In this document: in pieces, positions 1 to 31,594 of the stretch
Numbering within the stretch: the stretch's first letter is position 1
Layout: each line of letters starts with the position of its first letter
The notes under the pieces: generated by a model
What the model saw: the letters and a program-made list of their open reading frames with translations, nothing else
Told to the model about the DNA's origin: nothing
Databases searched by the model: none
Position numbers and translations under genes: made by a program
Virus record (IMG/VR): IMGVR_UViG_3300042296_000092
Span: 1-31,594 of that record
Source of the DNA: a virus
Length of the DNA stretch: 31,594 nucleotides
Direction: 5' to 3' (one strand)

Positions 1-118
1 TGTTGTACTTTTGTACCTTTTTGTCATCATCAACCAGTTTGATGAATTCCTCATACATTGGCAATGCCTTTGCCTTTGTTCTTAATTCGTTTGAGTAACG
101 ATAATCTTTAATTTCCAT
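1..118 (-). CDS. 5' fragment of zinc-ribbon protein gene, cut by window edge
   Basis: The first 39 codons (starting MEIKDYRYSNEL) of the gene that is complete at 30315-30629, with identical sequence. The gene runs off the left end of the window. Its ATG (118-116) overlaps the stop of the upstream methyltransferase gene by 11 nt, which is the same junction used at the other copy by a different upstream gene. It is most likely the same gene seen a second time because the genome is circular, not a true duplicate. Confidence 0.85.
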   Translation of the reverse strand, partial: MEIKDYRYSNELRTKAKALPMYEEFIKLVDDDKKVQKYN

Positions 119-127
119 TTGTCATTT
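1..127. repeat. 127-nt direct repeat, left copy
   Basis: Identical base for base to 30512-30638; the first mismatch is at 128 versus 30639. It contains the start of the zinc-ribbon gene and the last codons of whatever gene lies upstream. The left edge coincides with the window end while the right copy is internal. This fits an assembly-graph node (127 is a common k-mer size) joining a circular genome to a divergent branch. A biological terminal repeat fits less well. Confidence 0.9.
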
Positions 128-971
128 TTATTGCTTTGAATATCTCATATGCCACTTGTGGCACAATTGCGTTTCCGTATGCTTTTAGTGATTCTTTTTT
201 CCACTTTGAAATGGTAATTCCGTCCAATTCGTTGGAAAACCCATCATCTCCGCTACAAATCGGGGGTTCAGTTGGGAAATGGATCCAGTCGTTTCCCTTG
301 CTCGTTTTGTCAACGAATCCTGATTTTCCAAGCCCGTCACCTTTTCCCCGCAATCCGATGCCATCGGTGTCGGCAACATTCCCATCGCTGCAAAATGTTC
401 CAAGTACATCGCCCGTGTTTCCCCTCCGTAAATCTCCTTGCGCTTCATCGTTTGTTCCTCGGTCACTTCCCTTGGACTTGAATTTGGAGTGGGCAATAAA
501 CCAACACCTTTCCCTTCTGTGCGGTGCGTTTTTACTTGCAGCACCAATAATAAACGGTTGAACTTCGTACCCTTCATTTTCCAAGTCAACGCACACCTGG
601 TTGAATACCAATCCGCCATCAATAGTCGTGATACCAAAGACATTTTCCGCAACGACATATTTGGGTTTAATTTCTTGTATTGCTCGAAGCATCTCGCCCC
701 ACAAGTAGCGTTCATCCTCCGTTCCTTTGCGTTGTCCCGCGTTGCTGAATGGTTGGCAAGGGAATCCACCCGTGAGAATATCAATTCTGTTTGCATATTT
801 TGTAAAATCCGTTTGTGTTATGTCGCCATAAGAATCGGCATTTGGGAAATGGTATTTCAATACTTTTTTACCGAATTCATTCCACTCACAATGGAAAACA
901 TTCTCCCATCCCATCCATTCGGATGCCAAGTCAAACCCACCAATTCCCGAAAATAAACTACCGTGCCTCAT
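108..971 (-). CDS. dcm: DNA cytosine-5 methyltransferase (Dcm type)
   Basis: Transfers a methyl group from S-adenosylmethionine to C5 of cytosine in DNA; in phages this usually protects the genome from host restriction. Numbered from the ATG at 971 (287 aa): motif I GSLFSGIGGFD at 4-14, motif IV GGFPCQPFS with catalytic Cys72, motif VI ENV at 109-111, motif VIII HRRER at 151-155, and motif X AYGNAIVPQ near the C-terminus. Residues about 165-230 are a glycine- and charge-rich, probably poorly constrained stretch in the target-recognition region. An ATG at 1001 would add 10 residues, but the promoter at 984-1015 lies over it and motif I starts right after the ATG at 971. The stop overlaps the zinc-ribbon gene by 11 nt. 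A second frame inside this gene also looks protein-like (185-643). Confidence 0.95.
   Translation of the reverse strand: MRHGSLFSGIGGFDLASEWMGWENVFHCEWNEFGKKVLKYHFPNADSYGDITQTDFTKYANRIDILTGGFPCQPFSNAGQRKGTEDERYLWGEMLRAIQEIKPKYVVAENVFGITTIDGGLVFNQVCVDLENEGYEVQPFIIGAASKNAPHRRERCWFIAHSKFKSKGSDRGTNDEAQGDLRRGNTGDVLGTFCSDGNVADTDGIGLRGKGDGLGKSGFVDKTSKGNDWIHFPTEPPICSGDDGFSNELDGITISKWKKESLKAYGNAIVPQVAYEIFKAIKMTNGN
185..643 (-). CDS. Overprinted reading frame in the methyltransferase gene (possible second protein)
   Basis: A second open frame on the same strand stays open from at least 796 to 185. From about 643 on, it resembles proteins I remember from phages next to or annotated as cytosine methyltransferases. 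Visible marks are WYSTRCALTWKMKGTKFNRL, two LLPTP/MLPTP motifs about 40 residues apart, and a C-terminal SQLNPRFVAEMMGFPTNWT element. In the DNA, the LTWK segment overlies the region after motif VI and LLPTP overlies the residues just after motif VIII. The start is uncertain; ATGs at 643 and 619 are possible. Function is unknown. The resemblance rests on memory, not a search, and long open shadow frames are common in this genome, so expression is unproven. Confidence 0.4.
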   Translation of the reverse strand: MSLVSRLLMADWYSTRCALTWKMKGTKFNRLLLVLQVKTHRTEGKGVGLLPTPNSSPREVTEEQTMKRKEIYGGETRAMYLEHFAAMGMLPTPMASDCGEKVTGLENQDSLTKRARETTGSISQLNPRFVAEMMGFPTNWTELPFQSGKKNH

Positions 972-983
972 TATTTGTCTTTG

Positions 984-1015
984 CAAATATACGAAACCCA
1001 CACGAAATAAACAAT
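984..1015 (-). promoter_or_regulatory. Host-type (Bacteroidota) promoter for the methyltransferase gene
   Basis: A -7 element TATATTTG (984-991, read on the minus strand) matches TAnnTTTG. ATTG lies 20 nt upstream (1012-1015), close to the -33 TTTG. The element ends 12 nt before the ATG at 971, giving a very short leader. It sits in and just after the terminase stop codon, so the methyltransferase, zinc-ribbon and DnaA-like genes can be expressed separately from the terminase. Confidence 0.6.
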
Positions 1016-1019
1016 TTAT

Positions 1020-2177
1020 TTATCTAATATCATATTGACCATAGTTCCCACGGATCCCAAGTGCCATCATTTCGTGATACCTCCAACTGTCAATTCCGTG
1101 GTCTGTACCCGTTGGTGTGTTCATTGTACGCCCTTGGGCATCCGTATCCCAACAATAGTTGCGCAGTTCTTTAATTAGGTTTGTGGATGTGGATGTAACC
1201 AAATACGATTGTGATTGCATGATTTGAATTCCGTAGTTGATGGAATCCTTTCCTTTGGTCACGCCCTTGATTCTGATGCCGTATCTGCGTATTTCATCAA
1301 TTGATTTTGGTTCTGCACTATCCGCATACACTGGCACAAAGTTGGGTAATGCCTTTGCAATGTCCGAATTAAGCATTCCCGTGCGATATGCGACCTCATC
1401 AACGATTCGTTGTCCATTGTATTCATATACGGCCACAATTGCCGTAGGGTCGTTTGTATAACCGAAATCCACCCCACAACCAAGCAACCTTGCATCTTCG
1501 GGAATCTTGTCTATGGTTTGCCAATTTGAAAAGATAACCCCTTGTAGGTTTCCAATCTCACCAAGCCCGAATACTTTCCACCAATTACGCCAATAGTTGC
1601 TTGTTTCTGCCCTATCCCGTGCCTTTTCAATTTCCGCCACAATGGATTTATCCAACGCTTCGTTGTCTTTGTAGGTAAGTACAATCATTTCCGCATCAGG
1701 GTCGTTTACCAATTCGCTATCTACCCAAAACTCCGCCACTGGGTTGTAATCCAAATAGATGAATTTACGGGTACGGATTGCCATTTGGTAGTACGATTCC
1801 CAATCTATGTTGTTGCACTCGTTTACAAATAGAACATCACGCCTTGCACCCCTCAACTTTTGGGGTTGATCCGCAGAAAAGAATTCAATGTAACTTTCGT
1901 TGCTGAACTTGTAGGTCCATGATGACTTGTTCCATTTTAACGGGTCAAACATCCCAACCATTTCCATGATTTTGAGGAAGTCACGGATAGCACCCCTCCG
2001 AAGGTGGGGGATGGTTTCCGATACCACACTTATTTCACACTTCGGATTTTGCACCGCGTATGTGATAAGCATTGGAATGATGGAGAAGGTTTTTGAACTG
2101 GATGTTCCACCCCTCACAATGCGAATCCGTTTACGGAGTTTCGCTATCTTGATTTGTGCGGTCGTTTGTTGCAACAT
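1020..2177 (-). CDS. terL: Terminase large subunit (packaging ATPase-nuclease)
   Basis: Pumps phage DNA into the prohead and cuts it. The 385-aa protein has a Walker A GGTSSSKT at residues 23-30 and a Walker B DVLFVNE at 114-120, with Asn before the catalytic Glu instead of the usual Asp. The nuclease acidic residues lie in GVDFG (D237), YADSAEP (D286) and HGIDSWRY (D363). Length is slightly short but both domains are complete. The start at 2177 overlaps the small-subunit gene by 47 nt, typical of translational coupling. No terminator follows; the methyltransferase promoter begins inside the stop region. Confidence 0.95.
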   Translation of the reverse strand: MLQQTTAQIKIAKLRKRIRIVRGGTSSSKTFSIIPMLITYAVQNPKCEISVVSETIPHLRRGAIRDFLKIMEMVGMFDPLKWNKSSWTYKFSNESYIEFFSADQPQKLRGARRDVLFVNECNNIDWESYYQMAIRTRKFIYLDYNPVAEFWVDSELVNDPDAEMIVLTYKDNEALDKSIVAEIEKARDRAETSNYWRNWWKVFGLGEIGNLQGVIFSNWQTIDKIPEDARLLGCGVDFGYTNDPTAIVAVYEYNGQRIVDEVAYRTGMLNSDIAKALPNFVPVYADSAEPKSIDEIRRYGIRIKGVTKGKDSINYGIQIMQSQSYLVTSTSTNLIKELRNYCWDTDAQGRTMNTPTGTDHGIDSWRYHEMMALGIRGNYGQYDIR

Positions 2178-2490
2178 CTAAATTGATTCCGTTAAAAATT
2201 GGCTTTTCCGTTGTAACATCAATTTGTTGGGTAGGCATACCAAATCCCGAATCCATCAATTGTTTGTATGCACCCACATCCCCCTTCCTTGCCTTGTGTA
2301 TCATTGCAAGGGTTATCAAATCTTCTTGGGATAATTTTTCTAATTCTCCCGTGATGGGGTTTTTGGTGTCTTGCATTACCTCCAACCATTTACGGGCTAT
2401 GGTACTTCGGTTCTTTGTACCTTTCGGTTTTCCGTTGGGGTTTCTTATCTCCCCAGGTTGTACGGGTTTCAAATAATCTTTATTTGCCAT
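2131..2490 (-). CDS. terS: Probable terminase small subunit (DNA recognition)
   Basis: A 119-aa protein directly upstream of and overlapping the terminase large subunit. The N-terminus carries PGEIRNPNGKPKGTKNRST, a GNPKG-x-PKGTKN type motif found at the start of DUF5681-like phage proteins that often sit in the small-terminase position. The rest is mostly helical and ends in a charged tail. The role as small terminase is inferred from position, size and this motif; no characterised DNA-binding fold can be seen directly. Two 11-bp repeats lie just upstream of its ATG. Confidence 0.65.
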   Translation of the reverse strand: MANKDYLKPVQPGEIRNPNGKPKGTKNRSTIARKWLEVMQDTKNPITGELEKLSQEDLITLAMIHKARKGDVGAYKQLMDSGFGMPTQQIDVTTEKPIFNGINLDVATNDRTNQDSETP

Positions 2491-2492
2491 AA

Positions 2493-2514
2493 TTACATAT
2501 CATTTACATATCAT
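2493..2514. repeat. Two tandem 11-bp repeats upstream of terS
   Basis: TTACATATCAT occurs twice without a gap (2493-2503 and 2504-2514), between the ATG of the presumed small-terminase gene and the end of the preceding gene. On the minus strand it reads ATGATATGTAA twice. Short direct repeats beside terminase genes can be packaging recognition sites or operators, but two copies could also be chance slippage in AT-rich sequence. Confidence 0.5.
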
Positions 2515-2693
2515 TCTTCGGGTGTCAATGGTATTGGCATCCAATACAAAACATTCAATCTTTGGTTGGTGTGGTAACAATGCCATTCACCATCAAAGTA
2601 CACGGCCACAAATGGCATCATTCGGTTTGCAATTGCCAATACGGGTATTTCCTCAACGGGTAAAATTCTTTGGGGGGTTCTCCATGCTTTCAT
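2511..2693 (-). CDS. DUF551-like small protein
   Basis: A 60-aa protein starting MKAWRTPQRILPVEEIPVLA. It has the pattern of DUF551 proteins common in phages: a tryptophan near the N-terminus, a proline/hydrophobic PV-A strand, a central YFDGEWHCY, and a C-terminal WMPIPLTPEE. Function is unknown for the family. The ATG at 2693 forms an ATGA overlap with the stop of the glycosyltransferase-like gene, which decides the start over an upstream in-frame ATG at 2807. It lies between that gene and the terminase genes. Confidence 0.7.
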   Translation of the reverse strand: MKAWRTPQRILPVEEIPVLAIANRMMPFVAVYFDGEWHCYHTNQRLNVLYWMPIPLTPEE

Positions 2694-3439
2694 ATTCCTT
2701 TTATTGGGATGTTTACTTTTTTTGCGTTTAACAAATCGGTCATTTTTCGTGGTGGTAACTGATACGAAATTATCTTTTTCCCCCATTTTAACATGATGCG
2801 TTTGCAATACTCGATTTCTTTATCCTTACTTCGATACGATACAATTCCCCCCTTGTTATCTCCATGTTCACATTCGTATGAAAATTTATTTAATCTTAAT
2901 ACTTTTTTGTATGTTCTTAGGTGTTGTAACGCCATATCGTAATCGTCTTTTGTACCCATTTGAATATCAAATGTCAAATCGTGTTCCAAATGCCCTTGGA
3001 ATGGGCCTAAAATAATTTTTGATAAGTTAAATGGGCTATATTGTTTGTATGCTAAGGGATCTGTATTTTGATTAATCCCCCACATTTTACAATTTAATTC
3101 TTTACACAAACCAAAAGAATTTTCAAAAAACTCATTCAATAATTTTTTTGACAATGTGTATTTAATTGGGATATTTTCTTTTGACTGAAAATAACAAATT
3201 TCTTTAACATCATCATCAATCATTATTAACGGTCTTGGAATGTTTTTCAATATCCAATTTCTTTTATTTACAATGTTTCCATCCTCATCGTCTGGTATTG
3301 TAATTACTCTATCAATCCCTAAAATTTCAATATACTCGTGTTTCTGGCTTTCGGGTACACAATACTTGGCCATAACAAAATAATCCTTTCCTTTAAGGTC
3401 GTGACTTCTTTTGTACGAAGGTATTATTACATTTATCAT
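2690..3439 (-). CDS. TAGT-like phage glycosyltransferase (putative DNA base modification)
   Basis: A 249-aa protein of glycosyltransferase type A look. It has N-terminal VIIPSYKR (residues 4-11), a conserved NKRNW (58-62) before the nucleotide-sugar site, an acidic MIDDDV (DDD 75-77) that would bind metal and the sugar nucleotide, and a later MGTKDDYDM. This arrangement resembles the TET-associated glycosyltransferases (TAGT) that glycosylate modified bases in phage DNA. No TET/JBP dioxygenase is visible in the window, so the acceptor is unknown and could be another modified base or a surface polymer. ATGA overlaps join it to the ParB-like gene before it and the DUF551-like gene after it. The gene is visibly more AT-rich than its neighbours, suggesting recent acquisition. 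Confidence 0.65.
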   Translation of the reverse strand: MINVIIPSYKRSHDLKGKDYFVMAKYCVPESQKHEYIEILGIDRVITIPDDEDGNIVNKRNWILKNIPRPLIMIDDDVKEICYFQSKENIPIKYTLSKKLLNEFFENSFGLCKELNCKMWGINQNTDPLAYKQYSPFNLSKIILGPFQGHLEHDLTFDIQMGTKDDYDMALQHLRTYKKVLRLNKFSYECEHGDNKGGIVSYRSKDKEIEYCKRIMLKWGKKIISYQLPPRKMTDLLNAKKVNIPIKGI

Positions 3440-4023
3440 ATAAAATTCTTACCGTTTATTACCCTACCAATCCCGATACTTTGACCTTTCATTTTCACAT
3501 GGTGTTTTGTCTTATTCAACCCATATAATTCTTGGGCTACCTCCCAATCCATGGCATTGTCAAAATACAAAACGATGTAATTGTGTTCCAACAACAATTC
3601 CTCACTAAATTGAACTTCGCCAACATCGGGTATGTCTTTGGTTTCTGTGATATCATCAATGTTTGGCACATCCAACCCCCATTGATTCAATTCCTCTGGG
3701 TTCCAATCGTTTGCCAATGCATCCCAATCCCATTCACCAAATCCAACATTGTCTTTTATCAAAAATTCCCGTTCTTGTTCCTCGGTGAGGTTTTCCGCTT
3801 TGATGATGGGGATTTCTTTCAATCCGATTTCTTGAATGGCCTTCAATCTCATGTTGCCACCCAACACCATCATTTCATTGTTTACCACAATGGGGCGTAT
3901 CTCCAACATTTCGGGAAAATCCTTAATTGATTGTACTAACTTCTTGAATTTGTCATCCTTCAAAATTCTGGGATTGTTTTCATTCGCATGAATGTCCGTT
4001 GTTTTTACCCATTCTATATTCAT
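3436..4023 (-). CDS. ParB-like (ParB/Srx fold) nuclease-domain protein
   Basis: A 195-aa protein whose N-terminal ~85 residues match the phage ParB-like domain: WVKTTDIHANENNPR, then IRPIVVNNEMMVLGGNMRLKA with the GGNxRxxA signature, then IPIIKAENLTEEQEREFLIKDN. A middle segment (GEWDWDALANDW) and a C-terminal domain ending in GIGRVINGKNFI follow. In phages such proteins occur beside DNA-modification genes and terminases, and have been proposed to act as nucleases or DNA-binding adaptors. The start at 4023 is set by an ATGA overlap with the HNH gene; an upstream in-frame ATG at 4110 lies inside that gene. Its own stop overlaps the glycosyltransferase-like ATG. Confidence 0.8.
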   Translation of the reverse strand: MNIEWVKTTDIHANENNPRILKDDKFKKLVQSIKDFPEMLEIRPIVVNNEMMVLGGNMRLKAIQEIGLKEIPIIKAENLTEEQEREFLIKDNVGFGEWDWDALANDWNPEELNQWGLDVPNIDDITETKDIPDVGEVQFSEELLLEHNYIVLYFDNAMDWEVAQELYGLNKTKHHVKMKGQSIGIGRVINGKNFI

Positions 4024-4271
4024 TTGTTCATTTTTATTTGGTGTACTGTGATTAGATATTCGTTTTTTAATTTTGTTCCAAAGTGAACTTCGTGGTGGCA
4101 ATCCCGACACAATCCCATAAGGTTTTCGATATTGTCTTTGCCCCCGCGTGACCTGGGGATAAGGTGGTGAACATCAATACATTGTTTCCCGCAGTTTGGC
4201 ACTTCACATGGAATCCAATCGGTTGTATCATACCCAAAGTGTTTCAAATAAATTTTTGTCCACGGCTTCAT
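4020..4271 (-). CDS. HNH endonuclease
   Basis: An 83-aa single-domain HNH protein. Four cysteines (CEVPNCGKQC and LCRDC) would bind structural zinc. The catalytic signature is VHHLIPRSRGGKDNIENLM followed by CRDCHHEVH. Small phage HNH proteins next to terminase genes help cut DNA at packaging in several phages (family knowledge). The position three genes upstream of the terminase fits, though a general nuclease role cannot be excluded. Its ATG lies 44 nt inside the preceding small gene. Confidence 0.9.
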   Translation of the reverse strand: MKPWTKIYLKHFGYDTTDWIPCEVPNCGKQCIDVHHLIPRSRGGKDNIENLMGLCRDCHHEVHFGTKLKNEYLITVHQIKMNK

Positions 4272-4416
4272 CTTCTATTGTCCTATTGTATAATGTTCTA
4301 CACCACGATCCACACATTTCCATAATTTCGCCAATTTGTTCCCATGTCTTACCCATGTCATCGCGTAAAATCATTATTGCGTACTGTTTAGCAAGGATTT
4401 GACGGCGTTTAACCAT
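4228..4416 (-). CDS. Small helix-turn-helix-like protein
   Basis: About 62 residues from the ATG at 4416 (MVKRRQILAKQYAIMIL). The centre, GKTWEQIGEIMEMCGSWCRTLYNR, looks like a sigma region 4/LuxR-type helix-turn-helix: xxTWEQIGxxM, then a recognition helix. Possible earlier starts at 4425 and 4464 would only lengthen the overlap with the preceding gene. The product is probably a small DNA-binding protein; no family is recognised. The long overlaps on both sides (43 and 44 nt) lower confidence a little. Confidence 0.5.
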   Translation of the reverse strand: MVKRRQILAKQYAIMILRDDMGKTWEQIGEIMEMCGSWCRTLYNRTIEDEAVDKNLFETLWV

Positions 4417-4571
4417 TCGCCCCATTTTGATCGGTCTTGAAATTGTATTCTGCATTTTGTACACATATAAATTTGGTTGGGTTCAATCATTGGCCCCGTT
4501 TCGTTGATTAATTCTTTGGTTGATTCTTTATTGTTATCGCAACAATCACAAAGGTTTCTCGTAAGTTTCAT
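4374..4571 (-). CDS. Small zinc-ribbon-like protein
   Basis: A 65-aa protein with paired cysteines CDCC near the N-terminus (NLCDCCDNN) and CTKC about 27 residues later (YMCTKCRIQF), consistent with one zinc site. A C-terminal amphipathic helix follows. It overlaps the preceding Cys-rich gene by 26 nt. Function unknown; small zinc-binding proteins are frequent among early phage genes as transcription or nuclease modulators. Confidence 0.55.
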   Translation of the reverse strand: MKLTRNLCDCCDNNKESTKELINETGPMIEPNQIYMCTKCRIQFQDRSKWGEWLNAVKSLLNSTQ

Positions 4572-4953
4572 AAACCTGGGTTAACTCATTTATCATTGTT
4601 TGCCATGCCTTTGGGTTGCAACTGCACGGCTTGTAAATTCTTTTGCTTTGGAATATCCTTGACCACATTTTGGATAGGTGGTCCGCTTCCATCGGTGATA
4701 AGGTGGTGGAATTTACTGATTTGAAATGTGTAAACCAATCGTATTCCCCCTCCGTCATGCACAATGGTTTGCGGTTTGGGAATATCTTGTTCAATTTGTG
4801 TTTACGGGCATCGCATCCGCAATCTTCCCCTGCCACAAACTTGGTTAAAAATTCAATCCCCGTGGCTTTCGTTACCTTCTGAATCGTATCCCCCAGTCCG
4901 ATGGATGGTCGTGATTCGGTAAACTGTTTCCGTGTGTCTTTTTTCTTCTGCAT
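4546..4953 (-). CDS. Conserved Cys-containing phage protein, function unknown
   Basis: A 135-aa protein with a strongly patterned N-terminal half: GLGDTIQKVTKATGI, FVAGEDCGCDARKHKLNKIFP, then CMTEGEYDWF, and a C-terminal CSCNPKAWQTMINELTQVYE. I recognise this GLGDTI...GEDCGCD...KLNKIFP arrangement from Bacteroidota phages and prophages, where it has no assigned role. The CGC and CSC clusters could form a zinc site. The ATG at 4953 lies 101 nt inside the sigma-factor gene, an unusually long overlap. The conserved GLGDTI begins at residue 19, so this start is needed. Confidence 0.65.
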   Translation of the reverse strand: MQKKKDTRKQFTESRPSIGLGDTIQKVTKATGIEFLTKFVAGEDCGCDARKHKLNKIFPNRKPLCMTEGEYDWFTHFKSVNSTTLSPMEADHLSKMWSRIFQSKRIYKPCSCNPKAWQTMINELTQVYETYEKPL

Positions 4954-5461
4954 ATATCTTGTATTTGTTTTGTGTCCTTTGTTTGATAAATTGTTTGGCG
5001 TTCTTGATGGAGTTAAACACCGAATGTGTTGGAATCCCCGTGCGTTTTTCTATCTCCCTCATGCTATGCCCATACACAAAATGGAGTTCCAATAACATTT
5101 GGTCATAGTCACGGAGTTCATCAATTGCGTTCTTCACCTCACCCATCAAATCAGAATGTGCCATTTCAGCCATTTCGGGGCTTTCTACGGGGACAAAATG
5201 GTCTTGGTGGGGTATTGTGTTCTTTTGGCTTCGTTTGATGTCCATAAACGCATTGTGAAGCATTTTGAAAAGATAAATGGTATTGATTGTTCCGTGGTGG
5301 TTTGTTAGCCGTGTGAAATTTCCTTCCGCCAATTGTATTTCTGCAAGTTTGAGATACATTGATTGTACCATGTCATCCGATTCGTCACCCGTTGCACCAA
5401 GGTATTTGGCAATCTTCAACCATTCGTTGTGCCTTTTCGCTATGGCTTCAAGTGTTACCAA
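4853..5461 (-). CDS. Phage-encoded ECF-like RNA polymerase sigma factor
   Basis: A 202-aa protein with the two-domain layout of small sigma-70 factors. Residues about 20-80 look like region 2 (YLGATGDESDDMVQSMYLKLAE and LFKMLHNAFMDIKRS, the latter like the region 2.3-2.4 -10-binding helix). Residues about 110-160 look like region 4 (LRDYDQMLLELHFVYGHSMREIEKRTGIPTHSVFNSIKNAKQFIKQ), whose helix-turn-helix binds the -35 element. A charged tail of about 40 residues is overprinted by the next gene. It would recruit host RNA polymerase to phage promoters; the five late-type promoters listed here have the AAC...CGT form ECF sigma factors read. The ATG overlaps the nuclease gene by 14 nt. Confidence 0.75.
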   Translation of the reverse strand: MVTLEAIAKRHNEWLKIAKYLGATGDESDDMVQSMYLKLAEIQLAEGNFTRLTNHHGTINTIYLFKMLHNAFMDIKRSQKNTIPHQDHFVPVESPEMAEMAHSDLMGEVKNAIDELRDYDQMLLELHFVYGHSMREIEKRTGIPTHSVFNSIKNAKQFIKQRTQNKYKIYAEEKRHTETVYRITTIHRTGGYDSEGNESHGD

Positions 5462-5801
5462 TGTATGCTTCTATTTGTAATTTGAAATCGTCAAACGAAT
5501 ATACAACCACATAATGGTAATTCATTGCAGTGACTAACTTTTCCCAGTCCTTTTGGTGTGTGCTTTGCTTGTTTGGTTTGATTTTAAGTTCGATGAATAA
5601 CCCGTGGTGTGTTTTGTTGGGGATGAATAACACAAGGTCGGCCACCCCTGGCAATACTCCTTCGGCTTTTAATCTTTGAGCCGTTCGCAAATCGCGTGAT
5701 CCTCCGTTGGGAACATGAATCAAATAGTTTGCCCATTGGCGGTATGCCAACCGAAACCACTTAACGCAGTTGACTTGTAAACGGCTTTCAAGATGTTTCA
5801 T
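5448..5801 (-). CDS. VRR-NUC domain nuclease
   Basis: A 117-aa stand-alone VRR-NUC domain of the PD-(D/E)XK superfamily. Visible elements are VPNGGSRD, then AEGVLPGVADLVLFIP with the catalytic Asp, GLFIELKIK with the ExK pair, and QKDWEKLVTAMNYHYVVV with the conserved Gln and the closing strand. Such proteins act on branched or replicating DNA and are common near phage helicases. ATGA overlap with the small gene before it, 14-nt overlap with the sigma gene after it. Confidence 0.9.
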   Translation of the reverse strand: MKHLESRLQVNCVKWFRLAYRQWANYLIHVPNGGSRDLRTAQRLKAEGVLPGVADLVLFIPNKTHHGLFIELKIKPNKQSTHQKDWEKLVTAMNYHYVVVYSFDDFKLQIEAYIGNT

Positions 5802-5968
5802 TCTGCATCAAGGTACAATGACTTGGCTTTTGTGAAACCCGCATTGTATGCCATTTGTTGGTCCATTTGTTCTAATCGTTTCAGGTGGTGAATCACTTCG
5901 GGTCCTGGTACTGCGGTGGGGTGGTTTTCTTCCAACCACTCAACGAATCTTTCTATTGGTGTTTTCAT
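5798..5968 (-). CDS. Small helical protein, 56 aa, unknown function
   Basis: Fifty-six residues beginning MKTPIERFVEWLEENHPTA, with a central LKRLEQMDQQMAYNAGFTKAKS. It looks like a short helical phage protein, similar in style to the MxTAVEWL gene just upstream. It fills the gap between the genes at 5940-6152 and 5448-5801, ends in an ATGA overlap with the VRR-NUC gene, and starts 29 nt inside the preceding gene. These contexts support a real gene despite its size. Confidence 0.75.
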   Translation of the reverse strand: MKTPIERFVEWLEENHPTAVPGPEVIHHLKRLEQMDQQMAYNAGFTKAKSLYLDAE

Positions 5969-6152
5969 AGTAAATTAAATCTAATTCTTGACAATCGTAT
6001 AAATAATTGGCGTGTTGCTCATCGGTGATGATTAATCCTTCTTTGTGAACTGTGGTACACACTTCGCAATTACAGACATTTTTTTCTCTGTAAATCCTTT
6101 TTCCAATGCGGTCAATGAACCATTGCTTATCGTGTACCACTATTTTAATCAT
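5940..6152 (-). CDS. Conserved small phage protein with four cysteines region
   Basis: A 70-aa protein: KQWFIDRIGKRIYREKNVCNCEVC, then KEGLIITDEQHANYLYDCQ. The WFIDRIGKRIYR...C-C-C...GLII-DxxHAxYLxDxQ pattern is familiar from Bacteroidota phages and prophages, with no known function. The CNCEVC cluster could bind zinc. An ATGA overlap joins it to the gene before it. Confidence 0.75.
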   Translation of the reverse strand: MIKIVVHDKQWFIDRIGKRIYREKNVCNCEVCTTVHKEGLIITDEQHANYLYDCQELDLIYYENTNRKIR

Positions 6153-6355
6153 CCGTAAACTTCGTTAAAGTATTCTTTTCCATCTTCAAAATCATTTCCC
6201 GTTTTGCGTGAATAGTGATAATTGTAATCACCATCATCAAACGCTTTGGCAATTTGTTCCTTCTCCATTTCTTTGGCTTGTTTCCAATCTGCAAGGGTTA
6301 AATCTCTTTCAAGTTCAATGGATTGCAACCACTCCACTGCCGTTTTATTGTCCAT
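6149..6355 (-). CDS. Small acidic phage protein (EWLxxxxE...AKEMEKEQI type)
   Basis: Sixty-eight residues from the ATG at 6355 (MDNKTAVEWLQSIELERDL). The centre carries AKEMEKEQIAKAFDDGDYNYH and the end EDGKEYFNEVYG. This TAVEWL...AKxMEKEQI...YYNxxY arrangement is very common in Bacteroidota phages; the role is unknown. A longer frame from 6469 would lie inside the preceding gene and adds no recognisable sequence, so the shorter start with an 11-nt overlap is preferred. Confidence 0.8.
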   Translation of the reverse strand: MDNKTAVEWLQSIELERDLTLADWKQAKEMEKEQIAKAFDDGDYNYHYSRKTGNDFEDGKEYFNEVYG

Positions 6356-6653
6356 AGCCCAAATCCTTTTTAACTGATGATTGTCTGTCTTGGCGTTGGT
6401 TGTATTTAGCACCACGCAATTCGGGGTGTTCTTCTTGTGCCTTTCTTCGCATCCGTGTAATGGAATCACTTGATGTTAATTGCCCATCCGCCAAAATGCG
6501 TAAAAATTTTTGTGTTGGAAGATTCCCAGTTGAATAACCTTTGGCGTTCATTTCTAAACCCCAAATCCATGCAACCAATTGTTCGTCCGAATCTCTAAAT
6601 GTGGGGTATTGCGTTAACAACTCAATAACCACCGTTCTTGTTTCTTGTTTCAT
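6345..6653 (-). CDS. Hypothetical replication-region protein, 102 aa
   Basis: A protein of 102 residues located just after the DnaB helicase gene. The N-terminal half looks helical (VVIELLTQYPTFRDSDEQLVAWIWGLEM). The C-terminal half carries SSDSITRMRRKAQEEHPELRGAKYNQRQ, a basic conserved-looking segment I associate with Bacteroidota phage replication regions. No function assigned. A possible -7 element (6663-6670) lies 9 nt before its ATG. Confidence 0.7.
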   Translation of the reverse strand: MKQETRTVVIELLTQYPTFRDSDEQLVAWIWGLEMNAKGYSTGNLPTQKFLRILADGQLTSSDSITRMRRKAQEEHPELRGAKYNQRQDRQSSVKKDLGYGQ

Positions 6654-6662
6654 TTGTCCCTA

Positions 6663-6670
6663 CAAATATA
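6663..6670 (-). promoter_or_regulatory. Possible -7 element before the 102-aa gene
   Basis: TATATTTG on the minus strand in a very AT-rich 29-nt gap, identical to the -7 boxes at 8934, 984 and 12008. No TTTG is present 19-21 nt upstream, so it may be weak or not a promoter. If used, the leader would be a few nucleotides only. Confidence 0.3.
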
Positions 6671-6682
6671 TATATTTTATTA

Positions 6683-7936
6683 TTAAAATTGTTTCGGTAT
6701 CAAATTTTCTTTGTAAAGTGTCCGATTTCCAATGTATGTGGTTTGGATGGTGGCGCACTCACCATGTCTATTCTTTGAAATAATCAATTCCGCATCCTCA
6801 ATTTCGGGTTGTACATCTTCATATTTGGCTGGGCGGAATGGAAACATCACCACATCGGCATCTTGTTCAATTGATCCTGATTCCCGAATGTCTGATAACA
6901 ATGGGCGTTTGTCCGTGCGTTCTTCGGGTTTACGGGATAACTGTGCCAACACAATGATTGTGATGTTCAATTCCTTTGCCAACAATTTCAAACCCCTTGA
7001 AATTTCCGCAATTTCTTGTTCTCGGTTTTGTTTTGAACCCGTCATCAACTGGATGTAATCAATTACCAAAAGTTCCAACCCGTGTTTGGCTTTGTGTACT
7101 TTGGCTTTAGATTTCAATTGTTGGATGGATGCGTTTGGTTCTTGGTCCACATAAAATTCAACATCACTATTATTGACCGCATGGCAAAGTTTTTCCACTT
7201 CGTATTGGTTCAACGATGCGTTGCGAATCTTGTAATTCATGATGTCGGTAATCAGTGAAAAGTATCTTTTTACCAATTGTTCGGAACTCATTTCCAAACT
7301 GATAATCAAACTTTTCCCACCCAACTTTGAAAATTCGTAAATCAGTGATAACGCCAAGGCCGTTTTACCCATTCCAGGTCTTGCAGCCATCACAATCAAA
7401 TCACCCGCGTTCCAACCTCCTAAAATTCTATCCAATGAAGCCCACCCAGTTGCTTTGCCCGTGATCCGCTCACCCCTTGCAATTGCATCCGTGATGTTAT
7501 CCAATGCCCTTGCACTTATCTTGTGGATGGATTCAGGGTCGTTAATGGTTGTAAACCTTGTTGATTCAATAATCGTTTGGGTGTCATCCATCAATTCCTT
7601 CAAACCCTTGGTTAAATCTAACTTGCCCAATCGTTCGATGAATTGTTTGTGCAAATACTTTTGTTCCAACTTGGGGATGTACTGGCTTATATTGGCCACA
7701 TCGTGAACATTCTGCCCAATTTCAATGATTTGTACCCTTTCCTTTCCCGTCATACCTTCCGTGGTGGTTATGTAATCCACGGGTTCATTTGCATGATAAT
7801 TGGTAATCATGTTGCGTATGGCTTTGCGATACAATAAAGTTTCAAACCAATCCGCTTTCATACGGGGTAATAAAGCCCGTGTCTGTGGATAGAACAACAA
7901 TTGTCCTAACACATATTCCTCAATGTCATTTGTCAT
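6683..7936 (-). CDS. dnaB: Replicative DNA helicase, DnaB family
   Basis: Hexameric 5'-3' helicase that unwinds the phage replication fork. Of the 417 residues, 1-115 form the small DnaB N-terminal domain (EEYVLGQLL...FYRKAI-like pattern). Then come a linker, GWASLDRILGGWNAGDLIVMAARPGMGKTALAL with Walker A at 185-192, LEMSSEQLVKR, Walker B LLVIDYIQL at 289-297, NREQEIAEISRGLKLLAKEL, LAQLSRKPEERTDKRPLLSDIRESGSIEQDAD, and ISKNRHG carrying the arginine finger. It overlaps the replication organiser gene by 11 nt, forming a loader-helicase pair. Confidence 0.97.
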   Translation of the reverse strand: MTNDIEEYVLGQLLFYPQTRALLPRMKADWFETLLYRKAIRNMITNYHANEPVDYITTTEGMTGKERVQIIEIGQNVHDVANISQYIPKLEQKYLHKQFIERLGKLDLTKGLKELMDDTQTIIESTRFTTINDPESIHKISARALDNITDAIARGERITGKATGWASLDRILGGWNAGDLIVMAARPGMGKTALALSLIYEFSKLGGKSLIISLEMSSEQLVKRYFSLITDIMNYKIRNASLNQYEVEKLCHAVNNSDVEFYVDQEPNASIQQLKSKAKVHKAKHGLELLVIDYIQLMTGSKQNREQEIAEISRGLKLLAKELNITIIVLAQLSRKPEERTDKRPLLSDIRESGSIEQDADVVMFPFRPAKYEDVQPEIEDAELIISKNRHGECATIQTTYIGNRTLYKENLIPKQF

Positions 7937-8606
7937 AATCTTCGATATTAAAGTATTTTATTGGTTTTGTTGGTACGGGTTCAACAATTTTCGGTTGGTA
8001 AGGCATTTCGTCCTCCCATCGTTGTTGTGTGATGTATGTTGCAAAGTGTGGTATGAAATCCATTTTTTGCGCATCACGGTGTGATTGGATGTATCTTGGC
8101 ACATGGTTGATAATGTGCAAACGATTAACTTCCGTTAATTTCTTAAATCGCTCAAACGCCACTTTCTTTGGTCCAACCTTGGTGTAATCAACCCAAACTT
8201 TTTCAAATTGTTCTTTAATTTCATTAGTATCTACTTTATCATTTATAACTTTAATTTCATTTTCATTTTCATTTTCCATATGTAGAACATATGTTTTAGA
8301 TGTGATTAACATATCTTCTTTCTTTTTACGGTTATTACGCCTTGATTCAGAATATGCCTTTCGTTTTTCAACTTCTTGTTCTAACCTTTCATTGTAATAA
8401 AGCCCCGCCCCGTCCAAAGCAAACTTTTCAAATATATCTTCGTCATGTGTGCCACATATCTTTAACATATCTTTTTCAGTTAATCTACCTTTTTGGTGTT
8501 GGGCGCATATCAAGCGAATAAACTTTCCAACTTGTTCATTGTCCATGAACATCGTGCCAGTTAAAAAGTCACTTGAATAAAATAGGAATGCAGGATCTTT
8601 TGACAT
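7926..8606 (-). CDS. Phage replication organiser / helicase-loader-like protein
   Basis: A 226-aa protein. Residues 1-95 match the DUF1376-like N-terminus of phage replication proteins (DPAFLFYSSDFLTGT, EQVGKFIRLICAQHQKGRL). A low-complexity AT-rich linker encodes ENENENE. The C-terminal half (EQFEKVWVDYTKVGPKKVAFERFKKL... FATYITQQRWEDE) resembles the DnaT/DnaD-like tail of replication organisers that bring the helicase to the origin. Its position directly before and overlapping dnaB supports this role. Confidence 0.75.
   Translation of the reverse strand: MSKDPAFLFYSSDFLTGTMFMDNEQVGKFIRLICAQHQKGRLTEKDMLKICGTHDEDIFEKFALDGAGLYYNERLEQEVEKRKAYSESRRNNRKKKEDMLITSKTYVLHMENENENEIKVINDKVDTNEIKEQFEKVWVDYTKVGPKKVAFERFKKLTEVNRLHIINHVPRYIQSHRDAQKMDFIPHFATYITQQRWEDEMPYQPKIVEPVPTKPIKYFNIEDYDK
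8255..8276. repeat. Hexanucleotide microsatellite (TTTCAT)
   Basis: About 3.7 copies of TTTCAT inside the replication organiser gene, encoding the alternating Glu/Asn linker. The period of 6 keeps the frame, so copy-number changes would only lengthen or shorten the linker. Confidence 0.7.
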
Positions 8607-8607
8607 C

Positions 8608-8832
8608 TCATTTAGATAAAAGGTGTTTCAAAATAGAGTTGTGAATTTCTTGGATGTTTTCAGGCGTTCCCCAATTTTTAGACGAAATTTCAATTAGAAT
8701 GTTTCGGCCTTTAATCATGTACAAATCATCCGTGTGGAATTCGTAATCGTGCCACCATGTGTGATTCATGTAAACTGCAATCGTGCAAATGTTTTTGTTT
8801 ACTGTGGTTTGTGTTGTGTATGTATTTTGCAT
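8608..8832 (-). CDS. Small protein, 74 aa, unknown function
   Basis: Starts at the ATG at 8832 (MQNTYTTQTTVNKN), preceded by an A-rich run on the mRNA side, and ends one base before the replication organiser ATG region. The middle (TIAVYMNHTWWHDYEFHTDDLYMIKGRN) looks like a small beta-rich domain and the end like a helix (ENIQEIHNSILKHLL). An in-frame ATG at 8880 is less likely because it would lie within the structured leader. No family recognised. It is the first gene after the promoter at 8934. Confidence 0.6.
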   Translation of the reverse strand: MQNTYTTQTTVNKNICTIAVYMNHTWWHDYEFHTDDLYMIKGRNILIEISSKNWGTPENIQEIHNSILKHLLSK

Positions 8833-8896
8833 AAAAAAAATCCCCATCAAACGGCGGTGGTAGAAGCACACGCAATTCAACAGGGATAAAAGTGGT

Positions 8897-8928
8897 TTAA
8901 CTTTCGGTATCTTCTACATACCAGTTAA
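8897..8928 (-). promoter_or_regulatory. Stem-loop in the 5' leader of the replication operon
   Basis: On the transcript, TTAACT-GGTAT pairs with ATACC-(gaa)-AGTTAA: 11 base pairs, a 7-nt loop and one 3-nt bulge. It begins 5-6 nt after the -7 box of the promoter at 8934, hence at the very 5' end of the mRNA, about 65 nt before the first ATG. It could stabilise the RNA or bind a regulator. It is not followed by a U-run, so it is not a simple terminator. Confidence 0.5.
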
Positions 8929-8933
8929 CGCAA

Positions 8934-8964
8934 CAAATATACAAAAAAAGATTATCTTTGCAAC
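8934..8964 (-). promoter_or_regulatory. Host-type promoter of the replication genes
   Basis: A TATATTTG -7 element (8934-8941) with GTTG 19 nt upstream (8961-8964), one base from the -33 TTTG. It lies in the 151-nt gap between the genes ending at 8984 and starting at 8832. It would transcribe the 74-aa gene, the replication organiser and dnaB. Confidence 0.6.
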
Positions 8965-8983
8965 AATCCGTTCTTGTTATTTG

Positions 8984-9178
8984 TCATTTCATGGGATTAG
9001 TGGGGGGATGCCGATGCCCCCCATTTTTTGTTTCATACAAGGCCACCATTGCTAAAAATAGAAATCCGAATCCAATACCACCCGCAATGATTTGTGCGGT
9101 CTGTGGATACTTTACAATGCACCATCCATAAGTCAAACCGCTAATGATGGTTAAAAATACAATGATGATGTTTCTCAT
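8984..9178 (-). CDS. Small membrane protein, 64 aa (two segments)
   Basis: From MRNIIIVFLTIISGLTYGWCIV, a first hydrophobic segment; a second follows at IIAGGIGFGFLFLAMVALY; the tail GGHRHPPTNPMK is polar. The start at 9178 is set by an ATGA overlap with the preceding membrane-protein gene. Two adjacent two-segment membrane proteins could act together at the host membrane early in infection; function unknown. It lies far from the lysis genes, so I do not call it a holin. Confidence 0.65.
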   Translation of the reverse strand: MRNIIIVFLTIISGLTYGWCIVKYPQTAQIIAGGIGFGFLFLAMVALYETKNGGHRHPPTNPMK

Positions 9179-9357
9179 TTGTAGATGTTTTCTTCTTTTT
9201 CGATGTAATAAGTGATTCCATAAACAATCATGGAAATCATTACCATTGCCAACCTTTGGTCTTGTGTCCATTTTAACGCGTTGTAATCGCCTAAAATGAA
9301 TGAAATGCACACATACACCACCCATACAATTAAAGTCGTTCTAATGGCTTGTTTCAT
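9175..9357 (-). CDS. Small membrane protein, 60 aa (two segments)
   Basis: MKQAIRTTLIVWVVYVCISFIL forms one membrane segment and LAMVMISMIVYGITYYI a second, with a short polar loop between them. The stop overlaps the next membrane-protein gene as ATGA. Its own ATG would once have overlapped the stop of the preceding gene in the same way, but a 47-bp duplication there has moved that stop (see 9358-9451). Confidence 0.65.
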   Translation of the reverse strand: MKQAIRTTLIVWVVYVCISFILGDYNALKWTQDQRLAMVMISMIVYGITYYIEKEENIYK

Positions 9358-9451
9358 TTGATTACCTCCATCGTTGGTTGTTTTGGATGAATCGGCTTGT
9401 AATGTTGATTACCTCCATCGTTGGTTGTTTTGGATGAATCGGCTTGTAATG
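9358..9451. repeat. Tandem duplication of 47 bp
   Basis: Bases 9358-9404 are repeated exactly at 9405-9451, and the match runs on for about 8 more bases. Because 47 is not a multiple of three, the coding frame of the gene at 9362-9796 changes inside the repeat. With a single copy that gene would end ...MEVIK with its TGA forming ATGA with the next gene's start, as at most junctions here. A recent slippage event or an assembly error are the two explanations. Confidence 0.9.
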
Positions 9452-9796
9452 TTGATTACATATGGCGATTGTAACTGGGTGTTCCATGTCAATATCCCAT
9501 TTTTGAATAATAAACTGAATGACATCCCTAATAACCACGCTTGGCTCTGGATCAGGATTGTTTTCCGCGATATTCATTAATGATATTAACAATTCTAATT
9601 CGCGTGTTAATTCATACGGGTTAACCCTTTTTTGATTAAATCCCGAATCGTATTGGGTTAGCGCATCAATTACGATTGTTGAAACTGGTTTGTTTTGTAA
9701 AAATGCAATTTGATGTAAATGTGCTTTTTGCCATTCCGTCATGCGTAAAGAAAATCTGCATGTTTTGTTTTTGTCCCAAGGTTTTTGATTTGTCAT
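9362..9796 (-). CDS. Ribbon-helix-helix-like DNA-binding protein with altered C-terminus
   Basis: A 144-aa protein. Residues 12-50 (TCRFSLRMTEWQKAHLHQIAFLQNKPVSTIVIDAL) have the ribbon-helix-helix pattern: an N-terminal strand RFSLRM, then two helices around a turn with a small residue. The middle is helical (ELTRELELLISLMNIAENN). The last 13 residues (ITSRFIQNNQRWR) are the second reading of the 47-bp repeat in another frame and are probably not native; without the duplication the protein would end around residue 131 plus a Lys. It is probably a transcriptional or mobilisation-type regulator. ATGA overlap with the gene before it. Confidence 0.6.
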   Translation of the reverse strand: MTNQKPWDKNKTCRFSLRMTEWQKAHLHQIAFLQNKPVSTIVIDALTQYDSGFNQKRVNPYELTRELELLISLMNIAENNPDPEPSVVIRDVIQFIIQKWDIDMEHPVTIAICNQHYKPIHPKQPTMEVINITSRFIQNNQRWR

Positions 9797-10197
9797 TTTA
9801 CCGCTTTTAACATTATAGTGTCCTCATTTTGAAGGTACTGGGCGGGTTCGTAAACTTCCCCCGTTTGTTCGTTCAAGAAAATACCCAGGTTCATTTGTTT
9901 GTAGGCGTGTTGGTGCAGTTTTTCGCGTTCCTTTAACTCTGCCCGCAATTCCATCACTTGTGGGATGTGGTCATAATTATACCGACCTCCACCCGCCTTG
10001 CGTGTGATTTCGTATCCTTGGTACACTTGTCCGTGCCATTTACCCGCTTCGGTCAATGCAAGGGGTTTTACTTGGTCCTGAAAGTTCTTGATGGTATCCG
10101 CCAATTCTTTCAATTCAATGTGGAATTGTAGGGGGCAGTAATTTCCACCCCCTACTTCCAACATCGTGTCCGATAGTTGCTCAATCATTTTTTTCAT
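9793..10197 (-). CDS. Phage recombination/replication-region protein, 134 aa
   Basis: An N-terminal helical part is followed by LALTEAGKWHGQVYQGYEITRKAGGGRYNYDHIPQVMELRAELKEREKLHQHAYKQM. This EA-K...GYE...GG-R-YDY-H-----L---LK-RE--- layout recalls a phage protein found near SSB and recombination genes whose function is not established. The C-terminal part mentions a beta strand pair (GIFLNEQTGEVYEPAQYL). ATGA overlaps on both sides place it in one translational unit with its neighbours. Confidence 0.6.
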   Translation of the reverse strand: MKKMIEQLSDTMLEVGGGNYCPLQFHIELKELADTIKNFQDQVKPLALTEAGKWHGQVYQGYEITRKAGGGRYNYDHIPQVMELRAELKEREKLHQHAYKQMNLGIFLNEQTGEVYEPAQYLQNEDTIMLKAVK

Positions 10198-10547
10198 ACA
10201 AACCTAAATTTAACGATGTTCTTGTTTGCATTTTGAACCCTTACCACTTCAATCAATCCCGCCTGGTCATACATACGGATCCAATTTCGCAGTTCGTGAA
10301 CATTGTACTTTTTGCAAAGATTCAATAGTTCATCATCGTATCTGTGAATCCATTGGTTTCCGTAAAACCTTTGCAAATCATCCATGAAATCCCGTGTTGA
10401 TTGGCGAACCCTCCAACCTCGGTTTTGTTTTGGTTTTTCATTTGGGAATAACTTGCCCAGGATTTCCATCGCCTTTTTCAAGGTTTCCAAATCACTCGGT
10501 GTGAATTGGTTGAATAATTGTTGTTGTGTCATATCGTTATTTGTCAT
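10194..10547 (-). CDS. Putative winged-helix-like protein, 117 aa
   Basis: No family recognised. Residues 70-117 (IHRYDDELLNLCKKYNVHELRNWIRMYDQAGLIEVVRVQNANKNIVKFRFV) read like helix-helix-strand-strand of a winged helix. The N-terminal part is Gln-rich and helical. The start MTNNDMTQQQLF uses the recurring ATGACAAAT context; a second ATG at residue 6 is also possible. ATGA overlap with the next gene. Confidence 0.6.
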   Translation of the reverse strand: MTNNDMTQQQLFNQFTPSDLETLKKAMEILGKLFPNEKPKQNRGWRVRQSTRDFMDDLQRFYGNQWIHRYDDELLNLCKKYNVHELRNWIRMYDQAGLIEVVRVQNANKNIVKFRFV

Positions 10548-10552
10548 AATGG

Positions 10553-11014
10553 TTAAAATGGTAAATCATCGTGTGAAACTGGTTTTAATTGTGCCAAGGT
10601 GTCTTGACCATCCACCACGAACTTTTCAAACACTTGGGCGTAGGCAAGTATTTCGTGTAACTTGATGTCACCATTGATGACTAAATCACCCGCCACTTTC
10701 AACACACTCATACGGGTAATGCGTTTGTCCGTTTCTGGGTCCTTTGGTTTGGCGGTAAATCCACCTTGCGCACCTGGTTGTGCCATCACGGGTGCAATCT
10801 TGTAATAGATGCGGTCTTTGAATTCCTTGGATGTGATGGTGTAATCGGTTTCCACACCCACTTTGAATTTGGTTTGATCCGCACTTTTGGATGCATACTC
10901 ACCCGAATCGCCATTGGCAAAGGTGATTTCAAATTTGTACAATGTGCCGTACTGACCATTGTAAGTTCCGTTGGCAGTTACATTGGTTACTGCGCTTCTT
11001 TTTTGTTGTTCCAT
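10553..11014 (-). CDS. ssb: Single-stranded DNA-binding protein (SSB-like)
   Basis: A 153-aa protein with a beta-rich N-terminal half that fits an OB fold (NGTYNGQYGTLYKFEITFANGDSGEY, FKVGVETDYTI, RIYYKIAPV). A flexible Gly/Pro/Gln section follows, then a helix. It ends in HDDLPF, the acidic-hydrophobic tail by which bacterial SSBs bind partner proteins. It coats single-stranded DNA at the phage fork. Its divergence from bacterial SSB is large, so the call leans on the tail, the predicted fold and the replication neighbourhood. Confidence 0.75.
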   Translation of the reverse strand: MEQQKRSAVTNVTANGTYNGQYGTLYKFEITFANGDSGEYASKSADQTKFKVGVETDYTITSKEFKDRIYYKIAPVMAQPGAQGGFTAKPKDPETDKRITRMSVLKVAGDLVINGDIKLHEILAYAQVFEKFVVDGQDTLAQLKPVSHDDLPF

Positions 11015-11199
11015 ACTATTTTGTTTTTTAATTGGTAGTTTAGTTTTGTGAGAATCTCAAATTGTTTTTCCATTGAAAGGCCGTTTCGTTTGAATTGGAA
11101 TTTCCATGTGGTAACTGTTGCGTAATTGGCGTGTAATAACTCGGCCAACTCTTTGTTGCTTTTGTTAAATACTTGTGTTAGTGCTTCGTGTGTTGTCAT
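10987..11199 (-). CDS. Small helix-turn-helix protein, 70 aa
   Basis: The segment EALTQVFNKSNKELAELLHANYATVTTWKFQFKRNGLSMEKQFEIL has the pattern of a Cro/XRE-like helix-turn-helix (KELAELLHANYATVTTWK). A basic C-terminus follows. It overlaps ssb by 28 nt and the upstream gene by 35 nt. It could be an early regulator; its target is unknown. Confidence 0.65.
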   Translation of the reverse strand: MTTHEALTQVFNKSNKELAELLHANYATVTTWKFQFKRNGLSMEKQFEILTKLNYQLKNKIVWNNKKEAQ

Positions 11200-11389
11200 T
11201 TATGATGATAATTTGATGTGCTTGTCCGAGTGTGAACAACTGCCAATCCTCATGCCCTTCAAAGGTTATGGAATAAGTGCCGTTGTTTTGGTAATGCTTT
11301 TCGATGATGTTAATGTTCTTGTATGTTCTGCGTTGTAAAATGGTTTCAACCGCATCCAATTCAAAAAGGGTTCTAAAATAGAGTGTCAT
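11165..11389 (-). CDS. Small protein, 74 aa, unknown function
   Basis: No family recognised. It reads as strand/helix mixed (LFELDAVETILQRR, YSITFEGHEDWQLFTLGQAHQIIII) with a polar end. Its ATG forms ATGA with the stop of the preceding small gene, and its end overlaps the helix-turn-helix gene, which supports a real gene in this compact early cluster. Confidence 0.55.
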   Translation of the reverse strand: MTLYFRTLFELDAVETILQRRTYKNINIIEKHYQNNGTYSITFEGHEDWQLFTLGQAHQIIIINDNTRSTNTSI

Positions 11390-11583
11390 ATAGTTCCCTC
11401 TATCGTCATACCAAAGTGAAATGCTTCGGAGTATGTCATTTGCCCTTCAATGGTTACTTCCCACAATATCATGTGGTCATCGTGCATGAGTTTGGCATCC
11501 ACACTCCATGGCTTTCTGTATTGGATGATGTAATCTTTCATCTTATCCAATTGCTTTTGCGTGATCCAAAGTGTTTCTATCAT
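11386..11583 (-). CDS. Small protein, 65 aa, unknown function
   Basis: MIETLWITQKQLDKMKDYI, then a beta-like stretch (HDDHMILWEVTIEGQMTYSEAFHFGMTIEG). It shares the W/E-rich EGQ/EGH style of the next gene (FEGHEDW), so the two may be distantly related duplicates. ATGA overlaps at both ends. Function unknown. Confidence 0.55.
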   Translation of the reverse strand: MIETLWITQKQLDKMKDYIIQYRKPWSVDAKLMHDDHMILWEVTIEGQMTYSEAFHFGMTIEGTI

Positions 11584-11786
11584 TTTGATTTGCCTTTATA
11601 CATTCTGCGCTGAACCAACATTTGAGTGAACTCATTGAATTCGGGGATGTATTCATCCTTTTCAAACTGGTAGGGGGTTGCTTCTTGTGTGTTCTCAAAA
11701 CGCTTGTTGTTGCGTTTGATGCAGTGCCATGAATAACCAATGGCAAATGCAATGGGTGTTCCGATGATTAAGTAAATGATATCCAT
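11580..11786 (-). CDS. Small single-span membrane protein, 68 aa
   Basis: MDIIYLIIGTPIAFAIGYSWHCI forms one N-terminal membrane segment, followed by a basic patch (KRNNKRFENTQ) and a soluble helical tail. It is the first gene after the promoter at 11801-11832. Its role is unknown; early single-span phage proteins often act on host functions or superinfection. Confidence 0.6.
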   Translation of the reverse strand: MDIIYLIIGTPIAFAIGYSWHCIKRNNKRFENTQEATPYQFEKDEYIPEFNEFTQMLVQRRMYKGKSK

Positions 11787-11800
11787 GTTATTTGTCTTTT

Positions 11801-11832
11801 CAAAAATAGGTTAAAGTATTTGCAATTCCAAA
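11801..11832 (-). promoter_or_regulatory. Host-type promoter for the second early operon
   Basis: TTTG (11829-11832), 20-nt spacer, TATTTTTG (11801-11808), an exact fit to TTTG-N19-21-TAnnTTTG. The element ends 14 nt before the ATG at 11786. It lies in a 46-nt gap after the 56-aa gene and would drive the early genes down to at least ssb. Confidence 0.7.
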
Positions 11833-12003
11833 TTAAATGCGTTTTAATATAAAATCAAATGCATCGTGTAAAGTGACTGTGCGATAAATTTCAGCCATGC
11901 GAAAGGCGTGTTCGTAGGTTGGTGCATACCATGTTTTGGTGTACAATTCTTTTCCGCTTTCTGTGCGATAAACGCATTCGTAAATGTTAAGTGTCATGTT
12001 CAT
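11833..12003 (-). CDS. Small protein, 54-56 aa, unknown function
   Basis: NIYECVYRTESGKELYTKTWYAPTYEHAFRMAEIYRTVTLHDAFDFILKRI: a strand pair and a helix, with no recognised family. Two starts are possible, ATG 12003 and ATG 11997. The promoter's -7 box ends at 12008, so transcription would begin at about 12000-12003 and the mRNA would be leaderless or nearly so. An ATG at 12018 lies inside or upstream of the promoter and is unlikely. Confidence 0.65.
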   Translation of the reverse strand: MNMTLNIYECVYRTESGKELYTKTWYAPTYEHAFRMAEIYRTVTLHDAFDFILKRI

Positions 12004-12007
12004 GATG

Positions 12008-12038
12008 CAAATATACATTTGGTATTTGAAATTCCAAA
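12008..12038 (-). promoter_or_regulatory. Strong host-type early promoter
   Basis: TTTG (12035-12038), a spacer of exactly 19 nt, TATATTTG (12008-12015): a perfect match to the Bacteroidota housekeeping promoter. It follows directly after the terminator of the lysis operon (12051-12075), so this is the border between late and early transcription units. The -7 box ends only 4 nt before the first possible ATG. Confidence 0.8.
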
Positions 12039-12050
12039 CATATACACAAA

Positions 12051-12075
12051 TAAAAAAAGGGATTTTACTCCCTTT
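12051..12075 (-). terminator. Rho-independent terminator after the amidase gene
   Basis: On the transcript, a perfect 7-bp stem AAAGGGA/TCCCTTT with a 6-nt loop is followed by a run of T residues. It starts 13 nt after the amidase stop codon and ends the late transcript before the early promoter. Confidence 0.8.
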
Positions 12076-12087
12076 CTTTGTAAATGG

Positions 12088-12726
12088 TTACTTTTCCTTT
12101 GTGAGTGACTTCAACATTTCAATCAAACGGGGGCAAGGATACACATCCGCTTTGTCCGCACGAACTGAATTGTGGGTGAATACACCTGATTCGTTCTTCA
12201 ATGCACGCTTGGTTACTACCCAAATATCCTCATTGTAGGTTAAATCGATGCCGTACTTTTCATTCCACAGAATCAACAAGTCCTTCACCGATTGAATCTG
12301 TTCGTCTGTGTACTTATGCCATAACTTGTATCCTTTGTAGGCCGTTGGAAGTTCCGTCACTTGGTCTGCGGGTATTTCTCCACCCACATAGTTGTAAAAC
12401 TTTGTGCCTTTTTTGGTGATTGGCCCCCAATTGCAAACCTCAATACCAATGGATGTTCTATCCAAAGGTAGGTACGGGCAACCATGCCCCATGAAATGCT
12501 TTGTGCCAAGCCCTAAATGGTACGCCCAATACTCACTTCCAAACCCTTGTACGATTGTGCCATCAGTTGAGATGGCAACACAAGTTGCAACCTTGTTGGC
12601 AACCTTTTCCCAATATGCAAAGGTTTGTTCACCGCTTCCGTTTCCCGCCGTGTGGTGTAAATACACCTGGGTCTTTTTAACCGCTTCACGATTGTATGCT
12701 CTGAATGGTACTTGTTTAATTTTCAT
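12088..12726 (-). CDS. Endolysin: N-acetylmuramoyl-L-alanine amidase (Amidase_2 type)
   Basis: Cuts the amide bond between MurNAc and the peptide stem at the end of infection. The 212-aa protein has the zinc site of the Amidase_2/PGRP fold: first His in YLHHTAGNG, a central VATCVAISTDGTIVQGF and RTSIGIEVCNWG core, and a second site FTHNSVRADKADVYPCP carrying His and Asp/Cys ligands. No signal peptide is visible, so release depends on the holin encoded just upstream. The start at 12726 (MKIKQVPFRAYN) overlaps the holin stop by 11 nt; an in-frame ATG at 12747 is inside the holin gene and adds only a short polar stretch. Confidence 0.93.
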   Translation of the reverse strand: MKIKQVPFRAYNREAVKKTQVYLHHTAGNGSGEQTFAYWEKVANKVATCVAISTDGTIVQGFGSEYWAYHLGLGTKHFMGHGCPYLPLDRTSIGIEVCNWGPITKKGTKFYNYVGGEIPADQVTELPTAYKGYKLWHKYTDEQIQSVKDLLILWNEKYGIDLTYNEDIWVVTKRALKNESGVFTHNSVRADKADVYPCPRLIEMLKSLTKEK

Positions 12727-12922
12727 CTTGTTTCTTTGATGCGCCAAAATAGAATGATACTACCATAGTAACGATGGATGTAACCCCACCCGCAATGGTA
12801 AAATAAATGTCCTTTTGATCCGTTGGGAAATCCCAAAAGATAATTGAAAATAGAATGGCATAACTCAATGCCAAAATTAGGATGGCTACAATGCCCGTTA
12901 CATTTGATTTGAATTTGTCCAT
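12716..12922 (-). CDS. Probable holin, two membrane segments
   Basis: A 68-aa protein: a short polar N-terminus, a first membrane segment (VTGIVAILILALSYAILFSIIF), a loop with DFPTDQKDI, a second segment (FTIAGGVTSIVTMVVSFYFG) and a charged tail KKQDEN. The size, two-span topology and immediate overlap with the amidase gene fit a class II holin that opens the inner membrane for the endolysin. The assignment is by topology and position only. Confidence 0.75.
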   Translation of the reverse strand: MDKFKSNVTGIVAILILALSYAILFSIIFWDFPTDQKDIYFTIAGGVTSIVTMVVSFYFGASKKQDEN

Positions 12923-13038
12923 TATCCTTGTCCCACACTGGGCTTTTTTGATTTGTGTTTATTGATGTGCTTCGTATGTCTGCCCAACTTCTTCTTGGGC
13001 TTTACACGAAATGTTGTGGTGTTGCTTTTGGTTGCCAT
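12922..13038 (-). CDS. Very small basic protein, 38 aa
   Basis: Thirty-eight residues, MATKSNTTTFRVKPKKKLGR followed by a Lys/His-rich tail ending VGQG; about a third of residues are basic. TAATG one-base overlaps join it to the gene before it and to the holin gene after it. Tiny Lys-rich proteins with a TFxVKPKKK start are familiar from Bacteroidota phages. It could bind DNA or RNA; the role is unknown. Confidence 0.75.
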   Translation of the reverse strand: MATKSNTTTFRVKPKKKLGRHTKHINKHKSKKPSVGQG

Positions 13039-13379
13039 TACAATCCGTTTAGTTTTAGCATATTGTTCAAACTTATCGTGTCCATGTCTGCCGTATCAAT
13101 TCCCATAAACATCATGGTCTTTGCATACTTTTCCGCCTTGGCTTGTGCCTTGGCAACATCCGCTTTCAACGCTTCTTTTTCCGCAACCTTTGATTCAACC
13201 ATCTCCGCGTTCATCGTTTGAGCCATTTTGGTGGCTTCTCCCGCACTTTGAATGTTTTTTGATACCTTGTTAAGCAACGCGTCTATTTCGTCAATCTGTG
13301 GGCTTTGTTTAGCGTGGGCAATTGTGAACACATAACCAGTGATAAACAATGCACTAAATACGATTAAAAGGTTTTTCAT
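13038..13379 (-). CDS. Secreted or membrane-anchored helical protein in the lysis cluster
   Basis: A 113-aa protein from the ATG at 13379: N-terminal MKNLLIVFSALFITGYVFTIAHA is a signal peptide or anchor with an AHA cleavage-like site. A long charged, alanine-rich helix follows (VAEKEALKADVAKAQAKAEKYAKT), likely coiled coil. It sits between a candidate inner-membrane spanin and the holin, so an envelope role in lysis is plausible. No lipobox is present, so it is not a classical outer-membrane spanin. The start is fixed by an ATGA overlap. Confidence 0.65.
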   Translation of the reverse strand: MKNLLIVFSALFITGYVFTIAHAKQSPQIDEIDALLNKVSKNIQSAGEATKMAQTMNAEMVESKVAEKEALKADVAKAQAKAEKYAKTMMFMGIDTADMDTISLNNMLKLNGL

Positions 13380-13654
13380 AGTTTTTTCATTGTTTGCATG
13401 ATGCGAATTTCGGTCATCGTTGCAGCCAAACACGAATCGGACTTTTTAAGGGCGTATGTGAGTTTGTCAATCTTAACATCCAACGCTTCTATCTTTTGGT
13501 TTGCCTTTTCAATCTGTTCTTTATAGCCCGAACGAAGGTCAAAGTAAAGATAAGAAACGGCCAAAAGCATACAAAAAGCAACGGCAGCAATTGGGTTTTT
13601 GCGAAATTGGTCAAACGACACGGGTAGGGCATTGGGTTTTTTAATTGCTGCCAT
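13376..13654 (-). CDS. Membrane-anchored coiled-coil protein (candidate i-spanin)
   Basis: A 92-aa protein: an N-terminal polar part, one membrane segment (PIAAVAFCMLLAVSYLYF), then a predicted coiled coil (EQIEKANQKIEALDVKIDKLTYALKK). This is the layout of inner-membrane spanins such as Rz, and the gene opens the lysis cluster behind its own late promoter (13661-13686). A tail-associated or other membrane role cannot be excluded, and another spanin candidate lies at 15496-16011. Confidence 0.55.
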   Translation of the reverse strand: MAAIKKPNALPVSFDQFRKNPIAAVAFCMLLAVSYLYFDLRSGYKEQIEKANQKIEALDVKIDKLTYALKKSDSCLAATMTEIRIMQTMKKL

Positions 13655-13660
13655 GTCTTA

Positions 13661-13686
13661 ATAAAACGATTAGATGGTTATTTGTT
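13661..13686 (-). promoter_or_regulatory. Late promoter of the lysis cluster (ECF type)
   Basis: AACAAA (13681-13686), 12 nt, CGTTTTAT (13661-13668); the element ends 6 nt before the ATG at 13654. Same motif and identical spacing as the elements at 18646, 20964, 22285 and 29850. Transcription would start at or within a few bases of the ATG. Confidence 0.7.
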
Positions 13687-14014
13687 CCACATTCTCCGCG
13701 CCATAAATGGATACCAAGGCATCGTACACGGCATTCACCAACAATGATTCTGCGGGGATTGTTTCGTACGCTACCACTGATAATTCAAGGTTTGAAAAAG
13801 TGGTGTTAAAATCTTCAATGCCTTGGATGGGTGCTTTGCCTTCTGCCAATGCCCCAACACTTGCAAAAACAAAGGTTGCGATTTGGGCTGGGATGATTCC
13901 GTCTTTTTGACTTTTTACATCTGCGTAACCTTCTGCGATTACTACTACTGAACCCGATGGGATTGATAAACCGCTTGTAAGGTTTACGCTTGTATTGATT
14001 TGAATTGCTTTCAT
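13670..14014 (-). CDS. Probable virion-associated protein, 114 aa
   Basis: A beta-rich N-terminus (KAIQINTSVNLTSGLSIPSGSVVVIAEGYADVKS) is followed by an alternating strand/helix C-terminus. It lies between the tail fibre and lysis genes, and its style (small IPSGSVVxI-type beta domain) suggests a virion or fibre-accessory protein. No known family recognised. The late promoter for the next gene overlaps its stop codon. Confidence 0.6.
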   Translation of the reverse strand: MKAIQINTSVNLTSGLSIPSGSVVVIAEGYADVKSQKDGIIPAQIATFVFASVGALAEGKAPIQGIEDFNTTFSNLELSVVAYETIPAESLLVNAVYDALVSIYGAENVEQITI

Positions 14015-14026
14015 ATATTTACAAAA

Positions 14027-15238
14027 TTAGAATAAATCGTTCCAAGTGCTACCATTGTAGCAACATAGTTTGTTAGTTGTGGAATCATAAACAACCAATC
14101 CCGCGGCGGGTGATGCGATGGCGTTCTTTTGGGTTGTTGTCATTCGGGGAGGTAGGAAACCTTGCGTAGTGCTGTCGGCTCGTAAAATTGCACTATAAGA
14201 AGTTCCGTTTCCTGTAGTTATGTTGCCAATTAATACAGCACCAGATGATCCTAATCCTTTTAGTGCAATACTCCTGTTTCCGTTGTTTGCCGCATTTAAA
14301 GCCATATTGCCATTTGAATCATAAGCAGTAATAGATGAAGATCCTTCAGCGTTAAGAGCATTTGGTGTAACGAAAGTTGTACTTGAGGTTGAAGTTGTCA
14401 GTCTATTTCCAATAAAATAACCTTGTCCAACACCACCAGAATAAATACTTAAATTACCATTACTAACATCGTAAACCATTTGCCTTGTAGGCGAAACTGT
14501 ATTTGCAATAGTTAAATTTCCTCCAAGGGTAATTTTGGGTGCAGTAGACGGCAAAGACAATTCCCCTGCATCGTTAACAGAGAAAGTTGTAGTAGCCCCA
14601 CTATTCTGCACCAACAGCGATGTAGTGGCGGATGTTGAGCCACTGCCTTTTATGTGAACACGGGCGGATGGTGTAAAAGTTGTGAAACCTCCAATTCCAA
14701 CCGAACCATTTGAGAGATTAATTGCAACATCTTGCGCCGTACTACTTATTGCAGTAGGTGCGGCTTGACCAATAATGACTGAAAGAAACCTTGAAACTCC
14801 CGTGTTGTGTAACGAAGAAGTCGGCGCATTCGTACCAACACCCAACCTTTTATTGGTATCATCCCAAAAAAAGTTTGTGGCATCACTTGCAAAAGCACTT
14901 CCATTGCTAAACTGAATAGCACCCGCAACACCCGATACATTTGGGGTTGTAATGTTACCCGACCCCAAAACACTTGTTCCATTGATGGTCTTGATATTCG
15001 TTCCCGATACCAATGTATCTTGTTTTGCGGCTAATTGTGTTGTATTAGCAATCGCCACACCACCAACGGTTGCCGTGCCTGTTAAATTTATACTTGATGT
15101 TGATACTGAAATTGGAATATCATTTCCCAATCCATCAGATAATTGTTTTAATGTGCCATCTACTGGGCTATTATCGCCCACTTTAATTAAGGCATCATAA
15201 GTCGTTGCGGGTGTTAATCCCGTTAATGTATTTCCCAT
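14027..15238 (-). CDS. Tail fibre / receptor-binding protein
   Basis: A 403-aa Ser/Thr/Gly/Asn-rich protein. The N-terminus TYDALIKVGDNSPVDGTLKQLSDGLGND is a typical fibre attachment opening in Bacteroidota phages. Then come TINGTSVLGSGNITTP and GAIQFSNG and RLGVGTNAPTSSLHN repeats, typical of trimeric fibres. The C-terminus QGFLPPRMTTTQKNAIASPAAGLVVYDSTTNKLCCYNGSTW is a common fibre or adhesin end that would face the receptor. It probably determines host range. It lies downstream of the head genes rather than within the tail module. Confidence 0.8.
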   Translation of the reverse strand: MGNTLTGLTPATTYDALIKVGDNSPVDGTLKQLSDGLGNDIPISVSTSSINLTGTATVGGVAIANTTQLAAKQDTLVSGTNIKTINGTSVLGSGNITTPNVSGVAGAIQFSNGSAFASDATNFFWDDTNKRLGVGTNAPTSSLHNTGVSRFLSVIIGQAAPTAISSTAQDVAINLSNGSVGIGGFTTFTPSARVHIKGSGSTSATTSLLVQNSGATTTFSVNDAGELSLPSTAPKITLGGNLTIANTVSPTRQMVYDVSNGNLSIYSGGVGQGYFIGNRLTTSTSSTTFVTPNALNAEGSSSITAYDSNGNMALNAANNGNRSIALKGLGSSGAVLIGNITTGNGTSYSAILRADSTTQGFLPPRMTTTQKNAIASPAAGLVVYDSTTNKLCCYNGSTWNDLF

Positions 15239-15241
15239 GTT

Positions 15242-15499
15242 TTATAAATTATTCCAAGTTTCTTCTGTTAAATCAACCCATTGCATTTTTACATCTTCCC
15301 ATTTGACATTTGTAAATTGAGGGTTTCGTGTTATTTGCCCAATGCCTTGCGCCCACAAAGTGCCATCACAACACTTTTTGGAGTATGTGTTTTTGTCCTT
15401 GCACAAACACGCCCGTGTTCCACCACCTTGCGGGGATGACCTTGATGGGGTTTTCCACCCATTCTGTGTGTTGTTATTAGGGTTGTTCCAATTGCTCAT
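15242..15499 (-). CDS. Small Cys-rich protein beside the tail fibre gene
   Basis: An 85-aa protein: a Asn/Gly-rich N-terminus, then RACLCKDKNTYSKKCCDGTLWAQGIGQI, then a W-rich C-terminus. The ACLCxDxxTYSxKCCDGxLxAQGIG motif is one I recognise from Bacteroidota phages, with no known function. Its four cysteines could form disulphides in a virion protein. It sits directly before the fibre gene (3-nt gap) and forms ATGA with the spanin-like gene, suggesting a fibre-associated part. Confidence 0.65.
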   Translation of the reverse strand: MSNWNNPNNNTQNGWKTPSRSSPQGGGTRACLCKDKNTYSKKCCDGTLWAQGIGQITRNPQFTNVKWEDVKMQWVDLTEETWNNL

Positions 15500-16011
15500 T
15501 TTCTTATCAATGCAAAAAGTAAAAGTAAAAATAACACCGATCCAATCGCCACACCAATTTTTTGGGGTACACTGATTCTTTCTTTATACTGAATCTGTGG
15601 TGGTAACTGAATGGTCTTGGTGTAACGGATGGTGTCTGCCTTAACAATTGTCTTAACTCTTATCACATCGTGATTTCGATATACAATCGTTTTAACGCCA
15701 TCCTTTTCAATTGTGAGGGTATCAATCGTTTTTGTTGTAAAAGTGTCTGTAATGGTCACAGAATCACGCACAAACACGGTATCAATGCCATACACACTTA
15801 TTTGTGCCATGGCGGGGTTCTTTTTGATGGCTTTTTCTAAATGCCACTGCGCCGAACACCCCGTCAACAACATGATAAGTGTTAATAATTTACCACCTTT
15901 GACAAACAAATCGCACTTCACCTTATTGGTGGTTTTTAACTGCGTCATGTAGGTGGTCAATTTCTTGACCTTTTCATCCTTTGGTTTGTATGTTTTCTTT
16001 ACAGATTCCAT
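15496..16011 (-). CDS. Candidate unimolecular spanin (lipoprotein signal plus C-terminal membrane segment)
   Basis: A 171-aa protein with a lipobox-like LLTLIMLLTGCSAQ signal (Cys near residue 52 counted from the ATG at 16011; the true start may be an internal ATG at 15948). A roughly 95-residue beta-strand- and Thr/Val/Asp-rich ectodomain follows (VFVRDSVTITDTFTTKTIDTL...), then a C-terminal segment VGVAIGSVLFLLLLFALI-like before RK. A lipidated N-terminus in the outer membrane, a beta ectodomain and a C-terminal inner-membrane span is the layout of u-spanins such as phage T1 gp11, which fuse the membranes at lysis. It may instead be a structural protein, as it lies away from the holin. Confidence 0.5.
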   Translation of the reverse strand: MESVKKTYKPKDEKVKKLTTYMTQLKTTNKVKCDLFVKGGKLLTLIMLLTGCSAQWHLEKAIKKNPAMAQISVYGIDTVFVRDSVTITDTFTTKTIDTLTIEKDGVKTIVYRNHDVIRVKTIVKADTIRYTKTIQLPPQIQYKERISVPQKIGVAIGSVLFLLLLFALIRK

Positions 16012-16511
16012 GAAACATAGTTTGACGGATTTGTATTTGGGTATTCTCCCGCTTGTTGGTCCTCGGTGTACTGCGAAAATAATTGTGGGTAGTAACTCAA
16101 ATAATCAACAACCCGTCTACGATAAGTTTCCGCGATGTTTCTTTGGCGTTGAACCAATGTATCAATTTCACTTTTATCTGGCAAGGTTGTGTTTTCGGGT
16201 GAATTCCTCAAAATACCCGCATTGCTTACCTCATAGCCATGAAACAACAACAAATCAGCCATGGCGTAATGAATCAACATGGGTTGAACATAGTGCGAAA
16301 CCAAAGTTTGGTAGTTGCCCGTCAATGTCCCGTTTTCAACCTGGGTTAAAATGTACCGATACAACTTCGTTCCCAAAAGTTCTTGAACTTGTATGTCTTG
16401 ACTGATTTTAACAAAGGGATAAATTTTGTCCACATCCACATTACCACCCAATTGAGTGTATTTGAAGATTAGTTCTTTGTCAACCAGTAATATGTCATCG
16501 TTTGCGTACAT
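15999..16511 (-). CDS. Head-tail connector/adaptor-like protein (DUF6712-like)
   Basis: A 170-aa, largely helical protein: DVDKIYPFVKISQDIQVQELLGTKLYRYIL, then a helical middle (LVSHYVQPMLIHYAMADLLLFHGYEV), then RQRNIAETYRRRVVDYLSYYPQLF. The pattern resembles phage connector proteins found after the portal gene in Bacteroidota phages (DUF6712-like, from memory). It follows the portal gene by 1 nt, where head-completion proteins usually lie. Confidence 0.7.
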   Translation of the reverse strand: MYANDDILLVDKELIFKYTQLGGNVDVDKIYPFVKISQDIQVQELLGTKLYRYILTQVENGTLTGNYQTLVSHYVQPMLIHYAMADLLLFHGYEVSNAGILRNSPENTTLPDKSEIDTLVQRQRNIAETYRRRVVDYLSYYPQLFSQYTEDQQAGEYPNTNPSNYVSWNL

Positions 16512-16512
16512 C

Positions 16513-18297
16513 TTATTTATTCTTTAATGATCCTTTGTTTGGCATATCAATGGGGCGTGTCTTGGCGGTATTCCACCCACTTGGTGAGAATGGCACACCC
16601 GCATTGTCTGCGCTTTTGTTTGATACTTCGTTGTAATTATCTAAATCCCTACTTTCGCCAACCTCATTTGGTTGTTTTGGTAAAAACTTCCCTTTGACTT
16701 GTTTGCGTCTGAATGTCAATCGTTCCCATCTGTGGTGACAATTTACACCGCCTTTGTACTTCCAAATTGAATACGAACTTTGACCGCTTGGGGCGAATTG
16801 TCCGTTCACACCCGCATCACCCATTTGGATAATATCTTCCCTACGAAATATCACTCCGCTTTTGGCTTCTTGAACCATTGTAGAGCAAAACTCCCTTGAA
16901 TTGTTGGAAATGAAATCAGGACCGTAACGGTATCGGATTTTGTAAACCCCTTTATCGTCATCACTTTTTTTATTGGGGTTGTCATACGCCAAGTTAAATC
17001 TTAATTCTTCATCCGCGTCTGTAACTTCTTGAACATCAATAAGTTCCCATTCATCGGTGTTAATTATTTCCCCCTTGTCTTTCAAATGTTCTATCCAAGA
17101 TTTTTCGTCTTGGATGGTCATGTCCGCTAAATCAATCTTTTTTTTTTGACTTGCCAAGGATACGCCCGTTTCTTCTTCGCGCGTTTCATCATCAATGACA
17201 TTCCCACTCAAATCGGTGAATTCCAAAGGTTGTAAGGTCTTGAAATAAAGATTCAAATTGTAGCCGTTAAAGTTCAACACCTTGGTGACTGCATCAATAA
17301 TCAATCTTTGGAAAGGACGGATAACAACATTGTCAAACAAGATTGACGCTGATTTTAATTCGTCTGCGTTACTACCAAAACCCGTGTTGTCCTTAATACC
17401 CAAAAGTAATGGCGATACGATACGATGCGCCACCATGATTTTCTGCATGGATTCTTGGGAAAGGAATTGATATTGGTTGTGGGCATCACTCAATTGAACG
17501 GGGGTAATATCCGCAGCCGATTCCTTGCCATCATTCCACGAGATAATAAACCTTCCCGCGTTTGACGATCCGCCAAACTTTTGTTTGATTTGGGCTTCCA
17601 CAGTGTCCTTAACCTCGGCGGGTGGTTGCCCGTTATTGAAGTTTATCAACATACTTGGCGCAAGGCCATTCATGATGTTGTTAATATGGAAATTGGAAAT
17701 CTCCGCTTCCAAGTTGGCATATTGCGTACCGCCTTGGTAATCCACGGGTGCGAAGTAAAACGAACCCGTTGAATATGGTTTGATGGTTAAAATACATTCG
17801 TTTGCACTTTGGTCATAACCGAACGCCCTAAATTCAATTGGCGTGTGGTTACGCTTCATGTTAGCCCAATCAGGGCAATAGTAGTACTTTTCAATTTCAC
17901 CCTTTTCGTTGCATTTGGCGGGGCGAAGTGTTTGTTGTGGAAAGTGCTTTGCTTGGACATACTTTTTTCTGTCCTTTGACTTTACCAATTGGAACGATGC
18001 TTGCCCCAACATTTTCAAATCCATTGCAACGGCACGAAGGTCATCCGCACTGAACAACTTTTTGAATTCAATGTAACCTGGCAAATCCCTTGATGCCCTT
18101 GTAACCTCCAACCCTTTACCAAAGATTTGGTCAACTGTGCCTTTGATGCACGCATTGTTCGTGGGTGATGAATGGTATAGGTCAATCAAGTATTGGTAGT
18201 AATTATTATCATCACCATATTGCACCCAATCTTTGTTCTTTTGTTCAATGATGGATGGTGCGGTGTATGATTGTAATTGTATAAATTCTAAACTCAT
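16513..18297 (-). CDS. Portal protein with C-terminal extension
   Basis: A 594-aa portal: the DNA gate at the capsid vertex. N-terminal half: DWVQYGDDNNYYQYLIDLYHSSPTNNACIKG, the ~ LGQASFQLVKS strand region, HINNIMNGLAPSMLINFNNGQPP, then SQESMQKIMVAHRIVSPLLLGI and SNADELKSASILFDNVVIRPFQRLIIDAV, typical of HK97-type portals. From about residue 450, an extra domain carries VYKIRYRYGPD, NSREFCSTMV and HHRWERLTFRRK, which reads like the end of a head-morphogenesis (MuF-like) domain. It includes a run of ten A's on the mRNA (17138-17147 region) encoding QKKKI. The start at 18297 is set by an ATGA overlap. Confidence 0.85.
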   Translation of the reverse strand: MSLEFIQLQSYTAPSIIEQKNKDWVQYGDDNNYYQYLIDLYHSSPTNNACIKGTVDQIFGKGLEVTRASRDLPGYIEFKKLFSADDLRAVAMDLKMLGQASFQLVKSKDRKKYVQAKHFPQQTLRPAKCNEKGEIEKYYYCPDWANMKRNHTPIEFRAFGYDQSANECILTIKPYSTGSFYFAPVDYQGGTQYANLEAEISNFHINNIMNGLAPSMLINFNNGQPPAEVKDTVEAQIKQKFGGSSNAGRFIISWNDGKESAADITPVQLSDAHNQYQFLSQESMQKIMVAHRIVSPLLLGIKDNTGFGSNADELKSASILFDNVVIRPFQRLIIDAVTKVLNFNGYNLNLYFKTLQPLEFTDLSGNVIDDETREEETGVSLASQKKKIDLADMTIQDEKSWIEHLKDKGEIINTDEWELIDVQEVTDADEELRFNLAYDNPNKKSDDDKGVYKIRYRYGPDFISNNSREFCSTMVQEAKSGVIFRREDIIQMGDAGVNGQFAPSGQSSYSIWKYKGGVNCHHRWERLTFRRKQVKGKFLPKQPNEVGESRDLDNYNEVSNKSADNAGVPFSPSGWNTAKTRPIDMPNKGSLKNK

Positions 18298-18641
18298 AGT
18301 GTTTTCCAATTAGGTGTACCAGGCGCAGTCGTTGTGAACTGCTTCCAAGTGTTGTAAATGTTTGTTGTTCCCGTAATCCAATATCCCAAAACCTCCCAAA
18401 TCAACACATTCCCATTATACACACGAAACAATAATTCATCCGTGTTCTTTGCCACTGCGTTAATTGGCGTTAGGGCGGGTAAATTCATTGTGATGAAGGA
18501 ATATGACTTCACACACGCAGTCGTGGTGGAAACCATCGTTTTTGTGGGTTTATGCCATACCTCAATGGTTGCCGTTGACACACCTTCAAAATCCACGAAC
18601 GATGTGAATGTAACTGATGTGGATGTGTTATTGATGTGCAT
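18294..18641 (-). CDS. Virion protein upstream of portal, 115 aa
   Basis: A 115-aa beta-rich protein (STSVTFTSFVDFEGVSTATIEVWH, LLFRVYNGNVLIWEVLGYW). The start at 18641 (MHINNTSTS) follows 4 nt after a late promoter. An in-frame ATG at 18710 lies within the terminator and is not used. It lies between the tail tube and portal genes; probably a small structural or neck protein. No family recognised. Confidence 0.65.
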   Translation of the reverse strand: MHINNTSTSVTFTSFVDFEGVSTATIEVWHKPTKTMVSTTTACVKSYSFITMNLPALTPINAVAKNTDELLFRVYNGNVLIWEVLGYWITGTTNIYNTWKQFTTTAPGTPNWKTL

Positions 18642-18645
18642 ACCT

Positions 18646-18671
18646 ATAAAACGCAATTCTAACTTTTTGTT
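18646..18671 (-). promoter_or_regulatory. Late promoter of the portal operon (ECF type)
   Basis: AACAAA (18666-18671), 12 nt, CGTTTTAT (18646-18653), ending 4 nt before the ATG at 18641. The AACA element sits in the U-run of the preceding terminator, so termination and re-initiation are packed into about 60 nt. Confidence 0.7.
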
Positions 18672-18675
18672 ACAA

Positions 18676-18703
18676 AAGAAAACCCCCACCGATTTGGTGA
18701 GGG
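18676..18703 (-). terminator. Rho-independent terminator after the tail tube gene
   Basis: Transcript stem CCCTCACC/GGTGGGGG (8 bp, one G-U pair) with a 5-nt loop, followed by TTTTCTTTT. It lies about 28 nt after the tail tube stop codon and separates this unit from the portal promoter. Confidence 0.8.
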
Positions 18704-18730
18704 TCGTCAAACTATAAAACTGAAATCAAA

Positions 18731-19300
18731 TTAAGCCGCAGTGACAATCGTAATTACACTACCTAATTCAGCATAAGTGTCGGCATCTACTGCCATTGGA
18801 GGGTTTGGTTCGCTTGACATGAAAGTCAAAGTATTCAAACGAGCATCACCCATTTGCACACCCCATGAAGATGTTCCGCCATTGGCGTCACAACCCAAAG
18901 TTGCACCAATCAACCAAAATTGGTCGTTTCTATCCCACACGATGATTTGCCATCTACCTTGTGTCAAAACCTTCAATTGATCCATATCAGAATCGCCCGT
19001 TACGGGAGTTTTTCCGCTTGGTTTGAATGACAAAGTAAAGGTGGTTTCGTATGCAGATGTTCCGTTATCGCGTGATGCAATAACCGCAGTTTCAATGGTA
19101 GACAAACCTTTCAACTCCCAAAAGTAACCCGACAATTTTACGGGTGGAGTTGCACCATTATTCAATTGAGTTACTAAACCGCTTCCATCAGTTGTGATTG
19201 CGTTTGCAAATTCAAAGGGTACGAAGAACGCACCTTTGATACCGCCTACAAATTGCTTACATGGTTCGTATCTTCCTAATAAAGTTCCACAAGTTGGCAT
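18731..19300 (-). CDS. Major tail tube protein (probable)
   Basis: A 189-aa beta-rich protein starting MPTCGTLLGRYEPCKQFVGGIKGAFFVPFE. The C-x-x-L-G----C---VGGIK--(F/Y) opening is typical of tail tube proteins in Bacteroidota phages. The body (TFTLSFKPSGKTPVTGDSDMDQLKVLTQGRWQIIVWDRNDQFWLIG) fits the tube-forming beta barrel. It lies directly after the major capsid gene and before a terminator, as expected for an abundant structural protein. A head-decoration role is less likely. Confidence 0.7.
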   Translation of the reverse strand: MPTCGTLLGRYEPCKQFVGGIKGAFFVPFEFANAITTDGSGLVTQLNNGATPPVKLSGYFWELKGLSTIETAVIASRDNGTSAYETTFTLSFKPSGKTPVTGDSDMDQLKVLTQGRWQIIVWDRNDQFWLIGATLGCDANGGTSSWGVQMGDARLNTLTFMSSEPNPPMAVDADTYAELGSVITIVTAA

Positions 19301-19320
19301 ATTTTTTCTATTTTGTTGTT

Positions 19321-19352
19321 AAAAAAAAGGGGCGGGTGTTTACGCCCACCCC
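19321..19352 (-). terminator. Strong hairpin and U-run between capsid and tail tube genes
   Basis: Transcript stem GGGGTGGGCG/CACCCGCCCC (one G-U pair, one mismatch) with a 4-nt loop, then eight T's. It begins 23 nt after the capsid stop. No late promoter is visible before the tail tube gene, so some transcription must read through; it may set the capsid-to-tube ratio. Confidence 0.85.
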
Positions 19353-19375
19353 GTGTTTATATTGTTCCTATAAAA

Positions 19376-20317
19376 TTAGGTTACATTGATTACAACTTGT
19401 TGAGTTGGGTTGGTAGCGATGATACCACCAGTGAAACGCATGATTACACGCACATTCTGTGAACCATCAATGTCACTCATGTCAATCACCTTCACTTCAT
19501 TGTAGTCGCTCAACAAACCAGTACCGAAGTGCAAATCTGACTTCATACCCAATACACAGTCGTAATCGTTAAGACCAGGACACATGGTTACGGGGATACC
19601 TTGGAAGTTCATTGGCTTTTCACCAACATAGAATTGGAAGTTGTAATTACCAGCAGACAAAGCGGCTTGGTATGCTTTCATGGTAGATGGACCAACATAG
19701 TATTGGTATCCTTCTTTGCCATACAATGCAGCGGGTGAGTAATCCAATGCTTCTTGCAAACGAGCAACAACATTTGATCCAGTTGTAGCACCACTGAACG
19801 CACGAACGATTGCAGAATTGTCAATCAAATAACCAACCATACCATCTTGACCAGGAACCAATGCGGAATCATACCACAAATTTGATTTCCAGATACCCAA
19901 TTCGTTTGCTTGTGCTACTTCGGCAGCGGTTTGTGCCAACATGAATTCTTCAAAAGTTGCAGGCAATTTTTCAAATGCACTGAAACCTGCTTGTGCTGCT
20001 TCCCATGTAGTACGCAATTGGTTCTTACAAAGTTGTAAGTTTACTTGCTTCTCGATGGTAGTCAACACATATTCACCCAAAGTTACTGATGAAGAATCAG
20101 TGAAATCACAAGTTGCATCGGCAATGGTGATTGAATCTTGGTAGTTACGGATAACTTCTTTAAAAGCCACATTGGGGTGCAATGTGATAAGTTCTTTTGC
20201 CAAGGTCTCGCCTGACAACAACGCAGCCGCAATGTATTTGTTACCAAATAAACCCGCGTAGGTATTTGGAGATACTGTTGGGCCACTCAAATTGATTTTG
20301 TTTAATTTATTGTTCAT
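19376..20317 (-). CDS. Major capsid protein
   Basis: A 313-aa protein: the shell subunit. It lies between a scaffold-like gene and a strong terminator. The sequence shows an N-terminal arm, then LITLHPNVAFKEVIRNYQDSITI, VTLGEYVLTTIEKQVNLQLCKNQLRTTWEA, a long middle with ELGIWKSNLWYDSALVPGQDGMVGYL, and a C-terminal DYDCVLGMKSDLHFGTGLLSDYNEVKVIDMSDIDGSQNVRVIMRFTGGI. This is the order of HK97-type capsid domains (E-loop, P domain, A domain). Regular codon choice and terminator placement fit high expression. Confidence 0.85.
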   Translation of the reverse strand: MNNKLNKINLSGPTVSPNTYAGLFGNKYIAAALLSGETLAKELITLHPNVAFKEVIRNYQDSITIADATCDFTDSSSVTLGEYVLTTIEKQVNLQLCKNQLRTTWEAAQAGFSAFEKLPATFEEFMLAQTAAEVAQANELGIWKSNLWYDSALVPGQDGMVGYLIDNSAIVRAFSGATTGSNVVARLQEALDYSPAALYGKEGYQYYVGPSTMKAYQAALSAGNYNFQFYVGEKPMNFQGIPVTMCPGLNDYDCVLGMKSDLHFGTGLLSDYNEVKVIDMSDIDGSQNVRVIMRFTGGIIATNPTQQVVINVT

Positions 20318-20326
20318 TTTAGTGGT

Positions 20327-20959
20327 TTAGTTAAAAAGTTGGTCAAATACTCTGTCTTTAATTGTCTTTTCACGCTTACTTGAAATGTGAAAATTCATTT
20401 TGCTTGTGGTTGTTGCTTCGGGGTTGAATGGAGTGTGTGGGGCGGGTTCAGTTGCCAATCTTTCTTCCAATTCAGCGTTAACGGCACTCAAAGCAGTTTT
20501 TTCCATTTCCAATGCTGACAAACGGGCTTCAAACTTGGCTTCAAGTTCTTTGATTTGTGCGCTGAAATAAGATTCTTCCATTTCGGTTTTAGATTTCACG
20601 GTTTTCTTTGGTTTCATTCCCATTTCTTCCTTGATTTCGTCTTTCATGATATCGTTTTGGGCTTCAACTTCCTCAACGATTTCTTCTTCCTCAACTTCGG
20701 CTTCTTTCTTTGCGATTTCAACGATTACACCGTTTTCATCAACCTCAACGATGTTACCATCTTCCATGGCGAATTCACCAGCGGGTGCGGGAATCTTTCC
20801 ATCTTCGGTTACGATAAAAATTGCTTGACCTACTTCAAAGGCATCCGCTTCAAAAATGGCTTGGCCATCTTCGGTTTTTACTTGTTCCAACGCAACGGAA
20901 ACGGGTTCATTGATACCCAATTTTACCATGATGCGGTCCAAGATTGTTTCTGCGTTCAT
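20327..20959 (-). CDS. Scaffold-like / capsid assembly protein
   Basis: A 210-aa, strongly acidic protein just before the capsid gene. It has an N-terminal beta part rich in ED (VKTEDGQAIFEADAFEVGQAIF, FAMEDGNIVEVDENGVIVEI), an E/V repeat region (KKEAEVEEEEIVEEVEAQND), and a coiled coil (SAQIKELEAKFEARLSALEMEKTAL) with a basic end that could bind the capsid. The likely start is the ATG at 20959: the promoter's -10-like box overlaps the ATG at 20965, and 20959 then has the same 4-nt spacing seen at the other late promoters. Confidence 0.7.
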   Translation of the reverse strand: MNAETILDRIMVKLGINEPVSVALEQVKTEDGQAIFEADAFEVGQAIFIVTEDGKIPAPAGEFAMEDGNIVEVDENGVIVEIAKKEAEVEEEEIVEEVEAQNDIMKDEIKEEMGMKPKKTVKSKTEMEESYFSAQIKELEAKFEARLSALEMEKTALSAVNAELEERLATEPAPHTPFNPEATTTSKMNFHISSKREKTIKDRVFDQLFN

Positions 20960-20963
20960 ACTC

Positions 20964-20989
20964 ATAAAACTTTATTTTTTTAGATTGTT
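20964..20989 (-). promoter_or_regulatory. Late promoter of scaffold and capsid genes (ECF type, AGT variant)
   Basis: AACAAT (20984-20989), 12 nt, AGTTTTAT (20964-20971), ending 4 nt before the ATG at 20959. It differs from the other late elements only in C to A at the first -10 position. It would feed the scaffold and capsid genes separately from the upstream head operon. Confidence 0.6.
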
Positions 20990-20995
20990 AGATTT

Positions 20996-21325
20996 TTACA
21001 GTATTTTACTAAAACTGTTCAACGATTTTGCCAACTTGCTATATTGAGCAATCCCATTGGTTGCCTTATCGTAAATTTTACGCATTAAATCGGCTTGACC
21101 TTTTTGCTTGGCTCTTTCTGCCTGAACCATGGCGGTTCTTGATTGGCTTTGTATCTTTTCCAAATCTTTAACCGCGGTTTTGATTTGGCTTGCCATTGGC
21201 TGAATATCACTAGCGATTCGCTGAACGCCTTTACTCACTGAATCACCCATTGCAAGTGATTGTTTAAGTAATTTTTCAATTGCCTTAACATCAATTAATT
21301 CAATTCTGTACCCTTTAAGTTGCAT
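20996..21325 (-). CDS. Small helical protein of the head module, 109 aa
   Basis: A wholly helical-looking, Lys/Gln/Ala-rich protein (VSKGVQRIASDIQPMASQIKTAVKDLEKIQSQSRTAMVQAERAKQKG). It lies between the XkdF-type protease and scaffold genes, where scaffold helpers occur. Function unknown. Confidence 0.65.
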   Translation of the reverse strand: MQLKGYRIELIDVKAIEKLLKQSLAMGDSVSKGVQRIASDIQPMASQIKTAVKDLEKIQSQSRTAMVQAERAKQKGQADLMRKIYDKATNGIAQYSKLAKSLNSFSKIL

Positions 21326-21326
21326 A

Positions 21327-21917
21327 TTATTTTGATTTTTTATATTCTGTTAAAAGTGCCACCACTTCATCAAGTAATGATGGTTGTTTACTCATCTTCA
21401 TTTTGTCCGCAAAATAACCTTCAATGCTGAATCCTTTGAACTTGCCATCCTTGGCATCGTTCCACACATCATCGTTGGTTATTTTCAAACAACCCATCCA
21501 TGTACCAATCGGATCCTTCATCCCGTATATGGCCGATTTATCCTTTTCCATGTCCTCCTTAATCCAAGTTTCAACCATGCAAACACCTTGAACCGCCAAT
21601 TCGTGTTCAATAGTGGCGTTGCCTTGATTACCCTTCATCAAAAACATCTGTGATGCCTTACGAACGGTGTCCTTGGAAAAGTAAATGTAAAATTCATCCA
21701 TTGCCCCATCCACAATTTGTTTGCGGTATATGGGTTTGTCTGGAATCAATATCGGACCCATCAAAATGCGTTTTTCTGCATCTACCTTGGCAAACTTTAC
21801 TTCATGGGATTTCAACGCAACAAAATTGGATTCAATGGCGGGGGCTTCCACGATGCTTATCGCATCAATGCCACTTGCCATTTGTTGTTCATCCAATATA
21901 AGTTCAACGATACGCAT
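21327..21917 (-). CDS. Prohead protease, XkdF-like serine peptidase
   Basis: A 196-aa protein with the layout of XkdF/S78_2 phage proteases that cut scaffold and capsid during maturation. It has VELILDEQQ, AISIVEAPAIESNFV, GPILIPDKPIYR, ATIEHELAV with a candidate catalytic His, and KGFSIEGYF with a candidate catalytic Ser. Its place just upstream of the scaffold and capsid genes agrees. Its stop nearly abuts the next gene (1-nt gap). Confidence 0.85.
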   Translation of the reverse strand: MRIVELILDEQQMASGIDAISIVEAPAIESNFVALKSHEVKFAKVDAEKRILMGPILIPDKPIYRKQIVDGAMDEFYIYFSKDTVRKASQMFLMKGNQGNATIEHELAVQGVCMVETWIKEDMEKDKSAIYGMKDPIGTWMGCLKITNDDVWNDAKDGKFKGFSIEGYFADKMKMSKQPSLLDEVVALLTEYKKSK

Positions 21918-22279
21918 TACTTAATGTTTCGTGTGTTGTTGTCAATCTTCTTGATGGTGTCATCAACCGCCTTCGTGATTTCAAAATACTTCTTTTTGAA
22001 CGCACTATCGTCAAGTCCTAAATCTTGTGCGGCTTTAACATCCTTGCTCAATTGCTTTTGTGCAAGTTCTTTGATGTTTTGCAAATCAACAACATGACGG
22101 AAAAACTCGGATTTGAACTTTTGGATTTCAGCACTAATGGTTTCAAACTTCTTAATTGCGTTATCAACTTCTTGTTGTTTGCCTTTAACATCGGTGATGT
22201 ATTTGTCAAAATCAACAACTCCTAATTCTACTTCTTGAACGGCACTTGATGCCATGAATTTTTCAAATGATGTTTTCAT
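21917..22279 (-). CDS. Helical protein opening the head operon, 120 aa
   Basis: A 120-aa, largely coiled-coil protein (QEVDNAIKKFETISAEIQKFKSEFFRHVVDLQNI, KAVDDTIKKIDNN). Unknown function. It is the first gene after the late promoter at 22285-22310 and its stop shares a base with the protease start. A head-assembly chaperone or scaffold accessory role is a guess from position. Confidence 0.65.
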   Translation of the reverse strand: MKTSFEKFMASSAVQEVELGVVDFDKYITDVKGKQQEVDNAIKKFETISAEIQKFKSEFFRHVVDLQNIKELAQKQLSKDVKAAQDLGLDDSAFKKKYFEITKAVDDTIKKIDNNTRNIK

Positions 22280-22284
22280 ATTCT

Positions 22285-22310
22285 ATATAACGATTTATCC
22301 TGGGAATGTT
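22285..22310 (-). promoter_or_regulatory. Late promoter of the head operon (ECF type)
   Basis: AACATT (22305-22310), 12 nt, CGTTATAT (22285-22292), ending 5 nt before the ATG at 22279. The AACATT lies in the last codons of the tape measure gene, so tail and head operons meet here without a terminator. Confidence 0.7.
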
Positions 22311-24187
22311 GCGTTTTGTTGGATTCTGCGGTCAAGGGCTTGTTGTGTACTCATGTCCGTTGCAACTGCATACGCCTTGATTGGCTTTTGGTTTTGTTGT
22401 GCCAATGACCTTGCAATCTGTGCCGATGGGTCGGCTGAACCACCCACGATTGAAACACTTGGTCCGCTTGGTGCGGATGATGATGTGTCCGTTGCACCTG
22501 GAACGGGAGTGGCTACCATTCTGCGCACATTCGCAAATCCCGTTGCCAATATCGCTGCCATGTTGATGTATCCAATTGGTGTTCCCGCACCCGCTGCCAA
22601 TGCTTTGTTTGCACCCATGTAGGTATCAATGATGGCACTTGCAATTGCCAAGGTTTTACCCGCTGCGGTTTCTTCACCAACTGCACTTGCAATGGATTGT
22701 AATGCACCCGTCACGGCACTTGCCAATGCTTCTTGTTGACTGATTTTGAATTCGGTCAATGCCTTTTCATTTTGTGCAGACCATGTGGCAAATTCAACTT
22801 CTTTGGTTTTTCTGTCCGCATCGTATTGGGTTTGTGCTTCCGCCTTTTGGTTCAACACATCTTGATACGCTGCCGTTCCCTTTGTGAGTTGTGATAATTG
22901 TGCGTCAAAGTCCGCTTGTCGTCTTGCGTTCAATTCATCCAATTGACGCATTTCTTCTTCACGCAATGCCTTTTCCGCATCCTTAACCGCTTTGAATTTT
23001 TCAAACTCATTCTTGATTAAATCGGCACGATCCACCGCCGCTTGTTTTTCGGCCAACAACGCTTCGTTGGTGATTTCTGTTTGTGATAACTTGGATTCGT
23101 TGATTGACTTTTGAATGTCCAATGCTTCTTTACCCAATGATACTTCGTTGGTCAAGGTTTCCGACATCAACCCCGCATACTTGGCAGTAACACCCGTTAA
23201 TTCTTGTTGCAATGCCAATACTTCATTTGCTCGGTCTTTGTTGTAACCCAACAAATTTTGTTGCATTTGAAGAATGCCCATTCGGGCTTGGATGTTTTCT
23301 TTTTCCTTTTGCTCACCCTCGGCCAATACCCTTTGCAATTCCTTGTTGGCAATCAATCTATCTGCGATGGTTTTGTTTTCATCATCACGAATTTGGCGTT
23401 GCTTTTCAGCCATCAAATCGTACTTTTCAACAATACCTTGATAAAGGGTTTGCAATCTCTGAATGTTGGCTTCCGCCGCTGCCAATATGTCTTTGTTATC
23501 AAATGCCTTTTTGGTTGCTTTCCTAATTGTAGTAACCGCATTGGTAACCCCTTGAACAACATCATTCACAACACCCTTGATGTTTTCCATCTTCTTGGCA
23601 TTTTCTTGTGCCAACTTGATGTTCTGTTTTTGGAGTGCGTCTATTTCATCGCTTATCTTTTTGGCTTCTTCGGTGTCGCCCGTGAATTCGTTCCAGTTCT
23701 TTCGGAGTTCCAATATGGCAATCTTTGCCGTGTTTGCCCATTGAACAAACTTATTGAACACCCCATCAATCATGTTTTCTTTAATCCACTTTGCACCATT
23801 TTGGAATGATGTCACCAAATCACCCCACCATTTCTGCGGATCTTTGAACGCTTTGCCCATCCAAACAAACAATGGTTTCAATACCTCAATTACCCCATTC
23901 ACCACGCCTTGCATAACAACCATGGCTTGGTTCATCAAGTCAACCACTTGTTGGTTTTCACTCAATACACTTTTGAAGGTATCCAACACCCCCAATAGAA
24001 TACCAAAACCCAATCCCGTTTTGACTGCGTTTCCTATGGATGCCAAGGTTTTACCAAACCCTTTCAGCCCGTTCGCTGCCTTGCCGAATATACCAGGTAG
24101 CCCCTTGACACTTTTGGATAAGTTATCAATGTTCTTTTCCGCTTTATCGGTATCGGCATTTACCTTAAAATTTATTTCTTCCGCCAT
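22295..24187 (-). CDS. Tail tape measure protein
   Basis: A 630-aa protein that sets tail length and is ejected ahead of DNA. The N-terminus FKVNADTDKAEKNIDNLSKSVKGLPGIFGKAANGLKGFGKTLASIG is typical. Hydrophobic segments follow (GLGFGILLGVLDTF; AMVVMQGVVNGVIEVLKPLFVWMG), then a very long coiled coil (EANIQRLQTLYQGIVEKYDLMAEKQRQIRDDENKTIADRL...). A C-terminal Ala/Gly-rich helix closes the protein (ALASAVTGALQSIASAVGEETAAGKTLAIASAIIDTYMGANKAL). At about 1.5 angstroms per residue this length predicts a tail near 95 nm (rule-of-thumb inference). Confidence 0.93.
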   Translation of the reverse strand: MAEEINFKVNADTDKAEKNIDNLSKSVKGLPGIFGKAANGLKGFGKTLASIGNAVKTGLGFGILLGVLDTFKSVLSENQQVVDLMNQAMVVMQGVVNGVIEVLKPLFVWMGKAFKDPQKWWGDLVTSFQNGAKWIKENMIDGVFNKFVQWANTAKIAILELRKNWNEFTGDTEEAKKISDEIDALQKQNIKLAQENAKKMENIKGVVNDVVQGVTNAVTTIRKATKKAFDNKDILAAAEANIQRLQTLYQGIVEKYDLMAEKQRQIRDDENKTIADRLIANKELQRVLAEGEQKEKENIQARMGILQMQQNLLGYNKDRANEVLALQQELTGVTAKYAGLMSETLTNEVSLGKEALDIQKSINESKLSQTEITNEALLAEKQAAVDRADLIKNEFEKFKAVKDAEKALREEEMRQLDELNARRQADFDAQLSQLTKGTAAYQDVLNQKAEAQTQYDADRKTKEVEFATWSAQNEKALTEFKISQQEALASAVTGALQSIASAVGEETAAGKTLAIASAIIDTYMGANKALAAGAGTPIGYINMAAILATGFANVRRMVATPVPGATDTSSSAPSGPSVSIVGGSADPSAQIARSLAQQNQKPIKAYAVATDMSTQQALDRRIQQNATFPG

Positions 24188-24327
24188 GACTTGTATGCTC
24201 TTTTATATTGTTTTGCAACTTGCTTTAATGTTTGGTTGTATTGGTATTTCCCTTTGGCGATTTCCACCGTGTCGGATACCCCATACCATTCTTGTGATTG
24301 TAAAAGTTGAATTATCTGTGTTATCAT
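24172..24327 (-). CDS. Small protein before the tape measure, 51 aa
   Basis: Fifty-one residues starting MITQIIQLLQSQEWYGVSDT, with a basic end (KQYKRAYKSWRKK). Its ATG forms ATGA with the stop of the large tail protein and it overlaps the tape measure start by 16 nt, so it fills the only gap in the tail operon. Unknown function; its position suits a small tail-assembly factor. Confidence 0.75.
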   Translation of the reverse strand: MITQIIQLLQSQEWYGVSDTVEIAKGKYQYNQTLKQVAKQYKRAYKSWRKK

Positions 24328-26975
24328 TTTTTAAGTACTAAAAAGTTTGCTTTTTGAATTACGATTGTATGGCTTCCACCCGTTACATTTTTCCAAACAA
24401 ATGTCACTTCATCCGTAGGGGCTAAATCCAAAATGGTTTCTAAGTTCACGCTATGGTGGTTAGAATCGGTCAACCCATAAGCGGTGGTTGCAACACCATT
24501 GATTTGTATTTCAAACTCAATTTGTTTATTCCCACTTTGCCCAAATGCGCACATGGCCGTAAACTTGTATTGCCCTCCATCGGTACACACATACTTTGAA
24601 AGTGGCATATCTGATGTGATGTTATCCACATACCCAATTGTTTGTGTCGTTTCCATTGGAATCGGGTCCCAAATCGTTGAATCCGTGGTTCTTGATGTGG
24701 GGGTGTTTCTGTACATCGTGATTTGGTTGAACTGCAAAATGGATTGTACATTGTTCACTTGCTGAACCAAACTGAATACATTGTTTTGGTTGTAGTCAAT
24801 GTCTTGGTTGGTGTCCAAATAATCTTGGTTGTTGAACTTGTATGAATTCATGATGCCCTTGGCAACCGAATAATCCTTCAAATAAGTCAAACCAAATGGC
24901 GTTTCTGTTGGGTTGGTGAAATCGGGCTTTTGACCAGTGGTTGTGAACCTCATGATTTCAACATCGGGATAAGTCACCAATTCTAAATTGGCAACCTCCG
25001 TTAACATATCGTATTGGATTGATTGCACTTTGTAGTAATTTGACGAAATGGCGATGGTGTCGTTTAATTTAAGATTCAACCATTCACCCACGGGTAGTAT
25101 TGCAGTCATTTTAACCACCCTTGATTGCGTTGAATACATTCGGGTGAGGTATTCTGTCCAATACATATCGTACATTGTCTGTGTGGGCGCATCTCCACGC
25201 AATGACAATTCCAATCCAAAGGCGTTTGAATAACTTGTGGATAAAGTTGGATACTCCGAATATGGTGTCATCAATGGCATCACATATTGAGTTATCCCGT
25301 TGAAAAACCATGTATCCGAAACCGATTGTTTGCCTCCGTAGTAAAACAATGTGTAATCTTGTTGCACGGGCTTGGAATCTTGATCCATAAACACGGGAAG
25401 ATTCAATTCACTTTTGCGTACAATCTGCCCGTTGGCGTTCACTTGGTTCATTGCTTGTGGGGCGATAATATGAAACGGGGTTTCAACGCTGAATTCATCC
25501 GTTGGGTAATCAATTTCGGGTTCAACTTTGACGCTTCCATATTCCCTTTTGTTGATTTGCTTGTAATAAGCATTGGCCAAACAAGATGATTCCTGATGCG
25601 TGAATGAAATAGTCCGTGGGATTGGGATTTTATCGTGTTGAATATCCTTCACATCCACATACTTTGTCCAATTTCGCGTTGTTCCAAGCGCTAACCAATC
25701 TTGCAAATTGTGAATTTCAATTTCGGTTTCACTCACGGGTACCAATATGCAGTTAAAACCTTGCAAAATACCATTCACAAAGTCCTTGATGGGCTTTTGT
25801 GGCATTGCATCATCCATGTGTATCGTGTTTCCGTTAATGCCTTGTGGGGCTTTGAAACACTTGAATGTGATTGAGATGGTTGACCAGTTACCCGTGGCAC
25901 GATAACGCACAGAAACAACATCCCCACCATTCAATTGTTGGTTGAAACTGAATCCACGCGGACCACTTGTGGCCGTAAATGTACCCGCTGCGGGTGCAAA
26001 TAACTTCCGACCATTCACAAAAAAGGCAATTTCTAAACTTTGCAACGGCACACCTGGGGCGGTTACGCTTAATGTGTCAATTGAGAATTGGTAAAACCCA
26101 CCACGATTCACTGTGTAATCTCCCGTTGCGGGGTTGTAGTTGCCCGATGGGTTTGAAACAATGGATGGGAATATCAATTGGGTGTATGTCAATACTCCCG
26201 ATGTTGCAGTAAATGATTGTGGTGAATTAAAGGCGTGTGATGTTCCTGGCAATGTATATTCGGGGTCGTATAAAGGACCCGCAGTTTGCATCGGCAACAC
26301 ATACAAATCATCCATCTCGGGGCGTGTCAAAAACGAACCACTTAATGTCAAATCAATTTCAGCAAATGCAGTTACAAGCATTGAACGCAATCGAATCGCG
26401 GGGCGTAAATCATCCACTTCAACACCACGGCTTTGGTAGATGTTACCATTCACCCCAGTGAGTTTAGAATATCTCCAACCTTGGTTGTAATCTGCAATCG
26501 GCCACAATATGTTACCACTGACCAATGCTTGATCCCATGAAGAAAGGATGTTGGCATAATTGGCCGTGTGGTCATATGCACTCCAATCCACTTCATTCAT
26601 CAAGGTTTCACCCCATTTGTCCAAAATCTTTTTGGTAGTACCATAAAAAATGATGTTATAAAGTTGTGGCAATCCGTCTTTGAACTTGCACCCAATCAAC
26701 TCAACCCTACCTTCAAACACGGGCAAACCATGGATGAAGATTGTGCCATCCTTTCCCAAATTAGGATTCCATGCACCCATCACCATGTTTTCATCAAACC
26801 AGTTTTCAAATATGGCGTTGTTTGTTTCTGATGCGGGGATTTGAAAATCCTTGGTGTAATCCGTCCACACTGTGGAAAGGTTCATCAAGTCCTTCAACTG
26901 CCTTGTAAGCGGAATGGATTCATCGTTGAATAGGTCAACGGGTGTGCCGTCAATTTGTAAACTGAACCTTATCAT
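24324..26975 (-). CDS. Large tail-tip protein, 883 aa
   Basis: Encoded just upstream of the tape measure. The N-terminus (RFSLQIDGTPVDLFNDESIPLTRQLKDL) and DFQIPASETNNAIF, then a long beta-rich body with many Thr/Gly/Asn runs (TFTATSGPRGFSFNQQLNGGD), suggest a distal tail/tip protein that docks fibres or forms the tail end. A motif GEWLNLKLNDTIAISSNYYKVQSIQYDMLTEVANLELV suggests a tube-like domain. I recognise this as a large tail protein of Bacteroidota phages but cannot name a characterised family. Confidence 0.75.
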   Translation of the reverse strand: MIRFSLQIDGTPVDLFNDESIPLTRQLKDLMNLSTVWTDYTKDFQIPASETNNAIFENWFDENMVMGAWNPNLGKDGTIFIHGLPVFEGRVELIGCKFKDGLPQLYNIIFYGTTKKILDKWGETLMNEVDWSAYDHTANYANILSSWDQALVSGNILWPIADYNQGWRYSKLTGVNGNIYQSRGVEVDDLRPAIRLRSMLVTAFAEIDLTLSGSFLTRPEMDDLYVLPMQTAGPLYDPEYTLPGTSHAFNSPQSFTATSGVLTYTQLIFPSIVSNPSGNYNPATGDYTVNRGGFYQFSIDTLSVTAPGVPLQSLEIAFFVNGRKLFAPAAGTFTATSGPRGFSFNQQLNGGDVVSVRYRATGNWSTISITFKCFKAPQGINGNTIHMDDAMPQKPIKDFVNGILQGFNCILVPVSETEIEIHNLQDWLALGTTRNWTKYVDVKDIQHDKIPIPRTISFTHQESSCLANAYYKQINKREYGSVKVEPEIDYPTDEFSVETPFHIIAPQAMNQVNANGQIVRKSELNLPVFMDQDSKPVQQDYTLFYYGGKQSVSDTWFFNGITQYVMPLMTPYSEYPTLSTSYSNAFGLELSLRGDAPTQTMYDMYWTEYLTRMYSTQSRVVKMTAILPVGEWLNLKLNDTIAISSNYYKVQSIQYDMLTEVANLELVTYPDVEIMRFTTTGQKPDFTNPTETPFGLTYLKDYSVAKGIMNSYKFNNQDYLDTNQDIDYNQNNVFSLVQQVNNVQSILQFNQITMYRNTPTSRTTDSTIWDPIPMETTQTIGYVDNITSDMPLSKYVCTDGGQYKFTAMCAFGQSGNKQIEFEIQINGVATTAYGLTDSNHHSVNLETILDLAPTDEVTFVWKNVTGGSHTIVIQKANFLVLKK

Positions 26976-28090
26976 CGTACCATTTTATTAATCTTCGGTT
27001 GGTTGTACTCCAATTGGATCGTGTACAAAATCAACTTTTCGTTCACCCTTGTTTTGCGTTCAAACGCGGTGTCCATCACCCGTGCGGATAATACTTCGCT
27101 ACCATCCAACATAAGAATGTTTGTGGAATAAAACATTTGTTCAACCACCTCAACATCGTTTTCACTTATCCAATCCGTGTTCACTGTCATGGTTTCAACT
27201 GAATTGGTCAAATAGGGCGTTGTAATTCCCACTCCGTATGTCCATGCTTCGGCCATGTCCGTCTGTTTGAATATGGGTTGTTCGTATTTTTCTTTGGTTA
27301 CTGCAAAAGTCGATTTGTAAACACCATTGAAAAGGAACGAATCATAAACCCCGTATTTGTTCAGGAACAAAACATCTTGTTGTCCGTACTTATTCTCGCA
27401 CACAAAATCCACGGGAATGACAATGTCATCACCCGCCTTTACAAAAGTGATGTTGATGTCTGCACCCCATGTTCCACCCGCAGTGATTAGTTGCTTTAAT
27501 TCAATGCCTTGGATGAGTTGGTCCGAACCAGTCACAGTGTTTGGGGTAATGGTTGCGCTTCCACACACGATTGATGTAATGACACTTGCATCATACCACA
27601 GATACGCACTTGGTGTTGCCGTGGTCAATGTAACCTTTGATTTGTCCGTGAATACATATTTGGTTGGATAACCTTGGTTGAATCCTTCCGCAGTATAAGC
27701 ATACCCCGCAGATGCCAAACCGACATTGCTTGTTACATAACTTGTGAATGTTAGTGTCGTCCCAACATAGTATGCACCCCGTACCTTTATGGCAAATCGC
27801 TTTGCACCGCTTCCGATGTTTGGTTTGTAAGTCCCATTGATTAAAAAATCACGGGTCACTTCTTGTTGAACCAATTTGTGAATGTCAATCCATCCACGCC
27901 CACTGCCGTATTGGTCGGGTTTTCTGTTGATGGTCCAATTAGGCGATGCGGGAATTGTTGCCGTGCCACTCCACACATACACATCACATTGATAATAAAA
28001 TTTGTCTGATGTATAAAGTGCATCGTAAAATTGATACATGATTGGGGAATTACATCCCACTATTGATTCGGGTTGTTGGTTAAAAATCAT
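26972..28090 (-). CDS. Tail protein, 372 aa
   Basis: A Tyr/Thr-rich, beta-rich protein (PIMYQFYDALYTSDKFYYQCDVYVWSG..., YGQQDVLFLNKYGVYDSFLF, VNEKLILYTIQLEYN). It sits between a tail-completion protein and the large tail-tip protein and overlaps the latter as ATGA. It is probably a distal tail or baseplate hub component; no characterised family recognised. Confidence 0.7.
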   Translation of the reverse strand: MIFNQQPESIVGCNSPIMYQFYDALYTSDKFYYQCDVYVWSGTATIPASPNWTINRKPDQYGSGRGWIDIHKLVQQEVTRDFLINGTYKPNIGSGAKRFAIKVRGAYYVGTTLTFTSYVTSNVGLASAGYAYTAEGFNQGYPTKYVFTDKSKVTLTTATPSAYLWYDASVITSIVCGSATITPNTVTGSDQLIQGIELKQLITAGGTWGADINITFVKAGDDIVIPVDFVCENKYGQQDVLFLNKYGVYDSFLFNGVYKSTFAVTKEKYEQPIFKQTDMAEAWTYGVGITTPYLTNSVETMTVNTDWISENDVEVVEQMFYSTNILMLDGSEVLSARVMDTAFERKTRVNEKLILYTIQLEYNQPKINKMVR

Positions 28091-28635
28091 CGCTTAAATC
28101 TGTTTTTAATATCTTGTGCCATTGCTTTTGTCAACGCCTTGTTGAATGATGGTAGTATCTCGGTTCGTGCCATTGTAACAAACGGGAACGGCTCAATACC
28201 AAAGTGTTTTATCTTTCTATTCATTGCAAACCGCATACCCTCCGCAGTTGCCTTGGATTTAAATTTACCAGTTGACAAATCACGGGGTTGGATGCGTTTC
28301 ATCTTTGTCCAATTACGCATTGATTCAAGTGGTATGCCTTTACCTGGCTTTCTACCATTTTGCACATAATCACCCGTTTTGTTCATGGTGATGCCCAATG
28401 TCATTCCGTTTGGATTGGGTTGAATAGAGTTCACCAATTGCCCACTTGCCACATAGTTTCCACGGAATGTCTTTTTGGTAACGGAAATGGGCGTCCAACC
28501 TTCACCAACCTTTTTCCATTTGGCACGGATGGATGTGCGTGGTCTTTTTACCTCCAACATCATACGGGCGGAAACTGCCCATTTATTGGAATACTCCGCA
28601 ACAACGGCTTCGCTATTCTTAAACGCAATCGCCAT
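28087..28635 (-). CDS. Tail completion / neck protein, HK97 gp10-like (tentative)
   Basis: A 182-aa, strongly basic protein: VVAEYSNKWAVSARMMLEVKRPRTSIRAKWKKVG, QLVNSIQPNPNGMTLGI, then a C-terminal helix (MARTEILPSFNKALTKAMAQDIKNRFKR). The length, basic charge and C-terminal helix, plus its place after a tail-terminator-like protein, fit gp10-type neck proteins. Tentative. Confidence 0.6.
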   Translation of the reverse strand: MAIAFKNSEAVVAEYSNKWAVSARMMLEVKRPRTSIRAKWKKVGEGWTPISVTKKTFRGNYVASGQLVNSIQPNPNGMTLGITMNKTGDYVQNGRKPGKGIPLESMRNWTKMKRIQPRDLSTGKFKSKATAEGMRFAMNRKIKHFGIEPFPFVTMARTEILPSFNKALTKAMAQDIKNRFKR

Positions 28636-29110
28636 CAGTCACCCATGGGTTAATCAGTTCAATGCCAACTGTGATTTGATAACCACCCAATACCGTGTCC
28701 ATTGTTTCCACAAATGGTTGAAAAGTAATTGGGCGAATGTATTGCACTTGGTTGTAGTAATTCTGTTCCGTACGCCACAAACCCTTTGAAAATCTCACAT
28801 ACAAATCTTGAAGGATGTGTCCGTAGTTTTGATTCTCGGTGTATCCGTACTCCGAATACTCGGTTATCAAGTTTTCTTGTTCGTTTTCCGTTTTCAAGAA
28901 GTTCACACGATCCGCCACCATTACATTCATTTGTATGGTTGCCACTTGGTCTGTCAATGCCACGGATTGAATCGAACAATGCATCAATGGGAATACCAAA
29001 AACGCCTTGAAATCAAGTTCGGTCAATGTACCATGTGAATAATTCCAACCTTCTTCGGTTGCAATATCCTTCATCAACTCAAATGCCGTGCCTATGTGAT
29101 TATTGTTCAT
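28619..29110 (-). CDS. Tail terminator-like protein, 163 aa
   Basis: A mixed alpha/beta protein (TAFELMKDIATEEGWNYSHGTLTELDFKAFLVFPLMH; LGGYQITVGIELINPWV) with the general size and pattern of tail terminator proteins. It overlaps the preceding chaperone gene by 11 nt in frame 0. The -1 frame extension of that gene ends exactly with an ATGA overlap here, which is the usual junction type in this genome. Confidence 0.6.
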   Translation of the reverse strand: MNNNHIGTAFELMKDIATEEGWNYSHGTLTELDFKAFLVFPLMHCSIQSVALTDQVATIQMNVMVADRVNFLKTENEQENLITEYSEYGYTENQNYGHILQDLYVRFSKGLWRTEQNYYNQVQYIRPITFQPFVETMDTVLGGYQITVGIELINPWVTDGDCV

Positions 29111-29843
29111 TTTTTTCTAATTGCTTTTTGTTCCATCTTCGCAATGTCACTTTCGTAAGCCGTCCACATGAGAGCGGTTTGAATGGGCTTTGTATACACA
29201 TTGTCAAGGTTGAGGAAATTTCGGTTAGCAAGTCGGTAGACCATTCCAAACCATCCCCATTTTTTGGTAAGGCGTATTTCATCGCCACTTCCCCCTTCCT
29301 CACCATCCGCAAATACTTCTGGAAAGAATTCAATAAGTCGATTCCTAAACTCCAAAAAAAAAGCATCGCACCAAATGCAGTGTTTGCGTCTATCTCCTTA
29401 AATGCCGTGTTTAGGTCGGCATTGTAGGCCATGATTTCATACCTTCCATTCTGTCCTTTTTTGGTAATGGGGCGATACAAAACCGACAACACTTTCCAAA
29501 GGTCGTTTGGTTCTTTGCAGTAATTTTCGATGTCAATGAATTCACCCGTTGTGAGTTCGTCAAAGTTTGGGATGAATCCGTATTCAATGCCTTTGTACTC
29601 GAACCTGGGGGTGAATGTTGGTTTAGATTCCAACATGGTTGTGATTTTTTCCACACAGTATTTCAGTGTGTCAAATGGCATATTCTTAACCTCCGACATG
29701 GTCAAGTCACAAAAGATTGCCACCGCTTCCAACTGCCTTGATACATCATCCATTTCGGGTTTTAACCCGTTGTATGTTATCATTTGATGCAACTTTACAT
29801 CACGCAGTTCGGTAGGTACAATTATCTTTTTGTTTTCAATCAT
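29100..29843 (-). CDS. Tail assembly chaperone (gpG-like), frame-0 product
   Basis: A 247-aa protein with a helical N-terminal half (VSRQLEAVAIFCDLTMSEVKNM, MLESKPTFTPRFEYKGIEYGFIPNFDEL), then AFGAMLFFWSLGIDLLNSFQKYLRMV. It opens the tail operon, where phages place chaperones that hold the tape measure. At residues 194-195 the codons AAA AAT form the slippery heptamer A AAA AAT (29259-29265). Past this point the frame-0 sequence looks unlike a domain, whereas the -1 frame encodes WGWFGMVYRLANRN, as expected for the T-extension. The gene follows a late promoter by 6 nt. Confidence 0.75.
   Translation of the reverse strand: MIENKKIIVPTELRDVKLHQMITYNGLKPEMDDVSRQLEAVAIFCDLTMSEVKNMPFDTLKYCVEKITTMLESKPTFTPRFEYKGIEYGFIPNFDELTTGEFIDIENYCKEPNDLWKVLSVLYRPITKKGQNGRYEIMAYNADLNTAFKEIDANTAFGAMLFFWSLGIDLLNSFQKYLRMVRKGEVAMKYALPKNGDGLEWSTDLLTEISSTLTMCIQSPFKPLSCGRLTKVTLRRWNKKQLEKNEQ
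29107..29265 (-). other. Putative -1 frameshift: slippery A AAA AAT and chaperone extension
   Basis: The heptamer A AAA AAT (29259-29265) lies in frame. A -1 slip continues as WGWFGMVYRLANRNFL...MWTAYESDIAKMEQKAIRKK, 50 codons, and stops at 29107 with ATGA on the next gene's start. The resulting 245-aa protein looks more native than the frame-0 end. Either it is a programmed frameshift, as in the lambda G/GT pair, or one A has been lost from a run of seven in the true gene. Confidence 0.6.
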
Positions 29844-29849
29844 ATATCA

Positions 29850-29875
29850 ATAAAACGAAGAAATTCCCGAATGTT
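29850..29875 (-). promoter_or_regulatory. Late promoter of the tail operon (ECF type)
   Basis: AACATT (29870-29875), 12 nt, CGTTTTAT (29850-29857), ending 6 nt before the ATG at 29843. The upstream half overlaps the terminator-like hairpin behind the DnaA-like gene. It is one of five elements with identical spacing. Confidence 0.7.
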
Positions 29876-29884
29876 TACGGGAAT
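29863..29884 (-). terminator. Terminator-like hairpin at the end of the DnaA-like gene
   Basis: Transcript stem ATTCCCG/CGGGAAT (7 bp) with an 8-nt loop that contains the stop codon of the DnaA-like gene, followed by a U-rich but interrupted tail (TTCTTCGTTTT). A moderate terminator that would close the methyltransferase/zinc-ribbon/DnaA-like unit just ahead of the tail operon. Confidence 0.55.
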
Positions 29885-30318
29885 CTTTCGTGAAGGATTG
29901 TGTGAACCCTTGCATGGTATCTTTGGACTTCTTTGTCCGTCTGCAAAATATCTCCAAATTCACGCACTGATGAAATAATGGTGGAGTGATCCCGCCCACA
30001 GATTAGCCCAATTTCTTCAAAGGTCATTTCTAAACGCTTTCTGCAAATATGGTTAAACATGTGACGGGCATACAATGGCCTTCGTTTTCTTGACCTTGTT
30101 ATCACTGTGTCGGGTGTTAGGTCGTAAACCTCACAGATTGCCCGTAATACTTCACGCCATGGGGTTGGCTCTAAATTGATGTCGGTTTTGGGTTGGACGA
30201 TTTCGCGCTTCAACGCACGGACCAAATTGTCATAGTCCGATTTCTGTTCAATCATCTGCAACCGCATCCGCCTGATTTCTTGTTTGAGGTTATGCACCTC
30301 TTGATAATGGCTTGTCAT
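29875..30318 (-). CDS. Stand-alone DnaA domain IV-like DNA-binding protein
   Basis: A 147-aa protein: an N-terminal coiled coil (HNLKQEIRRMRLQMIEQKSDYDNLVRALKRE), a linker, then a DnaA C-terminal domain. That domain reads LRAICEVYDLTPDTVITRSRKRRPLYARHMFNHICRKRLEMTFEEIGLICGRDHSTIISSV, carrying the DnaA signature GRDHSTI and the basic loop. In cells this domain binds DnaA boxes. Without the AAA+ domain, it may recruit or compete with host DnaA at origins, or regulate genes. It overlaps the zinc-ribbon gene as ATGA. Confidence 0.85.
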   Translation of the reverse strand: MTSHYQEVHNLKQEIRRMRLQMIEQKSDYDNLVRALKREIVQPKTDINLEPTPWREVLRAICEVYDLTPDTVITRSRKRRPLYARHMFNHICRKRLEMTFEEIGLICGRDHSTIISSVREFGDILQTDKEVQRYHARVHTILHERFP

Positions 30319-30629
30319 TTGTAGTTTATTTTACATAAAAAGCACCGATAATTTCCCTTGGATTTGCTGAATGTCACTTTTGCAAGTCGGTTACATTTGG
30401 GGCATCTTGGATGGTCAATAATTACAATTGAATCATACACCGATTGCCAATAGTCCTGACCTTGTGGGCTTGCATCCCATTTGAACGCATCCAATAACAT
30501 ATCTTGGATGGTGTTGTACTTTTGTACCTTTTTGTCATCATCAACCAGTTTGATGAATTCCTCATACATTGGCAATGCCTTTGCCTTTGTTCTTAATTCG
30601 TTTGAGTAACGATAATCTTTAATTTCCAT
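30315..30629 (-). CDS. Zinc-ribbon protein, 104 aa
   Basis: An N-terminal helical part (SNELRTKAKALPMYEEFIKLVDDDKKVQKY) is followed by a C-terminal zinc ribbon RCPKCNRLAKVTFSKSKGNYRCFLCKINYK (CPKC...CFLC). It could bind nucleic acid; function unknown. Its first 39 codons recur at the left edge of the window, because the repeat there begins inside this gene. Two different genes lie directly upstream in the two contexts. Confidence 0.85.
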   Translation of the reverse strand: MEIKDYRYSNELRTKAKALPMYEEFIKLVDDDKKVQKYNTIQDMLLDAFKWDASPQGQDYWQSVYDSIVIIDHPRCPKCNRLAKVTFSKSKGNYRCFLCKINYK

Positions 30630-30638
30630 TTGTCATTT
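30512..30638. repeat. 127-nt direct repeat, right copy
   Basis: Identical to 1-127. It spans the 5' third of the zinc-ribbon gene and the last six codons of the gene upstream. Immediately beyond it (30639 on) the sequence is unrelated to 128 onward, marking the point where the methyltransferase and ABC-GNAT contexts diverge. Confidence 0.9.
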
Positions 30639-30864
30639 CTGTTAATTGTTCTATGTTGATTTGATCCATGTAAATTGGAGTGTGTTCCCCAATATACGCA
30701 CACCATGTGTTGTGTTCCAGATATTCCACCGCGTCATCCCATTCCATCCCGTCATTGACCAGTATGTCAACCATTTTTTGTTTGCAGTAAATCATGCGTT
30801 CTTGCACCATGTCAATACCGATAATGGCTTCATCAAAGCCATCCGCCTTTATGTAATTTGTCAT
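30619..30864 (-). CDS. Conserved small phage protein, 81 aa
   Basis: Begins MTNYIKADGFDEAIIGIDMVQERMIYCK, continues DGMEWDDAVEYLEHNTWCAYIGEHTPIYMD, and ends with the MTNGN shared with the methyltransferase. The DAIIG(V/I)D...M-W-(D/E)AVEY--(H/Y)N---AY-GE-TPI pattern is widespread in phages with unknown function. The start at 30864 lies just after the stop of the ABC-GNAT gene. In-frame ATGs at 30909 and 30957 would lie inside that gene. It exists only in the branch carrying the ABC-GNAT gene. Confidence 0.75.
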   Translation of the reverse strand: MTNYIKADGFDEAIIGIDMVQERMIYCKQKMVDILVNDGMEWDDAVEYLEHNTWCAYIGEHTPIYMDQINIEQLTEMTNGN

Positions 30865-30865
30865 A

Positions 30866-31594
30866 TTAAAATAATGAAATTTGTCTTTGCGAATAATCTT
30901 TATACGCATCACTTGAAAAAGTGACAATTGATGTATCACATATCGATGATTCGCCAATGTATCTATATGATTTAGTAATCGCTAATTTTCTTTGTTGGCC
31001 TAATTTTTCATTTTCCAATTTAATTTTTTCTAAATCATTTCGTTCATCACACAAAAACCAATTTTCTTTGTTCCTCGACATTCCCATAAATAACGATGGA
31101 TTTGATGTTTTTATATACAATTTTTTGCCTATCGTTTTATATAGTGAACCAACATAATTCAATAATTTTATTCCAAATCCTAATCCTTGATAATCTGGTA
31201 ATACAACTAATCTACTAACACGAAATGCATTTTGCAATGTTCCACTTGGTAATGGCAAAATTGCAATAAACGCAGTTGGCTTATCATTCCAAGTCACGCA
31301 AAAACATTTTGCTGATTTGCTTAAATCTTGTGTCAAATAATGATGTTGTTTGAATATACGCCAAGTTTCATATCTACATCGAAATATCTGAAATTCAATT
31401 TTTGGTCTTGATTGCCGAAGATAGTCGTGTCTTTCGACACGCCCCTTCAATGGCGAATATGTCCAATCAGGCATCAACCATTCCATAATATCAAAATGAC
31501 ACGATGCAAGAATAATTTTTTTATTTTGTTTTCTAATAAATTTTTGCAACGCGTATGACATCGCTTTTGCAACATCCCTATCTACTACACTTGT
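30866..31594 (-). CDS. ABC-ATPase / GNAT acetyltransferase fusion, 5' end missing
   Basis: The frame is open to the window edge, so the gene is truncated. The first visible residues (TSVVDRDVAKA) lead into MSYALQKFIRKQNKKIILASCHFDIMEWLMPDW. This reads as the D-loop, last strand and H-loop (ASCH) end of an ABC ATPase. After a linker comes a GNAT fold: CFCVTWNDKPTAFIAILPLP, RVSRLVVLPDYQGLGFGIKLLNYVGSLY with the acetyl-CoA loop (QGLGFG), and KKLYIKTSNPSLFMGM. ABC-GNAT fusions occur in phages; the biochemical role is unestablished. GNAT-fold Mom of phage Mu modifies DNA bases, so a role in DNA modification is a hypothesis. The gene is notably AT-rich, like the TAGT gene. Confidence 0.75.
   Translation of the reverse strand, partial: TSVVDRDVAKAMSYALQKFIRKQNKKIILASCHFDIMEWLMPDWTYSPLKGRVERHDYLRQSRPKIEFQIFRCRYETWRIFKQHHYLTQDLSKSAKCFCVTWNDKPTAFIAILPLPSGTLQNAFRVSRLVVLPDYQGLGFGIKLLNYVGSLYKTIGKKLYIKTSNPSLFMGMSRNKENWFLCDERNDLEKIKLENEKLGQQRKLAITKSYRYIGESSICDTSIVTFSSDAYKDYSQRQISLF

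Follow-up and report, generated by a model that had tools for sequence, protein, structure and literature searches.

A phage locus probably present in two versions, with an exchange slot for DNA-modification cassettes and a C-terminal tail predicted to bind the host sliding clamp

The window (the whole 31,594-bp stretch of DNA analyzed here, an IMG/VR record classed as "linear", from a small phage in an environmental sample) carries phage backbone genes and two alternative cassettes. One of these (arm A) encodes a C5 cytosine methyltransferase and lies at the left end, and the other (arm B) encodes an ABC-GNAT fusion and a small protein and lies at the right end. The relevant features are as follows.

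1..127, no strand: first copy of a 127-nt repeat, at the contig start, covering the zinc-ribbon gene 5' end and a gene junction
108..971, minus: C5 cytosine methyltransferase alpha chain, the arm A cassette (PF00145, 4.7e-47)
185..796, minus: beta ORF of arm A, overlapping the alpha gene in a different frame (phrog_1008 "DNA methyltransferase", 1.4e-22)
972..1015, minus: promoter-like slot leader TTGTTTATTTCG...TATATTTGCAAAGACAAAT, conserved ahead of the slot genes and also in L010, the empty allele
1020..2177, minus: terminase large subunit, backbone, bordering the slot opposite the zinc-ribbon gene
29875..30318, minus: DnaA C-terminal-domain-like protein (PF08299, 6.1e-15), backbone
30315..30629, minus: small protein with a weak zinc-ribbon match (PF12760), backbone; the slot has its 3' junction at the start codon of this gene
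30512..30638, no strand: second copy of the 127-nt repeat, the branch point to arm B
30619..30864, minus: 81-aa small protein of arm B (phrog_13182, no known function)
30866..31594, minus: ABC-GNAT fusion of arm B, 3' 242 codons, cut by the contig end (GNAT, PF00583, 6.4e-6)
30869..30883, minus: codons for the C-terminal peptide QISLF of the arm B ABC-GNAT, clamp-binding-like

Bases 1-127 match bases 30512-30638 exactly, and the two paths split at the next base (128/30639); the initial annotation had described this repeat and divergence, and direct comparison confirmed both. A chance repeat was ruled out, as identity over 127 nt is beyond chance, and so was true terminal redundancy, because the sequences split right after the 127 nt. 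The only other direct repeat of at least 25 nt in the window is an exact tandem duplication of 47 nt (9358-9451), which forms the end of the gene at 9362-9796. Since the contig begins at base 1 of the repeat, the first copy has no left flank, and 956 nt come after the second copy. A k of 127 is a common largest value for de Bruijn assemblers and was presumably the value used for this contig, although papers searched for the assembler setting contained no statement of it. The window thus has the form of a branch in an assembly graph, i.e., an exact repeat of k length that starts at the contig end and diverges at the next base, and the length of the 127-mer together with its position at the first base of the contig points to such a branch rather than to a biological repeat. 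In a control for this reading, no 127-nt end repeats were found in the other loci, a result of little weight because these loci are mostly fragments. Comparison of the sequences gives good support to reading the window as one closed circle of 30,511 bp (1-30511) plus 956 bp of a second version (30639-31594). On the coding (minus) strand, the order in the circle is terminase, C5 methyltransferase, zinc-ribbon gene, and DnaA-like gene, and that on the second path is ABC-GNAT, 81-aa protein, and zinc-ribbon gene. The related contig L005 holds the flank, the 127-mer, the methyltransferase of the window (100% identity over 892 nt), and the terminase in a single piece. This contiguity favors a circle joined at 30511/1 and, with it, the earlier proposal of a circular genome of about 30.5 kb. 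A 44-mer from the end of arm B, used to look for its continuation, had 0 matches in IMG/VR.

The gene labels given in the initial annotation stood in outline and changed in detail. Read on the coding strand, both upstream genes indeed share one end, ...ATGACAAATGGAAATTAA, which overlaps the beginning of the zinc-ribbon gene; this last gene is present as described, with a weak domain match (E = 0.0092, under the family cut-off). The cytosine methyltransferase was borne out, but the gene proved to be two overlapping ones, the alpha chain and the alternative-frame beta ORF. The small protein after the ABC-GNAT was also found, but its start is most likely the ATG at 30864, overlapping the ABC-GNAT end. 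As for the ABC-GNAT itself, only the GNAT half is seen in the window; the ABC half lies off the contig and is present in full-length relatives 80-82% identical to arm B, which contain a Walker A motif, an LSNGEQ signature, and a Walker B motif followed by the GNAT domain and are thus ABC-type ATPases fused to a GNAT.

The alpha ORF is listed to position 1001 with a GTG start, and the ATG of MRHGSLF comes after the leader. PF00145 covers only residues 11-175 of the alpha chain, which has the N-terminal C5 methyltransferase motifs, including PCQ; the beta ORF, in the other frame, carries LNPRFVAEMMGFP, a stretch like motif IX, which we take to be that motif by eye. The beta ORF lies wholly inside the alpha gene, and the small chain of M.EcoHK31I is likewise nested in its large-chain gene. 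As described in parts of PMC3404938, motif IX of M.EcoHK31I is located on a separate small chain, and the window resembles that enzyme in having a large chain and a small chain with a motif-IX-like part. Relatives of the beta ORF are encoded at 156 IMG/VR loci, of which 80 were kept.

Passages of PMC7824862 (citing Iyer 2013) describe a GNAT-ABC ATPase system that is predicted to acyl-modify a base, with Tenacibaculum phage pT24 as an example; the arm B ABC-GNAT resembles the pT24 protein (54% identity over 179 residues) and, on this literature prediction, may modify a DNA base. A model of one full-length relative, built from a 31-sequence alignment (mean pLDDT, 79.6; pTM, 0.50), has structural matches in the PDB to ABC ATPases and to an N-acetyltransferase. 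Relatives of the 81-aa protein adjoin varied modification genes, namely, Mom (L125), C5-MTase (L234 and L236), and the MTase-like gene (L170 and L175). In the distant phages Pmp13, LE3, Jace, Javan420, P335, and EastWest (among loci L316, L317, L320, L322, L323, and L324), the gene directly upstream of the ABC-GNAT is ParB-like in several cases; it is annotated so in Pmp13, LE3, and Jace, and that of Javan420 is labelled a DNA modification methylase and looks ParB-like by eye.

A 67-mer from the repeat is present in 15 other contigs, and a scan with the zinc-ribbon protein yielded 24 loci, 9 of them on new contigs, giving a total of 24 contigs that share the backbone. The terminase lies on the far side of the slot in 23 of the 24 (L112 ends inside the methyltransferase), and the slot is thus located between the terminase and the zinc-ribbon gene wherever the far side is visible. 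Its contents are as follows.

C5-MTase: 6 contigs (L001, L003, L005, L007, L106, L112)
MTase-like protein of 209-210 aa (phrog_757 "DNA methyltransferase", 1.6e-66): 5 contigs (L004, L011, L014, L110, L111)
186-aa GNAT (GNAT186): 4 contigs (L002, L009, L015, L103)
ABC-GNAT: 3 contigs (L006, L008, L098)
Mom: 2 contigs (L012, L100)
Mom and GNAT186 in tandem: 1 contig (L013)
TAGT DNA-glycosyltransferase and a 116-aa protein: 2 contigs (L116, L117)
empty slot: 1 contig (L010)

In some contigs, the slot also contains another small gene or an HNH gene next to the main cassette. The Mom of L013 matches PF25680 (E = 1.4e-36; 126.5 bits versus a cut-off of 27.1), and the TAGT protein matches PF20691 (1.4e-45). 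Judged by such matches, all occupied kinds of slot except GNAT186 contain known or predicted DNA-modification enzymes. The locus therefore shows the marks of a moron-like exchange slot, with constant flanks, variable contents, and an empty allele. The claim that two modification-type cassettes occupy one site was supported by the three ABC-GNAT contigs, and the site has in fact at least seven occupied states and one empty state. The ABC-GNATs of these three contigs are 47% identical to that of arm B and adjoin the zinc-ribbon gene with the terminase behind, so that genes of the arm B type do occur here as an alternative. Each of the 24 related contigs has one zinc-ribbon gene and one slot, and 0 of the 24 carry both window cassettes, whose presence in tandem in one molecule the initial annotation had named as counterevidence; tandem arrays can exist, since L013 carries two other cassettes in this way. 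The 24-contig comparison thus supports well the mixed-population reading, as part of a larger exchange slot, and on these sequences the sample is well supported as holding at least two versions of one phage of about 30.5 kb that differ at one slot.

Variation was also observed elsewhere in these genomes. The relatives L002, L010, and L015 have about 1.1 kb extra at window positions 29857-29879, a third insertion point beside the DnaA-like gene. A second variable region (window positions ~2490-4571) lies upstream of the small terminase gene. In the window, this region contains genes for a TAGT glycosyltransferase and a ParB-like protein, and in relatives it contains other genes; its counterpart in L012 holds a tail-less ABC-GNAT.

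The two-version reading has to be weighed against two others. Arm B could derive from an unrelated phage that shares the 127 nt, so that the contig is an assembly chimera and the cassette of the window phage is single and fixed. The nearest DNA relatives of arm B among the loci compared (L016-L028; 81-83% identity) lend this idea some weight, as L016-L027 belong to a different lineage, in which the ABC-GNAT precedes a DnaA-like gene of 41-49% identity. However, the shared 127 nt belong to the zinc-ribbon gene of the present lineage, found in 24 contigs of the phage group, the last gene of arm B ends in the same junction, and in L006, L008, and L098 the slot of this same backbone is occupied by an ABC-GNAT; we therefore consider a chimera improbable. 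Alternatively, one genome might carry both cassettes and have its zinc-ribbon 5' end in duplicate. The tandem of Mom and GNAT186 in L013 offers a precedent for two cassettes in one genome, but the uniform presence of one zinc-ribbon gene and one slot, never with both window cassettes, and a repeat that begins exactly at the contig start make this arrangement very improbable.

The slot boundaries suggest how the two versions may have arisen. Genes that come first after the terminase are mostly preceded by one leader, TTGTTTATTTCGTGTGGGTTTCGTATATTTGCAAAGACAAAT, which in the empty allele is joined directly to the zinc-ribbon ATG. Bacteroidetes promoters follow the pattern TTTG-N19-21-TAnnTTTG, and the leader fits this pattern and is thus promoter-like. 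An extra gene next to the terminase in L006, L008, L012, L013, and L116 has its own different, TATATTTG-bearing leader, and in these contigs the common leader precedes the gene after it. The 3' boundary of the slot is TGACAAATGG at the zinc-ribbon start, the short repeat GACAAAT occurs at both cassette ends, the two cassettes of L013 meet at TTTTGACAAATAACAAATG, and some cassette ends share junction DNA (AAATTATTTTGACAAATGG). The simplest reading of these boundaries is that whole cassettes would swap by recombination through shared flanks, namely, the leader, the TGACAAATGG junction, and GACAAAT. An exchange of cassettes within the population appears highly probable and would let the phage population meet host restriction with a variety of modifications. 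Positions 30879-30895 of the window, in the codons for the QRQI tail of arm B, match TATTTGCAAAGACAAAT of the leader over 17 nt with one mismatch; this match may be due to chance or may be a trace of recombination.

The arm B ABC-GNAT ends in SQRQISLF, and that of the cultured Nonlabens phage P12024S likewise ends in QISLF. In bacteria, proteins that bind the beta clamp have a QL(S/D)LF peptide, in many cases at the C terminus, as reported in sections of PMC9690074 and PMC4549789. Among 83 ABC-GNAT ORFs, 71 have Qxx[LIM]F within the last 8 residues; of the remaining 12, 11 have the motif followed by a few residues, and only that of L012, which lies outside the slot, is without it. In 31 aligned ABC-GNATs, the sole invariant residues past L311 are Q389 and F393 of the tail, and residues 381-393 have a pLDDT of <50 in the one ABC-GNAT model. 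The 34 loci with Mom relatives include 32 complete proteins, and every one of these ends in Q[TIGAV]KL[FLI], 17 of them in F; one Mom ending is TTQTKLF. In the MTase-like family, 80 relatives were compared: the ending is Q[TG]KL[FL] in 11, QLELI in 10, and neither of these in 59, so that the tail is an add-on in this family. GNAT186 ends in ILQLF, which departs from the form of a clamp client, and the tail motif was found in 0 of 67 C5-MTase alpha chains. A Q-L-x-L-F-like peptide in a flexible terminal tail, as in known clients, was thus found for ABC-GNAT and Mom, with the pLDDT values coming from ABC-GNAT only.

The motif is concentrated in the slot families. A control set was made up of the window and 104 loci, 105 sequences in total. 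Here, the strict form of the motif, Q[LITVMAGN]x[LIM]F, was found in the last 15 residues of 89/106 slot-family proteins versus 6/988 others; 2 of 240 background clusters have it by majority, one of them a C5 methylase. A blind scan of the last 10 residues of 1914 distinct proteins from 311 loci found the motif in 8 of the 1673 proteins outside the slot families. By Pfam, these eight are three N6/N4 methyltransferases, one C5 methylase, one PAPS-reductase-domain protein, one winged-helix protein, and two proteins without a family; three of the four methyltransferases are new matches, as the C5 methylase had been seen in the 105-sequence control. The motif was present in 3 of 11 DPPY-type proteins versus 5 of 1662 others (Fisher p = 1.2e-5); a tail of the N6/N4 type reads QQIRMF. 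Of 80 relatives of one N6/N4 methyltransferase, 59 have the strict motif, 20 a looser one, and 1 none (79/80 keep it), and because the sequences are related to one another, these and the other tail counts do not represent independent events. The PAPS-reductase-domain protein at L124:2728-3510 ends in QLYLF, and its contig also has a Mom-like gene.

The tail was absent from the ABC-GNATs of the Bacteroidota phages pT24 and Porphyromonas 006a, in contrast to arm B and most of its relatives, which end in QISLF-like tails. It was also absent from the ABC-GNATs of Leptospira, Pasteurella, Lactococcus, Gordonia, Arthrobacter, and Pseudoalteromonas phages and of the T4-like Vibrio phage vB_VmeM-32. 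The slot Moms end in QTKLF or QIKLL, whereas six distant Moms from phages of Staphylococcus, Listeria (two), Bacillus, Acinetobacter, and Exiguobacterium end differently, without the tail. On the basis of these absences, the tail is frequent in one broad phage set rather than general.

Several N-terminal peptides of similar appearance were set apart. The beta ORF begins with MQTELIF, and the DNA for this N terminus also encodes, in the other frame, the PCQ region of the alpha chain. The clamp motif of the beta ORF (75/79 relatives, one of the 80 being cut) was not counted, as its conservation is not independent of that of the catalytic loop of alpha. The N terminus of the 116-aa glycosyltransferase partner (MKHSQLNLF) is suggestive, belongs to a single family, and was not counted either. 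A 117-aa protein (window positions 10194-10547) begins with MTNNDMTQQQLF, a clamp-like peptide.

A Pfam scan of 20 window proteins revealed a DnaB-type helicase and neither a polymerase nor a clamp, and the predicted partner of the tail is therefore the host clamp. By terminase, the nearest isolates are Flavobacterium psychrophilum phages (52%), and the nearest prophage-like relative is in a Flavobacteriales MAG (46%), which represents a relative and not the host. In this MAG, QVSLF occurs in the Pol III alpha subunit, and a UmuC-like polymerase carries QFTMF; a pentapeptide was looked for in its DinB-type protein and was absent. The ABC-GNAT of the T4-like Aeromonas phage PX29 ends in SGLDFMFGI. 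T4 gp33 and gp55 bind the T4 clamp, gp45, through a C-terminal LDFL, as outlined in portions of PMC9690074, and the PX29 end appears close to this peptide. The end of the PX29 polymerase (SLTDLFGDW) bears only a loose likeness to that of the ABC-GNAT, and an LDFxF DNA pattern occurs at three places in PX29, i.e., the ABC-GNAT itself and two unconvincing gene ends.

Taken at face value, the C-terminal tail would bind the host beta sliding clamp, and an enzyme so bound could be carried with the fork and mark phage DNA during synthesis, before restriction acts. We put clamp binding and replication-coupled marking at slightly better than an even chance. In its broader form, which we favor by a similarly narrow measure, this proposal holds that phages, chiefly of Bacteroidota, may have ABC-GNAT, Mom, and at least two kinds of methyltransferase tethered to the host clamp by an add-on C-terminal peptide, coupling self-marking to replication, and that a T4-like phage with its own replisome may use a tail of the T4-clamp type (LDFM), so that the tail would follow the clamp.

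A remaining alternative accepts the slot and disputes the meaning of the tail: Q-x-x-L-F might be a by-product of fold ends or of the recombination junction, with no clamp binding. KLF-stop overlaps the shared junction DNA in several alleles, so that recombination could carry KLF along, and the residues before the motif are also conserved in the ABC-GNAT family. Against this, the tails of arm B and most of its relatives do not lie at that junction, and the motif ends at least four unrelated enzyme families, including the blind-found N6/N4 methyltransferases outside the slot. The low pLDDT of the modelled ABC-GNAT tail, the motif-free ends of distant relatives, and the resemblance of the motif to QVSLF of the Flavobacteriales replicative polymerase likewise count against a by-product, which we regard as doubtful rather than improbable. 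For the reading as a whole, i.e., a phage in two versions with an exchange slot for modification cassettes and a tail predicted to bind the host clamp, we estimate a probability of about 0.72.

Marks on phage DNA need to be in place ahead of cleavage by host restriction, which raises the question of how phage modification enzymes find newly made phage DNA. A clamp-binding tail, if true, would be a simple answer and would explain the common ending of interchangeable enzymes. The tail can also serve as a sequence tag for finding unknown DNA-modification enzymes, given that four of the eight blind matches outside the slot families were DNA methyltransferases. The slot, in turn, points to an exchange of modification chemistry at the population level among members of a single phage species. 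Exchange slots and each of the enzyme families are already known; in the limited open literature searched, we found no report of clamp-binding motifs on phage DNA-modification enzymes, nor of a clamp-type tail shared by unrelated ones, which does not prove that none exists.

Phage morons and anti-restriction loci are exchanged at fixed sites. Like morons, the cassettes described here are autonomous, have their own leader, lie between backbone genes, and vary among close relatives; unlike morons, this slot holds mainly DNA-modification enzymes, whose folds are unrelated, and it has boundary repeats in common among its alleles as well as an empty state. The Mom family (PF25680; Pfam run on L013) is represented by slot alleles of L012, L013, and L100 and not in the window. 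Transposases with C-terminal beta-clamp motifs, for which binding has been shown according to parts of PMC4549789, have the same kind of peptide (Q-L-x-L-F), convergent at the C termini of mobile-element enzymes, whereas the peptide described here is on DNA-modification enzymes and its clamp binding is predicted only. The pairing of Dnmt1 with PCNA (in sections of PMC9690074) and of M.EcoGIX with PolI (in sections of PMC7736820) ties methylation of newly made DNA to the replication machinery, as proposed for the phage enzymes; unlike these, Dnmt1 has a eukaryotic clamp motif (PMC9690074), and M.EcoGIX is a plasmid methyltransferase tied to DNA polymerase I (PMC7736820).

Follow-up and report, generated by a model that had tools for sequence, protein, structure and literature searches.

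Experimental precedents for a phage sigma factor with private late promoters are provided by phages 7-11 (gp47) and phiEco32 (gp36). The sigma factor SaPh711_gp47 of Salmonella phage 7-11 uses late promoters of the form GTAAtg-(16)-aCTA, at which transcription starts 6-9 bp from the element (PMC8948821). The gp36 protein of phiEco32, a sigma factor without region 4 homology, uses single-element promoters with the consensus tAATGTAtA (PMC8948821). Here we analyze a viral DNA of 31,594 nucleotides (the window), for which an earlier reading made from the letters alone (the sequence-only reading) had proposed a private class of late promoters with the hallmark of ECF promoters, likely read by a phage sigma factor. 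ECF promoters have AAC at -35 and CGT at -10, and ECF sigma factors start transcription at a distance from the element similar to the 6-9 nt of phage sigma factors.

A scan of both strands of the window for AACAWW-N12-NGTTWTAT gave exactly five matches, all on the minus (coding) strand (Table 1). These are the five elements that the sequence-only reading had described with an identical 12-nt spacing, at the same coordinates, and nothing else in the 31,594 bases matches; as claimed, four contain CGTTWTAT and one contains AGTTTTAT. In the shuffle comparison that had been suggested, 0.06 matches were expected versus the five observed (100 dinucleotide shuffles, maximum 1), a figure that alone is no fair test because the consensus was drawn from these same five sites. 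A matrix built from sites of relatives scored the five window sites at 21.6-26.2, against 6.4 for the next place on either strand and at most 14.1 in 20 shuffles; its invariant columns exist partly by construction, because the relatives' sites were picked with a regular expression. The whole-window pattern and matrix scans did not find the motif in the remaining coding sequence or on the plus strand, where an equal frequency had been named as evidence against the proposal. The sites are not all intergenic, because two of the five (22285 and 13661) have an AAC half that overlaps the 3' end of the preceding ORF.

Table 1. Coordinates of promoter elements and associated features in the window
Feature	Position	Strand	Sequence or assignment	Context
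Late promoter 1	29850..29875	-	AACATT-N12-CGTTTTAT, then TGATAT, ATG 29843	Heads tail operon
Late promoter 2	22285..22310	-	AACATT-N12-CGTTATAT, then AGAAT, ATG 22279	Small gene and head maturation protease; AAC half overlaps 3' end of ORF 22295-24187
Late promoter 3	20964..20989	-	AACAAT-N12-AGTTTTAT, then GAGT, ATG 20959	Scaffold-like and probable major capsid genes
Late promoter 4	18646..18671	-	AACAAA-N12-CGTTTTAT, then AGGT, ATG 18641	115-aa gene and portal gene
Late promoter 5	13661..13686	-	AACAAA-N12-CGTTTTAT, then TAAGAC, ATG 13654	Heads lysis region; AAC half overlaps 3' end of ORF 13670-14014
First gene of late unit 1	29100..29843	-	247 aa	
Scaffold-like head gene	20327..20959	-		Start corrected
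Probable major capsid protein	19376-20317			Next gene after scaffold-like gene
Portal protein	16513..18309	-	PHROG portal, 6.9e-104	Downstream of promoter 4
N-acetylmuramoyl-L-alanine amidase (lysis)	12088..12747	-	Pfam Amidase_2	Downstream of promoter 5
Terminator-like hairpin	18681..18705	-		Immediately upstream of promoter 4
ECF-like phage sigma factor	4853..5461	-	PHROG RNA polymerase sigma factor; 202 aa	TTG start
VRR-NUC gene	5448..5801	-		Directly upstream of sigma gene; gene order as in P12024L
Sigma-A-type promoter-like site	12008..12037	-	TTG-N19-TATATTTG	Early half
Sigma-A-type promoter-like site	11801..11831	-	TTG-N20-TATTTTTG	
Sigma-A-type promoter-like site	8934..8963	-	TTG-N19-TATATTTG	Upstream of replication genes
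Sigma-A-type promoter-like site	984..1014	-	TTG-N20-TATATTTG	Ahead of methyltransferase gene

The PHROG and Pfam identities of the genes, taken with the scan, agree with the earlier claim that the elements precede the tail, head, capsid, portal and lysis units and not the early genes. Other genes of the window phage lack the AAC-CGTT element, and no late-type element was found ahead of the terminase gene (1020-2177). The form recognized by Bacteroidota sigma-A, TTG-N18-21-TATWTTTG, occurs four times on the coding strand of the window and not on the opposite strand (0.29 expected), and all four sites lie below 12.1 kb. These predicted sites, present in the early half alone, bear out the early host-type promoters of the sequence-only reading. 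The window scan found no TTG -33 / TAnnTTTG -7 box of this form ahead of the five late starts. A private motif ahead of the structural genes and predicted host-sigma promoters ahead of the early genes, both features of phage late-sigma systems, are thus seen here. The nearest cultured relative and the form of the early promoters suggest that the host is probably a member of the Bacteroidota; no host was assigned through prophages, because a portal alignment search gave no relative in bacterial genomes.

Several lines of evidence agree with the sequence-only reading that a small two-domain sigma-like protein is encoded at 4853-5461. In addition to the PHROG assignment, the protein matches Pfam PF08281 (Sigma70_r4_2) at residues 108-158 with 27.2 bits (cut-off 25.7). 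Region 2 gave no Pfam match in the window protein; two homologs, L162 and L177, score 25.2 and 34.8 bits for this region (cut-off 24), the clade B protein scores 21.3, below the cut-off, and a DDMVQSMYLK-type block is conserved in the sigma alignment across clades. Two AlphaFold models of moderate confidence (mean pLDDT 59 and 64) have two helical domains joined by a low-confidence linker, the arrangement of ECF factors, which have domains 2 and 4 and neither 1.1 nor 3. The best solved structures in Foldseek are the ECF sigma factors SigL, AlgU, CnrH, SigW and E. coli sigma-E, aligned over both domains; global TM-scores are about 0.3, as is to be expected for two domains connected by a linker of low prediction confidence, and the domain orientation is uncertain. 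A sequence search of PDB chains with the sigma alignment gave nothing, while the fold comparison did give matches. The promoters likewise have the ECF hallmark noted earlier, an AAC -35 half and a CGT -10 half separated by about 16 nt, with AAC-N15-C/AGTT in the window and N15, N16 or N17 in relatives; the phage sigma factor would recognize them.

Searches with the portal and the sigma protein each led to 80 IMG/VR loci, 1.57 Mb in total. In these loci AACA-N15-GTTWTAT, with C or A as the last N, matches the coding strand at 206 places and the opposite strand at none, and spacings other than N15 give few matches; many of the loci are near-identical, and the sites reduce to 87 distinct ones ahead of about six gene families. 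In upstream regions of orthologs that were anchored solely on a GTT 11-16 nt ahead of the ATG, AACA and CGTTTTAT are invariant in 25 of 25 distinct regions of the tail gene behind promoter 1, most spacer positions varying, and AAC-N15-CGTT is kept in all 25 distinct regions of the gene starting at 18641 (promoter 4). The exact motif is present before 41/41, 8/9, 25/35, 44/63 and 15/27 of the orthologs for promoters 1 to 5, respectively, so that the motif expected before orthologous late genes of related sigma-encoding phages was indeed found. Many of the non-exact sites are one-base variants or have another gene context; ten of the 35 scaffold-gene sites deviate, for instance with AGTATTTTA in L043-type phages. 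Promoter 5 is retained in relatives although the first gene behind it differs (MAAIKKP, MSISASSF, MTAVKKT). Sigma factor and promoter sites are both present in nine of the nine clade A/B contigs longer than 25 kb that were checked; relatives with the sigma factor but without the motif, which would have argued against the sequence-only reading, did not appear among them. These tests reach beyond the five window sites and, at the level of sequence, strongly indicate that the elements are a real promoter class.

Scans of all viral contigs at the right spacing and at one base longer (AAC-N16-CGTT) served as a spacing control. Among the matches listed at the right spacing, 38 of 111 precede known late-gene families and several more precede a sixth family, MQLQGYKIEL. 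Among those listed at the longer spacing, four of 126 precede related families; all four come from two further clades, D and E, whose membership is based on E values of about 1e-17 and few sites. Two contigs found through the spacing-16 scan, L268 (G014) and L258 (G016), each encode a remote homolog of the sigma factor (E 3e-17 and 3e-18), and the 75 other contigs from that scan gave one weak sigma match. In clade B, in which the portal is about 66-68% and the sigma factor 48% identical to that of the window, the promoters have the form AAC-N15-CGTT with TTAT replaced by ATTT, AATT or ATAT. In the cultured Nonlabens phage P12024L (clade C), AAC-N17-CGTTAATATA-N2-ATG stands ahead of seven genes, one of them with N16 (0.04 expected), and the pattern recurs in six related contigs; three sites of clade D have N16. 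Homologous genes are led by the motif across clades: the first gene of the tail unit (in A, with orthologs at 48% in B and 29% in D), the protease/scaffold genes in each of clades A to D, with scaffold homologs fused to the protease in C and D, and the ortholog of the promoter 4 gene also in B. This indicates a promoter architecture that persisted through the divergence of sequence, spacing and sigma factor. The sigma factors of the clades that differ in spacing (15/16/17) and in the -10 tail are mutually 21-48% identical. Because the sigma tree, poorly resolved and with long branches, does not separate the clades, co-evolution is argued here from the clade-wise spacing.

A feature missed by the sequence-only reading is that each of the five window elements ends 4-6 nt ahead of an ATG. 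Counting ATGs that start an ORF of 60 aa or more, we found one 11-16 nt downstream of the C of CGTT at all 121 non-redundant sites of clades A-C (87/87 in A, 15/15 in B and 19/19 for the N17 sites of C), most often at 12 nt; the start is never GTG or TTG. By this rule the scaffold-like ORF 20327-20965 must start at ATG 20959, ATG 20965 lying inside the -10 element, and ORF 18294-18710 starts at ATG 18641. This fixed short distance also predicts late mRNAs with no leader or almost none. Phage transcripts without a leader are in themselves nothing new and are described as frequent in PMC5312081; the unusual part appears to be that a whole late regulon is built on the leaderless layout. Among mapped mRNAs of Flavobacterium psychrophilum leaderless ones are rare (5.5%, PMC9723704), and Bacteroidota naturally lack Shine-Dalgarno sequences (PMC6847099).

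Together these results make it very probable that the elements are late promoters of the phage-encoded ECF-like two-domain sigma factor. Early in infection the host sigma-A holoenzyme would transcribe the early half, including the sigma gene. The phage sigma factor would next bind host core RNA polymerase, its domain 4 reading AACA (-35) and its domain 2 reading C/AGTTWTAT (-10), AAC and C/AGTT being separated by 15 bases. The resulting holoenzyme would switch on the units for tail, head, portal and lysis. Only 4-7 nt separate the end of the -10 element from the start codon; given the 6-9 nt start distance of phage sigma factors, transcription is predicted to begin directly at the AUG or no more than about 4 nt ahead of it, which would yield leaderless or near-leaderless late mRNAs in bacteria that do not rely on Shine-Dalgarno sequences. 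The succession from early promoters through the sigma factor to the late regulon, as put forward by the sequence-only reading, is well supported, and we infer the link between sigma factor and promoters from their co-occurrence and from the clade-wise spacing shifts. We give about even odds to the further proposal that this lineage fused the late promoter to the start codon, in which case the late switch would change how translation is initiated as well as the sigma factor, and all sigma-driven late operons would be leaderless.

Other explanations were weighed against this one. The phage might exploit an ECF sigma factor of its host to read the elements, its own sigma factor having another role; flavobacteria have several ECF sigma factors, and one ECF-type promoter class with a CGT -10 box has been mapped in F. 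psychrophilum (PMC9723704). We regard this as distinctly unlikely: an ECF-like sigma factor is encoded by every long relative tested, the promoter variants differ between sigma clades, and it is only virion and lysis genes that the motif precedes. Shifts of spacing in step with the phage clades would be required of a host factor, although the clades may infect different hosts. A role of the elements in translation or mRNA processing at the start codon, as an AT-rich initiation region instead of a promoter, is very unlikely. The fixed short distance to the ATG would suit such signals, and Bacteroidota tune initiation with adenines ahead of the start codon (PMC6847099), but the conserved letters C/AGTTWTAT are not A-rich, other phage genes lack the element, a terminator-like hairpin precedes one site, and the AAC half lies about 30 nt upstream at a spacing that is fixed within a clade and varies between clades (15/16/17), as fits two polymerase contacts. 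We rejected this explanation on these grounds.

That the whole pattern arose by chance or composition could be suspected from a consensus fitted by eye to five AT-rich sites. The expectation of 0.06, the 206 versus 0 distribution over the strands, the matrix gap, the 0.04 expected in P12024L, the spacing control, the ATG in 121 of 121 sites and the conservation at anchored orthologs leave this practically no probability, and it was rejected on the strand and spacing specificity in relatives. A milder alternative accepts phage-sigma promoters and places the real starts several nucleotides off the prediction, so that the mRNAs would not be truly leaderless; the start position relative to CGTT is indeed borrowed from other ECF and phage sigma factors, with 6-9 bp from the element in phage 7-11. 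If transcription began further downstream, however, the conserved AUG would be lost, and if it began further upstream, it would do so within the -10 element, so that leaders of 0-4 nt alone fit the geometry comfortably, and we consider this alternative unlikely. Promoters of the phage sigma factor located at or just before the start codon are the reading that we prefer.

From sequence, the analysis derives a transcription programme for phages that probably infect Bacteroidota, a group with many virome relatives and few cultured members. Its sigma-promoter pairs with spacers of 15, 16 and 17 are a natural experiment on sigma/promoter co-evolution. The start-codon lock corrects gene starts that ORF callers get wrong and predicts a regulon of leaderless mRNAs that is testable in the cultured phages P12024L or P12024S. 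A literature search found no description of the lineage or of its start-codon-locked layout, most subscription journals being outside its coverage, and no paper on leaderless late phage promoters with phage-encoded factors.

The Nonlabens phages P12024L and P12024S (Inhavirus) share homologous portal, protease/scaffold, VRR-NUC and sigma genes with the window phage. P12024L differs in having a spacer of 17 instead of 15, another -10 tail and a sigma factor about 21-26% identical, and its record carries no annotation of the AAC-N17 promoters. Bacterial ECF sigma factors such as SigW, sigma-E and AlgU resemble the window protein in their two domains, over both of which the Foldseek matches extend, and the SM6 promoters of F. 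psychrophilum (PMC9723704) share the CGT -10 box. Unlike these bacterial factors, the one described here is phage-encoded and its elements lie ahead of virion genes, with no anti-sigma factor or membrane signal identified. As in phiEco32, a phage sigma factor would redirect the host polymerase to late genes, with one-element promoters there and bipartite ones here. The likeness to phage 7-11 comprises a phage sigma factor that has region 4, two-part promoters ahead of the late genes and, as predicted for the window phage, early genes served by the host primary sigma factor and a transcription start 6-9 bp from the element; the differences are another consensus, another host phylum, and the predicted leaderless layout, of which the main text of PMC8948821 makes no mention. 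By analogy, the present system would work like that of phage 7-11, with an unrelated consensus.

The gene that follows the lysis-region late promoter (13661-13686) is not the same among relatives: its product begins with MAAIKKP, MSISASSF or MTAVKKT in the window and in relative contigs L003, L015, L058, L021 and L073. The sequences indicate gene exchange immediately behind this conserved promoter.

In relatives, the late promoter motif, AAC with a C/AGTT-type -10 half-site, also leads a sixth gene family, of about 95 aa (MQLQGYKIELGA), which lies upstream of the tail gene. The small window protein MQLKGYRIEL looks similar to this family and is without promoter in the window. In one sub-group (L043, L060, L063 and L064) the scaffold promoter reads AAC-N15-AGTATTTTAGAT-ATG in place of AGTTTTAT and may be weakened or changed. 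A hairpin resembling a terminator overlaps promoter 1 (29850-29875, tail operon) in its -35 half and spacer.

For the methyltransferase ORF, the probable start codon is not its GTG (1001) but an internal ATG near 971, which lies behind a host-type promoter (984-1014). The 883-aa protein is probably a virion component.

Positions of the features (in the window unless a contig is named)
Feature	Position	Remark
First gene behind lysis-region promoter	13376-13654	
MQLQGYKIELGA family	L084 6151; L344; L346; L384	motif-led
MQLKGYRIEL protein	20996-21325	
Hairpin at promoter 1	29861-29886	
Methyltransferase ORF	108-1001	
883-aa protein	24324-26975	C1q-like segment (Pfam C1q, 31 bits)

In Nonlabens phage P12024L, reverse-strand TATATTTG boxes (near 2980 and 5365) overlap or lie next to two late promoters, at 2999 and 5380. 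The boxes precede gp04 and gp07, annotated as minus-strand genes. Such pairs could possibly constitute divergent, mutually exclusive phage and host promoters.
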